Positions 1-64,000 of a stretch of 64,000 nucleotides of DNA are shown here, piece after piece. Position numbers and translations under genes: made by a program. Within the stretch, counting starts at the first letter, position 1, and every line of letters starts with the position of its first letter. The stretch spans positions 7,068,001-7,132,000 of the forward strand of contig NZ_CP109131.1 in the NCBI RefSeq assembly GCF_035917995.1, in the 5' to 3' direction. Under the pieces are notes generated by a model. That model was given only the letters and a program-made list of their open reading frames with translations. It had not been told where the DNA came from and searched no databases. Origin of the DNA: Streptosporangium sp. NBC_01755 (GTDB taxonomy: Bacteria > Actinomycetota > Actinomycetes > Streptosporangiales > Streptosporangiaceae).

Positions 1-272
1 GCGATGATGATCGTCGCGCGGTCGCGGGGAATCCGTACCGAATCGGCGGGACGGGCCGCGCCCACGATCAGCAGGCTCATCATGACGAGGAACAGCAGCG
101 GGGCGACGTGTCGCCGCCAGCCGGGCCCCGAGGGGGCCACCAGCGTCAGCAGCGGCAGGTTGGTGAAGCGCAGCGCGTAGCGGCGCCGGGCGAACTGGGC
201 GGCCACATAGCCCGCCACGAGCAGTGCCGGCGCGGCGAACAGCCACAGCCAGGCCGGAGAGAGGAAGGTCAC
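1..272 (-). CDS. BatA-like VWA-domain membrane protein, N-terminal part
   Basis: This is the first ~90 codons of a gene that runs off the left edge. The GTG start at 272 overlaps the stop of the upstream DUF58 gene by 4 bp (GTGA), which implies translational coupling. The peptide opens with [10 protein letters not shown], a hydrophobic segment, then an RRR cluster and a second membrane segment ([17 protein letters not shown]), the usual N-terminus of BatA/aerotolerance-type VWA proteins before the metal-binding VWA domain. MoxR-DUF58-VWA is a common operon order thought to act in envelope-linked chaperoning or protein maturation. The VWA domain itself is outside the window, so the family call rests on the N-terminus and context. 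Confidence 0.75.
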
Positions 273-1390
273 CGTGTCGCTCCCGACCTCGGGTGCCGAT
301 GGGTCAGGTACGCCATGCGTCGCTGCCGCAGCACGAACTGGGCGATGTCGAAGATCCAGTCGCGGTCGGTGCGCAGCACCAGGTGGGCCACCCCGCAGCG
401 GCGCAACGCCGTCTGGTTGGCCGCACGCTGCACGGCGGCGGCCTCCGCGTACGCCCGGCGGACCTTGGGCGTGAGCTGGATCTGGCGGCTCCGCCCCGAC
501 TCCGGGTCGGTCAGGTTGACCAGTCCGACCGCCGGTAGCTCCAGCTCGCGAGGGTCGATCACCTCGACGGCCAGTACCTGGTGGTGAGCGGCCAGCCGGC
601 GGATCGGCCGCTCCCAGGGCAGCTCCAGGGTGGGGTCGAGAGTGGGTTCGGGGTCGAGGAAGTCGGAGACGATCACTCGCAGGCCGCGCCGCCGCCGTGC
701 CGAGGCCAGCACCTCGATCGCCTCGGCCAGGTCGGGGGCGTCGGCGACGGCACGGCCCCTGGGGGCCTCCATCAGCGAGTGCAGCAGGCCGTACAGTGCC
801 GGGCGGCCGCTTCTGGCGGGCATCCGGTGAACGTACTCGTCGTGCAGGACGTATGTGCCGAAGCGGTTTCCGATCCGGCCCGACAGGAAGCCGATCGCCC
901 CGATGGCGGCCACGACCAGGTCCCGCTTCTCCATGCCGACGGTGCCGAAGTCCATGCTGGGCGACAGGTCCGCCAGCGCCCAGGTCTCCAGCTCCCGGTC
1001 GGCGACCAGGTCGCGTACGTGCGGGACGGTCGTGCGGGCGGTCACCGCCCAGTCCATTCGCCGGATGTCGTCCTCGCCCGGCACGTAGACCCGGCTGTCG
1101 CCGAACTCGCTTCCAGGACCGGGAAGGAGCCCCTGGTACGCGCCCTGCAGCAACCCGTCCAGGCGCCGCACGATGGTGAGCTCCAGCCGCCGTAGCGCCT
1201 GCTCGGCAGTGCCTATGGCGACGCTGCGCGTCGCGGTTCGGCCGCTGGGATCCGGCTCCTTCCCTCGTCGAGAGGGGTCGCTCGTTCCTCGCGACCCCTC
1301 TCTCCTCAGTCCAGTCGCCGGCGCGGCCTCACGGGGGTCCCTCGGGGTGGGCGGGGGCACGTCCCCACGGCGATCCTTGGAGTGGGTCAT
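269..1390 (-). CDS. DUF58 domain-containing protein
   Basis: A 373-residue protein. The first ~70 residues are charged, Pro/Arg-rich and probably disordered. The DUF58 core follows, with [24 protein letters not shown] and then a VWA-like fold with DLSPSMDFG. The ATG at 1390 is chosen because AGGA lies about 7 nt upstream; the frame stays open further 5' only as a shadow of the MoxR gene. It lies 32 bp downstream of MoxR and overlaps the next VWA gene by 4 bp. DUF58 proteins accompany MoxR ATPases almost universally, but their biochemical role is not established. Confidence 0.9.
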
Positions 1391-1422
1391 CGGCGTGTCC
1401 TGATGGGGCTCCTTGGGACCGG

Positions 1423-2427
1423 TCACCGGGGGCCCTGGTTCCAGACGACGAGGGGGGGGGGAACGGCGGCGAGGATCTGGCGGATCACGTCCTCGGGGTC
1501 GATCCCGTCGGCCAGGGCGTCGAAGGTGAGCATCAGCCGGTGGGACATCACGTCCACCGCCACGTCGCGGATGTCGTCGGGGAGCAGGTAGTCGCGGCCC
1601 CGCAGCAGCGCCAGGCCGCGCCCCGCGGAGACCAGGCCGAGAGTGGCCCGGGGGCTGACGCCGATCTCGATGTTCTCCTCCAAGTCGGCCAGGCCGTAGT
1701 CGGAGGGGGAGCGGGTGGCCATCACGAGCCTGACCACGTAGTCGGCGACGAGCTGGTGGACCGAGACCTGATCGGCCATCGACTGCAGCGCGGCCAGCCG
1801 CGCGGGGTCGAGCACCGCCCTGGGGGTCGGCGGCGTGACGCTCATCCGGTGCAGGATCTCCAGTTCCTCGTGGGCACTGGGATGGGTGACGCGAACCTTG
1901 AACAGGAACCGGTCGCGCTGGACCTCGGGGAGGGGGTAGACACCCTCGGACTCGATCGGGTTCTGGGTGGCCAGCACGATGAACGGCCTGGGCAGCGGGT
2001 GGGTCTCCCCGGCCAGGGTCACCTGCCGCTCGGCCATGACCTCCAGCAGCGCCGACTGCACCTTGGCCGGAGCCCGGTTGATCTCGTCGGCGAGCAGGAA
2101 GTTGACGAACACCGGGCCGAGCTCGACGTCGAAGGCCTCGCGGGAGGGGTGGTACACCCGGGTGCCCACGATGTCGCTGGGGACCAGGTCGGGGGTGAAC
2201 TGGATGCGGGCGAAGACTCCGCCGACCACGGTGGCCAGGGTCGAGGCGGCCAGGGTCTTGGCCACTCCGGGCACACCCTCCAGCAGGCAGTGGCCGCGGG
2301 CGAGGAGTGCCACGAGCAATCGCTCCACCATGTGCTCCTGCCCGACGATGACCCGCCGGACCTCGGTCAGGGCGTCGCGCAGCAGTCCGGTGTCGATCTC
2401 GCTCGGCAGTTCTTCGGCGACGGTCAT
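1423..2427 (-). CDS. MoxR-family AAA+ ATPase
   Basis: A 334-residue AAA+ protein of the MoxR clade. It has Walker A GVPGVAKT near residue 53, Walker B LLADEINRA near residue 110, sensor 1 in LATQNPIE and the MoxR-typical PLPEVQRDRFLFK, followed by the AAA lid. MoxR ATPases are chaperone-like and act with VWA partners, here the two downstream genes. The ATG lies about 240 bp from the divergent gene at 2671, so the operon promoter is expected between 2430 and 2670. The C-terminal PPP codons coincide with a run of ten G on the plus strand. Confidence 0.93.
   Translation of the reverse strand: MTVAEELPSEIDTGLLRDALTEVRRVIVGQEHMVERLLVALLARGHCLLEGVPGVAKTLAASTLATVVGGVFARIQFTPDLVPSDIVGTRVYHPSREAFDVELGPVFVNFLLADEINRAPAKVQSALLEVMAERQVTLAGETHPLPRPFIVLATQNPIESEGVYPLPEVQRDRFLFKVRVTHPSAHEELEILHRMSVTPPTPRAVLDPARLAALQSMADQVSVHQLVADYVVRLVMATRSPSDYGLADLEENIEIGVSPRATLGLVSAGRGLALLRGRDYLLPDDIRDVAVDVMSHRLMLTFDALADGIDPEDVIRQILAAVPPPLVVWNQGPR
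1452..1461. repeat. Homopolymeric G10 tract in the 3' end of moxR
   Basis: Ten consecutive G on the plus strand (C on the coding strand) encode the PPP near the MoxR C-terminus. Slippage would change only the last ~10 residues. It could also be a sequencing-prone site. Confidence 0.6.
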
Positions 2428-2670
2428 GTCGATATTCCATCACGTTCGGCAAGGGGACCGCCGGGTTGACCCGGCAGGTGAATCGCCTTCCCTGCCATGA
2501 CTCCCGTGTTCGAAAGGGCCGGGGTCCGGCCGTCGCCCATCTCGGCAGAGGAAGGCGAGAAATCATTCCTCTCCGGAGGGGAGGGACTCACCAGAACGCG
2601 CTGTCGGCTCGCACGGTGTGCTTGATCTCGCAACCCGTGCGGCGCGGTGTGATCACCCGGGTGTGCTTTC

Positions 2671-3435
2671 ATGTCAGACGTGGCCACTCCACTCCAGTAC
2701 GGTGACCCGCCCCAGCTGGGACCCTTCGTCGTGCAGGCACGTCTGCGGGTGGGGCCCGCCGGGCTGGTCTATCTCGGGCTCGCGCCCGACGGCAGGGCCG
2801 TCTCGGTCGCGGTGCTGACCAGGGGGGCCGCGCTCGATCCGGCGGCTCGCGACCGCTTCGTCACCGGGGTCCGCGACGCGGCGGCCAGCCGCTCCGGCGT
2901 CCGGGGCTGGATGGTCAGGGCGGCACGCGGGCGCACCGCGGTGGCCGGCATGGTCCCACAGGTGCTGGCCATGGACGGCGGGAGCGCCCCGTGGGTGGCC
3001 ACACCGTACGAGCCCGACAGGGCGGGGGCGGAGCGGTTCCTGGAACCGGTGCTGGTCAGCGGAACGCTGATCGGCGAGCAGCACGGCCCCGACTTCGCGC
3101 CGCACTGGGTGGGCGACCGCTCGCCCGCGCTGCCCGCGCCGCCCAAGGGTGCGCCGCCGCCGACCGAGACCCGCCGGGCCGTGATCGTCGCGGGGGTGGT
3201 GCTGACCCTGCTGCTCGTGCTGCTGGCCGTGACGGTCTGGCTCCTGCTGCGCAGGGAGGACGATTTCAAACCGCCGCCGAGGCCGCTGCCGCCCACGGTG
3301 TTCGTGCCGACCCCGCCGCCGGTCCCGGCGACGCCGGATCCCGGCCGGCCCACCCCTTCGCCGTCACCGAGCCAGAGCGGGACCGGCCCCCCCGGCCAGG
3401 AGGAGGGCGACGAGAACGAGGGCGAGCCCATCTGA
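2671..3435 (+). CDS. Single-pass membrane protein with degenerate kinase-like N-terminus
   Basis: A 254-residue protein. Residues ~15-50 (GPFVVQARLRVGPAGLVYLG, then DGRAVSVAVL) resemble the glycine-rich loop and beta strands that begin actinobacterial PASTA/Ser-Thr kinases, but no HRD or DFG catalytic motif follows. A single transmembrane helix (VIVAGVVLTLLLVLLAVTVWLLL) lies at about 171-193. The outside tail is Pro/Ser/Thr-rich and ends in an acidic stretch. It is divergent from the MoxR operon. It is probably a pseudokinase-type or kinase-derived membrane protein of unknown role. The ATG is preceded only by a weak ribosome-binding sequence. Confidence 0.7.
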   Translation: MSDVATPLQYGDPPQLGPFVVQARLRVGPAGLVYLGLAPDGRAVSVAVLTRGAALDPAARDRFVTGVRDAAASRSGVRGWMVRAARGRTAVAGMVPQVLAMDGGSAPWVATPYEPDRAGAERFLEPVLVSGTLIGEQHGPDFAPHWVGDRSPALPAPPKGAPPPTETRRAVIVAGVVLTLLLVLLAVTVWLLLRREDDFKPPPRPLPPTVFVPTPPPVPATPDPGRPTPSPSPSQSGTGPPGQEEGDENEGEPI

Positions 3436-3572
3436 GGGCGGCGGGTGCGCAGAACGCGCGCGATCGCCGCCCCGATCCCGCCGCCGCCCCGATCCCGCCT
3501 CCGGCGCCGGTGACCGGCGCGAGGCGGGCCGACGGTGAATCCTTTTCGCCCCCGGCCGGGCCTCGACGCGGC

Positions 3573-3636
3573 TAAAGCATTGCCCCTTAAAGCATTGTCC
3601 CTGTTCATGGAGATTATTCCCTTTATCGCTATAAAG
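3573..3636. promoter_or_regulatory. Direct repeats and dyad upstream of catalase
   Basis: An AT-rich island in GC-rich surroundings. TAAAGCATTG occurs twice (3573-3582 and 3588-3597), followed by a perfect dyad CTTTAT-CGCT-ATAAAG at 3621-3636. It ends about 80 bp before the catalase start. By position it is a candidate operator for a peroxide-responsive (Fur/PerR or OxyR type) regulator; the protein that binds is not known. Confidence 0.4.
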
Positions 3637-3718
3637 CGCTCTGTGCCGGATAAGGGGACTGTGCGCCGATATGGAGTGGTGCGCCGAAAACGACCGCGGC
3701 AGGGAAGGAATCGTCATC

Positions 3719-5377
3719 ATGACGGATGTGTCGAGCGTGGGGCCCCAGCCGGGCGATGACCGTCCAATCCTGACCAATCGACAGGGGCACCAGGTCTACG
3801 ACAACCAGAACCAGCGCACGGTCGGCGCGAGGGGGCCGGCCACGCTGGAGAACTACCAGTTCCTGGAGAAGATCAGTCACTTCGACCGCGAGCGCATCCC
3901 CGAGCGGGTGGTGCACGCCCGAGGGGTGACCTCCTACGGCTACTTCGAGGCCTACGGCAAGCTCGGAGACGAGCCGATCGGCCGCTACACCCGGGCGAAG
4001 CTCTTCCAGGAGCCCGGAAAGCGGACCGATGTGGCCGTCCGGTTCTCCACGGTGATCGGTGGCAGGGACTCCTCGGAGACCGCCCGTGACCCGCGCGGGT
4101 TCGCGGTGAAGTTCTACACCGAGGACGGCAACTGGGACCTCGTCGGCAACGACCTGGCGGTCTTCTTCATCAGGGACGCCCTCAAGTTCCCCGACGTGAT
4201 CCACTCGCTCAAGCCGGACCCGGTGACGTTCAGGCAGGAGCCCGGCCGGATCTTCGACTTCATGTCGCAGACGCCGGAGAGCATGCACATGATCGTCAAC
4301 CTGTTCAGCCCGCGCGGCATCCCGGCCGACTACCGGCACATGCAGGGATTCGGGGTCAACACCTACAAGTGGGAAAACCAGCAGGGCGACAGCCGTCTGG
4401 TGAAGTACCACTGGATCCCCAAGCAGGGCGTGCGCAGTATGACCGCCGAGGACGCCACGGCCGTACAGGGCCAGGACCTCGGGCACGCCACCAAGGACCT
4501 GCACGAGGCGATCGACCGGGGCGACTTCCCCGAGTGGGAGCTGCGGGTGCAGATCATGAGCGACGACGACCACCCCGAGCTGGACTTCGACCCGCTGGAC
4601 GACACCAAGGTGTGGCCGGAGAACGACTTCCCGCCCCTGCCGGTCGGCAGGATGGTGCTGAACCGCAACGTGGACGACAACTTCGCCGAGAACGAGCAGA
4701 TCTCCTTCGGGACCGGCGTCCTGGTCGACGGCCTCGACTTCTCCGACGACAAGATGCTGGTGGGCCGTACGTTCTCCTACAGCGACACCCAGCGCCACCG
4801 GGTGGGTCCCAACTACCTGCAGCTGCCGGTCAACCAGCCCAAGCACGCCCAGGTGCGCACCAACCAGCGCGACGGCCAGATGGCCTACCGAGTCGACGAG
4901 CAGGGCGCCAACCCGCACGTCAACTACGAGCCGTCCATCACCGGGGGGCTCAGGGAGGGGCAGTACCCCACCTACGACGAGCAGGGGCCGGTCATCTCCG
5001 GGAGGCTGACCCGCAAGCGCATCCCGCGTACCAACGACTACACCCAGGCCGGTCAGCGCTACCTGCTCATGGAGCAGTGGGAGCGCGACGATCTGGTGCT
5101 GAACTTCGTCGACATGCTCTCCCAGGCCACGCGCCCCGTTCAGGAGCGGATGGTCTGGCATTTCCTGATGGTCGAGGACGACCTCGGGCTCAGGGTGGGA
5201 GAGGGGCTGGGCATCAGCCCCGGGGACGTCTCCCACCTGAAACCGTTGATCGGCCAGGACCTGACGGAGGAGGATCGCGAGCGGTTGTCCAAGCTGGGCA
5301 AGAACGGGCCGCGCGACGTGAGCGGCCTGAAGATGACCCACTGCGTGCCCAACGAGCGGGCCCGGGTGGAGCGGTAG
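3719..5377 (+). CDS. katA: Monofunctional haem catalase
   Basis: A 552-residue catalase (2 H2O2 to 2 H2O + O2). The distal His lies in VVHARG, followed by [10 protein letters not shown], the distal Asn region [14 protein letters not shown], and the proximal Tyr within [23 protein letters not shown]. The core catalase domain covers roughly residues 15-400 and a catalase-related domain follows. The length is typical of small-subunit catalases with a modest C-terminal extension. The ATG at 3719 (TDVSSVG) is preferred over an in-frame start 48 nt upstream because AAGGAA sits about 9 nt before it. It is monocistronic, and repeats upstream suggest peroxide regulation. Confidence 0.95.
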
Positions 5378-5533
5378 GGAACGGTCACCGGCCCGGTGGG
5401 AGCGGCGGTCGTCGAGCCCGGAGCGCGCGGAGGTGATCCGCTCGTTGCGCGTCGCCGGGCTCGATCTGCTGACCGGAGTCTTCCGGCAGGGAAGAAACCA
5501 TCGGTCAAGGCTGTCCGATTTTTCCGCTTAAAA

Positions 5534-5545
5534 GGTATGAATACC
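5534..5545. promoter_or_regulatory. Short dyad upstream of whiB
   Basis: GGTAT-GA-ATACC, about 73 bp before the whiB start, in the locally AT-rich part of the 5378-5617 interval. It could be an operator; evidence is only symmetry and position. The rest of that interval shows no gene. Confidence 0.25.
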
Positions 5546-5617
5546 ATTACAGCGGGCACGCGATCCTCAAACTGAGCCGCCGATATCTGAGCCGTTCTCA
5601 CTCCCATTTGGATTGCC

Positions 5618-5890
5618 ATGCCTGTTGAGAGCAACGTCATTCCGATCATCAACTGGTCCCGCCGCTCCTCCTGCCTCAACGAGGACCCCGAGCTCTTCTT
5701 CCCCGTGTCCTACGAGGGACCGGGCCGTGAGCAGTACGAGCGCGCCAGGGCTGTGTGCCGACGCTGCCCGGTGCGCGGGCGTTGCCTGGAGTACGCGTTG
5801 AACACCCAGCAGATGGACGGTGTGTGGGGAGGCACCACACCCGACGAGCGCAGGGCAACCATGACCAGGGCGAGGCGCCAGGTCAGGTAG
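5618..5890 (+). CDS. WhiB-family iron-sulfur transcriptional regulator
   Basis: A 90-residue WhiB-like protein. The four cluster cysteines are Cys19, Cys47, Cys50 and Cys56 (CxxCxxxxxC), followed by the G(V/I)WGG turn GVWGG at 68-72 and a basic C-terminus (RRATMTRARRQVR) for DNA contact. DPELFFPV after the first Cys is close to WhiB1/WblE-type proteins. WhiB proteins bind a [4Fe-4S] cluster and modulate sigma-factor-dependent transcription in Actinobacteria. No strong ribosome-binding site precedes the ATG. Confidence 0.93.
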   Translation: MPVESNVIPIINWSRRSSCLNEDPELFFPVSYEGPGREQYERARAVCRRCPVRGRCLEYALNTQQMDGVWGGTTPDERRATMTRARRQVR

Positions 5891-5910
5891 CGGCACTCCC
5901 GGCCGGCCGC

Positions 5911-6116
5911 CCAGAGCCCGAGTTCCGCCTCCGGGTACTGGAAGAGCACCGCTCCCGGTTTGCCGCCTCGTGCAGCGGCTCCAGCGTGCCGAGGAATCGC
6001 CGCCGGACCTCGTCGGTGATCTCCGGCGGCACGTCCCTGAGGTGGAGGTCGCGCTCCGGCGGCGCGCCGAGCCTCTCCCGCGGGTCCTTGTGGAGGGAGG
6101 CGGGCCGGGTGGGGTG
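5911..6116 (-). pseudogene. Frameshifted fragment of a DUF72 protein
   Basis: Read on the minus strand, HPTRPASLHKDPRERL, PERDLHLRDVPPEITDEV and RRRFLGTLEPLHEA match my recollection of the central part of DUF72 (YecE-like) proteins. The match continues in another frame as GKPGAVLFQYP. A single G deletion at about 5962-5967 would explain the shift. There is no start codon, N-terminal half or C-terminal half. The fragment lies between the 3' ends of whiB and the DUF3152 gene. The assignment comes from motif memory, not a search. Confidence 0.6.
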
Positions 6117-6121
6117 CCCGG

Positions 6122-6925
6122 TCAGCGACGAGGTGACGGCCAGGGGTTGGGGCGGCAGCCGTACAGGGACTTGGTCTGCTGGAGCATCACCGGTGCCCGC
6201 CTGCCGGGCCCGGGGCAGGACACGTGGCCGTGGCCGAGGCCGTGACCGACCTCGTGGCTGATGACGTACTCGCGGTAGGAGGCCACGTCGCGGCCGTAGC
6301 CGCGCGCCCCGCTGTTCCAGCGGACCGCGTTGATGATCGCGCGCTCGCCGTTCCAGCAGGACAGCGTGCCGTTGGTCCGCATCGGCAGACAACGCCGGTC
6401 GGCCGTCTCCGGGCTGCTCAGCGAGACCCTGAGCTTCACGGGGCCGCGCGCCACCCGCTTGAACCGGTGCCCCCAGCCGCGCGGGTCGTTGAGGATCCGG
6501 TGCACCTCGGAGGCGAACTCCTCCACCTCGAACGGCAGGCCCCGCTCGACCTCCACCGCGTACCGGACCACCCTGCCCTTGCCCCTGGGGGGTCTGGCCT
6601 CGCCGGGGGCGACGGCGTAGCGGCCCTTGGCGGCCCGGGGCACCTTCAGCCTCAGCGGTTGCTGCCGGCCGTTGGCCAGCAGGAGTGGCTTCTTGGCCTG
6701 GCCGGAGGGATCTGCCGTCCCCTGAGGCTGCGGTGGCGGGGTCGGTGTCACCGGTGTCACGGGTATCTGGGGCAGTGCGGCGTCCGGGGGTGGGGGAATG
6801 TCGGGAACCGGTTCGAGGTGACCGCTCAGCAGGGTGACCGCTCCGGCCGTGAACGTGACCATGACGCTGAACGCGAGAAGCCACATAACGGTTTTGGAGT
6901 CACGTCGACTTTCGTTCCTGGACAT
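6122..6925 (-). CDS. DUF3152 membrane-anchored zinc-protease-like protein
   Basis: A 267-residue protein. A short basic N-terminus precedes one membrane helix at ~12-34, then a Pro-rich linker (~38-75), then the DUF3152 domain. The domain carries HEVGHGLGHGH, a zinc-binding HExxHxxGxxH motif as in metzincins, and ends with a Cys-containing loop (SLYGCRPNPWP). Expected outside the membrane. The substrate is unknown. Three hairpins lie upstream (7023-7313) and separate it from the PTS genes read in the same direction. Confidence 0.9.
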   Translation of the reverse strand: MSRNESRRDSKTVMWLLAFSVMVTFTAGAVTLLSGHLEPVPDIPPPPDAALPQIPVTPVTPTPPPQPQGTADPSGQAKKPLLLANGRQQPLRLKVPRAAKGRYAVAPGEARPPRGKGRVVRYAVEVERGLPFEVEEFASEVHRILNDPRGWGHRFKRVARGPVKLRVSLSSPETADRRCLPMRTNGTLSCWNGERAIINAVRWNSGARGYGRDVASYREYVISHEVGHGLGHGHVSCPGPGRRAPVMLQQTKSLYGCRPNPWPSPRR

Positions 6926-7022
6926 AGTCCGTAAACCATATTGCCCTACGGCGGTAACTGATCAAATCGGGGGAAAATCATCATGTGCTGACATCACGGA
7001 GAGCTACGGGTTGGGTACGCCA

Positions 7023-7049
7023 ACGGCGGCCGCGTATGGCGGCCGCCGT
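7023..7049 (-). terminator. Hairpin, third behind ptsI
   Basis: Perfect 11-bp stem ACGGCGGCCGC / GCGGCCGCCGT with a 5-nt loop, no U tract. It may be the last of three stacked terminators for the PTS operon or a leader hairpin of the DUF3152 mRNA. Confidence 0.5.
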
Positions 7050-7183
7050 CGGATCAGCGGATGTCGAGCCTGGAAAGGGCGGGTGAAGGGGTTCTCCGTC
7101 CACCCGCGCCGGCGTCTCGGCGCTTTCCGTCAGGAAGACCGGTGATTTCACCGATGCGCACCGGGGAAACGGGCCGGATGTGG

Positions 7184-7219
7184 GAGCCGGGCCGGAGAAG
7201 GGTGTCTCCGGCCCGGCTC
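7184..7219 (-). terminator. Strong hairpin downstream of ptsI
   Basis: Perfect 15-bp stem (arms 7184-7198 and 7205-7219, GAGCCGGGCCGGAGA and its complement) with loop AGGGTG. No T-rich tail, as is common for actinobacterial terminators. Confidence 0.65.
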
Positions 7220-7252
7220 GGGGATGGGGAGGGGCCCTCACCATCCCAACCC

Positions 7253-7272
7253 GGGGATGGGGAGGGGATGGG
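7253..7272 (+). repeat. Putative G-quadruplex motif
   Basis: Four G runs of 3-4 separated by loops of one or two nucleotides on the plus strand, inside the terminator region of the minus-strand PTS genes. Confidence 0.5.
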
Positions 7273-7280
7273 AAGAGGGC

Positions 7281-7313
7281 CCCTCCCCATCCCCGGCCCG
7301 GGGATGGTGAGGG
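7281..7313 (-). terminator. Hairpin just downstream of ptsI
   Basis: Near-perfect 16-bp inverted repeat (7281-7296 and 7298-7313, one mismatch) whose inner pairs would open to form the loop. It starts about 20 bp after the ptsI stop and is the first candidate terminator for ptsHI. Confidence 0.6.
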
Positions 7314-7331
7314 TGATTGGGAGGGGGCCAC

Positions 7332-8981
7332 TCACCAGCCCGGGACGATCAGCTTTCTGGCCTGTTCGGGGTCGTCCGAGCCCAGGGCGATCTGAGCGTT
7401 GTCGCGGCACTGCGCCAGGGAGTGGGCGGCGAGGCTCTCCCGTACCGCGGGGACGCTGGGCGCCGACATCGACAGACTGGTGACGCCCAGCCCGACCAGG
7501 ACCGTCGCCAGGAGCGGGTCCGCCGCCGCCTCGCCGCACACGCCGACGGGCTTGCCCACCGACTGCCCGGCCGCCGCGCAGTCGGCGATCAGCTGGAGCA
7601 GCGCCGCCTGCCAGGGATCGAGCAGGTCGGCGAGATCCCCGTGCTGCCGGTCGGAGGCGAAGGTGTACTGGCTCAGGTCGTTGGTGCCGATGCTCAGGAA
7701 GTCGAGCTCCTTCAGCAGGCGCCCGGCGTGCAGCGCGGCGGCGGGGACCTCCACCATCGCCCCGACCCGGGTGATTCCCCGGGCGCGGGCCCGCCCGGCG
7801 AAGTCGGCCGCCTCGCCCGCCGTCGTCACCATCGGGGCCATCACCCATGGCTCGGCTCCGCTCTGGCGCGCTGCCTCGGCGATGGCGTCGAGCTGGGTGT
7901 CGAGCACCTCGGGCCTGACCCGGGAGACCCGCAGCCCCCGGATGCCCAGCGCCGGGTTGGTCTCGTCGGCCAGCCCGAGGAACGGCAGCGGCTTGTCGGT
8001 GCCCGCGTCGAGGGTGCGGACCACGACGTGCCCGCCGGGGACGGCACGGAAGACCGCGGCGTAGGCGGCCACCTGCTCCTCGTAGCCGGGCTCCTCGCGC
8101 CGGTCCAGGAAGAGGAACTCCGTGCGGAACAGTCCCACTCCCTCGGCGTCCACCCCCTGCGGCGTGAGGTCGGCCGCGGAGCCGACGTTGAGCAGCAGCT
8201 TGACCGGGTGGCCGTCGGAGGTCCGGCCGGGACCCCGGCTCGTGCTCTTCCGGCGGCGCTCGGCCTCCGCCAGGCGCTGGATCTCGGTGGCGGCCTCCTC
8301 ACCGATACCGACTTCCACCTCGCCCCGCAGACCGTCGACGGACACCCACGTCCCCTCGTCGACCTCGCTCATTCCCCGGCAGGCGACCACGGCGGGCAGG
8401 CCGCGGGCGCGGGCCAGAATGGCGGTGTGGCTGGTCGGGCCGCCCTTCTCGGTGACGAGGGCGAGGACGGTGTCGGGGTCCAGGTTCACCGTGTCGGCGG
8501 GGGAGAGGTCCTCGGCGACCAGGACGAAGGGATGACCGGGAGTGGGCACCCCGGGAACGGGCAGGCCGAGCACCGCCGCGACGGCCCGGTTACGGATGTC
8601 GTCGAGGTCGGCGGCTCGCTCGGCGATGTAGCCGCCCGCCGCCAGCAGCGCGTGCCGGTGGTGGGCGCACGCCTCGTCGATGGCGTGCGCGGCGTCCGCA
8701 CCCGCCCTGACACTCGTCTCCACGGACTCGTGCAGACCGGGGTCGTCGGCGATGAAGGACTGTGCCTCCAAGATCGCCTGAGCTTCGGCGTCGGGCGCCT
8801 TCTCCGCCCGCTCCGCCAGTTCGGCGGCGGTGGCCCGCAGCGCGTCCAGCGCCAGGCCGAGCTCGGCGTCGGTGTCGGCGACCGGGTGGCGGGGCGGCAG
8901 CTCCGGCGGACCCGCCATCCGGCAGACCCGCCCGGCCGCCCGGCCGGAGCTCACGCCCAGGCCCTTGAGCGCCTCAGCCAT
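7332..8981 (-). CDS. ptsI: PTS Enzyme I (phosphoenolpyruvate-protein phosphotransferase)
   Basis: A 549-residue Enzyme I. It takes phosphate from PEP and passes it to HPr. The phospho-His is His185 in GGPTSHTAILAR. The PEP-binding TIM barrel contains LFRTEFLFLDR, the signature FLSIGTNDLSQYTFASDR and VGVCGEAA. The ATG at 8981 lies within the end of ptsH (8-bp overlap), consistent with translational coupling. Length fits the family. It serves the adjacent sugar-alcohol EII genes and possibly other PTS permeases of the cell. Confidence 0.96.
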   Translation of the reverse strand: MAEALKGLGVSSGRAAGRVCRMAGPPELPPRHPVADTDAELGLALDALRATAAELAERAEKAPDAEAQAILEAQSFIADDPGLHESVETSVRAGADAAHAIDEACAHHRHALLAAGGYIAERAADLDDIRNRAVAAVLGLPVPGVPTPGHPFVLVAEDLSPADTVNLDPDTVLALVTEKGGPTSHTAILARARGLPAVVACRGMSEVDEGTWVSVDGLRGEVEVGIGEEAATEIQRLAEAERRRKSTSRGPGRTSDGHPVKLLLNVGSAADLTPQGVDAEGVGLFRTEFLFLDRREEPGYEEQVAAYAAVFRAVPGGHVVVRTLDAGTDKPLPFLGLADETNPALGIRGLRVSRVRPEVLDTQLDAIAEAARQSGAEPWVMAPMVTTAGEAADFAGRARARGITRVGAMVEVPAAALHAGRLLKELDFLSIGTNDLSQYTFASDRQHGDLADLLDPWQAALLQLIADCAAAGQSVGKPVGVCGEAAADPLLATVLVGLGVTSLSMSAPSVPAVRESLAAHSLAQCRDNAQIALGSDDPEQARKLIVPGW

Positions 8982-9258
8982 GAGGTGCCTCTTCGGCGTC
9001 GAGGTCGCGGGCGAGCAGCTCGGCGAGGGAGTCGAGCGCCTCGCCTGCCCCAGGCCCCTCCGCCTCCAGCGTGACCTCCGTGCCATGTTTCGCGCCCAGT
9101 GCCAGCACGGCGAGCATGCTGTTGGCGGGTACGGGCTTGCCCTCCCCGACGCGGATACGGACGGGCACTCCCTGCCTGGCCGCGGCCTGCACGAAGATCT
9201 TTGCGGGACGGGCGTGGAGGCCCGTGCTTGAGGCGACGACCACTGTCCTCTCCGGCAT
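8974..9258 (-). CDS. ptsH: HPr phosphocarrier protein
   Basis: A 94-residue HPr. The active His15 lies in STGLHARPAK and a regulatory-site-like Ser47 in NSMLAVLALGAKHGTEV. AAGGAG is placed 8 nt before the ATG, which decides this start over a longer open frame. It relays phosphate from Enzyme I to EIIA. It overlaps ptsI by 8 bp and follows the dehydrogenase gene after 175 bp, so it may have its own promoter. Confidence 0.95.
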   Translation of the reverse strand: MPERTVVVASSTGLHARPAKIFVQAAARQGVPVRIRVGEGKPVPANSMLAVLALGAKHGTEVTLEAEGPGAGEALDSLAELLARDLDAEEAPHG

Positions 9259-9433
9259 CTCCGGTTCTCCTTCTGCGCGTTCTGCGAGTGGTGTGAGTTT
9301 GCGCCGGCCTCCACCGGATCCGGCGGGAGGCCGGCGCACTCTGGTGTGGATCGGCGGATCTTCCGGCGGCTCCCCGGCATGACCTTTTGCTGCTGTCCGG
9401 CCCGAAGGCCGGTAGCTCCGGGGGCCGGGTCGG

Positions 9434-10465
9434 TCAGGGTTCGATGGTCACCTTGATGGCCTCGCCCCTGCTGACGATGTCGATCCCCTCCAGGACCTCC
9501 GCGAGCGGCAGCCGGTGCGTGATCAGGTCGGAGACCGGCACCGAGCCATCGGCGATCAGCCGCAGGGCCTGGGCGTTGTGCGCGGGGCTGGACCCGTTGG
9601 CACCGACGATGGTCAGTTCCCGGTAGTGGACCAGGTTGGAGTCGCACCGGATGATCGGGTTGTCCTTGGGCAGGCCTCCGAAGAAGCTGACCCGCCCCTG
9701 GCGGGCCGCCATCCGCAGCGCCTGCTCCTGGGCCGCTCCCGAGGCGGCGGCGGTGATGACGACGTCGGCGCCCCTGCCGTCGGTCAGCTTGAGCACCTGC
9801 TCGACGACGTCCTCGCCGTGCACCGACGCGTCCGGGTGGACCAGCCCGGCGGCCATCTCCAGCCGCTCGGCGTTGATGTCGACGAGGAAGACCCGCGCCG
9901 CGCCCCGCGACCGCGCCAGCCGCACGTGCAGGCAGCCGATCGGGCCGGACCCCATGATCACCACGTCGTCGCCCTCGCCCACCCGGGCCAGTTCCTGGCC
10001 GTTGAGCACGCAGGCCAGCGGCTCGGCCACCGAAGCCTCGGCGAAGCCGACCTCGTCGGGAATGCGGTTGACGCCGTTGACCGCCAGGATCTTGGCCGGG
10101 ATGACCATGTACTCGGCGAAGCCGCCGTCGTAGTGGTAGCCCATCGACTCCTGGTTCGGGCAGACGGTCATCCGGCCCCGGAGGCACTCCTCGCACGTCC
10201 CACAGGGAATCGCGGCGATCACCTGCACTCGGTCACCTGGGGCCCACTCGCCGGCGTCGACGGCGTCGACCACCTCGCCGGCGATCTCGTGGCCCATGAC
10301 CCTGGGGGGCTTGATGTGGTGGTGGCCGTACTTGGAGATCTTCGCGTCGGTACCGCAGGTCGAGCAGTTGCGCACGCGTATCTTGATCTCGCCTGGTCCG
10401 GCGGCGGGCTCCGGCGCATCCTCGACGCGGATGTCGCCGGGAGCGTAGAAACGGGCGACCTTCAC
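9434..10465 (-). CDS. Zinc-dependent MDR dehydrogenase (sugar-alcohol phosphate type)
   Basis: A 343-residue medium-chain dehydrogenase. Catalytic zinc ligands are Cys37 (CGTD) and His59-Glu60 (GHE). The structural zinc site is Cys88, Cys91, Cys94 and Cys102. The Rossmann motif is GSGPIG. The GTG start at 10465 overlaps the EIIA stop by 4 bp. Sitting directly behind EIIA in a hexitol-type PTS operon, it probably oxidises the phosphorylated sugar alcohol to a ketose phosphate, as GatD does in the galactitol pathway. The exact substrate is inference. Confidence 0.85.
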   Translation of the reverse strand: MKVARFYAPGDIRVEDAPEPAAGPGEIKIRVRNCSTCGTDAKISKYGHHHIKPPRVMGHEIAGEVVDAVDAGEWAPGDRVQVIAAIPCGTCEECLRGRMTVCPNQESMGYHYDGGFAEYMVIPAKILAVNGVNRIPDEVGFAEASVAEPLACVLNGQELARVGEGDDVVIMGSGPIGCLHVRLARSRGAARVFLVDINAERLEMAAGLVHPDASVHGEDVVEQVLKLTDGRGADVVITAAASGAAQEQALRMAARQGRVSFFGGLPKDNPIIRCDSNLVHYRELTIVGANGSSPAHNAQALRLIADGSVPVSDLITHRLPLAEVLEGIDIVSRGEAIKVTIEP

Positions 10466-10920
10466 TGTGCTTCGTCCTCTTCGTTGGGTTGCAGCAGCCG
10501 GACCACATCGGCGACCTCCGTCGCCTCGCGAAGGGCCTGGGCCTGCTCGGGATCCATCAGGATCTGGGCGAGTTCGGCGAGCAGCCGTACGTGGCCGTCG
10601 CCCTTGGCGGCGATACCGATGCACACCGTCACCTGGTCGCCGTCCCAGTCGACGCCGTCCGGGAAGCGAACGACGCTGATGGCGTCGTGCCGGACGGCGT
10701 CCTTGGCGGCCAGGGTGCCGTGCGGGATGGCGACCCCCTCACCGACGTAGGTGGAGATCGAGCGCTCCCGTTCGAGCATGGCGTTGATGTAGGGGCTCTC
10801 CACCGCGCCGACGGAGAGCAGGGCCTGCCCGCACTGGCGGATCGCGTCGTCGCGGCCGGTGGCCGAGGCCGCCAGCAGGATGGCGCGCGGGTCCAGCGGC
10901 AGCGGCGCTGTCTCAGGCAT
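10462..10920 (-). CDS. PTS EIIA component, mannitol/fructose type
   Basis: A 152-residue EIIA (PTS_EIIA_2). The phospho-His is His67 in GEGVAIPHGTL. It receives phosphate from HPr and passes it to EIIB. It overlaps EIIB upstream by 8 bp and the dehydrogenase downstream by 4 bp, so the components are stoichiometrically linked. It is a stand-alone domain, whereas E. coli MtlA carries it fused. Confidence 0.93.
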   Translation of the reverse strand: MPETAPLPLDPRAILLAASATGRDDAIRQCGQALLSVGAVESPYINAMLERERSISTYVGEGVAIPHGTLAAKDAVRHDAISVVRFPDGVDWDGDQVTVCIGIAAKGDGHVRLLAELAQILMDPEQAQALREATEVADVVRLLQPNEEDEAQ

Positions 10921-11221
10921 CGACGGTGCCGCCGTTCTTGATGGTGTTGACCAGCTTGGTCACCGCCGGGTCTCCGATGAAGACCTGGAAGGGGATCAGC
11001 ACCTTGCCGGGTGCGCCGGCCCTGGCCCGGTCCGCCAGGCCGACGTGGCAGACCACCACGTCGGCGTCGGCGGGGATCGAGTTGACCGGGGTGTGCTCCA
11101 CCTGGACGTTCTGGCTCTTCAACTGCTTGCGGAGCTGGCTGGCGAGCATGACGCTGCTGCCCATACCCGCGTCGCAGGCCACGATGATCTTGTGGATGTC
11201 CTTGCTCTCGATACTGGCCAT
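10913..11221 (-). CDS. PTS EIIB component, mannitol type
   Basis: A 102-residue EIIB. The phosphorylated Cys16 lies in the P-loop CDAGMGSS. The remainder folds as a small Rossmann-like domain (ADADVVVCHVGLADRA). It phosphorylates the sugar alcohol bound to EIIC. Only 3 bp separate it from EIIC, and it overlaps EIIA by 8 bp. Confidence 0.93.
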   Translation of the reverse strand: MASIESKDIHKIIVACDAGMGSSVMLASQLRKQLKSQNVQVEHTPVNSIPADADVVVCHVGLADRARAGAPGKVLIPFQVFIGDPAVTKLVNTIKNGGTVDA

Positions 11222-11224
11222 GCG

Positions 11225-12334
11225 TTAAGCCTCCTTGGCGGCGGGTGCGGTTTCGGATCCCGCAGCGGCTTCCTCGGCCCCGTCCCCGTTGCGCCGGCCG
11301 AAGCCGAGGAGCACCGAGGCCACGGCGAAGGAGACGGCGGTCGCGGCGAAGACGCCGGCGAGCACACCGAACCAGCCGCCCTTGGGCGTCACCGCGAGGT
11401 AGGCGAAGATGCTGCCGGGCGAGGCCGCGGACACCAGGCCGGCGCCGGTCATGATGAAGACCAGGATGCCGGTGGCGCCACCGGCGATGACCGCGAGGAT
11501 CAGACGGGGCTTCATGAGCACGTAGGGGAAGTAGATCTCGTGGATGCCGCCGAGGAAGTGGATGATGATCGCGGCGGGGGTGCTGGGACGGAGCAGGCGC
11601 GGGCCGAAGAACATGTAGGCCAGCAGCAGGCCGAGACCGGGGCCGGGGTTCGACTCCAGCATGAACAGGATCGACTGGCCGAACTGGGTCACCTCGTTGG
11701 CACCCAGCGGGGTCAGCACGCCGTGGTTGATGGCGTTGTTGAGGAACAGCACCTTGGCGGGCTCGATCAGGACCGAGGCCAGCGGCAGCAGGTTGGCGTC
11801 CACCAGCCAGCCGACCGCGTTACCGGCGGCGGTGGTGATCGTGGAGACGACGGGGCCGATGGCCCAGACGCCCACCAGGGCCGTGGCGCCGCCGACGATG
11901 CCGGCGGTGAAGTTGTCCACCAGCATCTCGAAGCCGGACTTGGTGCGGTCGGCGGTGAAGCTGTCAACGAGTTTCAGCAGGAACGCCGCGAGCGGTCCCA
12001 TGATCATCGCGCCGAGGAACATCGGGTTCTCGGCGCCGACGACAACGCCCATGGTGGCGACGGCGCCGACCACGGCGCCGCGCTGGCCGTGGACCATCCG
12101 ACCGCCGGTGTAGCCGATCAGGATGGGCAGCAGCGACGTGATCATCGGCCCGACCAGGGCGGCGAGGGTCTCGTTGGGCAACCAGCCGGTGGGGATGAAC
12201 AGGGCCGTGATCAGACCCCAGGCGATGAACGCGCCGATGTTCGGCATGATCATTCCGGCGAGATATCCGCCGAAACGCTGGATTTTCGCTTTTACCCCGG
12301 TTCCGGTGACGGTGGGGGTGTACTCGGTGCTCAT
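11225..12334 (-). CDS. mtlA: PTS mannitol-type EIIC permease
   Basis: A 369-residue integral membrane EIIC with about eight to ten hydrophobic segments. The family signature GGIHEIYFPY lies at 262-271, with conserved MIMPNIGAFIAWG near residue 28 and GAENPMFLGAMIMGP near 100. The C-terminus ends in an Ala/Glu tail with no fused EIIB or EIIA. It translocates and phosphorylates a hexitol, probably mannitol; related pentitol or hexitol substrates cannot be excluded. Confidence 0.93.
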   Translation of the reverse strand: MSTEYTPTVTGTGVKAKIQRFGGYLAGMIMPNIGAFIAWGLITALFIPTGWLPNETLAALVGPMITSLLPILIGYTGGRMVHGQRGAVVGAVATMGVVVGAENPMFLGAMIMGPLAAFLLKLVDSFTADRTKSGFEMLVDNFTAGIVGGATALVGVWAIGPVVSTITTAAGNAVGWLVDANLLPLASVLIEPAKVLFLNNAINHGVLTPLGANEVTQFGQSILFMLESNPGPGLGLLLAYMFFGPRLLRPSTPAAIIIHFLGGIHEIYFPYVLMKPRLILAVIAGGATGILVFIMTGAGLVSAASPGSIFAYLAVTPKGGWFGVLAGVFAATAVSFAVASVLLGFGRRNGDGAEEAAAGSETAPAAKEA

Positions 12335-12399
12335 ATGGTGTTGCTCCTTCCGGGGTGGCCGGCGGGGGAGCCGGCCAGGGGGGTGGATCCGCGTCGCTG

Positions 12400-13341
12400 T
12401 CAGCCCCCGGGCTGCAGCGGCAGGGTGGGATCGGCTCCGGTGACGCGAACGTCATCGCGCCGGATGTCGTGCGGGGAGGGCATTCGGCTGCCCGGCAGCC
12501 CGACCGCGGCGGTAGCCCAGGCCAGCGCCTCGACCAGTGCGCTCTCGCCCTGTGCGCCGCCGGCGAGGAACCCGGCGAGCATGGCGTCGCCGGCGCCGAC
12601 GGTGCTGCGCGGCTCGGCCACCGGGCATTGGCCGTACCAGACCTGGTCTCCCTGGAGGAGGATCGCGCCGTCGGATCCCAGGCTGGCCAGGACGGTTCCC
12701 GCGCCTCGGGCCCGCAGGTTCTCTGCGGCCTTGATGGCGTCGCCCAGCGATGAGAGAACCATCCCCGTCGCCTCGCTCAGCTCCTCCCGGTTGGGTTTGA
12801 TCAGGGAGGGAGCCTCGGCGAGCGCGTGGACGAGCGCGGGGCCGCTGGTGTCGACCGCGACGTTGATGCCTGCGCCCTTGAACCGTTCGCACAGGCGGGC
12901 GTAGACATCGATCGGCACCTCGGGCGGGAGGCTGCCGGAGGCGACCACCCAGTCCGCGGAGCTTGCCGCACTGAGCACGGCCTCGGCGATGGTGTCGAGG
13001 TCGGCCGCCGACAAGGCGCTGCCCGGCTCGTTGATCTTGGTGACCGTGCCGTCGGGCTCGGCCAGCGCGACGTTGGACCGGGTGGCCCCGGCGACCGGTA
13101 CGGTGATCATCTCGATGCCCTCGGCCGAGAGCAGGCTCACCAGCCGCCGTCCCTCGTCGCCCGCGAAGGGGACGACGGCGCAGGAGCGGACCTGGTTGGC
13201 CAGCAGCGCACGGGAGACGTTGACGCCCTTGCCGCCGGGGTCGAGGTGTGTGGCGGCGGCGCGGATGACGGCCCCGCGGGTAAGCGACCCGACCTCGATC
13301 GTACGATCCAGGCTGGGGTTGAGGGTCAGGGTGACGATCAT
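12400..13341 (-). CDS. 1-phosphofructokinase-family sugar kinase (PfkB)
   Basis: A 313-residue PfkB kinase. The first signature is PGGKGVNVSRAL (~36-47), then GSLPPEVPID, the KPNREEL ribokinase motif and the catalytic GAGDAMLAGFLAG with the base Asp. This is the FruK/LacC branch, which phosphorylates a ketose-1- or 6-phosphate to a bisphosphate. It overlaps the DeoR gene by 4 bp. If the nearby MDR enzyme yields a ketose-1-phosphate, this kinase would complete entry to glycolysis. Confidence 0.9.
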   Translation of the reverse strand: MIVTLTLNPSLDRTIEVGSLTRGAVIRAAATHLDPGGKGVNVSRALLANQVRSCAVVPFAGDEGRRLVSLLSAEGIEMITVPVAGATRSNVALAEPDGTVTKINEPGSALSAADLDTIAEAVLSAASSADWVVASGSLPPEVPIDVYARLCERFKGAGINVAVDTSGPALVHALAEAPSLIKPNREELSEATGMVLSSLGDAIKAAENLRARGAGTVLASLGSDGAILLQGDQVWYGQCPVAEPRSTVGAGDAMLAGFLAGGAQGESALVEALAWATAAVGLPGSRMPSPHDIRRDDVRVTGADPTLPLQPGG

Positions 13342-14099
13342 GCCCGGATCACCTCGGGCCCGGCCGCGGCCATCTCGGCCGCGACCTCGGTGTCAAGTCC
13401 CATGTCACTGATCACCACATCTATCTCCTGGACCGAGGCGAAGCGGGCCAGGTAGGTATTGGCGAACTTGGTGTGGTCGGCCAGCAGTACGCATCGCTGC
13501 GCCGCGTCGACCATCGCCCGCTTGATGGCGGCCTCGGCGGGGTCCGGTGTCGTCAGCCCCTTGGCCACCGAGCATCCGTTGGCCGCCATGAACGCCACGT
13601 CCACGTGCAGGTCGGAGAGGGGCCGCAGCGCCCAGTCGTCGACGGTGGCCAGGGTCCGCCCGCGCACCCGGCCACCCAGCATGATCACCGTCAGGTTGAC
13701 GCGGGTGGCCAGTACCGTCGCCAGCGGCGGGGAGTTCACGATCACGGTCAGCTCCCGGTCGGTCGGCATCGCCTGCACCAGCCTGCCGGTCGTCGAGCCG
13801 GCGTCGATGATGATCGCGCCGTCCTCGGGGAGCTCGGCGAGCGCCGCCTTGGCGATACGCTCCTTTTCCGAGATCATTACCTCGTCGCGGGCGGCAAGTT
13901 CAGGTTCGAACCCCAGCCGCTCGACCGAGATCGCACCGCCGTGCACGCGCCGCAGCATCCCCAAGCGCTCCAGCGCGGTCAGGTCGCGGCGGATGGTCTC
14001 GGTGGTGACGGCGAACTCCTCCGCGAGCGTTACCACGTCTACCCGTCCGACCGTACGCGCCCGGCGCAGGATCTCCTGTTGCCGCTCCTCGGCGTACAT
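13338..14099 (-). CDS. DeoR/GlpR-family transcriptional regulator
   Basis: A 253-residue DeoR regulator. The N-terminal HTH (~1-57) has the TTETIRRDLTALE recognition helix, and the DeoRC sugar-phosphate sensor follows with DAGSTTGRL and ADHTKF. It is the first gene of the PTS operon and overlaps the kinase by 4 bp, so it likely autoregulates the operon in response to a phosphorylated intermediate. Repeats of TGTTGWTTCA just upstream are probable operators. Confidence 0.93.
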   Translation of the reverse strand: MYAEERQQEILRRARTVGRVDVVTLAEEFAVTTETIRRDLTALERLGMLRRVHGGAISVERLGFEPELAARDEVMISEKERIAKAALAELPEDGAIIIDAGSTTGRLVQAMPTDRELTVIVNSPPLATVLATRVNLTVIMLGGRVRGRTLATVDDWALRPLSDLHVDVAFMAANGCSVAKGLTTPDPAEAAIKRAMVDAAQRCVLLADHTKFANTYLARFASVQEIDVVISDMGLDTEVAAEMAAAGPEVIRA

Positions 14100-14101
14100 G
14101 C

Positions 14102-14163
14102 TGTTGATTCACCGCCGTTTCCATGTTGTTTCAGCTTTATTTACACCCGAATCTGTTGGAACG
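14102..14163. promoter_or_regulatory. Direct-repeat operator candidates for the DeoR regulator
   Basis: TGTTGATTCA (14102-14111) and TGTTGTTTCA (14124-14133) are 22 bp apart, about two helical turns. A weaker third copy is TGTTGGAACG (14154-14163). They sit directly upstream of deoR in an AT-rich promoter-like segment. DeoR proteins commonly use such repeated sites. Confidence 0.5.
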
Positions 14164-14202
14164 TCAATGGGTGACTTCTAGCTAAGCCAGGTAAAACATG
14201 AA

Positions 14203-14228
14203 AAACCCCAGGTATGTACCTGGGGTTT
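14203..14228 (-). terminator. Rho-independent terminator
   Basis: Perfect 12-bp stem AAACCCCAGGTA / TACCTGGGGTTT with a 2-nt spacer, so an effective loop of four or more. On the minus strand it is followed by a T-rich run (TTTTTCATGTTTT), marking it as the terminator for the PemK-like gene. Confidence 0.7.
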
Positions 14229-14300
14229 GGGACTGTATGTGGATTGTGAGGAGAGTGTGGCCGCAGGCCGCCGAAAATTTGGATCGCGTTGGAAACGGTG

Positions 14301-14361
14301 TCCCTCGGCCGGAGATCCCTCGGTTGGAGATCCCCTCGGCCGGAGATCCCTCGGCGGGAAA
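14301..14361. repeat. Four tandem ~15-bp repeats
   Basis: Units close to TCCCTCGGCCGGAGA at 14301, 14316, 14331 (16 bp) and 14347, noncoding, in the 3' region of the PemK-like gene. Confidence 0.7.
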
Positions 14362-14418
14362 CGGGATGCTGTCGGACGCTTCCGGGGCACTGGGAAGGGA
14401 TCGTGGGTGGGCCCGCGG

Positions 14419-14482
14419 CCTTCGGTGTGCTCGGCCTTCGGTGTGCTTGGTCCTCAGTGCGTTCGGTCCTCGGCGCGCTTGG
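14419..14482. repeat. Four tandem 16-bp repeats
   Basis: Units CCTTCGGTGTGCTCGG, CCTTCGGTGTGCTTGG, TCCTCAGTGCGTTCGG and TCCTCGGCGCGCTTGG follow each other exactly and end just before the stop codon of the minus-strand gene at 14495. The stretch from 14229 to 14494 holds no gene. Confidence 0.7.
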
Positions 14483-14494
14483 TCCTCAGGGTCC

Positions 14495-14938
14495 TCAGCC
14501 GTCGGCGGCCCAGCCGTGGGTGCGCTTGAGTACGACGGCCACGCGGGCGAAGCGCTCGGCGTCGAGGATGGAGCCCTCGCGCCGGATGTCGTCCTCATCG
14601 AGGGCGAAGATCCGGTCCAGGCGCAGGTAGGAGACGCGGTTCTCCCGGTCCCAGCGGCCGGGGCCGAGCTCCAGCCAGTCGCTCGGGTCGCCGTTGCCGC
14701 CCCGGCTGGAGAGCATCAGCGCGAGCAGCTTGCGCCCGTGGCGGCCGACGACCAGCAGTGGCCGGTCCTTGCCACGGTTCGGATCCTCCTCGTAGGGGAC
14801 CCAGGCCCAGACGATCTCGCCGGGGTCGGCGAGCCCGTCGAGGTCGGGGGAGTAGTCCAGGGTCGCCGCCCGGTCGACACGGTAGACCTCGCTGACCGCG
14901 CCTCGAGCCGGCCGGGGGTCCTCGCCAAGATCACGCAC
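14495..14938 (-). CDS. PemK/MazF-like family protein
   Basis: A 147-residue protein. From about residue 38 it shows the PemK-like start GEIVWAWVPYEEDP, then [22 protein letters not shown], the beta-barrel pattern of MazF-type endoribonucleases. The N-terminal ~35 residues are an extension. No antitoxin gene lies next to it on either side, so it may be a solitary, non-toxic member, which is common in actinomycetes. It is read from an ATG at 14938 toward a terminator at 14203-14228. Confidence 0.75.
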   Translation of the reverse strand: MRDLGEDPRPARGAVSEVYRVDRAATLDYSPDLDGLADPGEIVWAWVPYEEDPNRGKDRPLLVVGRHGRKLLALMLSSRGGNGDPSDWLELGPGRWDRENRVSYLRLDRIFALDEDDIRREGSILDAERFARVAVVLKRTHGWAADG

Positions 14939-15078
14939 AGGTGCAGCCTATTGCAGGCAGGCGGCATTCTTCAAAGGGAGGCGGGCCCCGCGGGCGGGCA
15001 GGCGGGCGCCGCCCGCTGGCCGGACGCCAGCCGGGCGGCGGTCGGTCCGGAGCATCCGGACTCGGTTCGGAGTGCGGC

Positions 15079-15276
15079 TCAGCCGCCGCTCTTGCGGCGG
15101 AAGGAGCGCTTGGCCGCAGCCGGGCCGTGAGCACCGTGGATCTTGGAGGCGTTCTTCCCCTTGCCTCCGGCGCTCGCGTCCGCCTGGGCGAGCTTCTTGC
15201 GCTCCAGGGCCTCGCGGAACTTGCGCTTCAGTTCGTCGTCGGAACTCTCGGGCTCCTCCGGCGTGACGTCAGACAT
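15079..15276 (-). CDS. DUF5302 small basic protein
   Basis: A 65-residue protein with an acidic head ([15 protein letters not shown]), a charged helix ([13 protein letters not shown]) and a basic Gly/Lys tail containing [10 protein letters not shown] and RSFRRKSG, the pattern of DUF5302 proteins of actinomycetes. AGGAGG precedes the ATG by 5 nt. Function unknown. Confidence 0.85.
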
Positions 15277-15432
15277 GCAGACCTCCTGATCTGGGCGGAC
15301 GGTCCCACCCCGGCCAACCGGACCATCATCCTCTCATGTTTCGAACATGGGTCCGGCTTGCTGGAACGCGTCACGGGCCTGACCGCGGAGCCGGTCGCCG
15401 GCAGCGGCCGGGACGAGCAGGGCGGGGGGACC

Positions 15433-15615
15433 CTAGTTCAGATCCATGGCCATCAGCAGCAGTAGTCCGGCGAGGTGGCCGACGACCACGAAGACGATCA
15501 CGAAGATGAAGACGAACTTCGCCGGGCCGTGCTCGAAGTGCTGGCCCTCCTTGAGTGCGGGGCGCTCCGCCTGGCGCTCGGCGATCCGTTCCTCGATCGA
15601 CTTGCTGTGAAACAT
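15433..15615 (-). CDS. Small single-pass membrane protein
   Basis: A 60-residue protein. The amphipathic charged N-terminus (KSIEERIAERQAERPALKEG) is followed by one membrane helix (FVFIFVIVFVVVGHLAGLLLLMAM). It is divergent from the MarR/OhrR gene with 79 bp between starts, and the shared spacer holds inverted repeats. It is therefore plausibly controlled by that regulator. The family is not recognised. Confidence 0.7.
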   Translation of the reverse strand: MFHSKSIEERIAERQAERPALKEGQHFEHGPAKFVFIFVIVFVVVGHLAGLLLLMAMDLN

Positions 15616-15649
15616 GGGGATCCTTTGCTCACCAATGCTTGGGGCGATA

Positions 15650-15676
15650 ATAGTTTGTGTAGTAACTATCGTACTA
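15650..15676. promoter_or_regulatory. Overlapping inverted repeats, likely MarR/OhrR operator
   Basis: ATAGTT-N8-AACTAT (15650-15669) overlaps TAGTA-N7-TACTA (15660-15676). It is an AT-rich dyad between two divergent starts, the typical place for a MarR-family operator. Confidence 0.6.
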
Positions 15677-15694
15677 TGTCGGGTGGAGGTACGT

Positions 15695-16141
15695 GTGAGT
15701 GACATGCCCGATCCCCTAAGTCTGGAGAGCCAGGTGTGCTTCGCCCTGGCGGTCGCCTCGCGCAACGTCATCGGGGTCTACCGGCCACTGCTGGAGCCGA
15801 TGGGGCTGACCCACCCCCAGTATCTGGTCATGCTCGCCCTCTGGGAGCAGGCGCCGCTGTCGGTCAAGGAGCTGAGCAAGCTACTGAGACTCGACCCCGG
15901 TACGCTGTCCCCGCTGCTGAAGCGTCTCGAGGCCGTTGGCTACATCCGGAGGCAGCGTGACGGCCAGGACCAGCGTGTCCTGGCAGTCTCGCTCACGCCG
16001 GAGGGCCGAAGGCTACGGGACGAGGCGGAGAAGGTTCCGCCGGCGATCGTCAGGCGTCTGGGAATGAACCTGGAGGAGCTCCGGGAGCTCCACCGGTCGC
16101 TGAACCGGGTGATCGCCGCGGCGGACGGCGCGCATCACTGA
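15695..16141 (+). CDS. OhrR-like MarR-family regulator
   Basis: A 148-residue winged-helix regulator. LESQVCFALAVASR near the N-terminus carries the cysteine that senses organic peroxides in OhrR, followed by YRPLLEPMGLTHPQYLVMLALWE and the wing (QRDGQDQRVLAVSLTPEGRRL). The GTG at 15695 is chosen because GGAGG lies 5 nt upstream; an ATG nine nucleotides later is possible. No Ohr peroxiredoxin gene is adjacent, so its targets may be itself and the small membrane gene next door. Confidence 0.85.
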   Translation: MSDMPDPLSLESQVCFALAVASRNVIGVYRPLLEPMGLTHPQYLVMLALWEQAPLSVKELSKLLRLDPGTLSPLLKRLEAVGYIRRQRDGQDQRVLAVSLTPEGRRLRDEAEKVPPAIVRRLGMNLEELRELHRSLNRVIAAADGAHH

Positions 16142-16163
16142 TTCACGTGGAGAGGAAAGGCTC

Positions 16164-16391
16164 ATGGCTGGAAGCCACGGAGGAAGCCCCAAGTCTTGGC
16201 TTGCGGTGATCATCATTCTGCTGGGGTTCACCGTGGGAGGCGTGGCCCTGTGCCTCGGCCCCAACTGGATGTTCTTCTGGATCGGGGCCGGGATCATCGC
16301 GGTCGGCGGTGTGGTCGCCCTGGCGGTCGACATCTTCTCGGATGTCATCACCGACGCCCCTCGGGTGCCGCTGAACAACGGCAGCAGCTGA
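16164..16391 (+). CDS. HGxxPAAW-type small membrane protein
   Basis: A 75-residue protein. It begins with HGGSPKSW, the HGxxPxxW signature of a small actinobacterial membrane family, followed by two hydrophobic helices (WLAVIIILLGFTVGGVALCL and MFFWIGAGIIAVGGVVALAV). It lies 22 bp after the OhrR-like gene and is probably co-transcribed. Function unknown. Confidence 0.8.
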   Translation: MAGSHGGSPKSWLAVIIILLGFTVGGVALCLGPNWMFFWIGAGIIAVGGVVALAVDIFSDVITDAPRVPLNNGSS

Positions 16392-16736
16392 TCAGGCCTT
16401 CTGCAACGCCTCCTCGACGGAGGTGAAGACCTCGAAGGAGGGTCGCAGGCCGGTGATGGCGAGAATGCGCTCCAGGGTGCCGTGCACGCCGACGAGTGCC
16501 AGGCGGACACCCAGGACGCGGCTTCGCTGGAGCGCCAGGATCAGCTCTGCGACCCCGGTGGAGTCACAGAAGGTGAGCCCTGTGACATCGGCCACGATCA
16601 TGGAAGGTGCTTCGACCTCCCACGCCTTCTCCATCTCCAGGCGGAAGGCGGAGGCGTGCCGGTAGTCGAGCTCTCCGAGCACCCGGACGACGAACACCTT
16701 CCCGAGCAGGCTCGATGAGGTCGTGAAGAAGGTCAT
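16392..16736 (-). CDS. STAS-domain anti-sigma factor antagonist
   Basis: A 114-residue single STAS domain. LGELDYRHAS is followed by TFCDSTGVAEL with the phosphorylatable Ser59, as in SpoIIAA/RsbV. Such proteins bind an anti-sigma kinase when unphosphorylated. AAAGGAG 7 nt before the ATG at 16736 fixes the start. No anti-sigma kinase or sigma gene is adjacent. It is convergent with the HGxxPAAW gene, ending at the next base. Confidence 0.88.
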   Translation of the reverse strand: MTFFTTSSSLLGKVFVVRVLGELDYRHASAFRLEMEKAWEVEAPSMIVADVTGLTFCDSTGVAELILALQRSRVLGVRLALVGVHGTLERILAITGLRPSFEVFTSVEEALQKA

Positions 16737-16828
16737 GCTTGGCTCCTTTGCCCGCGGGTGGCAGGGCGGGCTGTCCTTTTTCCTACCAGTTCCGGGGCCA
16801 CCGTGCTCCCGCCGGGCCTCAAACGACC

Positions 16829-17146
16829 TCAAACGACCTGGTAGAGCAGCTCGGGCCGTCCGACCCCGCCGTACTGGGGAACCCGGCGGGTGATTCCGTT
16901 CTCCGTCAGGTGCTCCAGGTAGCGGCGGGCGGTCACCCGGGAGACGCCGATCGCCGTGGTGGGGTCGAGCCCCAGGCCGCTGTCGGCCACGCTGATCACG
17001 AAGGCCGTCTCGTCGGTGCGCAGCCGTACCTCCACCCGCGCGGGCCGGGTTCCCGCCATGGCCGCTTCGGCCGCGTTGTCCATCAGGTTGCCGACGATCG
17101 TCACCAGATCGCGGGTGTCCGGGCCAGACTCCAGCCGCGCACCTGT
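16829..17146 (-). pseudogene. Collapsed CitA/CitB-type two-component system (kinase and regulator remnants fused)
   Basis: The open frame joins two pieces. The first (TRDLVTIVGNLMDNAAEAA, then VADSGLGLDP) is the N-box and G1 box of a DcuS/CitA-type histidine-kinase ATPase. The second (TAIGVSRVTARRYLEHL, GGVGRPELLYQV) is the C-terminal HTH of a CitB/DctR-type response regulator. The kinase sensor, the rest of its ATPase, the receiver domain and the linker are gone, as if one deletion removed kinase end through regulator start. The remnant lies next to dctA, whose homologues are normally controlled by such a pair. Confidence 0.75.
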
Positions 17147-17258
17147 CTGGAAAGCTCCCGCAAGTTCACGAACGAAATGTACGCAACGGTGACTCAGATC
17201 ACAGCGTCGGCGCATAGTCACTCGACCGGATTTTTCTTCTACCGCGGTGGAGACACGT

Positions 17259-18614
17259 ATGAGCGCGGCTCGAGACAAAACGCACTACCTGTACCTGGCC
17301 GTGATCGCCGCCGTGGTCGCAGGAGTCACGATCGGGCTCGTCGCCCCCGATCTCGGCAAGGAGCTGAAACCACTCGGCACCGCCTTCGTCGCCCTGATCA
17401 AGATGATGATCAGCCCGATCATCTTCTGCACCATCGTGCTCGGCGTCGGATCCGTCACCAAGGCCGCCAAGGTCGGCGAGGTCGGCGGTCTCGCACTCGG
17501 CTACTTCCTCGCCATGTCGACGGTCGCCCTGGGCATCGGCCTGCTCGTGGGCAATCTGATCGACCCCGGACAGAGCCTCGCGCTCACCGACGAGCTCCGC
17601 AAGGCAGCCGAGGCCGAGGCGGCCAAGGGCGGCGAGAGCGACACGGTGACGTTCCTGCTCGGGATCATCCCCACCACGCTGGTGTCGGCGTTCACCGAGG
17701 GCGAGGTGCTGCAGACCCTGCTCGTCGCGCTGTTCGCCGGGTTCGCCCTGCAGGCGATGGGCGAGCGCGGCAGGCCCGTGCTGAACGGCATCGCGCACAT
17801 CCAGCGGCTCGTCTTCCGGGTCCTCGCCATGATCATGTGGGCCGCCCCGGTCGGCGCCTTCGGTGCGATGGCCGCGGTCGTCGGCGCCACCGGCGTGGAC
17901 GCGCTCAAGAGCCTCGGCGTCATCATGCTCGCCTTCTACGTGACCTGCCTGCTCTTCGTTTTCGCCGTCCTCGGTCCGATCCTCTGGCTGGTGGCGCGGA
18001 TCGGCCTGCTCTCGCTCCTGCGCTACCTGGGCAGGGAGTTCCTGCTGATCCTGTCGACCTCGTCGTCGGAGTCGGCACTGCCGCGCCTGATCGCCAAGAT
18101 GGAGCACCTCGGCGTGAGCAGGCCCGTCGTCGGGATCACCGTGCCGACCGGCTACTCCTTCAACCTGGACGGCACCGCCATCTACCTCACCATGGCCACG
18201 CTGTTCGTCGCGAGCGCCACCGGCGCGCCACTCGCCTTCGGCGAGCAGATCTCCCTGCTGGTCTTCATGATGATCGCGTCGAAGGGCGCCGCCGGGGTCA
18301 CCGGCGCCGGCCTGGCCACCCTCGCCGGAGGCCTGCAGTCGCACCGCCCCGACCTGGTCGACGGCGTCGGTCTCGTCGTCGGCATCGACCGCTTCATGTC
18401 CGAGGCGCGGGCGCTGACCAACTTCGTGGGCAACGCGGTCGCCACGGTCCTGGTCGGCACCTGGACCGGCGAGTTCGACAGGGAGCGCGCGGCCGAGGTC
18501 CTGGCGGGGAGTGCCCCGTTCGACGAGACGACCCTCCTGGACGACGACGATGACGGCGGTGCCACCCCGCCGCCCGCCACACGCTCTGACGACCCGGTGA
18601 TGTCACCGGCCTAG
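17259..18614 (+). CDS. dctA: C4-dicarboxylate/proton or sodium symporter (DAACS family)
   Basis: A 451-residue carrier with about eight membrane helices and two re-entrant hairpins. The serine-rich HP1 (STSSSESALPRLI) and the substrate/cation site GYSFNLDGTAIYLTMATLF are present, as is ALTNFVGNAVATVLV. The tail is acidic (LLDDDDDGG). The ATG at 17259 is preferred over an in-frame GTG 12 nt earlier because GGTGGAG spans that GTG at the right spacing. It imports succinate, fumarate or malate. Its probable two-component regulator is degraded next door. Confidence 0.94.
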   Translation: MSAARDKTHYLYLAVIAAVVAGVTIGLVAPDLGKELKPLGTAFVALIKMMISPIIFCTIVLGVGSVTKAAKVGEVGGLALGYFLAMSTVALGIGLLVGNLIDPGQSLALTDELRKAAEAEAAKGGESDTVTFLLGIIPTTLVSAFTEGEVLQTLLVALFAGFALQAMGERGRPVLNGIAHIQRLVFRVLAMIMWAAPVGAFGAMAAVVGATGVDALKSLGVIMLAFYVTCLLFVFAVLGPILWLVARIGLLSLLRYLGREFLLILSTSSSESALPRLIAKMEHLGVSRPVVGITVPTGYSFNLDGTAIYLTMATLFVASATGAPLAFGEQISLLVFMMIASKGAAGVTGAGLATLAGGLQSHRPDLVDGVGLVVGIDRFMSEARALTNFVGNAVATVLVGTWTGEFDRERAAEVLAGSAPFDETTLLDDDDDGGATPPPATRSDDPVMSPA

Positions 18615-18657
18615 CGGCGGAAACCCTCCGGCAGGTGGACGGGCCGGCGGCGGACGT

Positions 18658-19623
18658 TCAGGAGGTTCCGCCGAGATGGACCTCCCCGGCCAGCTTCGTC
18701 GTCTGGCCGGTGGAACGCCGCCAGGTGGACCCCGCCGGATGGGCGGTCAGCAGGACCATGATCCAGCGTTCCTTGGGGCCGACGAGACCGGTGGTGTGCA
18801 GTACGGGACGGCCCAGGTCAGGTACGACGCCGGCCCCGGCGGGTGCCGCCGTCGTGACTCCGCCTGGGGCGGTGGCGGAGCCTCTCCGGCTCGCGGTGGC
18901 GCCCAGGGCCACCGGAGCCGGAGAGGCGGACACGGGAGACGCGGAGGTGAAGGCGGCGGAGGCGGTGCGGGCGGCGGGGGAGGTCGCCGGGCGGCAGCGG
19001 ACCGGGGGTGTGGAGCCGTACCCCGACCAGCCCTGCTTGACCGCCCACGGCCCGCGCACTCCGCGGGGGATGCCGAAGTACTGGTCGAAGCCATCGGAGC
19101 CGCACTGCCCGGCCCTGCGCAGGTGGCCCAGGATCAGGCCGCTGACCTTGGGGTCGGCCCGGTCGAGCAGGTAGCGGTAGGTCTTGACGACGTCCATCGC
19201 GCTGAGCGAGGCGTAGCCCCAGAAGCCGGGTTTGTCGGCCGGTGGGGGAGCGGTGTCGGTGAGTTGCAGCTTGCGCGCCATCCGCTGGATGATCCGTCCC
19301 TGACCGCCCCTGCTCCAGAAGGAGGTCGCGGCGGCGTCGTCGCTGACCCGCAGCATGACCTTGAGCAGCGCCAGGTCCTTCTTGGAGACGCCGCTGTGCG
19401 ACTCCAGATAGTCGATCGCGATGAGGATCTTCACCACCGAGGCCGACCGGAACCTCCGGTGCGCGTTGCGGTGCTCGGTCACCTTCGCGGTCTGCCGGTC
19501 GAAGACCAGGTAACCGGCGGTCACCCCGGCCGGGACATGCGGCTTGCCGGGGGCGGTGGCCGAGGCCGGGGTGGTGGCCGCCAGGAGGGGGAGGGCGGTC
19601 GCGAGGACCGTCAGCAAACGCAT
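18658..19623 (-). CDS. Secreted beta-lactamase-like serine hydrolase
   Basis: A 321-residue protein. A signal peptide (~1-23, ending ASATA) precedes a penicillin-binding-type fold with Ser62-x-x-Lys65 (SVVK), Ser94-Asp95-Asp96 in place of SDN, and Lys196-Gln-Gly in place of KTG. A ~70-residue Ala/Pro/Ser-rich insertion (about residues 207-280) separates the KQG strand from the last strand (ERWIMVLLTAHP). It is probably a lipid- or peptidoglycan-linked hydrolase of class-A beta-lactamase fold; antibiotic hydrolysis is unproven. It is convergent with dctA. Confidence 0.8.
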   Translation of the reverse strand: MRLLTVLATALPLLAATTPASATAPGKPHVPAGVTAGYLVFDRQTAKVTEHRNAHRRFRSASVVKILIAIDYLESHSGVSKKDLALLKVMLRVSDDAAATSFWSRGGQGRIIQRMARKLQLTDTAPPPADKPGFWGYASLSAMDVVKTYRYLLDRADPKVSGLILGHLRRAGQCGSDGFDQYFGIPRGVRGPWAVKQGWSGYGSTPPVRCRPATSPAARTASAAFTSASPVSASPAPVALGATASRRGSATAPGGVTTAAPAGAGVVPDLGRPVLHTTGLVGPKERWIMVLLTAHPAGSTWRRSTGQTTKLAGEVHLGGTS

Positions 19624-19779
19624 CACGGGACAAATACCTACCAGATCCCGGATCGGTGACGGACCGGGCACGCGCAGCTCGCGGATCCGGGTCGGAGCGG
19701 AGTGCGGCCGGCGTCGAGGAACAGTGCCCCCGACGCGCACGGGCAGGTCGCCGTACGGAACCTGGTCGCCAGGGATTGT

Positions 19780-19796
19780 ATAGGAAACTTTCCTAT
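19780..19796. promoter_or_regulatory. Perfect 17-bp palindrome
   Basis: ATAGGAAA-C-TTTCCTAT, about 157 bp upstream of the serine hydrolase start, in a rare AT-rich patch. Similar AGGAAA-N-TTTCCT palindromes occur, as I recall, upstream of secreted hydrolase genes in actinomycetes. The binding protein is not named here. Confidence 0.5.
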
Positions 19797-20016
19797 TGAA
19801 TACTGCGATGAACAGGTCAATCCTCCTCAATCTCACTCCTCGCGTCCTCGGTACACCGCCCGGTGTGCCGCCGCGCCGGACCGGTTGCCCACCCGGGGAC
19901 TGGGAGACCCGTACCTGGCGTGCAAGTATCTGACCGCCGACGTGGTGATGAGCGCCCTGCCCGGCCCGTACGAAGCGCTGCTCTGCCGCGTGATCCGCTG
20001 ACCCCTCGCCTTCGGA
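19797..20016. other. Intergenic stretch, no intact gene
   Basis: Between the palindrome and the VOC fragment there is no convincing gene. The plus-strand reading ending at 20001 (DPYLACKYLTADVVMSALPGPYEALL) looks protein-like and may be the tail of another lost gene, but I do not recognise it. Confidence 0.4.
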
Positions 20017-20160
20017 CCGGAGGTGTCCGAGGAGACCGGCATGCTGACCCCGCACCTCGCCGGAGGCGGGAACGTGCTGGTCTGCCCCAAGCCCGGCCAC
20101 GTCCCGGCCTCGTACACCATCCTCGACTTTCCGGTCGACGACATCGACGCCGCCGTCGAC
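20017..20160 (+). pseudogene. Fragment of a VOC-family (glyoxalase-like) gene
   Basis: The plus-strand reading [47 protein letters not shown] matches the middle of actinobacterial VOC/glyoxalase-like proteins. The N-terminal third is missing (a stop at 19999-20001 precedes it). The C-terminal part is cut off within a few bases of the end of the antiporter gene read from the other strand. Confidence 0.65.
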
Positions 20161-20167
20161 GGGAGGG

Positions 20168-21325
20168 TCAGGCGCGTTTGGCGATGGCGGTGATGAAGGG
20201 CTGCAGCACCCGGGCGGCCAGCGGGCCGAACGCGGCGAGGATGAGGACGTACGCGGCGGCCAGCGGGCCCAGGTCGGGATGGACCCCTGAGGCCACCGCC
20301 AGCCCGGCGATCACGATGTTGAACTCGCCCCGGGGGATGAGCGCGATTCCGGCCCGGGCCTGTCCGGCCCTGGCGATGCCCGCCCGGTGGGCGGCGTAGG
20401 CACCGGTGAGCAGCTTCGTGATCATGCTGATCACGGCGAGGAGTACGGCCAGCCCGGCAACCGGGAGGATCTTGGTCGGATCGGTCTGAAGGCCGAAGAA
20501 GACGAAGAACACCGCGGCGAACAGGTCGCGGATCGGGGTGAGCAGTTCCTGCGCGTCCTCGGCCAGCTTGCCGGAGAGGGCGATGCCGACCAGGAAGGCG
20601 CCGACCGCGGCCGAGACCTGGAGCTGCTGGGCCACTCCGGCGACCAGCAGCGCGAGACCGATGACCTTCAGCAGCAGCACCTCGGAGTTGGGGCTGGAGA
20701 CGAACGCCTCGATGAACCTGCCGTAGCGGAGTGCGACCAGCAGCACGACGCTCACCGTGGCCAGCGCGATCGCCACGGTGACAGCGCCGCTGGCGAAGCT
20801 CAGCCCGGCCAGCACCGCAGTGAGGATCGGCAGGTAGACGGCCATCGTCAGGTCCTCGAAGACCAGCAGCGACAGCACCACCGGTGTCTCGCGGTTACCG
20901 ATCCACCCCAGGTCGGACAGGACCTTGGCGGTGATGCCGGAGGAGGTGGCGTAGGTGACGCCGGCCATGGCGATGGCGGCCACCGGACCCCAGCCCAGCA
21001 GCAGCGCGGTGATCGCGCCCGGCGCGGCGTTGAGCACCAGGTCGACGACGCCCGCGCGGGCGTTGCCCTTCAGGCTCGTCACCAGCTCGTCGGCGTTGTA
21101 CTCCAGGCCGAGGGTGAGCAGCAGCAGGATGACGCCGAGCTCGGCGCCGACGGAGGTGAACTCCTCGCTGGTGGCCAGGGGCAGGATGCCGCCGGTGCCG
21201 AAGGCCAGTCCGGCGATGAGGTACAGGGGGATGGGCGAGATGCCGACTTTAAGGGCCAGTGCGCCGAGGATGCCGAGCCCGAGAAGGACAGCACCGAGCT
21301 CAAGAAAAAGAATAGCCGTATGCAC
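20168..21325 (-). CDS. CPA2-family cation/proton antiporter
   Basis: A 385-residue membrane protein with about 12 helices. [19 protein letters not shown] opens it, [12 protein letters not shown] and the conserved [14 protein letters not shown] follow, with [17 protein letters not shown] in helix 11. It has no cytoplasmic RCK domain; the regulatory subunit is encoded 8 bp upstream. The pair resembles KhtU/KhtT, so the likely role is K+ (or NH4+) efflux in exchange for protons. Confidence 0.9.
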
Positions 21326-21333
21326 CAGGTTTC

Positions 21334-21816
21334 CTACCCGCCGGACAGGATGTCAGAGACGGCGGAGGTGCTCTCCGGGCTGCCCACCACGACCACCACG
21401 TCGTTGCCGAGCAGACCGAAATCGGGGGCGGGGCTGGCGAACACCTGGCCCTCGCGAACCACGGCCACGATGGAGGCGCCGGTACGGGTGCGGACGCGCG
21501 CGTCACCCATCGGCCGGCCGGCGTACGGCGAGCCGGGCGTGATCGGCAGTTGCAGGCTGACGAGCCCCTCGACCTCGCTGTGCAGGGCGTTGAGGCGCTG
21601 CACGATGCGGGGGGCGCCGAGCAGTTCGGCGAGCGCGTCGGCCTCCTCGTCGTTCAGTTTTATGGTCTCGCATGCGCGATCGGGATCGTCTGGGTCGTAA
21701 AGCACCAGGTCACGGCGGCCTGTGCGGTGAGAGACGATTCCAATGCGCCTGCCCGACCGCGTCGTGAACTCGTGCCGCAGTCCTATCCCGGGCAGTGCCG
21801 TCTGCTCGACCTCCAC
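21334..21816 (-). CDS. Cation/proton antiporter regulatory subunit (TrkA-C/RCK_C)
   Basis: A 160-residue protein. The N-terminal domain (VEVEQTALPGIGLRHEFTT, RRIGIVSHRTGRRDLVLYDPDD) is typical of KhtT-like subunits. A TrkA-C domain (~85-160) contains AGRPMGDARVRTRTGASIVAV and GNDVVVVVGSPES. The GTG at 21816 is chosen because GAGGAG lies 8 nt upstream. It is first in a two-gene operon with the antiporter and likely gates it by nucleotide or pH sensing. Confidence 0.88.
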   Translation of the reverse strand: MEVEQTALPGIGLRHEFTTRSGRRIGIVSHRTGRRDLVLYDPDDPDRACETIKLNDEEADALAELLGAPRIVQRLNALHSEVEGLVSLQLPITPGSPYAGRPMGDARVRTRTGASIVAVVREGQVFASPAPDFGLLGNDVVVVVGSPESTSAVSDILSGG

Positions 21817-21889
21817 CGTGTCAGCTCCTCGGGTGCGTGTTCCAATTGTCCTTCCAAAGAACTTACCAACCTGGACCTTCTGGGGGGAT

Positions 21890-21914
21890 ATCGGCAATAA
21901 CCGGTATTGCCGAT
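21890..21914. promoter_or_regulatory. Dyad upstream of the antiporter operon
   Basis: Perfect 10-bp arms ATCGGCAATA / TATTGCCGAT with a 5-nt spacer, 74 bp before the GTG of the regulatory subunit. It is a candidate operator or leader hairpin. Confidence 0.5.
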
Positions 21915-22052
21915 TAATGCCGCCGTGGCGATGGGCGACGCGCTGATCGGCCGCCTGGTGCGGGCGGGCATCGTCGCGTGACGTCGTTGACGACAGATGG
22001 TCTGACCAGGGCAGACAGCCGGCCGTCGCGTGGCGTCACGCGGAGATCATCA

Positions 22053-23528
22053 CTAGCCGCATGACGGGGTCGCCCGGACGCCGCTGGCCGCCTCGATCCG
22101 TTCCAGCGTCGGGCGTACCTCCTCGAACCTCGCCAGCCTGGCCGGGAGCGAGCTCCAGATCCGCGTGGTGAGTTCTCGTGCCTCGGCTCGGATCGCCGCC
22201 TCGTCGACCGTTGTCACGGTTCCGTCCACGAGTACGGGCGCGCCGTCCACGTACACCTTCCGCACCGCCGATCCGAGCTCGCCGTAGGTGATCTGGTGCC
22301 GGAGCTGCGCCGCCGGGGCCGGCCACACGTGATCGGCGTCGAGCACCGTGAGGTCGGCGAGGGCGCCGACCGCGATCCGGCCCAGATCGGCACCGAGCGC
22401 GCGCGCACCACCTGTCCAGCACATGGTCAGCCCGTCGATCGCGGTCGGCCAGGTCGCCGGCGGGCCCTGCACCCGGTGGACGATGGTGGAGAGCTTCAAC
22501 GTCTCGAACATGTTCTGGGTGTCGTTGCTGCTGGCCCCGTCCGATCCGAGGGCCACTCGCGCGCCGGCCCGCAGCAGAGCGGGAACCGGTGCCACACCGG
22601 CACCGAGCTTGAGATTGCTCGCGGGGTTGTGGACGGCGACCGCGTCGGTCTCGGCGAACATCGCCACCTCGCGCTCGTCCAGCCAGATGGCGTGCGCGAA
22701 GGAGGCCCAGTCCTCCAGGGCACCCATCTTCCGCAGGAACTCGACGGTCGATCCCCCGAACCGCTCACGCGCCACATCGATCTGCGAGCGGGCGGACAGC
22801 AGGTGGGTCTGCATCCGAGTGCCCCGCGCCCGGACGAGGTCGACGGTGGCTCCGAACAACTCGGTGGAACAGCGCGGCAGGGAGGAGGGGCCCAGGATCG
22901 GCCGCACTCGGGGGGACGTCCCCTCCCAGCGGTCCAGGAAGCGCGAGGCCGCGGCGAGCACCTCGTCCGGCCGCGCCGACGGAGGCCGCCTCAGCGCCGC
23001 TCCGCCGGGAACGAGATCGATGGGGAGGGAGGAGAAGAAGTCCAGGTCGGAGAACTGGATCGCGACCGACGCGCGCAGACCCAGGTCCAGGTACGCCTGC
23101 ATGATCGCGTCCATGCCCTCGTCGATCCACTCCAGGTCCGCGCGGGCGCAGTCGAGGACGGAGGTGGTGCCGGTGCGGATCATCTCCAGGCCGCCGACCA
23201 TCGCCGAGACGTACAGGTCGCGAGGGCTCAGCCGGGCACCCGCTCCGCCGTAGCTCGCCACCACCATCCACGCGTCGAGGGGCAGCGCGTCGCACAGTCC
23301 CTTCTCGATGCTCTGGTTGGAGTGGGTGTGGGAGTTGACGAGTCCCGGGATGAGGATGTCGCCGCCGAGGTCGACGATCTCCACGGACTCCGTTTCCGCG
23401 GGCACGTGTGCCGCGCCCGCTCCGGGACCGACGGCCACGATGCGCCCGTCGGCGACGACCACGTCCCCCATCGATCCGTCATGGTCGAGGTCGAGCAGTC
23501 TGGCCTGGCGGAGGATGAGGGTTGTCAT
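22053..23528 (-). CDS. Amidohydrolase of the TRZ/ATZ (deaminase) superfamily
   Basis: A 491-residue amidohydrolase. The metal site is His67-x-His69 (NSHTHSN), His242 (QTHLL), His279 (AHAIWLDE) and Asp330 (LGSDGASSN), with the C-terminal urease-like strand pair. This is the cytosine/SAH-deaminase and s-triazine hydrolase branch. The usual HxxE glutamate after the third His is replaced by Ser (HLLSA), so the reaction may be chlorohydrolase- or amidase-like. ATGA overlap with the TPP beta subunit. It is the last gene of the heterocycle operon. Confidence 0.85.
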   Translation of the reverse strand: MTTLILRQARLLDLDHDGSMGDVVVADGRIVAVGPGAGAAHVPAETESVEIVDLGGDILIPGLVNSHTHSNQSIEKGLCDALPLDAWMVVASYGGAGARLSPRDLYVSAMVGGLEMIRTGTTSVLDCARADLEWIDEGMDAIMQAYLDLGLRASVAIQFSDLDFFSSLPIDLVPGGAALRRPPSARPDEVLAAASRFLDRWEGTSPRVRPILGPSSLPRCSTELFGATVDLVRARGTRMQTHLLSARSQIDVARERFGGSTVEFLRKMGALEDWASFAHAIWLDEREVAMFAETDAVAVHNPASNLKLGAGVAPVPALLRAGARVALGSDGASSNDTQNMFETLKLSTIVHRVQGPPATWPTAIDGLTMCWTGGARALGADLGRIAVGALADLTVLDADHVWPAPAAQLRHQITYGELGSAVRKVYVDGAPVLVDGTVTTVDEAAIRAEARELTTRIWSSLPARLARFEEVRPTLERIEAASGVRATPSCG

Positions 23529-24127
23529 CGGTTTCCGTTCTCGATCATGTGGTCCCATGCCTGGAACCGCTGCTGGAAGACGGCCCTGGCCTCGCCGCCG
23601 GAATGCGGTCCCGGGCCGCCGTACGGTGACGGTTCGACGTCGACGCGGACGACGAGCAGCGCCGGGGCGCGGGCGGCCAGCAGCGCCGTGACCGCCGCCG
23701 CCAGGTCCTCGGCCGTCGCGTCACGCTCGACGGTGCGGGTCCAGCCCCAGCCGGCGGCGGCCGCGAGCGCCGCGATGTCGGCCAGGCCGGCCGCGCTGAG
23801 CGGCTGGCCTCCACCGGTCTCGTAACGGCCGTTCTCGAAGACCACGACGCGCAGGTTGCCCGGTGCGGCGCCGGCGAGGGTGAGCAACGATCCCAGGCCC
23901 ATCGTCAGGTCGCCGTCGCCCTCCAGGAGCACGAACTCCCGGTCGGGCCGGGCCAGGGCCGCGCCCAGGGCGAACGTCGGGGCGGCGCCCATGGGGTCCG
24001 AGCCGTAGAACGTGGGGTTGGTTCCACCGTGCTCGCGCCACGCGCGCCCGGCGCTGCCCAGACTCGTGATCACGACGTGTTCCGTGGCCGCCGCCGCGAC
24101 CGCGCGGGCCACCTCGGCGCGTTTCAC
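23525..24127 (-). CDS. Thiamine-diphosphate decarboxylase, beta (ThDP-binding) subunit
   Basis: A 200-residue TPP-enzyme C-terminal module. The ThDP/Mg motif runs from GDGDLTMG to the Asn of FENGRYET. It resembles ComE/sulfopyruvate decarboxylase beta or the PP half of phosphonopyruvate decarboxylase. The GTG start at 24127 has GGAGG upstream and overlaps the alpha subunit by 4 bp. With that subunit it should form a heteromeric 2-oxoacid decarboxylase or carboligase. The substrate is unknown. Confidence 0.85.
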   Translation of the reverse strand: MKRAEVARAVAAAATEHVVITSLGSAGRAWREHGGTNPTFYGSDPMGAAPTFALGAALARPDREFVLLEGDGDLTMGLGSLLTLAGAAPGNLRVVVFENGRYETGGGQPLSAAGLADIAALAAAAGWGWTRTVERDATAEDLAAAVTALLAARAPALLVVRVDVEPSPYGGPGPHSGGEARAVFQQRFQAWDHMIENGNR

Positions 24128-24678
24128 GATGCCTCCCCGGTCAGTCCGGCACGTGAGCACAGCAGGACGACGGGGCGACGGTGCAGGGACGCCTGCTCGA
24201 AGGCCCGCTCGAAAAGCCAGTCGTCACGTTCGCTCTCGACGCGATGCCAGGGCAGGCCGAGAGCCGTCAGCACGCCCGGCGTGACCTGGCCCTTGTAGGC
24301 CTGGTAGAAGAACCCGTCCTGTGGGCCGCCACGGTCGGCCGCGACCACGACGAGCGGAATCTCGTGGTGGTGGGCGTAACCGGCCAGCACGTTCGCCGCC
24401 AGCAGCACTCCGGCGTTCTGGCAGAGCAGTACGGCGCGGCGGCCCATGAGCGACGCGCCGGCACAGATCGCCACCCCCTCGTCCTCGCGGGTCACCCGCA
24501 CGTGGGTGATCTCCGGGGTGCGCGCGACCGTGTCGATCAGCGGGCTCAGCCAGCTGTCCGGCAGCGACGCGGCGACGCCGGCACCGCCGGCCCTCAGCCG
24601 GTCGACGATCCGCGCGGCCCGGGCGTCGCCGGGGGTCGCGCTCGAAGAACTCATCGACGTCATCGCTCCCTGTCTCAT
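24124..24678 (-). CDS. Thiamine-diphosphate decarboxylase, alpha (PYR) subunit
   Basis: A 184-residue PYR module. VTREDEGVAICAGASLMG carries the catalytic Glu that activates ThDP. VLLCQNAGVLLAANVLAGYAHHHEIPLVVV follows the ComD/sulfopyruvate-decarboxylase alpha pattern. The ATG at 24678 overlaps the upstream stop (ATGA), as elsewhere in the operon; in-frame ATGs at 24663 and 24654 are alternatives, and the latter has AGGGAG better placed. Active site expected at the alpha/beta interface. Confidence 0.82.
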   Translation of the reverse strand: MRQGAMTSMSSSSATPGDARAARIVDRLRAGGAGVAASLPDSWLSPLIDTVARTPEITHVRVTREDEGVAICAGASLMGRRAVLLCQNAGVLLAANVLAGYAHHHEIPLVVVAADRGGPQDGFFYQAYKGQVTPGVLTALGLPWHRVESERDDWLFERAFEQASLHRRPVVLLCSRAGLTGEAS

Positions 24679-27600
24679 CGGTCTGCCGCGCCCAGGGCCA
24701 TGGCGGCGCGCCGGAGCAGGCCCGCCGCGGCGTCGAGCTTCCACTCGTTGCGGGCCAGGGGATGGGCGTGGTGCTCGAACTCGTGCTCGGTCAGGGAGAG
24801 GAGTTCCCGGACGGACGGGTGCCGTCCCTCGATCGCCCGTTCGACCGTGGTCGGACGCCACGGGACCGGGGCCAGCGCGCCGAAGACGATTCTCGGCCGG
24901 TGCCAGGCGCCCGCCTCGTCGACGTCGGCGGTCATCGCGAGGGAGACGACGGCGAAGTCGCCGTCCCACTGCCGCAGCTTCTCGAAGACGCCGCGCCGCT
25001 CCCTGCCCGGCTCGGCGAACGACCCCGGCTCGGTGAACGACCCCGGCTCGGTGAACGACACCGACTCGATGAACTCGCCGGGGCGTACGCGCAACTCGCC
25101 GGGGCCGCGGTACAGCTCGCCGATCGGCACCTCCCGGCTGCCGGCGGGCCCGGTCATCCGTACCCGTGCGTCGAGTGCGGCGAAGACGGTCGCCAGGTCC
25201 GAGGGGGTCACCGCCTGGCAGCGATGCCCGCCGATGACCGCGTGCTGGAACCGGTGGTCGCCGGTGACGGCGTAGCACGGGCAGGTGGAGCCACCGCGCT
25301 TGTAGCAGTCGAACCCGTTACGGAAGAACCAGCACCGCTTGGCCTGCGCCAGGTTGCCCCCCACCGTGGCCATGTCACGGATCTGCGCCGAGGCGATCAT
25401 CCCGACGGCGTCGGCCAGCATCGGTACGCGCCCGCGAGCCCACCGGCCGAGTTCGGCGAGGGTCACCGCCGCGCCGATCTCGGCCACCCCCGCGTCGGAG
25501 TCGAGCCGGCGTAGCGATGCGACCGAGGACGTCGACACCAGGGTGTGTGGATTCGCCAGGTTCTGATCCCGTTGCGGCAGGAGGTCGGACCCGGCGCCGA
25601 TGACCGCCACATCGCCGCGCGGCCCGCTCCCGAGCGCGGTCACCACCTCGGGAACGCTCGCCGGGGAGAGGACCTCCCGGACCGGCCGGGGGGTCAGGCG
25701 ACGGGCGAACCGGGTTCCGGCGCGGTGCAGCAGCGCGTGGACGCCGACCGGGTAGAGCCGGCGAAGCAGCTCGATCTGCCAGCGTGAAGGGCGGCGGAGC
25801 AGGTGATAACGCCGCTCGCGGGTGCCGTGGGACTCGCGCAGTGCGCGCAGCACGACGTCCGGTGTCAGTGGCACCTGGTGGAACCGGATGCCGATGGCGT
25901 CGTACACGGCGTTGAGCACCGCCGGCGCCGGCGGGACGATGGACATCTCACCCACGCTCTTCGCGTCGAACGGCCCGGCCTCCTCGGGGCCCTCGATGAG
26001 CACCGCGCGCACCGACGGTGCCGTCGTCGAGCGCGGCAGCGGATAGTTCAGGTACGACGGGTTGACGACCCGTCCGCCCTCGTAGATGAGGTTCTCCCCC
26101 AGGACGGCGCCCAGTCCCTGCACGACGCCCCCGATGATCTGTCCCTCCACCAGCCCCGGGTGGATCGCCCGGCCGATGTCATGGGCCGCCACATAGTCCA
26201 GTACGCGGATCTCGCCGGTGTCCGGATCGACCTCGACCTCGACGGCGTGCGCGGCGAAGGTGTAGCTCGGTGAGATGTTGGGGGTGGGGATACCCGTCCA
26301 GTACGGCTCCATTCGCTCTTCGAGGTACTCCAGATCCAGTCGCAGCCGCCCGTCGACGGCCTCCGGTGCCGTCGCGGCGAGCTCGCCGATCTCGATGGCG
26401 TCCTCGGCGGACTCGACGCGCCCCGCGCGCAGCGTGACCTCGGGGCCCCCGAGTTTCGCCGCGCCCAGCTCGCGCAACCGGTCGGCCATCGCCTCCGCGG
26501 CGCGCTTGACGGCGTGCCCGCCCATGTGCGTTCCCCGCGACGACCAGGCGCCCATGTCCGGCGGCGTCTCGTCCCAGTCACCCATGATCACTTCGACACG
26601 GTCGATCGGGACGCCCAGCACCTCGGCGGCGATCTGCCCGAGCACGGTGCGCTGGCCCGTCCCGGCGTCGGACCCGCCGAAGCGCACCACGACCTCGCCG
26701 GTCGAGGTCACGTCGATCCCCGCCGCGCTGACGTTGCCGCCCGGGTAGGCGTAGGAACCGCTCGCGTGCATGCCGACCGCCACACCGAGACCGCGAAGGG
26801 GACGTGCGGCGGCCTTCTTCTCGTCCCACCCGATCAGCTCTCGTACCGACTCCAGGCACTCCACCAGCCGGGCCGAACCGATGCGCGCGCCCGCGAGCGC
26901 GACCGAGCCGGGCTCGTTGGCGTTCCTGATCCGGAACTCGATCGGATCGGTCCCGGTCCGCTCGGCCAGCTCGTCGACCAGGCACTCGATCGCGAGCGCG
27001 GTCTGCGGAGCGCCGTACCCGCGGAACTGACCGCCCGGAGGCAGGTTGGTGTCGACCAGACGGCCCGTCCAGCTGACCGCGTCCGGACGGTAGAGGGAGC
27101 CGATCTGCTTGATACCCGCGCGGATCACGGACGGGCCGTAGTGGTTGAACGCGCCGTTGTCGGCGTCGACGTCGGCCTCGAACCAGCAGATCCGCCCGGT
27201 GTCGTCCGCGTGCGCGCGCATCGCGGTGCGAAAGGCGTGCCGGGGCTTCGTCGCGGCGATCTCCTCCTCGCGGCTCAACTCGACGAGCACCGGTAGTCCG
27301 CTGCGCATCGACAGCAGGCCCGCGACGGCCTCGTGCTCCGACACCTTCGACTTCGACCCGAAGCCACCGCCGACCGCGACGTCACGGCAGACGACCTGGT
27401 CGACCCGGAGGCCGAGGACCCGGGCCAGCTCGTGTACCACGAAGTGCGGGGCCTGGGTCGACGTCCACAGTTCCAGGCGGTCCCCGTGCCACCAGGCGAG
27501 CGTGGTGTTCGGCTCCATGCAGGCGTGGGTGACCCGCGGGTAGTCGAACGACCCGCCGACCGTGATGGCCGAGTTGAGGCGCGCGAGTTCGGCCGAACCC

Positions 27601-28085
27601 CAGACTCCGGACACGGTCAGTGACACGTTGTCCCCGCTCGCCCGGCGTTGCACCCTCGGCGCTCCGGGGGCGAGCGCGGCGGCGACGGAGAGCACCGGCT
27701 TCAGCCGCCGGTAGCGGATGTCGATGAGGCTCAGTGCCAGTTCCGCGGCCTCGACGGTGTCGGCGGCCACCGCGGCGATCTCCTGGCCGACGTAGGTGAC
27801 CCGGTCGACGGCGAGGGGCGGGCGGTCGGAGTACGGCTCGCCGCTGTGCTCGTAGACGGTTCCGGGAGCGAGGTCCCGGTGCGTCACGACCGCGTGCACT
27901 CCCGGGACCCGTAGCGCCCGGCCGGTGTCGAGCCTGGTGATCCGGGCGTGTGGGAGGGGGGAGCGCAGGATCCGTCCCACGAGTGTCCCCTCGGGCAACG
28001 CGTCGGCCGAGTAGGGGGCGGTTCCGGTGGTCTTGCCGGTCCAGTCGAGCGGGCGGACCCGCGTGCCGACTACTGAGGTACGCAA
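24675..28085 (-). CDS. Xanthine-dehydrogenase-family hydroxylase, fused molybdopterin and FAD subunits
   Basis: A 1136-residue protein. Residues ~1-780 are the Mo-cofactor subunit: GGGFGSK near 240, RGYGAPQTALAIE, and the catalytic Glu in SVGEMS near 712. Residues ~800-1136 are a CoxM-type FAD domain (VIGAGSDLLP, ATVGGNLAQ). Its middle carries a cysteine-rich loop (CWFFRNGFDCYK, TCPCYAV, HRCQAV) recalling the extra [4Fe-4S] site of 4-hydroxybenzoyl-CoA reductase. The usual separate genes are joined in frame without a stop. Start taken as TTG at 28085 (GAGGG 6 nt upstream, overlapping the [2Fe-2S] gene); no ATG occurs for ~160 codons. It likely hydroxylates a heteroaromatic ring. Confidence 0.85.
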   Translation of the reverse strand: MRTSVVGTRVRPLDWTGKTTGTAPYSADALPEGTLVGRILRSPLPHARITRLDTGRALRVPGVHAVVTHRDLAPGTVYEHSGEPYSDRPPLAVDRVTYVGQEIAAVAADTVEAAELALSLIDIRYRRLKPVLSVAAALAPGAPRVQRRASGDNVSLTVSGVWGSAELARLNSAITVGGSFDYPRVTHACMEPNTTLAWWHGDRLELWTSTQAPHFVVHELARVLGLRVDQVVCRDVAVGGGFGSKSKVSEHEAVAGLLSMRSGLPVLVELSREEEIAATKPRHAFRTAMRAHADDTGRICWFEADVDADNGAFNHYGPSVIRAGIKQIGSLYRPDAVSWTGRLVDTNLPPGGQFRGYGAPQTALAIECLVDELAERTGTDPIEFRIRNANEPGSVALAGARIGSARLVECLESVRELIGWDEKKAAARPLRGLGVAVGMHASGSYAYPGGNVSAAGIDVTSTGEVVVRFGGSDAGTGQRTVLGQIAAEVLGVPIDRVEVIMGDWDETPPDMGAWSSRGTHMGGHAVKRAAEAMADRLRELGAAKLGGPEVTLRAGRVESAEDAIEIGELAATAPEAVDGRLRLDLEYLEERMEPYWTGIPTPNISPSYTFAAHAVEVEVDPDTGEIRVLDYVAAHDIGRAIHPGLVEGQIIGGVVQGLGAVLGENLIYEGGRVVNPSYLNYPLPRSTTAPSVRAVLIEGPEEAGPFDAKSVGEMSIVPPAPAVLNAVYDAIGIRFHQVPLTPDVVLRALRESHGTRERRYHLLRRPSRWQIELLRRLYPVGVHALLHRAGTRFARRLTPRPVREVLSPASVPEVVTALGSGPRGDVAVIGAGSDLLPQRDQNLANPHTLVSTSSVASLRRLDSDAGVAEIGAAVTLAELGRWARGRVPMLADAVGMIASAQIRDMATVGGNLAQAKRCWFFRNGFDCYKRGGSTCPCYAVTGDHRFQHAVIGGHRCQAVTPSDLATVFAALDARVRMTGPAGSREVPIGELYRGPGELRVRPGEFIESVSFTEPGSFTEPGSFAEPGRERRGVFEKLRQWDGDFAVVSLAMTADVDEAGAWHRPRIVFGALAPVPWRPTTVERAIEGRHPSVRELLSLTEHEFEHHAHPLARNEWKLDAAAGLLRRAAMALGAADR
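25005..25072. repeat. Tandem 18-bp coding repeat in the FAD domain
   Basis: Three to four units encode SFTEPG, SFTEPG, SFAEPG in a surface strand or loop of the FAD domain. A copy-number change would keep the frame. Confidence 0.7.
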
Positions 28086-28624
28086 TCTGATCCCTCGACT
28101 CGCCGCTTCTCCATCGTGTCCATGATCGCGTCGATGATCTGCACGTATCCGGTGCAGCGGCAGACGTTTCCGGCCATCGCGCGGGTGACCTCCGCACGGG
28201 TCGGGCAGGAGCCCTCGCGCAACAGGGCCTCGGCGCGGACGATCTGGCCGGGTGTGCAGAATCCGCACTGGAACGCGACATGGTCGGCGAACGACTCGCG
28301 CAGGTCGTCCGCCGCGAGCCCGGCGGCCGTGGTCACGTCGGCGGTGACCGCGGCCGCGAGCACGGTGCACGACATGACGACGCGATCGCCCAGCAGCACC
28401 GTGCAGGCGCCGCACTCACCTCGGCCGCAGGCCGACTTGGGCGCCGTGCGGCCGTTGCGGCGAAGCACGGTGAGTAGCGACACACCCAGATCGGTGAGCG
28501 AATCCTCGACCACCTCGCCGTCGACGCGGATCCGGATCCGCCGCGCTTCCCAGCCGGAGTCCGGTCGTGCGCCGTCGGGTCGTGCGCCGTCAGGTCGTGC
28601 GCCGTCAGGTCGTGGCATCCGCAT
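28070..28624 (-). CDS. [2Fe-2S] iron-sulfur subunit of molybdenum hydroxylase
   Basis: A 184-residue CoxS/XdhC-type subunit. The plant-type cluster site is CGRGECGACTVLLGDRVVMSC and the second cluster site is CGFCTPGQIV ... CRCTGY. The N-terminus is a variable PDGAR repeat before the ferredoxin domain at ~28. It shuttles electrons from Mo to FAD in the fused partner encoded next, with which it overlaps by 16 bp. It starts right after the isochorismatase-family gene. Confidence 0.93.
   Translation of the reverse strand: MRMPRPDGARPDGARPDGARPDSGWEARRIRIRVDGEVVEDSLTDLGVSLLTVLRRNGRTAPKSACGRGECGACTVLLGDRVVMSCTVLAAAVTADVTTAAGLAADDLRESFADHVAFQCGFCTPGQIVRAEALLREGSCPTRAEVTRAMAGNVCRCTGYVQIIDAIMDTMEKRRVEGSDCVPQ
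28566..28610. repeat. Three tandem 15-bp repeats at the start of the [2Fe-2S] gene
   Basis: Units CGTGCGCCGTCGGGT and twice CGTGCGCCGTCAGGT encode repeated PDGAR near the N-terminus. Confidence 0.75.
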
Positions 28625-28625
28625 G

Positions 28626-29261
28626 TCAGGCGCCCAGTGCCCTGGTCAGGTCGGTCATGGTGGTCACCACGCCATGGAACCGGTCTATGCAGGCCAGGGT
28701 GGCGGCCTGGGCCGCGTCGTCGGAGTCCGCGACGCATTCGGCGGGCACGATGACGTCAAAGTCCCTGGCGTAGGCGTCACGGATGGTGGAGTCCACGCAG
28801 AAACTGGTGGTCGTCCCGGTCACCACCAGAACCTGCACCGCGCGCATGCGCAGCTCGCACTCCAGCGTGGTCGAGTAGAAGGCACTCGACCGGTGTTTGA
28901 CGACGATCTCGTCCTCCGGGCGGCGGACCGCCTTCATCTCGTCGAGCAGTTCGGCGTCCCAGGTCCCGCGCCGGCAGAGTTCGAGCTTCACGCCGCGCCG
29001 CTCCAGATGGGACGGGATCCTGCGTCGCGTTCTTCCGGCGTCCTCGTTGTAGTGCACCTGCTGGGTGAACCAGACCGGGATGTCGAGCCGGTGCGCGAGG
29101 CCGACCATGTTGACGACGTTCGGGATGATCTCGCGTGGCCGGCGGACCGCGCCGGGGCCGAACGCCTTGCCTCGGGCGCCGTCGGGATGGCAGAAGCCGT
29201 TCTGCATGTCCACGACGAGAAGCCCGACGTCGGCCGGATCGAGTTGGGTCTCAAGCCGCAT
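28626..29261 (-). CDS. Isochorismatase-family cysteine hydrolase
   Basis: A 211-residue hydrolase. The catalytic triad is Asp in LLVVDMQNGF, Lys in VVKHRSSAFYST, and Cys in GTTTSFCVDSTIRDA. The family includes N-carbamoylsarcosine amidase, maleamate and ureidoacrylate amidohydrolases, which fits release of ammonia or carbamate from a ring-opened N-heterocycle. ATG at 29261 chosen as the first Met before the domain; it overlaps the dihydropyrimidinase-like gene by 11 bp. Confidence 0.9.
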   Translation of the reverse strand: MRLETQLDPADVGLLVVDMQNGFCHPDGARGKAFGPGAVRRPREIIPNVVNMVGLAHRLDIPVWFTQQVHYNEDAGRTRRRIPSHLERRGVKLELCRRGTWDAELLDEMKAVRRPEDEIVVKHRSSAFYSTTLECELRMRAVQVLVVTGTTTSFCVDSTIRDAYARDFDVIVPAECVADSDDAAQAATLACIDRFHGVVTTMTDLTRALGA

Positions 29262-30651
29262 GCCAGTTCCTTCCCCCGCCGGCGTCCGCCGGGTTCTTCT
29301 CGACGATCTGACCGCTGCCCGGTTCGGCGAGCACCTTGCCGTCACGGAAGATCACCTCACCGCGCCGCATGGTGAGCACGGGCCAGCCCTTCAGCGGAGT
29401 CCCCTCGAACGCGCTCGGGAACTCGCTCTGCGTGACCTCGGGCCCGACCACGGCCTCCCGCTCCAGGTCGACCAGCACGAGGTCGGCGTCCGAGCCGACC
29501 TGCAGCGCGCCCTTGCGCGGGTAGAGGCCGAACAGCCGCGCCGGGTTGTAGGACATGGTCTCGGCGACCTTCTCCAGGGTGATCCGGCCGCGCAGGACGC
29601 CTTCGGTGAGGACGACCGGCAGCATCGTGGCCAGGCCGGCGAACCCCGGGGCCTCCTCCCAGAAACCGCGCCCGTTCTTGGCGATGGGCACGTGATCCGA
29701 TCCGATGGTCGAGATCCAGCCCTCCCGGAGGCCGCGCCACAGCTCGGCCTGGTGGTCGTGGTCGCGCAGCGCGGGCGCCACCTTGCCCACGCCGGGGCCC
29801 TGGCAGGCCAGCCGCGCGTCGTCGGCGGTCAGCGCCAGGTAGTGCGGGCAGGTCTCCAGGACGACGGTGCGTCCCTTGCGGCGGGACTCCGCCGCCGCGT
29901 CGACCGCCATGCCCACAGTGGTGTGCGGCACGTAGAGCGGGCACTCCTGCAGGTCGGCCAGCCAGATCGCGCGCAGCAGGTCCTGCTCCTCGACGAAGGC
30001 CGGCCTGGACTCGGTGTACGCGGCCAGGTCGTTGCCACCGCGAGCCTTGACCTGGTGGGTCAGGTGGCTGACCAGTGAGTCGTCCTCGCAGTGGACCATG
30101 CACCAGCCGTAGGGCCCGAGCTCGCGGATGCGTTCCATCGCCGCGTAGAGCAGGGCGTCGTTCACCGTCACCAGCCCGATGGGATTTCCCGGCTCGTAGC
30201 CGCCCATGTAGAACTTGAAACTGGTGACGCCGAACTCGGCCGCGTACTCGGGGATCTGCTCGACCTGGTCCATCGTCCCGATGATGAAGTGGAACTGGGT
30301 GTCCACGATCATCCGGGAGCGGGCGAGTTCACGTTCGGCGGGGAACGTCTCGAAGAACGACGTGCCGCTGCGACGGTACTGCAGTACCGTCGTCACGCCG
30401 CCGATCGCCGCCGAGGCGGTCTCGGAGGCGAAGATCTCCGCCAGGGGCCGCCCTCCGCCGAGATGCACATGGGGGTCCACCAGGCCCGGCAGCACGTGCT
30501 TGCCGGCGCAGTCGATCACCTCCGCCGCCGCCGGCAGCGAGTCCTCGTCGCCGATCGCCACGATCCGCCCGTCTCGTACCGCGATGGCCGCCTCGACGAC
30601 GCCCTGCGGCGTGACCAGCCGTCCACCCTTGACCAGGGTGTCCACTTTCAT
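29251..30651 (-). CDS. Dihydropyrimidinase/allantoinase-like cyclic amidohydrolase
   Basis: A 466-residue amidohydrolase. The metal-binding HxH lies in GLVDPHVHLGG, the carboxylated Lys in TSFKFYMGGY, further His in MVHCEDD and LETCPHYL, and the Asp in IGSDHVPI. It is the hydantoinase/allantoinase/dihydroorotase branch that opens cyclic amides and ureides. In this operon it probably acts after ring hydroxylation. The ATG at 30651 is clear. It follows the substrate-binding lipoprotein gene after 84 bp. Confidence 0.9.
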   Translation of the reverse strand: MKVDTLVKGGRLVTPQGVVEAAIAVRDGRIVAIGDEDSLPAAAEVIDCAGKHVLPGLVDPHVHLGGGRPLAEIFASETASAAIGGVTTVLQYRRSGTSFFETFPAERELARSRMIVDTQFHFIIGTMDQVEQIPEYAAEFGVTSFKFYMGGYEPGNPIGLVTVNDALLYAAMERIRELGPYGWCMVHCEDDSLVSHLTHQVKARGGNDLAAYTESRPAFVEEQDLLRAIWLADLQECPLYVPHTTVGMAVDAAAESRRKGRTVVLETCPHYLALTADDARLACQGPGVGKVAPALRDHDHQAELWRGLREGWISTIGSDHVPIAKNGRGFWEEAPGFAGLATMLPVVLTEGVLRGRITLEKVAETMSYNPARLFGLYPRKGALQVGSDADLVLVDLEREAVVGPEVTQSEFPSAFEGTPLKGWPVLTMRRGEVIFRDGKVLAEPGSGQIVEKNPADAGGGRNWHAA

Positions 30652-30735
30652 AGATCCTCACTTCTCCGGTGCTGCTCGGCCACGACCGGCGACGCCGGAA
30701 CGATCCACGGGCGTCGCCGGATCACCACGTTCTCG

Positions 30736-31764
30736 TCAGCTCTTCTTGACGACGTAGGACGGTACGAAGGTGTCGGGCGTGGGCGGGTCGGGGAGCATGC
30801 CCTGGTCCTTCAGGAGCTGAGCCATCTGCTCAAGCGCGCTCGTGTCCACCTCGGCCAGGTACGGGTTCTCCTTGATGGTCTTGAGCATGCTCACCTCCTG
30901 CTTGCAGTGCGAGGACGACAGCGCGAAGCGCTCGTCCTGGTTCTCCGGCAGCTTGATCTGCTCGTTGGCCTCGATGAGCGCCGCCTGGAACCCCTTCATC
31001 GCCGGCTCCAGCGTCTTCGACTTCTCGGTCGTGGCCACGTAACCGGCGAAGACCAGCGACTTGCCGTTGCCGGCGGCGACGAACGGGTCGCCGAGTGACT
31101 TCAGGCCCAGCTCCGGCTTGAGGTTCTGCGCCGAGACCTGGGAGGCCGCGATCTTGCCGCTGGCCACCGCCGACGCCAGCTCGGCGAATGGCAGCGCCAC
31201 GAACTTGACGGTCGACGGGTCGGCTCCCTTCGCCTTGAGCCAGGCGGTGGTGATGATCTGGTTGATCCCACCGACCTCGTTGACCCCGATGGTCTTGCCT
31301 TCGAGATCCTTCGCACTCGTGATCCCCGAGTCCTTGGAGATGGCGATCGAGTTGGTCCCGTCGTCCTCGGAGGTGGGGGTGCCGTACGCGGTCGCGATCC
31401 ACTGCAGGCCGATGCCCCGTGAGATCGCGAGCATGGTCGAGAACGGGTTGGTGAAGGCGAGGTCGACGTCACCGCTCTGCAACGCGGTCAGACCGGCGGC
31501 TCCACCGGCCGACTTCACCAGCTCGATCTTCACGCCGTGCTTGGTGAACAGTTCCTTCTCCTGGGCCCAGTACACGGAGATCTCGTTGCACAGTCCCAGC
31601 GTGGTGAGCTTGAGCGTCTGCGGTCCGGTCGCCTCCGGCGAGGCGCCGGAGGTCTCCTCCGAGGTCGCCCCGCACGCGGTGACCAGAACCAGGGCACCGG
31701 CCAACGCCATGCCGCCGAGAGTCCGCCGGTGCCGGACGCGCCGAGTGATCGAATCTATCTCCAC
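30736..31764 (-). CDS. ABC transporter substrate-binding lipoprotein (SsuA/NMT1 type)
   Basis: A ~342-residue exported lipoprotein. An Arg-rich n-region (RRVRHRR), a hydrophobic core and the lipobox LVTAC give a lipidated Cys. The periplasmic-binding fold (NMT1/SsuA/TauA class) follows, with LTTLGLCNEISVYWAQEKELF and GKTIGVNEVGGINQ. The start is taken as GTG at 31764 because AAGGA lies 7 nt upstream; ATG at 31794 gives a longer N-terminus. It captures the operon's substrate, probably an anionic or heterocyclic compound. Confidence 0.88.
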   Translation of the reverse strand: MEIDSITRRVRHRRTLGGMALAGALVLVTACGATSEETSGASPEATGPQTLKLTTLGLCNEISVYWAQEKELFTKHGVKIELVKSAGGAAGLTALQSGDVDLAFTNPFSTMLAISRGIGLQWIATAYGTPTSEDDGTNSIAISKDSGITSAKDLEGKTIGVNEVGGINQIITTAWLKAKGADPSTVKFVALPFAELASAVASGKIAASQVSAQNLKPELGLKSLGDPFVAAGNGKSLVFAGYVATTEKSKTLEPAMKGFQAALIEANEQIKLPENQDERFALSSSHCKQEVSMLKTIKENPYLAEVDTSALEQMAQLLKDQGMLPDPPTPDTFVPSYVVKKS

Positions 31765-31890
31765 GATGTCTTCCTTCTTGGAACCGATAGCCATGGACAG
31801 AGCACACCCTCGCCGGTGTTGCGATAGCGGACCGGAGGCGGCCGGCGGCGGTTGAGCCGTGCCTTCTCCGGCCAGGAGTGGGGAAGAGGA

Positions 31891-32673
31891 TCAGCCGACC
31901 TTCTGCGTGGCGCCGGGCCGCATCACGAGCTGGAACACCTGGCTGCGCAGGGCCGCGAAATCCGGGTCGAGCTTCGTCTCGACCTGGTCGCGTGGTTTGG
32001 GAAGGCTGACCGGGATGTCGTTGAGGATCCGCCCCGGGTTGGCGGCCATCACGACGACCCTGTCCGCGAGGTAGACGGCCTCGTCGATGTCGTGGGTCAC
32101 GAACGCGATCGTGACCCGGTACTCGTCCCGTACCCGCAGCACGAGGTCCTCAAGGTCGGCGCGGGTCTGCGCGTCCACCGCCGCGAACGGCTCGTCCATC
32201 AGCATGACGGTGGGCTCGACGACCAGGGCGCGGGCGATGGCGACCCGCTGCTGCATGCCGCCGGACATCTGGTACGGATACAGGTTGCCCGATCCCGGCA
32301 GGCCCACCGACTCCAGGGCGTGCTCGACCCGGTGCCCCAGCTCGGCTTTGGGCAGCTTGTAGGCCGCCGCCGCCATCGTCAGGTTGCGCCGTACGGTCAT
32401 CCACGGGAACAGCGACCGGCTGTAGTCCTGGAACACCACGGAAAGCCCCATCGGCGGCCCGTCCACGACCTTCTCGCCGAGCGTCACCGTGCCCGAACTC
32501 GGCCGCAGCAGTCCAGCCATGATCATCAGGAGGGTGGACTTACCGCATCCGGACGGTCCCACGATCGACACGAGTTCCTGCGAGCCGACGGTCATCGCCG
32601 CACCCGTCAACGCGACGCGAGCGCCGGAACCGTTCCCGTAGGTCTTGCTGACGGAATCTACCCGCAGGTCCAT
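31891..32673 (-). CDS. ABC transporter ATP-binding protein (SsuB/TauB type)
   Basis: A 260-residue ATPase. Walker A is GPSGCGKST, the Q-loop is VVFQDYSRSLFPW, the signature is MSGGMQQR, Walker B is VMLMDEPFAA and the switch His is in VTHDIDEA. It energises import through the two permeases encoded upstream. Confidence 0.94.
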   Translation of the reverse strand: MDLRVDSVSKTYGNGSGARVALTGAAMTVGSQELVSIVGPSGCGKSTLLMIMAGLLRPSSGTVTLGEKVVDGPPMGLSVVFQDYSRSLFPWMTVRRNLTMAAAAYKLPKAELGHRVEHALESVGLPGSGNLYPYQMSGGMQQRVAIARALVVEPTVMLMDEPFAAVDAQTRADLEDLVLRVRDEYRVTIAFVTHDIDEAVYLADRVVVMAANPGRILNDIPVSLPKPRDQVETKLDPDFAALRSQVFQLVMRPGATQKVG

Positions 32674-32701
32674 CGGGTTCCTCTCGTGGTCGGCGCCGGC
32701 A

Positions 32702-33610
32702 TCACAGATCCGCCATGCCGGAGCGGCGCTCCCAGCGCAGTACGCGCCGTTCGATGAGCGTGAAAATCGAATTGAGCAGGATCCCGATCAGGCCGACGAG
32801 GACGAAGGCGGACCACATGTCGGCGTACAGGAAGTTGTTTCCGGCGACCACGATCTGGTAGCCGAGCCCGACCGTCGTGGCGTAGAGCTCTGAGATGATC
32901 ATCAGGATCAGGCCGGTGCCGAGGCTGACGCGCAGGCCCGTCATGATCCGTGGCATCGCGGCCGGGATTATCACCCGCCGGTAGTGGGTCCAGCGGCCGA
33001 GTTGGAGGCTGCGCGCACTGCGCAGCCACATCGGGTCGACCCCCGCGACCCCGTCGGCGGTATTGATCATGATGATCCAGACGGTGCCGAGGAAGACGAG
33101 AGAGATGTTCATCTGCGAGGTGACGCCGAAGAGCTGCACCGCGATCGGCAGCAACATCGTGCTCGGGACGGCGATGAAGAAGCGAACCGTCGGGTTGTAC
33201 ATGCTCGACGCGATGGGACTGCGCCCGAGCAGCACCCCCACGGCCGTGCCGACGAGAACCGAGAGCGACCATCCCGCGGCGAACCGGCCGAGACTGATGC
33301 CGGCCTGTTCGAGGAGCAGGTCCGACATGAAGAGCTTCCCGGGATCCGAGGAGAGCCAGAGGGTTCCGAAGTTGGCCAGGACCTCGCTGAGCGGAGGGAA
33401 GAACACCGACGGCCGGAGCCGGGCGTAGACCTCCCAGATCAGGAGCACCAGGGCGACGAGCCAGCCACTCGACAGCGCACGCGGTACGGCGAGAACCACC
33501 TGCCGCAGTGTGATACCTTTTTTACGCACATCGGCGGTTTGAGTGGTTTGTTGAGGTGTGTCGACGGCCCGGGGGGGCTGTTCTACGATCTGAGGCTTCA
33601 TGGCGTTCAT
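32702..33610 (-). CDS. ABC transporter permease (SsuC type)
   Basis: A 302-residue permease with six helices. The EAA-like loop RSARSLQLGRWTHYRRVIIPAAMPRIMTG contacts the ATPase. A polar N-terminal extension (~1-35) precedes the first helix. The ATG at 33610 overlaps the stop of the other permease gene (ATGA). Confidence 0.92.
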   Translation of the reverse strand: MNAMKPQIVEQPPRAVDTPQQTTQTADVRKKGITLRQVVLAVPRALSSGWLVALVLLIWEVYARLRPSVFFPPLSEVLANFGTLWLSSDPGKLFMSDLLLEQAGISLGRFAAGWSLSVLVGTAVGVLLGRSPIASSMYNPTVRFFIAVPSTMLLPIAVQLFGVTSQMNISLVFLGTVWIIMINTADGVAGVDPMWLRSARSLQLGRWTHYRRVIIPAAMPRIMTGLRVSLGTGLILMIISELYATTVGLGYQIVVAGNNFLYADMWSAFVLVGLIGILLNSIFTLIERRVLRWERRSGMADL

Positions 33611-34383
33611 GTCGTCTGGCCGGCGGGGGCCCATTTGACCAGGCGACGCTCACCGCGGACCATGAGGCCGAACAACACCGCTCCGAAGACGCCGAGGAGT
33701 AGTACGCCGGCGTACACGACGTCGGGCCGGAATGCCTGCGTGTACTGGACGAGCACGGTTCCCACTCCCGTTCGAGCTCCCAGCAGCTCGGTGCTGATGA
33801 TGACGATCAGGCCGACGCCGGTGGCGATGCGGATGCCGGTGAGGATCGAGGGAATGGCGCTGGGCAGGATGACGAACACCTGGCGGCGCCACCAGGGCCA
33901 GCGCATCGATCGGGCCGCGTCGATGCGCATCGGTTCGGTCGCCGCGACACCGTAGACGGTGTTGATCAGAATGGGCCAGAAGATCGCGTAGAAGGCGATC
34001 GCGATCTTCATTTGCGAGCCCAGCCCGAAGAGCACGATCCCGACCGGGATGAGCGCGGTGGCGGGCACCGACCGGAACGTGTTCACCGCCACGCTGGTCG
34101 GGCGTCGGAGAAAAGGAATGCTGCTCGTCACGAGCCCGATCGAGACGGCAGCGAGGGAGCCGAGGACGACCGTCGTCATCCAGCTCGTCACGGTGTCGGC
34201 CGCGCCGCTCAGGAAGTCGGCGTCGGTAAGCAAGGTCGGCAGCGCTCGCAGGACGGCCAGTGGCTGCGGAATGGACGCCTCGGAAACGAGGCCAACTGAG
34301 ATGATCAGTTGCCATCCGATAAGCAGGCTGGCGCTGCCAAGAAGCGCGAGAGCTACGCTGTGAAGTCTGTTTTTGCTGGTCAA
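33607..34383 (-). CDS. ABC transporter permease (SsuC type), first gene of the operon
   Basis: A 258-residue permease with six helices and the EAA loop DAARSMRWPWWRRQVFVILPSAIPSILTG. A TTG at 34383 is preferred because AAGGAGGG lies just before it; an ATG at 34398 would place that ribosome-binding sequence inside the coding region. Two non-identical permease genes suggest a heterodimeric channel. Confidence 0.88.
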   Translation of the reverse strand: MTSKNRLHSVALALLGSASLLIGWQLIISVGLVSEASIPQPLAVLRALPTLLTDADFLSGAADTVTSWMTTVVLGSLAAVSIGLVTSSIPFLRRPTSVAVNTFRSVPATALIPVGIVLFGLGSQMKIAIAFYAIFWPILINTVYGVAATEPMRIDAARSMRWPWWRRQVFVILPSAIPSILTGIRIATGVGLIVIISTELLGARTGVGTVLVQYTQAFRPDVVYAGVLLLGVFGAVLFGLMVRGERRLVKWAPAGQTT

Positions 34384-34439
34384 GTGCCCTCCTTCCATAA
34401 TTGATCTTGGTTGGCGGCGTGCTCGAAAATCTAGGCGAG

Positions 34440-34482
34440 CGCCTTAAGGCGTGTCAAGTATGCGGGATGCCGTCTCGCATAC
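34440..34482. promoter_or_regulatory. Two dyads in the promoter region of the heterocycle operon
   Basis: CGCCTTAAGGCG (34440-34451) is a perfect 12-bp palindrome. At 34458-34482, GTATGCGGGA and TCTCGCATAC form 10-bp arms around TGCCG with one mismatch. Both lie 57-99 bp upstream of the first permease and are candidate operators. No regulator gene is adjacent. Confidence 0.55.
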
Positions 34483-35349
34483 CGAAAAATTAACTTCTTC
34501 TCGCTTTTTGGGGCCGACGCCCGTGCGGAGGAGCCCCGGTGGCGTGGAGCCCGGGACGCCCCGAGCCGTCGCGGGTCCGGCGTGCCGGCCGGCCGCCGGA
34601 GACGGGGGACATTGACCCATCAGATGACGGGAGTTCGCCGAAAGCGGTCAATCGTCGCACGAAAACGAATTCGGCATCGGGGGTCCCGGCGGCGGGCGAT
34701 GCGGAATGCCGTCGATTCTCATTTCGGGTGGACATGGCCGGTCAAATAGCATGACCAGAAAATTCATGAGCGTTTTTCGCCCTGGTAAGGAATGTGCGCC
34801 ATCAATGTGGCGGCGCCGGTGAATTCGGGGCCGACCGTTCTTCGCGGAGAGGCGTTGCCCGGGGGAGCCTTATGTGGACTCGGTCTCGAAACTGAACCCG
34901 CATGGCGTTTGACATGGGAGGACTCCGGTGACCCATCATGATCGCCAGCCGTCGGGGGTGCCTGACGCGACCTCGGGACTCGTAAGTCGCTGATCGAATC
35001 GGTGGGGCCTGACGGCCGTTTTCCGGGCCGGGGCGGGTGTCGTTCGGCACGCTGCTCTCCCGATCGCGAAGGTCCGCCGGAAGCCGCTCTTGGAGAAGCC
35101 TTGGAGCCCGGATGGGCGTGACGGTGATCCGGGCGCGGTACTAAACCGGATAGTCCGCGTGCTGGAACGGGGACCGTGTCATGTCCGACTCGTGAGTGCA
35201 GGAAAACCATGATGAGGACCTGACGGCCCAAGTGCCGGCCGGACGCGTTGGCATCGCCGCGCGGTGACACCGAACAGACCGTTGGGCGACAGGCCCCGAC
35301 GGTGGCTGGTCGCGTCCGGGGCCGGCCCGAGTCCTAGGAGAGGTCGGCC
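34483..35349. other. Long gene-free interval
   Basis: About 870 bp without a convincing coding region on either strand. The few open frames have no recognisable domain. It holds the promoter of the DUF1540 gene (AGGAGAGG lies 8-15 nt before its ATG). Confidence 0.6.
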
Positions 35350-35634
35350 ATGAAGATGCCCGCAGTCAACGAGTGCCAGGTCGACGCGTGCGCCTACAAC
35401 GCGGAACACGTCTGCCACGCGCTGGCCATCACGGTCGGCAACAGTCATCACGCGGAGTGTGAGACCTTCTTCAAGGTCGACGTGAAGGGCGGCGACCCCG
35501 CCGCCACCGGCCGCGTCGGCGCCTGCAAGATGTCCGACTGCCAGCACAACGTCCAGTACGAATGCCAGGCCTCCGGCATCGTCGTCGGCTACGCGCAGAA
35601 GGACATCGACTGCCTCACCTACGCGCCCGCCTGA
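35350..35634 (+). CDS. DUF1540 cysteine-rich protein
   Basis: A 94-residue protein with two copies of the DUF1540 pattern. The first is VNECQVDACAYNAEHVCHA with AITVGNSHHAECETF; the second is ACKMSDCQHNVQYECQA with GIVVGYAQKDIDCLTY. The four-Cys repeats suggest metal binding. Such proteins are often stress-induced in actinomycetes, but the role is unknown. Confidence 0.9.
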   Translation: MKMPAVNECQVDACAYNAEHVCHALAITVGNSHHAECETFFKVDVKGGDPAATGRVGACKMSDCQHNVQYECQASGIVVGYAQKDIDCLTYAPA

Positions 35635-35646
35635 CCGCCCTCGCTC

Positions 35647-37089
35647 TCAGCGGAGCCCGGCACGCCGGGCGGTGACCACGTCGACGACGGCCACGACCAG
35701 CGAGACCAGTACGAAGGCGATGGCGACCAGCAGCGAGTGCTGGAACGCCATCGCGTAGTCGCCGTGGGAGGAGGCGACCTCGGCGAAGAAGGCCGAGCCG
35801 ATCGCCGCGATGCCGATGGCCGTGCCGATCCGCTGCCCCGTCTGGAGCACCCCGCCGGCGGTGCCGGCCATGGCGACCGGCACCTCCGACAGGGCCAGCG
35901 TCTGGTTGGGGGAGATCACCAGGCCGCTGCCCACGCCGGCGAGGAGCAGCGGCAGCGCGATGGCCCAGGCCACGTGCTCGCCGGGGACCAGCCGTACGGC
36001 GAGCACCGTGACGCCCAGCGCGGCCGCGACCAGCAGCAGCCCCCACACCACCAGTGGCCGGCCCAGCCGGGTGACGATCCGGCCGCCCAGCGCGGCGGCC
36101 ACGGCCGATCCCGCCGCGAAGGGCGTGGTCGCCAGCCCTGCCTCCAGGGCCGAGTAGTGCAGGCCGTTCTGCAGGTACAGGGTGAGAATGAAGAAGATCG
36201 CGGTAAAGCCGGCGAAGTAGAGCGTCCCGAGCAGGGCACCGAGCGCGTACGAACGCCTGCGGAACAGGGACAGGTCGACGACCGGCTGGCGGCGCCGCCC
36301 GTACCGGCGCTCCCAGGCCACGAAGGCGGCGATCACGACGAGCCCGGCGAGCAGCGTCGGCCACTTTCCCGCGCCCTGCCGCTGCTGCCCCTCGACGAAC
36401 GGCAGGAGCACCAGCACGACGCCGAGGGCGAGCAGCAGCACGCCCACCGGGTCCATGCTCTCCCGGGGCCGTCTCCCACGCGCGGGGGGCCGGATGTAGC
36501 GGTACGCCAGGACCACGGCCAGGACGCCGATCGGCACGTTGACGTAGAAGACGAGGCGCCACGCGTCGGGACCCCCGCCGAGCTGGATGAGCGCCCCGCC
36601 GAGCAGCGGGCCGATCGCGGTCGAGACGCCGATGACGGTGCCCAGCATCCCGAACGCCCGGCCCCGCTCCGCTCCCCGGAAGAGCTGCTGGATCAATCCG
36701 CTGACCTGCGGATTCAACACCCCGCCCGCCATCCCCTGGATGAGTCTCGCGATGACCAGCAACGTCGGGTCCCCGGCCATCCCGGCCGCCGCGCTGGACA
36801 GGGTGAACAGGACGACGCCGAGGACGAACGCGTTGCGCCGGCCGTGCATGTCGCCGAACCGCCCGGCGGGGACCAACGCCAGCCCGAAGGTGAGCGCGTA
36901 TCCCGACACCACCCACTGCAGGTCGCTCTGCGGGGCGTCCAGCCCGCTGCGGATGGCGGGCAGCGCCACGTTGACGATGCTGACGTCCAGCAGGGTCATG
37001 AAGCCGGCGACGAGGCAGACGGTCAGTGCCTTCCAGCGGCGCGGGTCGGCCCCCTCCTGGTCCTTCAGGGCCGTCGCCTCGCCGCTCAT
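35647..37089 (-). CDS. MFS drug/proton antiporter, DHA2 (EmrB/QacA) family
   Basis: A 480-residue exporter with about 14 helices. Motif D1 is LDVSIVNVALPAI, motif A is AGRFGDMHGRRN, and motif C is GVSTAIGPLLGGAL. The ATG at 37089 (SGEATALK) follows a frame that is open but non-homologous. It is convergent with the DUF1540 gene. No regulator gene is adjacent, so the substrate cannot be inferred. Confidence 0.93.
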   Translation of the reverse strand: MSGEATALKDQEGADPRRWKALTVCLVAGFMTLLDVSIVNVALPAIRSGLDAPQSDLQWVVSGYALTFGLALVPAGRFGDMHGRRNAFVLGVVLFTLSSAAAGMAGDPTLLVIARLIQGMAGGVLNPQVSGLIQQLFRGAERGRAFGMLGTVIGVSTAIGPLLGGALIQLGGGPDAWRLVFYVNVPIGVLAVVLAYRYIRPPARGRRPRESMDPVGVLLLALGVVLVLLPFVEGQQRQGAGKWPTLLAGLVVIAAFVAWERRYGRRRQPVVDLSLFRRRSYALGALLGTLYFAGFTAIFFILTLYLQNGLHYSALEAGLATTPFAAGSAVAAALGGRIVTRLGRPLVVWGLLLVAAALGVTVLAVRLVPGEHVAWAIALPLLLAGVGSGLVISPNQTLALSEVPVAMAGTAGGVLQTGQRIGTAIGIAAIGSAFFAEVASSHGDYAMAFQHSLLVAIAFVLVSLVVAVVDVVTARRAGLR

Positions 37090-37286
37090 CCGGTCGCGCG
37101 GTGCAGGGAGGCCACGGCCCGAGTGGCACCCGGACCGCGGTCCGCAGATCTTCCCCTCCCGCTGTGCCCCGGTTCTCCGGACGGTACGGGTGGCCGGCCG
37201 AGGACCATCATGCCGCCCCCGTTCTCCGCCTGGCTGCTCCATCTTTCAGCAGCGCATATCTACCCCTTTCGGATATTCAAATCACA

Positions 37287-37319
37287 GTCCGGGCCCCGGC
37301 GACTCGCCGGGGCCCGGAC
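37287..37319 (-). terminator. Hairpin behind the M4 peptidase remnant
   Basis: Perfect 15-bp GC stem GTCCGGGCCCCGGCG / CGCCGGGGCCCGGAC with loop ACT, 36 bp after the TAG of the minus-strand peptidase remnant. Confidence 0.7.
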
Positions 37320-37354
37320 CCTGGCTTATCGTCGGAGCCGGGAGTCGCCCGGTG

Positions 37355-38106
37355 CTACGGGCACGTCACCTCACCGCTCGCGAGCGGGACGTTCACCGCG
37401 GTCCAGGCGGCCTTGACCGCGTTGACCTCGACGCAGCCGCTCGGGAAGAGCGCCTTGGCGGCGGCCACGGTGGCCTGCCGCGCCTTGGCGTGCGTCCACG
37501 GTGCGGTCTTGGTGTTCAGCCCGGCCTGGAAGATCTGGCCGGCCTTCTGGATGCCGATGCCGGTCAGGGGCGTCGGGCCGGAGCAGACGGTGCTGGCCGG
37601 CTTGCCGACACGAGCAACCGAGGGGTGCTCACGCTCTCCACGACGGACACGTGCGCGCGGGCGGTGGCGGTCGCCGCGGCGGCGTCCACCTTGCTCGTGA
37701 CGTCGACCGTGATCCTGGACTGCTGGCCCGAGCTCACGGACCCGACCAGCTCGCCGGCCCGGTCGGTGGACACGATCACGTCACCGCCGTAGACCGGCAG
37801 CCCACGGTAGGTGCGCGCGTAGGTCAGGTGCTGCAGGCCCTGGGCGCCGGAGACGTTGGCGGTCAGGGTGAACTTCTCGTTCTGCCCCTTGAGGAGGGCT
37901 TCCGACCTCATGGCGACGGTGGCGTTGGCCGTGGTCACGGCGCGGTGGCGCGCCTCCGCGTTCGGCGGTGCGTACGGCGGAGGGTCGGCGGAGACGGTGC
38001 GGGCGGCGATGTCCGCCGGTGCGGACGCGGCGCTCACCGCGGTGGGGGTGATCAGGGCGGTGACGGCCAGTACGGCCACGGCGCCCAGCTTGGCCTTCGG
38101 ATTCAC
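37355..38106 (-). pseudogene. M4 (thermolysin-like) metallopeptidase with catalytic domain deleted
   Basis: The 5' part encodes a signal peptide (~1-26), then an FTP/PepSY-type propeptide (HLTYARTYRGLPVYGGDVIV) ending VESVSTPRLLV. The 3' part, in another frame and ending with TAG at 37355, encodes the C-terminal helix bundle of M4 enzymes (PLTGIGIQKAGQIFQAGL, ARQATVAAAKALF, EVNAVKAAWTAVNV). The HExxH and downstream Glu motifs are absent. A single deletion of roughly 0.7-1 kb near 37600, with frame change, explains this. Confidence 0.8.
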
Positions 38107-38107
38107 T

Positions 38108-38119
38108 GGGGGGGGGGGG
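38108..38119. repeat. G12 tract between ribosome-binding site and start of the M4 remnant
   Basis: Twelve G on the plus strand (C in the mRNA sense) lie between AGGAG and the GTG start at 38106, giving an unusually long spacing of about 16 nt. Confidence 0.6.
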
Positions 38120-38317
38120 TGACTCCTCTCGGTGTCCCTTGGGGGTGGGAGGGATACACGGAGCCCTGAGAGTCAGGGCTACCCCAAAGCTGACACCGAG
38201 CGAGGCAGACGAATACCTCACAAAGTTCCATACCGTCGTGGTATGGGTGGCCGCGCGTATCGGGAGACACGGCTCACCGGCGCGGGCAACCCTCTCTCCG
38301 TGCGCCTCGCATTTAAC

Positions 38318-38331
38318 CTAATATAAATTAA
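38318..38331. promoter_or_regulatory. TetR-type operator candidate, site A
   Basis: CTAAT-ATAA-ATTAA, 27 bp before the CitE remnant and the MaoC gene it precedes. One of eight YTAAT-N4-ATTAR dyads in the catabolic island. Confidence 0.65.
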
Positions 38332-38358
38332 GCAAGGACGTGGAGGCAGAGCCGCGCC

Positions 38359-38517
38359 GTGTTCACCCCGGGTGAGGACGAGGTCGCCCAGGCTCGCGCG
38401 GTGCTCGGCGCGTTGCGGGAGACCGGGGCGGGCGCCGTGGAACCGGACGGAAAGATGATCGACGAAGCGGTGGCGGCCAGGCGGGTCCTGACGCGAGCAG
38501 AGGGAGCGAACCGATGA
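38359..38517 (+). pseudogene. C-terminal remnant of a CitE/HpcH-type CoA-ester lyase
   Basis: Fifty-two codons from a GTG read VFTPGEDEVAQARAVLGA, then GAVEPDGKMIDEAVAARRVL. This is the C-terminal helix and lid of citrate-lyase beta/malyl-CoA lyase-like proteins, which normally span about 270-320 residues. The catalytic barrel is missing. The stop overlaps the MaoC start (ATGA), so the ancestral citE-maoC coupling survives. A short translated product is possible, but no enzyme activity is expected. Confidence 0.7.
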
Positions 38518-39521
38518 CGGTGACCGTGGAAGGCCCGTACTTTGACGAGCTGACGGTCGGGCAGGTGTTCGACGGCGCGCCCGGAGTCACCCTCACCGCC
38601 GGGCATGCCGCGGCACACCAGGCGATCGTCGGTGACCGGCTCAGGCTCCCCCTCGACGCCGATCTCTGCCGGGACGTCACGAAAGGGGAGCCGCCGGCCC
38701 ATCCGGCGCTGGTCTGGGACGTGGCGATCGGCCAGTCCACCCTGGTCACCCACCACGTCAAGGCGAACCTGTTCTACCGGGGCCTGGTCTTCCGCCGGAT
38801 GCCCCTGCTCGGCGACACCCTGCGCACCTCCACACAGGTGGTGGCGCTGCGCCAGAACCGGGCGAAGCCGGGCCGCCGGCCGACCGGGCTGGCGGTGCTC
38901 CGGATCACCACCGTGGACCAGGCCGGACGCCCGGTGCTGGACTTCTGGCGCTGCGCGATGCTGCCGCTGCGCGACCCCGAGGCGCTGACCGGTCACCAGG
39001 CCGATCTCGACTCGGTGGGCGTGGCCGTCACCGACGAGGACCTCGCCGAGACGGTGACCGGGATGCTGGCGGGCTGGCGGCTAGACCGCTTCAGGGAACG
39101 GGTCGCGGGCCGGCACTTCGCCGGCGTCGCCGAGGGCGAGAGGCTTCGGGTGGGTGGGGGAGACGTGGTGTCCGGTGCTCCGGAACTGGCCAGGCTCACC
39201 CTCAACGTGGCGCAGGTGCATCACGACGTGCGGGCCGCGGCCGAGCGGCGGCTGGTGTACGGCGGGCACACCGTCGGCCTCGCGCTGTCCCAGGCCAGCC
39301 GGGCACTGCCGAACCTGGTCACGGTCGTGGCCTGGGACGGCTGCGACCACGTCGGCCCGGTCCACGAGGGCGACACGCTCTCCAGCGAGGTGGTGGTCGA
39401 GCGCCGCCAGGCGCTGCCGGGAGGCGGCGGGCTGGTCCGTCTCCGCTCGCTCGTCCAGGTGGTGGGCGGTGACGGGCCGCGGGACGTCCTTGACTGGCGT
39501 TACGTCGCGGTCATGGCGTAG
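38514..39521 (+). CDS. MaoC-like double-hotdog enoyl-CoA hydratase
   Basis: A 335-residue protein with two hotdog halves (~1-165 and ~175-335), as in mesaconyl-CoA hydratases and (R)-specific hydratase 2 types. The first half contains VTKGEPPAHPALVWDVAIGQST and the second VHHDVRAAAERRLVYGGHTVGLALSQASR, resembling the hydratase motif. The ATG overlaps the CitE remnant. It probably hydrates a branched or dicarboxylic enoyl-CoA; the lost lyase would have cleaved the product. Confidence 0.85.
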   Translation: MTVTVEGPYFDELTVGQVFDGAPGVTLTAGHAAAHQAIVGDRLRLPLDADLCRDVTKGEPPAHPALVWDVAIGQSTLVTHHVKANLFYRGLVFRRMPLLGDTLRTSTQVVALRQNRAKPGRRPTGLAVLRITTVDQAGRPVLDFWRCAMLPLRDPEALTGHQADLDSVGVAVTDEDLAETVTGMLAGWRLDRFRERVAGRHFAGVAEGERLRVGGGDVVSGAPELARLTLNVAQVHHDVRAAAERRLVYGGHTVGLALSQASRALPNLVTVVAWDGCDHVGPVHEGDTLSSEVVVERRQALPGGGGLVRLRSLVQVVGGDGPRDVLDWRYVAVMA

Positions 39522-39551
39522 GGGCGCGCTCCCCTGCGCCATGACCGCGAC
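39504..39551 (+). terminator. Long hairpin spanning the MaoC stop codon
   Basis: Two 21-nt arms (39504-39524 and 39531-39551) pair fully with one G-U wobble. Loop is CGCGCT. The TAG stop at 39519-39521 lies in the left arm. Confidence 0.6.
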
Positions 39552-39600
39552 ACCCGGGACCGGTGAACCCGCGAGGGGTCGCCGGTCCCGCCGCGTCCGG

Positions 39601-39632
39601 GGCCGGCCGCCTCGCTCGGGAGGCGGCCGGCC
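39601..39632. terminator. Bidirectional terminator between convergent genes
   Basis: Perfect 13-bp stem GGCCGGCCGCCTC / GAGGCGGCCGGCC with loop GCTCGG, 8 bp beyond the stop of the racemase-like gene. A further GGGACCGG/CCGGTCCC pair lies upstream. Confidence 0.65.
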
Positions 39633-39639
39633 GGGAAAC

Positions 39640-40806
39640 CTAGGTCCTGTCCTTCGCGTCGTCGGTGGGGACCTGCACCGCCGCTCCGGACTCGATCAGG
39701 GCCGCGGCGTCGACGCCCCAGGCGCCGAGCACCTCCACGGTGTGCCGGCCCGGCACCGGAGGGGGTGTGCCGAGGGCGGTGGGGGTCAGGGAGAAGCGGG
39801 GCGCGGGCGCGGGTTGCAGCAGCCCGTCGTGCTCCACGATGGAGCCGCGCGCTCTGATGTGCGGATGGTTCGCGGCTTCGCGCAGGCTCACCACCGGTGC
39901 CACGCAGGCGTCGGACTCGGCGAAGATCGCCGACCACTCGGCCTGGCTCCGGTCGGCGAAGGCGGCCGCGATCCGGGCACGCAACTCGGGCCAGCGGCTC
40001 CGATCGTGCTGCTTGCGGGGGTCCTCGTCGAGGCCGAGTCCGGCGAGCAACTCGACGTAGAACTTGGGCTCAAGGGCACCGACGGCCATGTGCCGGCCGT
40101 CGGAGGTCTCGTACACGGAGTAGAACGGCGCGCCGCCGTCAAGGAGGTTGGCGCCGCGCTCGTCCGTCCAGGCGCCGGTGGCCATGATCATGTGCGTTCC
40201 GGCCAGCAGGTGCGCGGTGCCGTCGACGATCGCGGCGTCGACGACCTGACCGCGCCCGGTGCGGTCCGCCTCGCGCAACGCGGCGAGCACTCCGATCACG
40301 AGGTAGTTGCCGCCCCCGCCGAAGTCACCGAGCAGGTTGAGCGGGATCTGCGGCGGCCCGCCCGCCTCGCCGATGGCGTGCAGGGCGCCGGTCAGCGCGA
40401 TGTAGCCGATGTCGTGACCCGCCGTCTGTGCCAACGGGCCGTCCTGTCCCCAACCGGTCATCCGGCCGTACACCAGCCGGGGATTGCGCGCGTGGCAGAC
40501 GTCGGGGCCCAGCCCCAGTCGCTCGGCGACCCCCGGCCGGTACCCCTCGATCAGCACGTCGGCCTCGGCGGCCATGGCCAGTACGGCCTCCACCGCCTGT
40601 GGCTGTTTGAGATCGAGGAGGATGGACTTCTTGCCCCGGTTCAGCAGATCGAGTTGTTCGGCTCCGGGGAAGAACCCGCTGCCTCCCGGCCGGTCGACGC
40701 GCACGACCTCGGCCCCCAGGTCGGCCAGCGCCATCCCGGCGAACGGGGCCGGCCCGATCCCGGCGAGTTCCAGTACTTTGACTCCGGACAGTGGCCCGCC
40801 ACTCAT
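39640..40806 (-). CDS. CaiB/BaiF family, alpha-methylacyl-CoA racemase-like
   Basis: A 388-residue family III CoA-transferase fold. GHDIGYIALTGALHAIG contains His131, and LLGDFGGGGNYL contains Asp161. Their 30-residue spacing equals that of the catalytic His126/Asp156 pair in mycobacterial MCR, so an epimerase of 2-methylacyl-CoA or 2-arylpropionyl-CoA is more likely than a transferase. The ATG at 40806 has GGAG 5 nt upstream. It is expressed alone from site B. Confidence 0.87.
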   Translation of the reverse strand: MSGGPLSGVKVLELAGIGPAPFAGMALADLGAEVVRVDRPGGSGFFPGAEQLDLLNRGKKSILLDLKQPQAVEAVLAMAAEADVLIEGYRPGVAERLGLGPDVCHARNPRLVYGRMTGWGQDGPLAQTAGHDIGYIALTGALHAIGEAGGPPQIPLNLLGDFGGGGNYLVIGVLAALREADRTGRGQVVDAAIVDGTAHLLAGTHMIMATGAWTDERGANLLDGGAPFYSVYETSDGRHMAVGALEPKFYVELLAGLGLDEDPRKQHDRSRWPELRARIAAAFADRSQAEWSAIFAESDACVAPVVSLREAANHPHIRARGSIVEHDGLLQPAPAPRFSLTPTALGTPPPVPGRHTVEVLGAWGVDAAALIESGAAVQVPTDDAKDRT

Positions 40807-40830
40807 CACGACTCCAGGTGATCATGCAGA

Positions 40831-40856
40831 TATTATCTAATCAATATTAGATAATA
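40831..40856. promoter_or_regulatory. TetR-type operator candidate, site B (extended perfect dyad)
   Basis: Core CTAAT-CAAT-ATTAG at 40837-40850. The symmetry extends to 11-bp arms (TATTATCTAAT and complement), making this the most perfect of the eight sites. It lies about 25 bp upstream of the racemase-like gene. Confidence 0.75.
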
Positions 40857-40887
40857 AGCGGATGGCGTGCTGCCGGCTGCCCGGGGG

Positions 40888-41586
40888 TCAGGAGGTGCGC
40901 TGAGTCGGATTCCGCCGGGGGCGGGGGGTGGTTTCCTCGGTTGGCTGGTCCGGCGGTGTGGTGCTGAGGCCGTGGCGGATGAGGGACTGGGCGGTGCGGA
41001 CGACGGCTTCGAAGGTGTCGCGTTTGGGGTTCCACCATTCGGCGGCCCAGTTGAGGGCGCCGACGACGAGGAGGTGGGCGACGCGCAGGTCGAGGTCGGG
41101 GCGGAGCTGGCCGGCGTTGTCGAGGGCGCGGAAGAGGTCGCGCCAGAGTTTGCCGTATCCGGCCTCTTCGGCGAGTTGGCGGGTGCGGAGGTCTTCGGGG
41201 ATCTGGCCGGAGTTGCGGATCAGGGCGGTGGCGAAGTCGGAGAGTTCGAGTTCGACGTGCAGGTGGGCTTCGACGGCGGCGCAGATGCGGTCCATCGGGG
41301 TGGTGTCGGCGGGGAGTGCGTCGAGGACCTGGGTGACGTGTTGGCGGACGCGTTGGGCGCCGGTCCACATGACCTCTTCGATCAGTTCTTCGCGGGATCC
41401 GAAGTAGTAGTAGATCGCCGGTGCCTGGAGCTGTGCCTGGTCGGCGATGTCACCGAGTCGTGTCCCTGAGTAGCCCTTACGGCTGAGGACGTGCGCCGCC
41501 GCGTCGAGAATCCGCTCGCGGGTACGGCTGGACTTCGGGCCGGCGCCGTCTTTCGAGACGGACCTGTTTCTGGCTTTACTGGGCAC
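40888..41586 (-). CDS. TetR-family regulator, probable controller of the catabolic island
   Basis: A ~232-residue TetR protein. The HTH (RERILDAAAHVLSRKGYSGT, RLGDIADQAQLQAPAIYYYF) is followed by a ligand domain of the KstR/AcrR type and a Pro/Thr-rich tail. The start is placed at GTG 41586; a TTG at 41668-41670 overlapping the upstream stop is an alternative. It is the second gene of a unit starting at site C, so it is probably autoregulated. It is the only regulator gene between 38 and 64 kb and the natural candidate for binding YTAAT-N4-ATTAR. Confidence 0.88.
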   Translation of the reverse strand: MPSKARNRSVSKDGAGPKSSRTRERILDAAAHVLSRKGYSGTRLGDIADQAQLQAPAIYYYFGSREELIEEVMWTGAQRVRQHVTQVLDALPADTTPMDRICAAVEAHLHVELELSDFATALIRNSGQIPEDLRTRQLAEEAGYGKLWRDLFRALDNAGQLRPDLDLRVAHLLVVGALNWAAEWWNPKRDTFEAVVRTAQSLIRHGLSTTPPDQPTEETTPRPRRNPTQRTS

Positions 41587-41666
41587 CGATCGATCATACG
41601 GGTGGGTTCCTTCGCCCGCCGGGACCACTCGTCGGCGGCCCCGGCGGCTCGAGAGGTGCTCTTCGG

Positions 41667-42824
41667 TCAAAGATCCAGACCTCCCCTGCTGACGAGCTGT
41701 GCCGCGATGACGTTGCGCTGGATCTCGTTGGTGCCCTCGCCGACGATCATGAGCGGGGCGTCGCGGAAGTAGCGTTCGACGTCGAACTCGGTGGAGTAGC
41801 CGTATCCGCCGTGGATGCGCACGGCGTTGAGCGCGATCTCCATCGCGGTTTCCGAGGCGAAGAGCTTGGCCATGCCGGCTTCCAGGTCACAGCGCTGCCC
41901 GGTGTCGGCGCGCTCGGCGGCGTGCAGGACCAGCTGGCGCGCCGCGGTGAGCTTGGTGGCCATGTCCGCGAGGTAGTTGCCGATGGACTGGTGCTTCCAG
42001 ATCGGCTTGCCGAAGCTCTCGCGCTCCTGGGCGTAGCGCAGGGCGTCCTCGAACGCGGCCCGGCCCACACCGAGGGCGCGGGAGGCGACCTGGATGCGGC
42101 CGGTCTCCAGCCCCTTCATCATCTGCGCGAACCCGCGGCCCTCGACGCCGCCGAGCACCGCGGAGGCGGGGGCGCGGTAGCCGTCGAAGGAGAGCTCGCA
42201 GCTCTCCACGCCCTTGTAGCCGAGCTTGGGCAGGTCACGGGAGACGGTGAGGCCGGGCCCGTGCTCGACGAGCAGGATGCTCATGCCGCTGTGCGCGGGT
42301 TTCGCGGCCGGGTCGGTCTTGCAGAGCAGCGCGATGAGCTGGGAGCGGCGGGAGTTGGTGATCCAGGTCTTGGCGCCGTTGACCACGTACCCGTCGCCCT
42401 CTCGCCGGGCGACGGTGGTCATGGCCTGCAGGTCGGAGCCGCCGACCGGCTCGGTGAGCGCCATCGTGGCGCGGACCTCGCCGGTGGCCATCCGGGGCAG
42501 GTAGTGTTGCCGCTGCTCCTCGGTGCCGAAGGTGGCGATGAGCTTCGCGACCACCGTGTGGCCGCCCATGGCCCCGGCCAGGCTCATCCAGCCGCGGGCG
42601 AGCTCCTCGGTGACCATGACGTAACAGGCGGTGGAGACCAGCACGTCGCCGTAGGGTTCGGGGACGGCGAGCCCGAAGATGCCGAGCTGCTTCATCTGCT
42701 CGATCAGTCTCTCCGGATACTCGTTGGCGTGCTCCAGTTCGCGGACGACGGGCCGGACCTCCCGGTCGACGAACTCCCGTACGGTCGCCACGACCGCCTG
42801 CTCCTCCTCGGACAGCGCTGTCAC
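41667..42824 (-). CDS. Acyl-CoA dehydrogenase
   Basis: A 385-residue flavoprotein. FAD/substrate motifs are MALTEPVGGSDLQAM and TWITNS, then ESFGKPIWKHQSI. The catalytic Glu lies in GEGTNEIQRNVIA at the short/medium-chain position. It oxidises an acyl-CoA to the 2-enoyl-CoA and passes electrons to ETF. GTG start with AGGA 7 nt upstream. First gene of the unit from site C, followed by the TetR gene. Confidence 0.93.
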   Translation of the reverse strand: MTALSEEEQAVVATVREFVDREVRPVVRELEHANEYPERLIEQMKQLGIFGLAVPEPYGDVLVSTACYVMVTEELARGWMSLAGAMGGHTVVAKLIATFGTEEQRQHYLPRMATGEVRATMALTEPVGGSDLQAMTTVARREGDGYVVNGAKTWITNSRRSQLIALLCKTDPAAKPAHSGMSILLVEHGPGLTVSRDLPKLGYKGVESCELSFDGYRAPASAVLGGVEGRGFAQMMKGLETGRIQVASRALGVGRAAFEDALRYAQERESFGKPIWKHQSIGNYLADMATKLTAARQLVLHAAERADTGQRCDLEAGMAKLFASETAMEIALNAVRIHGGYGYSTEFDVERYFRDAPLMIVGEGTNEIQRNVIAAQLVSRGGLDL

Positions 42825-42884
42825 TTCGGTTCCTCTCGTGTACGGCCGGCCCGCGTGGGTTCGGGCCGGCTACTCTCCTTTATC

Positions 42885-42898
42885 TTAATATAGATTAA
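42885..42898. promoter_or_regulatory. TetR-type operator candidate, site C
   Basis: TTAAT-ATAG-ATTAA, 60 bp upstream of the acyl-CoA dehydrogenase/TetR unit. Confidence 0.65.
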
Positions 42899-42991
42899 AA
42901 AACTAGGGCGGCATCCTCCGGGGAAACCGGGATGCGAGGCCCCGGCCGAGAGGTGGATCCGCAGCGTAGGCGAAGATCCACAAAACGCGCC

Positions 42992-44146
42992 CTATGGCCG
43001 TGCCGCGAGGTCCCGGCCGATGATCTCCTTCATGATCTCGGTGGTGCCACCGTAGATGGTCTGGACCCGGGTGTCGACGAAGGCCCGGGCGACCGGGTAC
43101 TCCAGCATGTAGCCGTAACCGCCGTGCAACTGCAGGCACTGGTCGACGACGCGCTTCTGCAGCTCGCTGATCCACCACTTTCCCTTGGCCGCGTCCACGG
43201 CCGTCAGCTCTCCCGCGTTGTAGGCGAGCACGCACTTGTCGGTGTAGGCCTCGGCGATGTCCAGCTCGGTGGCCATCTCCGCCAGCGCGAAGCGGGTGGC
43301 CTGGAAGTCGCCGATCCGCTTGCCGAAGGCCTCTCGCTGGAAGCAGTATTCCCTGGTCATCTCGTAGACGGCCCGGGCGCCCGTGATGGACTGTGCGATG
43401 ATCCCCAGCCGTTCACGGGCCAGATGGCTCATCAGGTACCGCAGCCCTTGTCCCTCGACGCCCAGCAGGTTGGCATCCGGCACCCGGACGTCCTCGAAGA
43501 ACAGCTCCGCGGTGTCCTGGCCATGCAAGCCGATCTTTTCGAGCCTGCGGCCTCGGGTAAAGCCGGGCATCCCGTCCTCGACCACGAACAGGCTGAACCG
43601 ACGCGAGCCCCCCTCCGGGTCGGTCCGGGCGGCGACGATCACCAGGTCCGCGGTGATGCCGCTGCTGATGAACGTCTTCTGCCCGGTGAGCACCCAGGAG
43701 TCACCGTCGCGGCGGGCGGAGGTCCGAATGCCCTGCAGGTCGCTGCCGGTGCCCGGCTCGGTCATCGCCAGCGCGCCGATCACGTCGCCACCGGCGAACC
43801 CGGGCAGCCAGCGCCGCTTCTGCTCCTCGGTGGTGAGGTCAAGCAGGTAGTGCAGGACCAGGTCGTCCTGGAGCCCCAGGGTGACGGTAAAGGTCGTCGC
43901 CTGGGCTCGGGCCACCTCCTCGCACACCACCATGCGGTAGCGGTAGTCGCTCACCCCGGCGCCGCCGTACTCCTCGGGGACCTCCAGGCCTGCGATGCCC
44001 TGCGCACGGGCGGCGGCGAGAACCCTCCGATCGATGCTGTGCTCCTCCTCCCACCGGAGGTAGTGGGGGATCACCTCGCGGGCCAGGAACTCCCGTACGG
44101 TCTGCCGGTACTGCTCGTGGTCGTCGGTGTAGAGATCGCGTCGCAT
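42992..44146 (-). CDS. Acyl-CoA dehydrogenase, long-chain/isovaleryl type
   Basis: A 384-residue flavoprotein. MTEPGTGSDLQGI and TFISSG are present. The C-terminal motif is YGGTTEIMKEIIGRDL, with Gly where short-chain enzymes have the catalytic Glu. The base is expected on helix G (VYEMTREYCFQREAFGKR), as in LCAD and isovaleryl-CoA dehydrogenases. It follows the thiolase gene by 2 bp. Probably acts on a branched or bulky acyl-CoA. Confidence 0.92.
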   Translation of the reverse strand: MRRDLYTDDHEQYRQTVREFLAREVIPHYLRWEEEHSIDRRVLAAARAQGIAGLEVPEEYGGAGVSDYRYRMVVCEEVARAQATTFTVTLGLQDDLVLHYLLDLTTEEQKRRWLPGFAGGDVIGALAMTEPGTGSDLQGIRTSARRDGDSWVLTGQKTFISSGITADLVIVAARTDPEGGSRRFSLFVVEDGMPGFTRGRRLEKIGLHGQDTAELFFEDVRVPDANLLGVEGQGLRYLMSHLARERLGIIAQSITGARAVYEMTREYCFQREAFGKRIGDFQATRFALAEMATELDIAEAYTDKCVLAYNAGELTAVDAAKGKWWISELQKRVVDQCLQLHGGYGYMLEYPVARAFVDTRVQTIYGGTTEIMKEIIGRDLAARP

Positions 44147-44148
44147 CC

Positions 44149-45303
44149 TCAGCCCAGCCGTTCGATGACGGTGACGTTGGCCTGGCCACCGCCCTCGCAC
44201 ATGGTCTGCAGACCGTACCGGCCGCCGGTGCGCTCCAGCTCGTGCAGCAGCGTGGTCATGATGCGGGCGCCGGATGCGCCGATCGGGTGGCCCAGAGCGA
44301 TGGCGCCGCCGTTGACGTTCACCCGTGCGGGATCGGCGCCGATGTGCTTCTGCCAGGCCAGCACCACGCTGGCGAACGCCTCGTTGACCTCGGCCAGGTC
44401 GATGTCGCCGATGGTGAGGCCGGCCTTGCTCAGCGCGTGCTCGGTGGCGGGAAGTGGGGCGACCAGCAGATTCACCGGGCTGGCGCCGCGCACTGCCAGG
44501 TGGTGGATCCGGGCTCGGGGCACGAGACCGTAGGCGCGGACGGCCCGCTCGGAGGCGATCAGCAGTGCTGCGGAGGCGTCGGAGATCTGGCTGGAGACCG
44601 CCGCGGTCAAGCGGCCGCCGTCGGTCAGGGGCTTGAGCCCGGCCATCTTCTCCAGCGAGGTGTCCGCGCGAGGGCCCTCGTCGTGCTCGACGCCCTCGTA
44701 CACCAGGATCTCGCGGTCGAAGCGGCCCTCCTGACGGGCCGTGAGGGCGCGCCGGTGGCTCTCGAGGGCGAACTCCTCCATGTCCTGGCGGGAGAAGCCC
44801 CATTCCTCCGCGATCATCTCGGCGCTGCGGAACTGGGAGATCTCCTGGTTGCCGTAACGCTCCTCCCAGCCCTTGCAGCCGGTCCACGGGTCGACCGCGC
44901 CGTACGGCTCGCCGACGGTGAACGACGACAGGAGGGGGTACTGGCTCATCTGCTGCACGCCGCCGGCGATGATCAGGTCCGAGGTGCCGCTCATCACCGC
45001 CTGGGCGGCGAAGTGCACGGCCTGCTGCGACGATCCGCACTGCCGGTCGATGGTCACGCCGGGAACCGACTCGGGCAGCCCGGCGGCGAGCGCCGCGGTG
45101 CGGGCGATGTCGCCGGCCTGCCCGCCGATGGCGTCCAGGCAGCCGTACACGACGTCGTCGATCGTCTCCGGGTCGATGTCGTTGCGCTCCACCAGGGCGC
45201 GGATCGGTGCGGCGCCCAGGTCGGCGGGGTGGACGGCGGCGAATCCGCCGCGGCGCCGGCCGGTGGCGGTCCTGACGGCGTCGACTATGTAGGCCTCGGG
45301 CAT
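44149..45303 (-). CDS. Acetyl-CoA C-acyltransferase (thiolase)
   Basis: A 384-residue thiolase. The nucleophilic Cys is in DRQCGSSQQAVHFAA, then NEAFASV, GHPIGASGAR, and the second Cys in MCEGGGQANV. It cleaves 3-ketoacyl-CoA. It lies between the SDR and the long-chain-type dehydrogenase in the minus unit that starts at site D. Confidence 0.93.
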   Translation of the reverse strand: MPEAYIVDAVRTATGRRRGGFAAVHPADLGAAPIRALVERNDIDPETIDDVVYGCLDAIGGQAGDIARTAALAAGLPESVPGVTIDRQCGSSQQAVHFAAQAVMSGTSDLIIAGGVQQMSQYPLLSSFTVGEPYGAVDPWTGCKGWEERYGNQEISQFRSAEMIAEEWGFSRQDMEEFALESHRRALTARQEGRFDREILVYEGVEHDEGPRADTSLEKMAGLKPLTDGGRLTAAVSSQISDASAALLIASERAVRAYGLVPRARIHHLAVRGASPVNLLVAPLPATEHALSKAGLTIGDIDLAEVNEAFASVVLAWQKHIGADPARVNVNGGAIALGHPIGASGARIMTTLLHELERTGGRYGLQTMCEGGGQANVTVIERLG

Positions 45304-45370
45304 TTCTTTCCTCCATGGAACGAGCGGATGGTGCGGGTCCGGGTAGGCAGTGGGCGGAGGGGCATGCGGC

Positions 45371-46168
45371 TCAGGGCATCGCGTAGCCCCCGCTGACCGA
45401 GATCACTTGCCCGGTGACCTGGCGGGCGGCCGCCGGTGAGGCGAGCCAGAGAACGGTGCCGGCGATGTCCTGAGCCGTGGTCAGCCGGCGCAGTGGGGTG
45501 GCCTTGAGCATGTATTCGACCTGCCGGTCGTTGAAGATCGCATCCTGACCACCCGCCCACAGGCTGGTGGCGCCGACGGCCTCGGGCCCCTCGGGGATGA
45601 CCAGGCCGGGACAGACCACGTTGGAGCGGATACCGTGCCGGCCGTGCTCCTTGGCGGTCGTCCTGGCCAGGGCGAGGATCCCCGCCTTGGAGGCCCCGTA
45701 GACGGCCTGCCTGATCTCGCCGAACGCGGCGTCGCTGGCGACGTACACCAGGGACCCTGCGCCTGCCTCGCGCATCGGCACGAGCACGGCCTGGGTGCAT
45801 TCGATCGCCGCGAAGAGGTTGACCTCGAAGGTGCGTTGCCACTGTGCCCGGTCGGTGTGCTCGGCGACGAAGCCGGGGATGCTGATGCCCGCGTTGTTCA
45901 CCATGACGTCGATGCCGCCCCAGGCGTCCAGTACCCGGTCGACGGCGCGGGTGGCCGCTCCCGCCTCGGCCAGATCGGCCTGCACCACCTCGGCCGCGGC
46001 GGCTCCGCGTTCCAGTGCCTCGCCGCGGACCCTGTCGGCCTGGTCCCCGTCGAGGTCGCAGATGGCGATCCGCGCGCCTTCGGCGGCGAATCCGTGCACG
46101 ATGCCCCGCCCGATGTTGGAGGCGCCGCCGGTCACCAGAACCCGAGCGCCGGTGAGAGCAAGATCCAT
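45371..46168 (-). CDS. Short-chain dehydrogenase/reductase
   Basis: A 265-residue SDR. The cofactor motif is TGGASNIGRG, then NNAGIS, and the active site is Ser in VASDAAFG and YGASKAG. D following the second strand (CDLDGD) suggests NAD+ preference. Probably a 3-hydroxyacyl-CoA or diol dehydrogenase. First gene of the minus unit from site D. Confidence 0.9.
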   Translation of the reverse strand: MDLALTGARVLVTGGASNIGRGIVHGFAAEGARIAICDLDGDQADRVRGEALERGAAAAEVVQADLAEAGAATRAVDRVLDAWGGIDVMVNNAGISIPGFVAEHTDRAQWQRTFEVNLFAAIECTQAVLVPMREAGAGSLVYVASDAAFGEIRQAVYGASKAGILALARTTAKEHGRHGIRSNVVCPGLVIPEGPEAVGATSLWAGGQDAIFNDRQVEYMLKATPLRRLTTAQDIAGTVLWLASPAAARQVTGQVISVSGGYAMP

Positions 46169-46271
46169 ATGTTGCCACTTTCCTTTGCGCTGGGGCCGGA
46201 TCTTCTCCGACCGGATGGGCCGAGGCCGCTCCGGGTCGTGACAGGACCCGGCCTTGAAGTCAAATTCTTAT

Positions 46272-46285
46272 TTAATCTATATTAG
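46272..46285. promoter_or_regulatory. TetR-type operator candidate, site D (divergent promoter)
   Basis: TTAAT-CTAT-ATTAG between the divergent SDR (minus) and MaoC (plus) genes, 42 bp before the latter. Confidence 0.68.
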
Positions 46286-46327
46286 AACAGATGGTTGGTG
46301 CGGAGGCATCCCATCCGAGGAGGGAAT

Positions 46328-46780
46328 ATGAGGATCTTCAACGGTCTCGACGAGCTCGTCGGCGCGAGTGGTGAGGTGCTGGGCACCAGCGGCTGGATCA
46401 CCGTCGAGCAGGAGCGTGTCGACGGGTTCGCCGACGCCACCGATGACCATCAGTGGATTCACGTCGACGTGGAGAGGGCCAAGGACGGACCCTTCGGAAA
46501 GACGATCGCGCACGGATTCCTCACGCTGTCGCTGCTTCCGGTGTTCTTCCAGCAGATCTACCGGGTCGACGGCCTCCGGATGGCGGTCAACTACGGCCTG
46601 AACAAGGTGCGCTTCCCGGCGCCGGTCCCGGTGGGCTCCAAGCTCCGGGCGACCTCGCGGCTGGTGGAGGTCACCCCGCTGGACGGTGCGACCCAGATCG
46701 TGCTGTCCACCACCATCGAGGCCGAGGGTGTCGGGAAGCCGGTATGCGTGGCCGAGTCGGTCGTGAGGTACTTCGCGTGA
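46328..46780 (+). CDS. MaoC-like enoyl-CoA hydratase (NodN type)
   Basis: A 150-residue single hotdog protein. The hydratase signature is DDHQWIHVDVERAKDGPFGKTIAHGFLTLSLLP, with Asp/His active residues. GAGGAGGGAAT precedes the ATG at 46328. It hydrates 2-enoyl-CoA to (R)-3-hydroxyacyl-CoA. It overlaps the following SDR by 4 bp (GTGA), suggesting consecutive steps. Confidence 0.92.
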   Translation: MRIFNGLDELVGASGEVLGTSGWITVEQERVDGFADATDDHQWIHVDVERAKDGPFGKTIAHGFLTLSLLPVFFQQIYRVDGLRMAVNYGLNKVRFPAPVPVGSKLRATSRLVEVTPLDGATQIVLSTTIEAEGVGKPVCVAESVVRYFA

Positions 46781-47526
46781 CGGGGGCGGGGCTGGTGGCG
46801 GGCCGCACCGCGATCGTGACGGGCGCGGCGCGGGGCATCGGGCTGGAGATCGCCCGGCTGCTGAGTGAGAACGGCGCCCGGGTCGTCCTGGCCGACCGGG
46901 ACGCCGACGAGGCGGCCGCGGCCGCGGCCGGGCTCGGGGACGAGCGGAGCGTCTGGTCCTACGGCTGCGACGTCACCGACGAGGCCCAGGTCGAGGCGCT
47001 CGTCACGGGAACCGTCGAGCGGTTCGGATCGCTGGACATCTTCGTCAACAACGCCGGCATCACCAGGGACGCCTCACTGAAGAAGATGACGGTGCAGGAC
47101 TTCGACGCGGTGATCACCGTCCATCTGCGCGGCACCTGGCTGGGCGTGCGGGCCGCCTCGGCGGTGATGCGCGAGGCCGGCTCCGGCTCGATCGTCAACA
47201 TCTCCTCCCTGTCGGGGAAGTCCGGCAACCCGGGCCAGACCAACTACAGCGCGGCCAAGGCCGGCATCGTCGGTCTCACCAAGGCCGCGGCCAAGGAACT
47301 GGCACACCGAGGCGTCCGGGTCAACGCCGTGCAGCCGGGCCTCATCAGGACCGCGATGACCGAGGCCATGCCGCCCGAGGTCTTCGCCGCCCGCGAGGCC
47401 GACATCCCGATGAAGCGGGCCGGTGAGCCGCGCGAGGTCGCGGGGGCGGTGCTGTTCCTCGCCTCCGACCTGGCGAGCTACATGACCGGCGCGGTGCTCG
47501 AGGTCGGCGGCGGGAGGCTGATGTGA
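46777..47526 (+). CDS. FabG-like 3-oxoacyl-CoA reductase/3-hydroxyacyl-CoA dehydrogenase (SDR)
   Basis: A 249-residue SDR. It has TGAARGIG, NNAG, Ser in NISSLSGKSG and YSAAKAG, and the FabG-like PGLIRTAM and GGGRLM ending. The GTG start overlaps MaoC. In this setting it likely oxidises the 3-hydroxyacyl-CoA made by the neighbouring hydratase. Confidence 0.93.
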   Translation: MTGAGLVAGRTAIVTGAARGIGLEIARLLSENGARVVLADRDADEAAAAAAGLGDERSVWSYGCDVTDEAQVEALVTGTVERFGSLDIFVNNAGITRDASLKKMTVQDFDAVITVHLRGTWLGVRAASAVMREAGSGSIVNISSLSGKSGNPGQTNYSAAKAGIVGLTKAAAKELAHRGVRVNAVQPGLIRTAMTEAMPPEVFAAREADIPMKRAGEPREVAGAVLFLASDLASYMTGAVLEVGGGRLM

Positions 47527-47590
47527 GCGAGCGGACCGGTGGACGCGGCAGCGTGCTCGCGCGTCCGGCGAGCGTCGGCGAGGAGGCTAC

Positions 47591-48346
47591 GTGAGCGGGG
47601 TCGTGCTGAGCCGGGTGGACGGAGGGGTGGGGCACATCACCCTGAACCGGGCGGAGGCGATGAACGCGATCACTGTCGAGCTCGGCGCCGAGCTGGAGCG
47701 GGCACTGGTCCGGCTCGCGGACCATGTGAACGTCATCCTGCTGCGAGGGGCGGGCGGGAACTTCTCGGTCGGCGGTGACTTCAACGAGCTCGAACGGCTG
47801 CGTGTCGCCGGGAGGGAGGCGATGCGCCCGCTGTTCTCGAACTTCGGCCGGGCCTGTGCCGCCATCGCGGAGCTGCCGGTACCGGTGGTCGCCGCCGTCG
47901 AGGGGTACGCGATGGCAGGCGGCTTCGAACTCATGCAGGCGTGCGACGTCGTGCTGGTGCACGAGAACGCGAAGATCGCCGACAACCACGCCAGATTCGG
48001 GCAGGTGCCCGGCGGTGGCAGCACCCAGCGGCTGCCCCGGCTGGTCGGCCGGCAGCGTGCCCTCGGGCACATCCTCAGCGGCGAGCGGCTGACCGCGGCC
48101 GAGGCGGTCGCCTGGGGGCTGGCCTACCGGTCGTTGCCCGCGGACGGTTTCGACGATGCGGTGAACGCGTTCGTCACCCGGGTGGCAGGCCACAGTCGTG
48201 ATGCCCTGATCCGGATCAAGCGCCTGGTCCACGCCGGGCTGGACCTGCCTCCATCGGAAGGGCTGGCGCTCGAACTGGAGACCGTACTCGACCACCTCGG
48301 CGGGGAGGCCGCCGCGGCGGGCATCGCCGCCTTCAAGGGAGCCTGA
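47591..48346 (+). CDS. Crotonase-superfamily protein
   Basis: A 251-residue crotonase. The oxyanion-hole region NFSVGGDFNEL and the second loop GYAMAGGFELMQACD are intact. At the two positions of the hydratase glutamates the sequence reads ADNHARFG and ALGHILSG, so neither Glu is seen. The reaction may be isomerisation, hydrolysis or C-C cleavage rather than hydration. GAGGAGG before the GTG fixes the start. One base separates it from the next crotonase. Confidence 0.87.
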   Translation: MSGVVLSRVDGGVGHITLNRAEAMNAITVELGAELERALVRLADHVNVILLRGAGGNFSVGGDFNELERLRVAGREAMRPLFSNFGRACAAIAELPVPVVAAVEGYAMAGGFELMQACDVVLVHENAKIADNHARFGQVPGGGSTQRLPRLVGRQRALGHILSGERLTAAEAVAWGLAYRSLPADGFDDAVNAFVTRVAGHSRDALIRIKRLVHAGLDLPPSEGLALELETVLDHLGGEAAAAGIAAFKGA

Positions 48347-48347
48347 G

Positions 48348-49157
48348 ATGACACGTGAACTGATCGATTCCGGCCCGGTGCTGCTGGACCTCGACTCCGG
48401 CGGGGTGGCGCGCCTGCGGCTCAACCGCCCCGAGGCGGCCAACGGGATGGACGTGCCCTTCCTGCGGGGGCTCTACACGGCGGTCATGCGCTGTCACGGT
48501 GAGCCGGACGTGCGCGCCGTACTGCTCACCGGAGAGGGGCGTAACTTCTGCGCCGGCGGTGACGTCAAGACCTTCGCGACCAAGGGGGAGGGGCTGCCCG
48601 ACTACCTGCGCGAGGCCACCTCCTGGCTGCAGATCTCGGTCTCGGCGCTGATGCGGCTGCAGGCCCCGGTGGTGGCCGCCGTGCACGGCTTCGCGGCCGG
48701 CGGCGGCGGGTTCGGCCTGGTGTGCGCGGCCGACCTGGTGGTCGCCGCCGAGTCCGCGAAGTTCATGGCCGGGGCCACCCGGGTGGGCATGGCGCCCGAC
48801 GCCGGCGTCTCGGTCACCCTTCCCCGGCTGGTCGGGCTCCGCAAGGCGATGGAGATCACCCTGACCAACCCGGTCCTCACCGCCGCCGAGGCCCTTGAGA
48901 TCGGCCTGATCACGAAGGTGGTCGCCGACGACACCCTGCTCGACGAGGGACTCGCGCTGGCGCGCGCTCTCGCCGCCGGTGCCCCCAGGGCGCTGGCCGC
49001 CACCAAGCGGCTGCTCTGGGACGGCCTCGGGGCGAACGTGGAGGCCAGGCTGCCCGAGGAGGCCCGTACGGTCGCCGACCTGTCCGGTACCGCCGACGCG
49101 CGCGAAGGGCTGGCCGCCGTCATCGAACGCCGGAGCCCGCTCTTCACCGGACGCTGA
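48348..49157 (+). CDS. Enoyl-CoA hydratase/isomerase family protein
   Basis: A 269-residue crotonase. NFCAGGDVKTFA forms the oxyanion hole, followed by GFAAGGGGFGLVCAADLV. The Glu of KAMEITLTN matches the second catalytic Glu of hydratases, while the first is replaced (GATRVGMAPDAG); the Asp there is common in isomerase-like members. It is last in the plus unit from site D and runs into a strong hairpin. Confidence 0.9.
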   Translation: MTRELIDSGPVLLDLDSGGVARLRLNRPEAANGMDVPFLRGLYTAVMRCHGEPDVRAVLLTGEGRNFCAGGDVKTFATKGEGLPDYLREATSWLQISVSALMRLQAPVVAAVHGFAAGGGGFGLVCAADLVVAAESAKFMAGATRVGMAPDAGVSVTLPRLVGLRKAMEITLTNPVLTAAEALEIGLITKVVADDTLLDEGLALARALAAGAPRALAATKRLLWDGLGANVEARLPEEARTVADLSGTADAREGLAAVIERRSPLFTGR

Positions 49158-49161
49158 CCCC

Positions 49162-49197
49162 CGTCCGAAACCCGCGCCCCCGCGGGTTTCGGACGGA
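49162..49197. terminator. Bidirectional terminator
   Basis: Perfect 15-bp stem CCGTCCGAAACCCGC / GCGGGTTTCGGACGG with loop GCCCCC, between the convergent crotonase and metallo-hydrolase genes. Confidence 0.8.
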
Positions 49198-49203
49198 CGG
49201 CGC

Positions 49204-50235
49204 TCAGGACGGAGCATAGGCGCGGACGCCGTCGTCCAGGTCGGCGGCGACGAGCACGCCCTGGTCGGCCAGCACGTCCAGATGGGCGCCGGTCTCCAGC
49301 ACGGCGAGCATCTGGCTGAACAGGTCGAGGTCGTCCAGCCTGCGCCGGCGGCGGGTCCACGGCATGGCCACGGCCACCTCGTACGCCGTCCGAGCCCCGG
49401 CCTTGATCTCGTGCGCGCAGGCGTCCAGCCGCTCCTCGTGGTGGGCCAGCAACTCCTCGACCCGGGTGTGGACGCTGAGGGTGACCGGGCCGTGCGCGGG
49501 CAGCAGCAGGGTGTCGGGCATCCCCCGGACCAGCCGCAGGGAGTCGAGATAGCTCCGCAGCGGCCTGGGGTCGGGGACGGTCTCCAGACCGAGGGACGGG
49601 GTGATGTGCGGGAGCACGTGGTCACCGGCGAACAGCAGGCCGGCCGTGGCGTCGCGCAGCACCACGTGCCCCCTGGTGTGTCCCGGCGTGGCGAACACGT
49701 CGAGTTCGACCGGGCCCAGGGAGATCCGCTGGCCGTCGTCCAGCCAGCCGTCGGGCTGCTTCCGCGGCAGGTCGCGCTCGTACTCGTAGCTCTCGGTGGC
49801 GGCGACGCGGCCGGCGATCTCCGGGGCCCCGCAGCGGCGCAGCAGCTCGATCTGGCGAGGATAGAACCCTTGCTCCTCGTCGAACGCGTCGATGGAGGGC
49901 TGCTCGCCGCGGCCGATCCGCACCCGGGTGCCGAAGGTCTCGCGCAGCCTCAGGGCCTGGGAGTAGTGGTCCCAGTGAGCATGGGTCACCAGGATGTGGG
50001 CGACGTCCGCCAGCCGGTGTCCCAGCGTTCCCAGTGCCTGGGCCAGTGCCTTCTCGGTGTCCGGCATCGCCCATCCCGAGTCGACGACCACCGGGCCCTC
50101 CGGGCTCTCGATCACGTAGGCGTTCACCGCGTGCAGGCCGTTGGAGGGGAGTGGCAGCGGCACCCGATGGACCCCCGGCCGTACCGGATGGGCGCCCGGC
50201 TCGGTCCAGTCCTCGGGTTGCTCTGCGATCGTCAT
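49204..50235 (-). CDS. Metallo-beta-lactamase-fold hydrolase
   Basis: A 343-residue MBL protein. THAHWDHYSQ provides the binuclear zinc site, with later ligands in ATPGHTRGH and FAGDHVL. The C-terminal ~100 residues are the winged-helix-like extension seen in LACTB2-type hydrolases. The ATG at 50235 has AGGAG about 9 nt upstream. Expression from site E with the CoA genes suggests thioester hydrolysis, possibly of dead-end acyl-CoAs; this is inference. Confidence 0.9.
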   Translation of the reverse strand: MTIAEQPEDWTEPGAHPVRPGVHRVPLPLPSNGLHAVNAYVIESPEGPVVVDSGWAMPDTEKALAQALGTLGHRLADVAHILVTHAHWDHYSQALRLRETFGTRVRIGRGEQPSIDAFDEEQGFYPRQIELLRRCGAPEIAGRVAATESYEYERDLPRKQPDGWLDDGQRISLGPVELDVFATPGHTRGHVVLRDATAGLLFAGDHVLPHITPSLGLETVPDPRPLRSYLDSLRLVRGMPDTLLLPAHGPVTLSVHTRVEELLAHHEERLDACAHEIKAGARTAYEVAVAMPWTRRRRRLDDLDLFSQMLAVLETGAHLDVLADQGVLVAADLDDGVRAYAPS

Positions 50236-50296
50236 GCGTCGTCTCCTCAGCATCGGTGGCTTGTCTCGAAGTCCGAATCGCCCCTACTCTATTATT

Positions 50297-50310
50297 TGAA
50301 AATAAATTCA
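50297..50310. promoter_or_regulatory. TetR-type operator candidate, site E (degenerate)
   Basis: TGAAA-ATAA-ATTCA within a wider TTTGAA...TTCAAA dyad between the divergent MBL and crotonase genes. It keeps the position and AT-rich symmetry but matches the consensus poorly. Confidence 0.4.
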
Positions 50311-50329
50311 AAAACTGAGGGTGGGGAAC

Positions 50330-51130
50330 ATGTCACAGCAGGCCGGTGAGATCACCGAGGGTGACTGCGTCCTGGTGGGGGAGAACGGTGCCGTACGGGT
50401 GCTGACCCTGAACCGGCCGCGCCTTCGCAATGCCATCGACCTTGAGTTGCGGATCACGCTCGCCGAGCGGATCGAGGAGGCGATGACCGACGGCGCGGTG
50501 CGGGTGATCGTGCTGACCGGGGCGGGCGGCACGTTCTGCTCCGGAGGTGACATCTCCACCATGCGCCGCCGACCGGCCGAGGAGACCAGGCCCAGGGCGG
50601 AGGCGGCGCAGCGCATCGTGCGCGCGATCTGGTCCGGTCCCAAGCCCGTGCTGGCCGCGGTCGAGGGTTTCGCCTTCGGGGCGGGGGCGTCGCTGGCCCT
50701 CGCCTGCGACCAGGTGGTCGCCGCCTCTGACGCCGTCTTCAATCCGACCTTCACCAAGGTCGGTCTCGCCGGTGACCTGGGAATCTTCTGGTCGCTGAGC
50801 CGGCGTGTGGGGCTGGCCAGGGCGCGGCGGTTGCTGATGCTGCCCAGGGGGGTCAAGGGGGCGGAGGCGCTGGAGATGGGCCTGGCCGACGTCCTGGCCG
50901 AGCCCGGCGCCGCACTGGAGACCGCGCTGGCCGATGCCGAGAGGCTCGCCGCGGCGCCGCCGCTGGCCCTCGCCACGATCAAGGCGATGCTCGTCGAGGG
51001 GCCGTCCGATCCGTACGAGGTGCTGGCGCGCGAGGTCGACAACCAGATCCGTCTGTTCGACACCGACGACTTCGCCGAGGGGGTGGCGGCGTTCCGGGAA
51101 CGCCGGCCTCCGGTCTTTCGCGGCAGGTAG
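50330..51130 (+). CDS. Crotonase-superfamily protein, PaaG-like
   Basis: A 266-residue crotonase. TFCSGGDISTM and GFAFGAGASLALACD are intact. Hydratase glutamates are not seen; KVGLAGDLGIFWSL carries the Asp typical of PaaG-like isomerases. The ATG at 50330 lies 19 bp after site E. Probably an enoyl-CoA isomerase or ring-modifying enzyme. Confidence 0.88.
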   Translation: MSQQAGEITEGDCVLVGENGAVRVLTLNRPRLRNAIDLELRITLAERIEEAMTDGAVRVIVLTGAGGTFCSGGDISTMRRRPAEETRPRAEAAQRIVRAIWSGPKPVLAAVEGFAFGAGASLALACDQVVAASDAVFNPTFTKVGLAGDLGIFWSLSRRVGLARARRLLMLPRGVKGAEALEMGLADVLAEPGAALETALADAERLAAAPPLALATIKAMLVEGPSDPYEVLAREVDNQIRLFDTDDFAEGVAAFRERRPPVFRGR

Positions 51131-51232
51131 CCGATCCCGCCTCCGCGGTGAGCACCCGAGGCCGGGGCTCCCGCCCCGCGGGTGTCCCGGCTCACCTGCC
51201 TTCGCAGATAACTCACAGAAGGTCTTATTTTT

Positions 51233-51246
51233 TTAATTTAGATTAG
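51233..51246. promoter_or_regulatory. TetR-type operator candidate, site F
   Basis: TTAAT-TTAG-ATTAG, 73 bp upstream of the first CoA ligase. Confidence 0.66.
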
Positions 51247-51319
51247 GTAGCGTTGGTCACCCTTGCGGCGAGATCGTTCGTTCCGTGAGAGCGGCTTCAC
51301 ATTTCGGAGGTAGGAACCC

Positions 51320-52966
51320 GTGACCACTGACCAGATCACCAGCCCGTCGGTCACACCGCCACTGCGGGAATCCTTCTGGCCGCGTGACTCCAGCGTGCCT
51401 CTGATCGAGCACACGGCCGGCTCGCTGCTCGCCGAGCGGGCCAGGACCCACGCCGGTTCGCTTGCCCTCGTGGCCGGCGCGCACGGCACGGGCGAGGAGC
51501 GCAGGCTCGGCTACGAGGAGCTGTACGCCGAGGCTCGGCGAGTGGCCGCAGGGCTGCTGCGGCTGGTAGAGCCCGGTGAGCACGTCGCGCTGTGGGCGCA
51601 CAACGTCGTGGAGTGGCCGATCATTCAGTACGGTGCGGCGCTGGCCGGGGTGACGCTGGTGGCGCTGAATCCGGTGCTGCGCCCGGATGAGCTCCTGTAC
51701 GCCCTGAACCACTCGCGCGCCGCCGTGCTGCTGCACGCCGATCGCAGCCGCGACTACGACCTGGCCGCGGTCGCCGCCGAGGTCGGTCCGCGGTGCCCGG
51801 CACTGCGGCACACGATGAGCCTTTCCACTCCCGAGCGCTGGACCGCCGACCCCGGGGAGTCGTCCGCGCTGCCGGAGGTCTCTCCGGACGCGCCGGCCAT
51901 GCTGCAGTACACCTCGGGCACGACCGGCAGGCCCAAGGGTGTGCTGCTGTCCCACCGGGCTCTGGTCAATGTGGCGAAGCTGACCGTGGAGGTCGCGGAA
52001 ATGCCCTCCGGGGCGGTGTGTGTCGCGCCCCTGCCCATGTTCCACACCGCCGCCTGTGTGATCTCGACGCTCGGCCCGCTGTGGCTGGGGGGTACCGTGC
52101 TCCTGGTCGAGCGGTTCGAGCCGGCGGTCGTGCTGCGGCTGATCGAGCGGGAGGCGGCCACGGCACTGTTCTACGTGCCGACGATTCTGATCGCCGTGCT
52201 CGAGGCGGCGCGGGCCGGAGCCGGGCCGATGCCGAGGTTGACCGCCGTGGTGGGCGGCGGGGCGAACGTCCCCGGTGCGGTGATCGATGCGGTGTCGCGG
52301 GAGTTCGGCGCCTCGGTGCACAACCTGTTCGGGCAGACCGAGCTTGCTCCGGTGCTCACCCTGACCCGCAAGACGGACACGCCGGAGGACCTGGTGAACA
52401 CGGTGGGGCGCCCGATCCCACAGGTGGACTGCAAGATCGCAGACCCGGTTACCAGGGCGGTGCGGCCGCTCGGCGTCGAGGGTGAGATCTGCGCCCGTGG
52501 CTACCAGCAGATGATCGAGTACTACGACGACCCCAAGGCGACCGCGCTCGCGGTCGACGCCGACGGCTGGGTGCACACCGGCGACCTCGGCACGATGGAC
52601 GAACGGGGTGTCATCACCGTCACCGGCCGGATCAAGGACCTGATCATCCGTGGTGGGGAGAACATCGCGCCGGCCGAGATCGAGTCGTGCCTGGTCGCGC
52701 ACGAGCTCGTGGTGGACGCCACGGTCGTGGGGGTCGCGGACGACCGGTGGGGCGAGACGGTCGGCGCGGTGGTCGTGCCGCGCGAGCCGGGGCGGCCCGG
52801 GCTCAGGGAGGAGCTGATCACGTACTGTCGGGAGCGGCTCTCGCCGTACAAGGTCCCACAGCACTGGTTCTTCGTCGAGGCCCTGCCGCTCACCGCCACC
52901 GGCAAGGCGCACAAGCCCACGATCAGGTCGTCCATCGCCGACGGCGAATTGAGGCCGGTGGAGTGA
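51320..52966 (+). CDS. Acyl-CoA synthetase (AMP-dependent ligase) 1
   Basis: A 548-residue ANL-superfamily ligase. The P-loop is YTSGTTGRPKG, then LFGQTE, HTGDLG, GRIKDLIIRGGENI and the catalytic Lys in LTATGKAHK. It activates a carboxylic acid to its CoA thioester through an adenylate. It is a single-gene unit between sites F and G. A second ligase follows, suggesting two acid substrates or two pathway stages. Confidence 0.94.
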   Translation: MTTDQITSPSVTPPLRESFWPRDSSVPLIEHTAGSLLAERARTHAGSLALVAGAHGTGEERRLGYEELYAEARRVAAGLLRLVEPGEHVALWAHNVVEWPIIQYGAALAGVTLVALNPVLRPDELLYALNHSRAAVLLHADRSRDYDLAAVAAEVGPRCPALRHTMSLSTPERWTADPGESSALPEVSPDAPAMLQYTSGTTGRPKGVLLSHRALVNVAKLTVEVAEMPSGAVCVAPLPMFHTAACVISTLGPLWLGGTVLLVERFEPAVVLRLIEREAATALFYVPTILIAVLEAARAGAGPMPRLTAVVGGGANVPGAVIDAVSREFGASVHNLFGQTELAPVLTLTRKTDTPEDLVNTVGRPIPQVDCKIADPVTRAVRPLGVEGEICARGYQQMIEYYDDPKATALAVDADGWVHTGDLGTMDERGVITVTGRIKDLIIRGGENIAPAEIESCLVAHELVVDATVVGVADDRWGETVGAVVVPREPGRPGLREELITYCRERLSPYKVPQHWFFVEALPLTATGKAHKPTIRSSIADGELRPVE

Positions 52967-53003
52967 CGGTCCCACGGGGGCCCGGCGCGTTTGACGAATT
53001 AAT

Positions 53004-53017
53004 CTAATTAATATTAA
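53004..53017. promoter_or_regulatory. TetR-type operator candidate, site G
   Basis: CTAAT-TAAT-ATTAA, 21 bp before the second ligase, the first gene of the nine-gene Rieske/thiolase operon. Confidence 0.7.
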
Positions 53018-53038
53018 ATAATCCTAGGAGGTTCCCAG

Positions 53039-54736
53039 GTGATCCCGAGCGTCGAAGAGCGTCGTGCGCGGCTGAGTGAGCGTTTCCCCGAGTGGACGCC
53101 GCTCACCCTTGACGGTCGACTGGAGCGCTGCGCGCAGGAGTTCGGCGACCGTCCCCTCGTGCTGACCGACGAGCGGACCCTCGGCTACGCCGAGGCCGCC
53201 GAGTGGTCGGCGCGGCTGGCGGACGGGCTGGCGGCGCTCGGGGTCCGGCCGGGCGACCGGGTCGGTCTGCTGATGGCCAACTACCTGGAGTTCGTCCCGC
53301 TGAAGTTCGCGATCGCCAAGGCCGGCGCGGTCGCCATCCCCTTCAACTACCTGTACCGGCAGGATGAGCTCGCCTACGTCCTGGCCCAGTCCGAGTGCAA
53401 CGTGCTGATCACCATGACCGGTTTCGCCGGGCTGGACTATCTGGACATGCTCGACGCCGTCGCCCCCGGCTGGGAGCGCGAAGGCGGCGAGACGCTGCCG
53501 GAGCTGCGCCAGGTCGTGCTGCTCCCCACCGACGGGCGGACCCGCGAGGGGGTGCTGACCGTGGACGGCCTCGGCGAGCTGGGCGCGGGCGCACCCGGCG
53601 CGGCCGCACCCGGAACGCGGACCCCCGACGATCTCGGGGACATCCTCTACACCTCGGGCACCACCGGCTCGCCCAAGGGGGTGATGGTAACCCACGACGC
53701 GGTGCAGCGCACCGCCTACGCCTCCGCGCTGAGCAGGGCCTTCGAGGACGGCCGGCGCATCCTGTTCTCGCTGCCCTGCTACCACATGTTCGGCTACGTC
53801 GAGGGCCTGCTCGCGGCCATGATGGTGGGCGGGGCGATCATCCCGCAGACCGCGTTCAGCCCGGCCGGCTACTTCGAGGGGATCGAGCGCCACCGGGCCA
53901 CCGAGATCCTGTGCGTGCCGACCATGACCGTCGCGCTGCTCGAGCACCCCGACCGGCTCACCCGTGACCTGTCCTCGCTGTTCGCCATGCTGTCCGGTGC
54001 CGCGCCCTCGCCGATCTGGCTCTGGGAGCGGGTCCGCGCCGAGCTCGGCGTCACCGAGCTGGTCACCGGCTACGGCATGACCGAGTGCGGTGGGGCGATG
54101 ACGATGTCCCTGCCCGAGGACCCGCTGGAGCGCGCCTCCGCCACCGTCGGCCGGCCCAAGCTCGCCGGCGTCGCCGGGCTCCCCGGCGACGTCTGCGTCT
54201 ACCGGACCGTCGACCCGGTGACGGGGGAGTTCCTGCCGGCCGGCACCGAGGGCGAACTCGTCTCCACCGGGCCGACGCACATGCTGGGCTTCTGGAACAA
54301 GCCCGAGGAGAGCGCGCTCGCCCTGCGGGACGGCTGGGTGTACTCGGGTGACCTCGGCATCGTCCGAGAGGACGGCTACCTGGTGCTCACCGGCCGCAGC
54401 AAGGAGCTCTACAAGAGCGGTGGCGAGCTGGTGATGCCCAAGGAGATCGAGGATCTGCTCACCGCGCGGCCGGGGATCAGCCAGGCGTACGCGATCGGCG
54501 TGCCCGACGACAGGTGGGGCGAGACCGGCTGCGTCTGGATCGTTCCAGAGCCGGGAGCGAAGCTCGACGCGGACGAGATCATCGCGTTCTGCAAGGAGAA
54601 CCTGGCCCGTTTCAAGGTGCCCAAGCACGTGCTCTTCGCGGAGCCGTCGGAGCTGCCGACCACGCCGACCGGAAAAATCCAGAAATTTCGGCTTGTTCAG
54701 CAGGCCAAGGCACGTATTGAAGGAGGGAAATCGTGA
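53039..54736 (+). CDS. Acyl-CoA synthetase (AMP-dependent ligase) 2
   Basis: A 565-residue ligase. YTSGTTGSPKGVM, YGMTECGG, YSGDLG, GRSKELYKSGGELVMPKEIE and the Lys in TPTGKIQKF are present. The GTG start follows AGGAGG. It is the first gene of the operon with the Rieske oxygenase and overlaps its alpha subunit by 4 bp. It probably makes the CoA thioester on which the oxygenase acts, the arrangement known from ipfF and phenylacetate systems. Confidence 0.94.
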   Translation: MIPSVEERRARLSERFPEWTPLTLDGRLERCAQEFGDRPLVLTDERTLGYAEAAEWSARLADGLAALGVRPGDRVGLLMANYLEFVPLKFAIAKAGAVAIPFNYLYRQDELAYVLAQSECNVLITMTGFAGLDYLDMLDAVAPGWEREGGETLPELRQVVLLPTDGRTREGVLTVDGLGELGAGAPGAAAPGTRTPDDLGDILYTSGTTGSPKGVMVTHDAVQRTAYASALSRAFEDGRRILFSLPCYHMFGYVEGLLAAMMVGGAIIPQTAFSPAGYFEGIERHRATEILCVPTMTVALLEHPDRLTRDLSSLFAMLSGAAPSPIWLWERVRAELGVTELVTGYGMTECGGAMTMSLPEDPLERASATVGRPKLAGVAGLPGDVCVYRTVDPVTGEFLPAGTEGELVSTGPTHMLGFWNKPEESALALRDGWVYSGDLGIVREDGYLVLTGRSKELYKSGGELVMPKEIEDLLTARPGISQAYAIGVPDDRWGETGCVWIVPEPGAKLDADEIIAFCKENLARFKVPKHVLFAEPSELPTTPTGKIQKFRLVQQAKARIEGGKS

Positions 54737-55983
54737 CCGTCCAGTACTCGGAGCTGATCCAGCCCGAGAGGGTGCACGGTTCGCTGTACACCGACCCGAG
54801 CATCTTCGCGGAAGAGCTCGAACGGATCTGGTACCGCACCTGGGTGTGCGTCGGGCACGTGAGCGAGGTGGCGCGGCCCGGCGACTACGTGCGCAAGAAC
54901 GTCGCCGCCCAGGACGTCATCATGACCAGGAGCGCGGACGGCGAGGTCGGCCTGCTGCTCAACCGGTGCGCGCACCGGGGCAACCTGGTCTGCGAGGACC
55001 GGCGGGGCAACTCCAGCTCGTTTCGCTGCCCCTACCACGGCTGGACCTACCGCAACACCGGTGAGCTGCTCGGCTACCCCTACAACCAGGGGTACGGCGG
55101 TAAGAACAAGCTCGAACTCGGTCTCGGCCGGGTGCCCCGGGTGGACATCTACCAGGGCTTCGTGTTCGCCAGCTTCGCCGCCGAGGGGCCGACCCTGAAG
55201 GAGCACCTCGGCGCCGCGGCGGGCGAGCTGGACCGGCTGGCCAGGCTCTCCCCGGAGGGAGAGGTCGAGCTCACCGCCGGCTGGCTCAGGCACCGTGCCA
55301 AGGCGAACTGGAAGCTGCTGGTCGAGAACGAGACCGACGGCTACCACCCGCAGTTCGTGCACGGCTCGGTGTTCAGCGTCACCGGCAGCCCCATCGGAGC
55401 CCTCTACAGCGACAAGTCGACAGCCGTCACCCGTGACCTCGGCGGCGGCCACAGCGAGAACGACCTGCGCCCGGAGTTCCGCAGGGCCGCCCGCCCCATG
55501 GGCTGGTTCGGCACCTCCGAGGCCAGGGTCCCCGACTACGTGGCGAAGATGCGCGCGCTCCACGGCGAGCAGGCCGAGGAGATCCTCATCGAGGGCGCGC
55601 CGCACGTCATGGTCTTCCCCAACCTGTTCATCGCCGAGATCAGCGTTTTCACGATCCAGCCGACGGCGGTCGACGAGACCGTGCAGAACGTCACCGCGGT
55701 GCAGCTCAAGGGCGCCCCGGAGATGAACCGCAGGCTGCTCTCGCAGTGCGTCGGCTCGGTCGGCCCCGCGGGCATGCTGCTGGCCGACGACTCGGAGATG
55801 TACGAGCGCAACCAGCGCGGCATGGCCGCCCGGCGGCCCGAATGGCTCGACATCCGCCGCGGCGTGGGCCGCGAGCGCATCGACGAGAACGGTTTCCGGA
55901 TCGGCGCCGCCAACGACGAGACCGGGATGCGCGGCTTCTGGGCGCACTACCGGGGCCTGATGGAGGAGGGGGCCGCGCAGTGA
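54733..55983 (+). CDS. Rieske non-haem iron oxygenase, alpha subunit
   Basis: A 416-residue ring-hydroxylating oxygenase alpha subunit. The Rieske ligands are Cys79-His81 (CAHR) and Cys99-His102 (CPYHGW). The mononuclear iron site is Glu200-x-Asp202-x-x-His205-x4-His210 (ENETDGYHPQFVH). The catalytic domain spans ~180-416. GTG start overlaps the ligase. It needs a reductase and ferredoxin, which are not encoded nearby. Coupled to the beta subunit by GTGA overlap. Confidence 0.94.
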   Translation: MTVQYSELIQPERVHGSLYTDPSIFAEELERIWYRTWVCVGHVSEVARPGDYVRKNVAAQDVIMTRSADGEVGLLLNRCAHRGNLVCEDRRGNSSSFRCPYHGWTYRNTGELLGYPYNQGYGGKNKLELGLGRVPRVDIYQGFVFASFAAEGPTLKEHLGAAAGELDRLARLSPEGEVELTAGWLRHRAKANWKLLVENETDGYHPQFVHGSVFSVTGSPIGALYSDKSTAVTRDLGGGHSENDLRPEFRRAARPMGWFGTSEARVPDYVAKMRALHGEQAEEILIEGAPHVMVFPNLFIAEISVFTIQPTAVDETVQNVTAVQLKGAPEMNRRLLSQCVGSVGPAGMLLADDSEMYERNQRGMAARRPEWLDIRRGVGRERIDENGFRIGAANDETGMRGFWAHYRGLMEEGAAQ

Positions 55984-56456
55984 GCAGTCTGGAACCCGGT
56001 GAGATCGAGCGCTTCCTCTATCGCGAGGCACGGCTCGCCGACGAGCACGACTACGACGGATGGGAGGCCCTGTGGACCGACGACGCGCTCTACTGGGTGC
56101 CCGCCGGAGGCCCCGACGTGGACCCCGAGTCGCAGATGTCGGTCATCTACGACAACCGCAGCCGCATCAGGACGCGAATCAGCCAGCTCAAGACGGGTAA
56201 GCGCTACTCCCAGTCGCCGCCGTCGAACATGCGGCGGCTGATCTCCAACGTCGAGGTGGTCGCGGTCGAGGGGACCGACACCGTGGCCGAGGCGAACTTC
56301 GTGCTCGTCGAGTCCCGCGAGCGGGGGACCACCCTGTGGTCGGGCCGCGCCACCTACCGGCTGCGCCGCGTCGAGGACGACATCCGGCTGGCCTACAAGA
56401 AGGTGGTCCTGGTGAACAGCGCGGAGGCGCTTTCCACCCTGGCCTTCCTCATCTGA
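55980..56456 (+). CDS. Rieske oxygenase, beta subunit
   Basis: A 158-residue small subunit of the aromatic dioxygenase beta/NTF2-like fold. IERFLYREARLADEHDYDGWEALWTDDALYWVP is the typical N-terminus, followed by RTRISQLKTGKRYSQSPPSNMRRLISNV. It stabilises the alpha3beta3 oxygenase. GTG start overlaps the alpha stop by 4 bp. Presence of a true beta subunit indicates a dioxygenase-type enzyme rather than a KshA-type monooxygenase. Confidence 0.92.
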   Translation: MSSLEPGEIERFLYREARLADEHDYDGWEALWTDDALYWVPAGGPDVDPESQMSVIYDNRSRIRTRISQLKTGKRYSQSPPSNMRRLISNVEVVAVEGTDTVAEANFVLVESRERGTTLWSGRATYRLRRVEDDIRLAYKKVVLVNSAEALSTLAFLI

Positions 56457-56468
56457 AGGAGTCCGGCA

Positions 56469-56690
56469 GTGGATCAGTGGATCATCGCCAGCGAGTTCGC
56501 CGAGGTGGCCGTGAGCCTCGACACCGACGCCAACGGGCCGCGGCTGCGCGTCGAGGACCTGCGCGGCGGCCGGGTGCGCTACCTGGACGCGCTGGAACTG
56601 GAGTCCGTCGTCTGGCTCTCCGATGAGCGGGTGCGCGAGTTGCTGGACCCCTCGGCCGGTCGCTGGAGCGACAGGCCCGCCGATGGCTGA
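56469..56690 (+). CDS. Small conserved-type protein of the Rieske operon
   Basis: A 73-residue protein (NEFAEV-like start ASEFAEVAVSLDTD, then LRVEDLRGGRVRYLDALELESVVWL). AAGGAG precedes the GTG. Similar small proteins near actinobacterial Rieske oxygenases are, as I recall, sometimes labelled dihydrodiol dehydrogenase, but it has no Rossmann motif and is too short for that activity. It overlaps the CoA-transferase gene by 8 bp. The role is unknown; an oxygenase accessory subunit is a possibility. Confidence 0.75.
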   Translation: MDQWIIASEFAEVAVSLDTDANGPRLRVEDLRGGRVRYLDALELESVVWLSDERVRELLDPSAGRWSDRPADG

Positions 56691-57936
56691 GATCCTCGAA
56701 AGAGCCGGTCGGCTGGACCTGGTGGCCCACATCCGGCCCGGTGACGCGGTCATCTGGGGACAGGCCTGCGCCGAGCCGCTCACCCTGACCGAGCGGCTCA
56801 TCGAGCAGCGTGCCGAGATCGGCGGCCTCCGGTGCTTCCTCGGACTGCCCGCCTCGGACACGATCCGCCCGGAGCACGCCGACCACCTGTCGTTCCTTTC
56901 CTACTGCGGTGGCGGCGGTAACCGTGCGCTGCACCGGGCCGGCGTCCTGGACATCCTGCCGTGTCACTACTCGACACTGCCGGATCTCATCGAGAGCGGG
57001 GCCCTTCCCGTCGACGTCGCCCTGGTCCAGCTCTCGCCCGCGGACGGCGCCGGGCGCCACAGCCTCGGCATGGCCGACGACTACCTGTCCGCCGCGATCG
57101 ACAGGGCCCGCGTGGTCATCGCGGAGGTGAACGACCAGGTGCCCTGGACGCACGGGACGCGCACGCTGACCGCCGCCGACCTGGACGTGATCGTGTTCAC
57201 CTCCCGGCCGCCCGCCGAGATCGTCAAGAGTGTGCCCGGTGACGCGGAGGAGCGTGTCGCCGGGCACGTCGCCGGCCTGATCGAGGACGGTGCGACCCTG
57301 CAGCTCGGGCTTGGCGCCCTGCCCGAGGCGATCGTCGCCCGGCTGGCCGACCGCCGTGACCTCGGTGTCCACTCCGGCCAGATCGGGGACGCCGTCGCCG
57401 ACCTGATGGAGGCCGGAGTGATCACGGGCGCCCGCAAGACCGTCGGCCGGGGCCGTACGGTCACCGGAACGCTGATGGGAACGTCGCGGTTGTTCCGTTA
57501 TGCCGACGGCAATCCGGCGATCGAGCTGCGCGACACCCGCCACACCCACGACCCCGAGGTGCTCGCGGCTCAGGAGCGCCTCGTCGCGATCAACTCGGCG
57601 ATCGAGGTCGACCTGTCCGGTCAGATCAACGCCGAGGTCGCGCGCGGCTCGTATGTCGGCGCCGTCGGAGGTGCGATCGACTTCCTGCGCGGGGCGGCCC
57701 GCTCCCGGGGCGGCCTGCCCATCGTGGCGCTGACCTCCACCGCGAAGAGCGCCAGCCGGATCGTGGCGAACCTGAGGGGGCCGGTCAGCACGTCCCGCGC
57801 CGACGCCGGGATCATCGTCACCGAGTACGGAGTGGCCGACCTGCGCGGGCTGTCCCTGGAGGAGCGGCGCGCCCGGATGCTCGCCATCGCCCACCCCGAC
57901 CATCGCACCGCGCTTGAGAAGGAGAGCTGTCCATGA
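56683..57936 (+). CDS. Acetyl-CoA hydrolase/transferase family CoA-transferase
   Basis: A 417-residue protein of the 4-hydroxybutyrate/acetate CoA-transferase family (two halves). GLGALPEAIVARLADRRDLGVHSGQIGDAV and SADGAGRHSLG-like turns are typical, and VTEYGVADLRGLSLEERRARMLAIAHPDHR closes the C-terminal domain. It moves CoA between acids, here probably recycling CoA from a cleaved acetyl- or propionyl-CoA to the incoming acid. Overlaps the thiolase by 4 bp. Confidence 0.87.
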   Translation: MAEILERAGRLDLVAHIRPGDAVIWGQACAEPLTLTERLIEQRAEIGGLRCFLGLPASDTIRPEHADHLSFLSYCGGGGNRALHRAGVLDILPCHYSTLPDLIESGALPVDVALVQLSPADGAGRHSLGMADDYLSAAIDRARVVIAEVNDQVPWTHGTRTLTAADLDVIVFTSRPPAEIVKSVPGDAEERVAGHVAGLIEDGATLQLGLGALPEAIVARLADRRDLGVHSGQIGDAVADLMEAGVITGARKTVGRGRTVTGTLMGTSRLFRYADGNPAIELRDTRHTHDPEVLAAQERLVAINSAIEVDLSGQINAEVARGSYVGAVGGAIDFLRGAARSRGGLPIVALTSTAKSASRIVANLRGPVSTSRADAGIIVTEYGVADLRGLSLEERRARMLAIAHPDHRTALEKESCP

Positions 57937-59144
57937 GAAGAGCCGCGATCGTCGCCCCGGTCCGCACGCCGGTCGGTGCCTTCGGCGGAACCCTGCGCCC
58001 GGTGCCGGTGGAGGATCTGGCCGCCACGGTCATCAGGGCCGTCGTCGAGCGCTCGGGCATCGACCCCGAGCGGATCGAGGACGTGGCGATGGCCCAGTCC
58101 TACGCCAACTCCGAGACGCCGTGCGTGGGCCGCTGGGCCGCCCTGCACGCGGGCCTGCCGGTCGCCGTCCCCGGCTTCCAGATCGACCGGCGCTGCGGCG
58201 GCGGGCTGCAGGCCGTGGTCACCGCCGCGATGATGGTGCAGACCGGAGCCGCCGACGTGGTGGTGGCCGGCGGCGTGGAGAGCATGAGCAACGTCGAGCA
58301 CTACTCCACCCAGGTCCGCTGGGGCAGCCGCTCCGGCGGTGTGCGGTTGCACGACCGGCTGGACCGGGGCCGTGAGCGGTCCCAGCCCGAAGGGCGCTTC
58401 GGCCGGATCTCCGGGATGATCGAGACGGCCGAGAACATCGCCCGCCGGTACGGGATCACCCGCGAGGTGGCCGACGACTACGCCGCGGGCAGCCACCGCC
58501 GGGCCGCCGCGGCCTGGGAGGCCGGAGCCTTCGACGACGAGATCGTCGGAGTCCAGGTGCCGGTGCGGCGCGGCGATCCGGTCATGTTCGAGCGCGACGA
58601 GGGCATCCGCCCGGACAGCACCCCCGAGACGCTGGCCGGGCTGCGGACCCTGATGCCGGGCGGGACCGTGACCGCGGGCAACTCCAGCCAGCAGAACGAC
58701 GCCGCCGCGGCCTGCCTGGTGGTGGCCGAGGACAGGCTGGACGAGCTCGGGCTGGAGCCGCTGGGATTCCTGGTCGGCTGGGCGGCGGCCGGCTGCGAAC
58801 CGGCCACCATGGGACTCGGCCCGGTGCCGGCCGTGGCCAGGCTGTTCGCCGCGACCGGCGTGACGTTCGACGACATCGACCTGGTGGAGCTGAACGAGGC
58901 GTTCGCCTGCCAGGTGCTCGGCGTCGTCAAGGGCTGGGGGTTCTCCGGCCCGGCCGAGCTGAGCGACCGGCTGAACGTCAACGGCTCCGGCATCTCGCTC
59001 GGGCACCCGATCGCCGCGACCGGGGTGCGCATGCTCACCACGATGCTGCACGAGCTGCGCCGGAGGGGTGGCGGGTACGGCCTGGAGACCATGTGCGTCG
59101 GCGGCGGCCAGGGCATGGCCGCCCTCTTCGAGGGAGTCTCGTGA
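57933..59144 (+). CDS. Acetyl-CoA C-acyltransferase (thiolase)
   Basis: A 403-residue thiolase. The nucleophilic Cys is in DRRCGGGLQAV, followed by NEAFACQV, GHPIAATGVR, and the second Cys in MCVGGGQGMA. All three catalytic elements are present. It overlaps both neighbours by 4 bp. It cleaves a 3-ketoacyl-CoA of the pathway, distinct from the thiolase at 44149. Confidence 0.93.
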   Translation: MRRAAIVAPVRTPVGAFGGTLRPVPVEDLAATVIRAVVERSGIDPERIEDVAMAQSYANSETPCVGRWAALHAGLPVAVPGFQIDRRCGGGLQAVVTAAMMVQTGAADVVVAGGVESMSNVEHYSTQVRWGSRSGGVRLHDRLDRGRERSQPEGRFGRISGMIETAENIARRYGITREVADDYAAGSHRRAAAAWEAGAFDDEIVGVQVPVRRGDPVMFERDEGIRPDSTPETLAGLRTLMPGGTVTAGNSSQQNDAAAACLVVAEDRLDELGLEPLGFLVGWAAAGCEPATMGLGPVPAVARLFAATGVTFDDIDLVELNEAFACQVLGVVKGWGFSGPAELSDRLNVNGSGISLGHPIAATGVRMLTTMLHELRRRGGGYGLETMCVGGGQGMAALFEGVS

Positions 59145-60523
59145 ACACGCCGAAGGGGATCGTGGCGTACGCCACCTACCTGCCCAGGCACCGGCTGCGG
59201 CACGCGGACCTGGGCGCCGCGCTGGGCACCGGGGGCGGCACCGGATCACGGGTGGCCGCCTCGTTCGACGAGGACAGCACCACCCTGGGGATCGAGGCCG
59301 CGCGACGGCTGCCGCGCGGGGGAGAACGGCCCGGGGCGATCTTCTTCGCCACCACCTCGCCCGCCTACCTCGACAAGACCAACGCCGCGGCCGTGCACGC
59401 GGCCCTCGGCCTGGGCGCCGACGGCTTCGCGGTGGACCTGGCCGGGTCGGCGCGGTCCGGCACCGGCGCGCTGCTCGCCGCCGCCGCGAGCGGGGGCCTG
59501 GCCGTACTCGCCGACGTGCGGACCGGCCTGCCGGGCTCGGCCGACGAGCGCGACGGGGCCGACGGGGCCGCGGCGTTCCTGTTCGGCGACCCCGATGAGG
59601 CGATCGCCGAGATCGTGGCCCGGGTGTCGGTGACCGCGGAGTTCCTTGACCGCTGGCGCACGCCGGACGAGCCGGCCGCCCGCCGCTGGGAGGAGCGTTT
59701 CGGGCTGGAGAGCTACCTGCCGCTGGTGACGGAGGCAGGACGGCGGGCCCTCGCGGAGGCGGACGTCGCCGTCCCCGACCACGTGGTGCTCTCCTCGCCG
59801 AACCCGCTGGTGGCCAGGCGGGGGGCCGCGCTGTTCCCCGCGCGGGTTCCGGCGGGAAGGACGCCGGGTCACGCGGGCGCGGCGGACGTCGGGCTGAGCC
59901 TGGCGGAGGTCCTGGACCGGGCGGCGCCGGGCGAGACCGTCCTGCTGCTCGCCGCCGTGGACGGCTGCGACGCGCTGGTGCTGCGGGCCACCGACCGCAT
60001 CGAGGGCGGGCGCCAGGCCCACCCGATCTCGGCGCAGCTCGCCGCCGGGCGAGATGTCTCGTACACCGCCTATCTCACCTGGCGCGGCCTGCTGGACCGG
60101 GAGGCGCCCCGGCGACCGGAACCCGAGGTGGCCGCGGGGCCGCCCTCGGCCCGGTCGCAGGCCTGGAAGTTCGCGTTCACCGGGTCGCGGTGCCGCGGCT
60201 GCGGTTTCGTCCACCTGCCCCCGGCGCGGGTCTGCAAGGGCTGCGGAGCCGTGGACGAGATGGAGCCGCGCCCGCTGTCGGGCGTGCGGGGCACGGTCGT
60301 CACCTTCACGGCCGACCGGCTGGCGTACTCTCCCTCGCCGCCGCTGATCGACGTCGTGGTCGACTTCGACGGCGGCGGGCGGTACACGATGGAGCTGGCC
60401 GACGCCGCCCCGGACGAGGTGGAGATCGGGATGCGGGTGGAGACGACGTTCCGCAGGCTCCACACGACCCAGGGAGTGCACAACTACTTCTGGAAGGCAC
60501 GGCCCGTGGAGGACGAGCGATGA
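59141..60523 (+). CDS. 3-ketoacyl-synthase/HMG-CoA-synthase-like protein fused to a DUF35 zinc-ribbon/OB domain
   Basis: A 460-residue two-part protein. Residues ~1-320 follow the HMG-CoA synthase/KAS III fold, but the nucleophile region reads AGSARSGTGALLAA, with Ala where the catalytic Cys should be. Residues ~345-460 are a DUF35 domain: the zinc ribbon CRGCG ... CKGCG and an OB fold (GTVVTFTADRLAY). DUF35 proteins act as partners of SCP-x/Ltp-type thiolases or aldolases; the partner here is the next gene (ATGA overlap). GTG start. Confidence 0.87.
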   Translation: MNTPKGIVAYATYLPRHRLRHADLGAALGTGGGTGSRVAASFDEDSTTLGIEAARRLPRGGERPGAIFFATTSPAYLDKTNAAAVHAALGLGADGFAVDLAGSARSGTGALLAAAASGGLAVLADVRTGLPGSADERDGADGAAAFLFGDPDEAIAEIVARVSVTAEFLDRWRTPDEPAARRWEERFGLESYLPLVTEAGRRALAEADVAVPDHVVLSSPNPLVARRGAALFPARVPAGRTPGHAGAADVGLSLAEVLDRAAPGETVLLLAAVDGCDALVLRATDRIEGGRQAHPISAQLAAGRDVSYTAYLTWRGLLDREAPRRPEPEVAAGPPSARSQAWKFAFTGSRCRGCGFVHLPPARVCKGCGAVDEMEPRPLSGVRGTVVTFTADRLAYSPSPPLIDVVVDFDGGGRYTMELADAAPDEVEIGMRVETTFRRLHTTQGVHNYFWKARPVEDER

Positions 60524-61713
60524 GCGCAAGGGGAATCAAGGACCGGGTCGCGATCGTGGCCATGGGGTGCACCAGGTTCGGCGAGCACTGGACCTCCTCC
60601 ACCGACGATCTGCTGATCGACGCCGTGCGGGAGTGCATGACCGCGGTACCGGGCACGGACCTGGCGGATGTGGAGGCGTTCTGGCTCGGCACGCTCGGCT
60701 CGGGGCAGTCCGGCCTCACCCTCAGCCGCGCGCTCGCCCTGGACTACCGGCCGGTCACCCGGGTGGAGAACTACTGCGCGACCGGTTCGGAGGCATTCCG
60801 CAACGCCTGCTACGCGGTGGCGTCCGGAGCCTACGACCGGGTCATGGCGGTCGGGGTGGAGAAGCTCAAGGACTCGGGTTTCTCCGGGCTGACCCGGATG
60901 GACCCGCCGGGAGACGGCACGGCCGCGGAGAACACCCTCACCGCACCGGCCGCCTTCTCGCTGCTCGACCCGGCCTACTGCGCGAGGTACGGCGTCGACC
61001 CCGCGGGGATGCGGGCGGCCATGACCCATGTGGCCTGGAAGAACCACGCCAACGGGGCGCTCAACCCCAAGGCGCAGTACCGTGCCCAGGTGTCCAAGGA
61101 GAAGATCGCCGCGGCGCCGCTGGTGGCCGGGCGACTCGGGGTGTTCGACTGCTCGGGGGTCTCCGACGGCGCCGCCTGCGCACTGATCGTCCGTGCCGAG
61201 GACGCCCACCTCTACACCGACCACCCGGTGTATGTGAAGGCATTGGCGCTGACGGCGGCGCCGGGACGCGCGGCGATGGATCCCGGCTACGACTACACGA
61301 CCTTTCCCGAAGTGGTGCGGAGCGCCCAGGACGCCTACCGGCAGGCCGGGGTCACCGATCCGCGCACCGAGATCTCGCTGGCCGAGGTGCACGACTGCTT
61401 CACGCCCACCGAGCTGGTGCTGATGGAGGACCTGGGCTTCGCCGAGTGTGGCGAGGCGTGGCGCGACGCCCTCGACGGCGCCTTCGAACTCGGCGGACGG
61501 CTGCCGGTCAACCCGGACGGCGGCCTGAAGTCCTTCGGCCACCCGGTCGGCGCGAGCGGGCTGCGGATGCTCTACGAGTGCTGGCTGCAGTTCCGCGGTG
61601 AGGCCGGGCGGCGGCAGTTGAGCGACCCCAGGCTCGCTCTCACCCACAACCTGGGCGGTCGCCCGGGCGGCTGTGTGTCCTTCGTCTCGGTGGTCGGTTC
61701 CGAGCTCGGCTGA
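60520..61713 (+). CDS. SCP-x-like thiolase (lipid-transfer protein type)
   Basis: A 397-residue thiolase-fold enzyme. The nucleophilic Cys is in ENYCATGSEAFRNA, followed by EVHDCFTPTE, FGHPVGASG, and the second Cys in LGGRPGGCVSFV, so the Cys-His-Cys set is complete, unlike Ltp2-type retroaldolases. With the DUF35 protein it parallels IpfD/IpfE, which split an acyl-CoA from a dearomatised ring. Last gene of the operon from site G. Confidence 0.9.
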   Translation: MSARGIKDRVAIVAMGCTRFGEHWTSSTDDLLIDAVRECMTAVPGTDLADVEAFWLGTLGSGQSGLTLSRALALDYRPVTRVENYCATGSEAFRNACYAVASGAYDRVMAVGVEKLKDSGFSGLTRMDPPGDGTAAENTLTAPAAFSLLDPAYCARYGVDPAGMRAAMTHVAWKNHANGALNPKAQYRAQVSKEKIAAAPLVAGRLGVFDCSGVSDGAACALIVRAEDAHLYTDHPVYVKALALTAAPGRAAMDPGYDYTTFPEVVRSAQDAYRQAGVTDPRTEISLAEVHDCFTPTELVLMEDLGFAECGEAWRDALDGAFELGGRLPVNPDGGLKSFGHPVGASGLRMLYECWLQFRGEAGRRQLSDPRLALTHNLGGRPGGCVSFVSVVGSELG

Positions 61714-61731
61714 TTGGCATCAGGACATTTT

Positions 61732-61745
61732 TTAGTTTAGATTAA
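61732..61745. promoter_or_regulatory. TetR-type operator candidate, site H
   Basis: TTAGT-TTAG-ATTAA, one mismatch from the consensus, 21 bp before the SnoaL-crotonase gene. Confidence 0.6.
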
Positions 61746-61766
61746 ATTAAATCAGTGGAGGATTCC

Positions 61767-62981
61767 ATGGTGAACGAAGTACAGGTGGCTCGCGATCTCT
61801 ACGTCGCCCTGAAGGCCGGCGACCGGGATCGGCTGTCGGAGTTGCTGCATCCGAGCTTCGTGGCCAGGACCACCGAGGGCCTGCCCCTGGGACTGGGCGG
61901 TGTTTACCACGGCGTCGAGGAGACGTGGAGGGAGTTCTGGGGCCGTATCGGAGAGAACTTCCGCGTTCGCGCCGAGCCGCAGGGTTTCCACCCGCTCACC
62001 GACGGGGGCCTCCTCGTGACCGGCGGATACGTGGGGAAGGCCCGTGCCACCGACGCCGGGGTCGACGCGGCGTTCGCCCACCTACTCCGGTTCACCGGGG
62101 ATCAGGTCTCCGAGCTGATCCAGTACACCGACAGCGCCCGCTGGGCACAGGCGCTGGACGCGGGCCCCAAGGCGGAAGCGGCTCCCCGCAGGGAACTGTC
62201 GGTCGTCGACTTCGAGCTGAACGACGGCCTGGCCAGGATCCGGCTCAACCGGCCGGCCGCGCGCAACGCCCTCGACCTCGACATGGCGCTCGACCTGAAT
62301 GAGGTGTCCCTGCGCTGTGCCGAGTCCTTCGACCTGCGCGCGGTGCTGCTGACCGGTGAGGGGCCGGCCTTCACCGTGGGCGGGGACGTCAAGCTGTTCG
62401 CCTCGACCGAACACGCGGAGCTACCCGCGCTGGTCCACCAGATGATCGGGCCCTACCACGAGGCACTCGACCGGCTGGCCCGGCTGGACGCGCCCATCGT
62501 GTGTGCTGTCCACGGCGCCGCGGCCGGGGGCGGGCTCGGCCTGATGCACTGCGCGGACCTCGTACTCGCGGCCGAGGGCACCAAGTTCGCCCTCGGCTTC
62601 AGCGCCCTCGGTCTGTCCGGTGACGGAGGCAGCACCTGGTTCCTGCCCCGGATGATCGGATCGCGGCGGGCGGCGGAGCTGTTCTTCCAGCCGCGTGTGC
62701 TGACCGCCCGCGAGGCTGAGGAGTGGGGGCTCGTCTCACGTGTCGTCGCGGACGACGCGCTCGAGGGCGAGGCTCTCACCGCCGCCAGGCGGCTCGCCGC
62801 GGGCCCGACCCGTGCCTTCGCGGAACTGCGGCATCTCCTGCGCGCCGGCTGGGACAACACTCTGACCGAGCAACTGCTCGCCGAGCAGGGGGCACAGGAG
62901 CGGACGGCTGCCACAGCCGACGCGGCCGAGGGCGTGGCCGCCTTCAAAAGCAAGCGCGAACCCGACTTCCACGGACGGTAA
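61767..62981 (+). CDS. SnoaL-like domain fused to enoyl-CoA hydratase
   Basis: A 404-residue fusion. Residues ~1-130 are a SnoaL/NTF2-like domain (VARDLYVALKAGDRDRL, GGYVGKARATDAGVDAAFAHLLRF). Residues ~147-404 are a crotonase (FTVGGDVKLFA, HGAAAGGGLGLMHCADLV). In the crotonase the second hydratase Glu is kept (RRAAELFF) and a PaaG-like Asp is present (LSGDGGSTWF). GGAGG 5 nt before the ATG at 61767. The fusion suggests that hydration or isomerisation is coupled to another step on the same CoA ester. Confidence 0.9.
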   Translation: MVNEVQVARDLYVALKAGDRDRLSELLHPSFVARTTEGLPLGLGGVYHGVEETWREFWGRIGENFRVRAEPQGFHPLTDGGLLVTGGYVGKARATDAGVDAAFAHLLRFTGDQVSELIQYTDSARWAQALDAGPKAEAAPRRELSVVDFELNDGLARIRLNRPAARNALDLDMALDLNEVSLRCAESFDLRAVLLTGEGPAFTVGGDVKLFASTEHAELPALVHQMIGPYHEALDRLARLDAPIVCAVHGAAAGGGLGLMHCADLVLAAEGTKFALGFSALGLSGDGGSTWFLPRMIGSRRAAELFFQPRVLTAREAEEWGLVSRVVADDALEGEALTAARRLAAGPTRAFAELRHLLRAGWDNTLTEQLLAEQGAQERTAATADAAEGVAAFKSKREPDFHGR

Positions 62982-62984
62982 AGA

Positions 62985-64000
62985 ATGATCATTGACAGTG
63001 AAGACCAGCGGCTGCTCCGGCAGAGCGTCGGCAAGATCGCGGAGCGGTACGGCCACACCTACTTCGCCGACCGGGCACGTGCCGGTGGCCGGGTCGACGA
63101 GCTCTGGGCCGAACTGGGCGAGGGAGGCTTCCTCGGCGTGCACCTGCCGGAGGAGTACGGCGGTGGCGGAGGCGGCCTGGCCGAGTACGGCGTGGTGCTG
63201 GAGGAGCTGGCGGCACACGGCATGCCGCTGCTGATGGGGGTCATCTCGCCCGCCATCACCGGCTCGATCGTCTGGCGGCACGGATCGGCTGAGATGAAGG
63301 ACGAGTGGCTGCCCGGTATGGCGGCCGGGACGAAGAAGATGGCGTTCGCGCTCACCGAGCCCGACGCCGGCTCCAACAGCCACCAGGTCACCACCGGCGC
63401 GCATCGCGACGGCGACGGCCGGCGGCTGACCGGCACCAAATACTACATCTCCGGCGTTGACGAGTCCGACGCGCTGCTGGTGGTGGCGCGCGACGGCGAG
63501 CCGGGCCTGTCCGGGCGCGCCCCGCTCTCGCTGTTCGTGGTGCCCACCGATGCCCCCGGCCTGGGCTTCCAGGAGATCGTCACCGAGCTCGTCGTCCCGG
63601 AGAAGCAGTTCACCGTCTTCTTCGACGACGTACGGATCGGTCCCGAGGCACTGATCGGAGAGGCGGGGCGGGGCCTGCGCCAGGTCTTCGCCGGCCTCAA
63701 CCCCGAGCGCATCCTGGCCGCCTCGCTCAGCAACGGCATCGGCCGCTACGCCCTGGACAAGGCCGCCCGCTACGCCCGCGAGCGGCAGGTGTGGTCCACC
63801 CCGATCGGCGCCCATCAGGGAGTGTCGCACCCGCTCGCGGAGGCCTACATCGCTGTGGAGCTGGCCAGGTTGGCCACCGCCCGCGCAGCCGAACTCTACG
63901 ACTCCGGCCAGGACGCCGCCGAGGCGGCCAACATCGCCAAGTTCACCGCCGCCGACGCGTCGCTGAAGGCACTTGACCAGTCCATCCAGACGCACGGTGG
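62985..64000 (+). CDS. Acyl-CoA dehydrogenase, partial
   Basis: The first 338 residues of an acyl-CoA dehydrogenase that continues beyond the right edge. LHLPEEYGG-like VHLPEEYGGGGGGLAEY, FALTEPDAGSNSHQ, KYYISGVDESD and ARERQVWSTPIGAHQGVSHPLAEAY are family motifs; the C-terminal region with the possible catalytic Glu is cut off after QTHGG. The ATG lies 3 bp after the previous stop, so it is the second gene of the unit from site H. Confidence 0.92.
   Translation, partial: MIIDSEDQRLLRQSVGKIAERYGHTYFADRARAGGRVDELWAELGEGGFLGVHLPEEYGGGGGGLAEYGVVLEELAAHGMPLLMGVISPAITGSIVWRHGSAEMKDEWLPGMAAGTKKMAFALTEPDAGSNSHQVTTGAHRDGDGRRLTGTKYYISGVDESDALLVVARDGEPGLSGRAPLSLFVVPTDAPGLGFQEIVTELVVPEKQFTVFFDDVRIGPEALIGEAGRGLRQVFAGLNPERILAASLSNGIGRYALDKAARYARERQVWSTPIGAHQGVSHPLAEAYIAVELARLATARAAELYDSGQDAAEAANIAKFTAADASLKALDQSIQTHG

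Follow-up and report, generated by a model that had tools for sequence, protein, structure and literature searches.

AT-rich dyads recur through an island of catabolic genes in Streptosporangium sp. NBC_01755, and comparative sequence analysis indicates that they are most likely the operators of the TetR-family regulator encoded in that island, which would repress the window's 23 island genes, among them those of its own transcription unit. The window is the whole stretch of DNA analysed, 64,000 nucleotides long, and corresponds to positions 7068001-7132000 of an 8.15-Mb single-contig genome. A sequence-only reading of the window had proposed a single-regulator regulon of at least 20 genes with an autoregulated TetR; confinement of the dyads to the island, their occurrence in relatives and their presence in the promoters of TetR genes are consistent with that proposal.

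The 23 genes run from 38.5 kb to beyond the window end, and nearly all are predicted to act in CoA-thioester catabolism. The left end, on the plus strand, consists of the last 52 codons of a CitE-like gene (38359-38517; no Pfam match), which we take to be CitE from its sequence features and which is 73% and 74% identical to the end of the full-length ORF in relatives G163 and G204, followed by a MaoC/mesaconyl-CoA-hydratase-like gene (38514-39521, PF19315). The minus strand then carries a CaiB-type CoA-transferase (39640-40809; NCBIfam matches below cut-off), the TetR-family regulator that is the proposed repressor (40888-41586; PF00440 and PF17932 above the gathering score), acyl-CoA dehydrogenase 1 in the TetR unit (ACAD1, 41667-42824; NCBIfam matches), acyl-CoA dehydrogenase 2 (42992-44152; Pfam), thiolase 1 (44149-45303; NF005865 above cut-off) and SDR 1 (45371-46168; NCBIfam SDR matches). 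On the plus strand lie MaoC-type dehydratase 2 (46328-46780, PF01575), SDR 2 (46801-47526, start approximate; identified by translation and conserved in relatives) and two enoyl-CoA hydratase genes (47591-49157), followed by a metallo-beta-lactamase-fold hydrolase on the minus strand (49204-50253, PF00753). The remainder is on the plus strand: enoyl-CoA hydratase 3 (50321-51130), acyl-CoA ligases 1 (51320-52966) and 2 (53039-54736), a ring-hydroxylating dioxygenase of the two-subunit Rieske type (54733-56456; alpha 54733-55983, beta 55980-56456; PF00355, PF00848, PF00866), a butyryl-CoA:acetate-type CoA-transferase (56623-57936; PF13336, PF02550), thiolase 2 (57933-59144; NF004853 above cut-off), an HMG-CoA-synthase-like protein fused to a DUF35/OB-fold (59138-60523), a lipid-transfer-protein-like thiolase (60520-61713, PF22691), a SnoaL/NTF2-like domain fused to an enoyl-CoA hydratase (NTF2-Ech4, 61755-62981; PF00378, PF12680) and acyl-CoA dehydrogenase 3 (62985-63998, ending 136 bases past the window; conserved). 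The run extends approximately 4.5 kb past the window with SDR, flavoprotein, ferredoxin-reductase-like and nitroreductase-like genes, and the TetR is, as first read, the only regulator found among the 23 genes of the window.

Two observations concern the island's surroundings. Just past its right end, the minus strand carries a gene resembling intradiol catechol dioxygenases (L050:4743-5645). Left of the island, a short minus-strand ORF (37564-38106) has a thermolysin-propeptide motif and, immediately before its start, a run of about 12 G's (38106-38120); it may be a gene that has been shortened or that varies in length.

Exact matches to YTAAT-N4-ATTAR occur at six places in the window, all in the island: site A (38318-38331, CTAATATAAATTAA; 29.1 bits, 27 bp before the CitE remnant), site B (40837-40850, CTAATCAATATTAG; 27 bp before the CaiB gene), site C (42885-42898, TTAATATAGATTAA; 60 bp before ACAD1), site D (46272-46285, TTAATCTATATTAG), site F (51233-51246, TTAATTTAGATTAG) and site G (53004-53017, CTAATTAATATTAA). 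Site H (61732-61745, TTAGTTTAGATTAA) has one mismatch, and the sole other one-mismatch match in the window, at 53008, overlaps site G. Eight dyads of 5-4-5 geometry had been listed originally. The eighth, site E (50297-50310, TGAAAATAAATTCA), departs from the pattern at 3 of the 10 specified positions and scores 13.9 bits vs 24.4-29.9 for the other seven, yet its register is kept in four relatives, two of which carry TGAAAATAAATTCA and two TGAAATTAGATTCA at this position. Sites D and E occupy the two divergent promoters, as claimed. The dyads had been placed 19-73 bp before starts; the measured distances are 9-103 bp, and site A is 182 bp from the first intact gene. A further correction concerns site A, which precedes only the CitE remnant and then the intact hydratase gene. 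Promoter-like -10 hexamers lie inside sites D (TATATT) and H (TAGATT), two found against 0.6 expected.

The scarcity of the dyad elsewhere is pronounced. Only 0.05 matches are expected in the window by chance (sd 0.22, 100 shuffles), and the earlier observation that none lies elsewhere in the window holds. Genome-wide, exact dyads occur at seven places, six of them in the island and the seventh at 7731516; the reversed pattern gives none. When one mismatch is allowed, the whole genome yields 39 places vs 34 for the reversed control, and the short pattern is not specific at that stringency. We regard the motif as first written as too short and too loose. A sequence-only covariance model spanning 26 positions was trained on 32 sites, of which 7 came from the window and 25 from other loci; it gave 11 matches in the whole genome, at seven distinct places that all fall within the island (E up to 10). 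These matches are individually weak (E-values from 0.04 to 2.9), and recovery of the window sites is expected since they belonged to the model; the informative result is that no other places were matched. The genome-wide matrix scan that had been suggested, carried out with this model, reports only the seven island sites. Chance occurrence was rejected because exact copies are so scarce in the window and in the genome and the model matches are confined to the island. An unbiased palindrome test with a mononucleotide null ranked GC-rich palindromes top and is uninformative either way on the dyad.

The island is syntenic in four relatives whose sites were not in the model (G163, G204, G096 and G098), and there every one of the model's 22 matches, at 13 places, fell within the corresponding island; in four congeners lacking the TetR gene it gave none. 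In each of the four syntenic relatives, dyads of at least 22 bits precede SDR1/MaoC2, acyl-CoA ligase 2 and the NTF2-Ech4 gene; ligase 1 has such a dyad in two of them and a weaker one of about 15 bits in the other two. None of the four has a site of at least 22 bits before ACAD1 or CaiB, and sites C and B are therefore not shared with them. Counterparts exist farther afield: Streptomyces and Amycolatopsis have a dyad before ACAD1-TetR, like site C, and S. canus has one between the TetR and CaiB genes, like site B. Across the 13 TetR-bearing relatives of the order we found 24 sites of at least 22 bits (reversed control, 0), none inside ORFs recognised by the 23 island proteins and 21 no more than 400 bp upstream of one. 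In 74 named loci there were 39 sites against 1 in the control, and strong sites occurred in 22 of the 33 loci with at least three other island genes vs 3 of the 41 with fewer. Locus L096, on the same contig as L132, is counted among the 74 but was excluded from the spacer test, the 42-site consensus and the 73-gene upstream count described below; L066 was omitted from alignment A2.

Promoters of the TetR genes themselves also carry the dyad, in G163, G204 and G342. Two Rhodococcus plasmids have their best site, of 29.9 bits, in the interval separating the TetR gene from a ferredoxin gene. Among 73 named TetR genes, 6 have a 20-bit site within 350 bp upstream (control 0) and 13 a 15-bit site (control 2). 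A Demequina locus has a weaker site (CTAATCTAGGTTAG) 46 bp before the matched start. G224 has the TetR gene, with no 10-bit site in 40 kb and no exact dyad genome-wide; homologous TetRs outside islands may control other regulons or use weaker sites.

Alignment of 42 distinct sites from named loci and plasmids (identical 24-mers merged) gave the consensus T-YTAAT-NTAN-ATTAR-A. Of the half-sites, 90% have the flanking T and 96% the T of the central TA. The sites were picked with the window-derived 14-bp matrix, and the core is partly built in, but the outer flank lies outside that matrix. The spacer had been described as a free N4; the TA at its centre, in 96% of half-sites of these 42 homologous sites and in 5 of the 7 window sites, speaks against that description, and the predicted operator is longer than the proposed 5-4-5. 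Many sites carry another copy of the half-site 5 bp outward. Among inverted half-sites in 73 loci, 14 have a spacing of N4 and 5 of N9, with 2 in total over the 19 other spacers tried. CTAAT-N4-ATTAG and TGAAT-N4-ATTCA are among the single-spacer spikes of this spacer-controlled test. Other spikes, AAGAA-N13-TTCTT, TCTAA-N6-TTAGA, TTTAA-N6-TTAAA and AAGAT-N13-ATCTT, outrank both; the two N13 palindromes are prominent at one spacer in the 73 named loci (L066-L139 less L096). The outward-repeated half-sites may accommodate a second dimer. Binding of a second dimer has been described for QacR and DarR.

The island TetR has a TetR_N helix-turn-helix (PF00440, 61.9 bits, cut-off 24), with the recognition helix QAPAIYYYF, five positions of which are invariant in 39 homologues. 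Its predicted fold (mean pLDDT 86) is nearest AibR, DarR, FadR and numerous further TetRs, which differ little in their closeness to it. This similarity allows a CoA ester as ligand and names none, nor does the TetR_C_24 domain. KstR2 is a weak match among 44 TetR chains (E 1.8e-9). The acyl-CoA-responsive KstR2, AibR and FadR are 18-21% identical to the island TetR, and the same scores are reached by DarR and other TetRs whose ligands are unrelated. The operators and regulons of KstR2, AibR and FadR are unlike those proposed for the island.

Of 344 other genomes of the order, 13 have homologues of the TetR (51-84% identity), and the gene is absent at E 1e-30 from all 15 other genomes of the genus; because the searches scored 8 candidates per genome for the TetR and 5 for the dioxygenase, misses are possible. 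The 13 TetR-bearing genomes contain 31 exact dyads, 19 of which share a contig with the TetR gene at a distance of no more than about 16 kb. The 13 exact dyads in the 15 congeners, vs 10 for the reversed pattern, are background. The TetR gene is present in 6 of the 7 other genomes with a dioxygenase of at least 75% identity, the seventh being a 74%-complete assembly; at the same cut-off the dioxygenase is missing from 7 of the 13 TetR-bearing genomes (8 candidates scored per genome for the TetR, 5 for the dioxygenase). Weighing against the TetR, strong sites track the island more closely than they do its gene, and homologous TetR genes outside such islands mostly lack one. The island TetR is the best candidate for the protein that binds the dyads, though not a proven one.

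These features suggest a mechanism. A TetR dimer would read T-YTAAT-NTAN-ATTAR-A, and half-sites 5 bp further out may hold a second. The predicted operators, 9-103 bp ahead of start codons, overlap a promoter-like -10 in two units, so that bound TetR would keep RNA polymerase off the promoters. One repressor would in this way shut 23 window genes, up to four more beyond the window and its own unit, ACAD1-TetR behind site C, which would make it autoregulatory. A CoA thioester produced by the ligases of the island would most likely bind the C-terminal domain of TetR and release it.

It is unlikely that a different regulator encoded elsewhere in the genome, a BkaR-type TetR or a further TetR reading a TAAT skeleton, binds the island dyads. 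The idea draws on the half-site and spacer of BkaR, which equal those of the island (accessible text of PMC3920632), on strong dyads tracking the island more than the island TetR gene, and on two TetR genes of the same genome. Just before the BkaR-type TetR gene at 500466 lies a BkaR-type operator at 500416 (L184:2417), and at 7731516 (L183:3516) an exact G-CTAAT-N4-ATTAG-C, probably the operator of another TetR, separates the gene of that TetR from an acyl-CoA dehydrogenase gene transcribed in the opposite direction. Against it, both dyads have G/C flanks vs mostly T/A in the island, and neither is reported by the 26-position island model; moreover, the TetR-gene promoters of relatives carry dyads. 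The pattern GTTANT-N4-ANTAAC occurs at a single genomic place, 500416, and nowhere in the island. The island TetR is 28% identical to the BkaR-type protein of its own genome and 26% to that beside BkaR-type dyads in M. neoaurum. On this low identity (26-28%) and the restriction of the operator to 500416, we rejected both BkaR as the dyad-binding protein and the island TetR as a BkaR. The recognition helices of the BkaR-type and 7731516 TetRs (SGPALYRHF and RGPSLYKHV, vs QAPAIYYYF) differ from that of the island protein, and we infer that recognition-helix residues set the flanking base.

Two congeners have a dyad, CTAATTTAGATTAG and its reverse complement (L180:3541 and L181:3499), between transporter genes that we take to be for iron uptake. 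The idea that the island dyads are iron boxes was rejected, these congener dyads having C/G flanks.

It is very unlikely that the island TetR binds the dyads as an activator or requires a CoA ester for binding: sequence does not show in which direction control runs, but the promoter-like -10 hexamers inside D and H (2 vs 0.6 expected) suit repression, and the fold relatives of the TetR are, in the accessible literature, described mostly as repressors. Highly improbable is the notion that the dyads are AT-rich core-promoter elements common to the island and not a regulator site, for although the dyad centre TANATT resembles a -10 hexamer, the dyads are rare genome-wide, prefer a spacer of 4 and have reversed-sequence controls at or near zero.

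Repression by the island TetR remains the preferred reading, and the relatives shed light on the island's history. G163 and G204 have a full-length CitE-like gene and, divergent from it across a dyad, a second TetR gene, and in G096 and G098 a dyad precedes the CitE-like gene; what the window retains is the dyad, as site A, and the last 52 CitE codons, and the second TetR gene is absent. The TetR and the dioxygenase are both absent from the 15 congeners (5 candidates scored per genome for the dioxygenase) and present on Rhodococcus and Pseudonocardia plasmids. This distribution suggests horizontal movement.

Candidate operators and a probable regulator can now be assigned to an island that occurs in Streptosporangiaceae, Streptomyces, Nocardia and Amycolatopsis as well as on Rhodococcus plasmids, and the ligand that releases TetR would name the island's substrate. 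Within a single genome, the island TetR and the BkaR-type TetR apparently read the same half-site in differing flanks, and they offer a natural pair for the study of recognition-helix specificity.

We found no published description of the island TetR or its operator in a search mostly of open literature, including the accessible text of PMC3920632, PMC4482099, PMC11596240 and PMC9195938. The predicted regulon is a familiar kind of control, well supported by the comparisons above. As described in the accessible text of PMC3920632, BkaR of mycobacteria (Rv2506/MSMEG_4718) binds GTTA(N)T(N4)A(N)TAAC and represses itself and a branched-chain keto-acid operon. The two systems have in common TTAAT-N4-ATTAA half-sites and spacer and neighbouring acyl-CoA genes; BkaR is an autoregulated TetR repressor with palindromic operators (PMC3920632), and the same roles are proposed for the island TetR. 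The BkaR operator has G/C flanks, the island sites mostly T/A.

The predicted enzymes resemble those of the ipf ligase/dioxygenase/retro-aldolase route, and a steroid regulon was set aside, the island dioxygenase being nearer benzoate and ipf types. According to the accessible text of PMC9195938, the ipf route converts ibuprofen to its CoA ester, which after dioxygenation and retro-aldolase action gives propionyl-CoA and 4-isobutylcatechol. An ibuprofen-type route in the island would likewise proceed through a CoA ester and ring dioxygenation to retro-aldol release of an acyl-CoA. The dioxygenase alpha subunit of plasmid pIBU218, taken to be ipfA from gene order and flanking IS6100 copies, is 43% identical to the island alpha. 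One might go further, tentatively, and see in the island a widespread, partly plasmid-borne actinobacterial ibuprofen-type route with its own acyl-CoA-sensing TetR, in which a ladder of TAAT half-sites at 5 bp holds two dimers and contains the -10, and the base flanking the half-site separates this TetR from BkaR-type TetRs of the same cell; taken as a whole, this seems possible but doubtful. In the ipfABDEF ibuprofen pathway of pIBU218, CoA ligase, two-subunit dioxygenase, thiolase-like and OB-fold genes are clustered as they are in the island (PMC9195938, accessible text). The island alone has an extra HMG-CoA-synthase-like domain and many beta-oxidation genes, and ipfA is reportedly unresponsive to ibuprofen (PMC9195938, accessible text), whereas a TetR regulon is proposed for the island.
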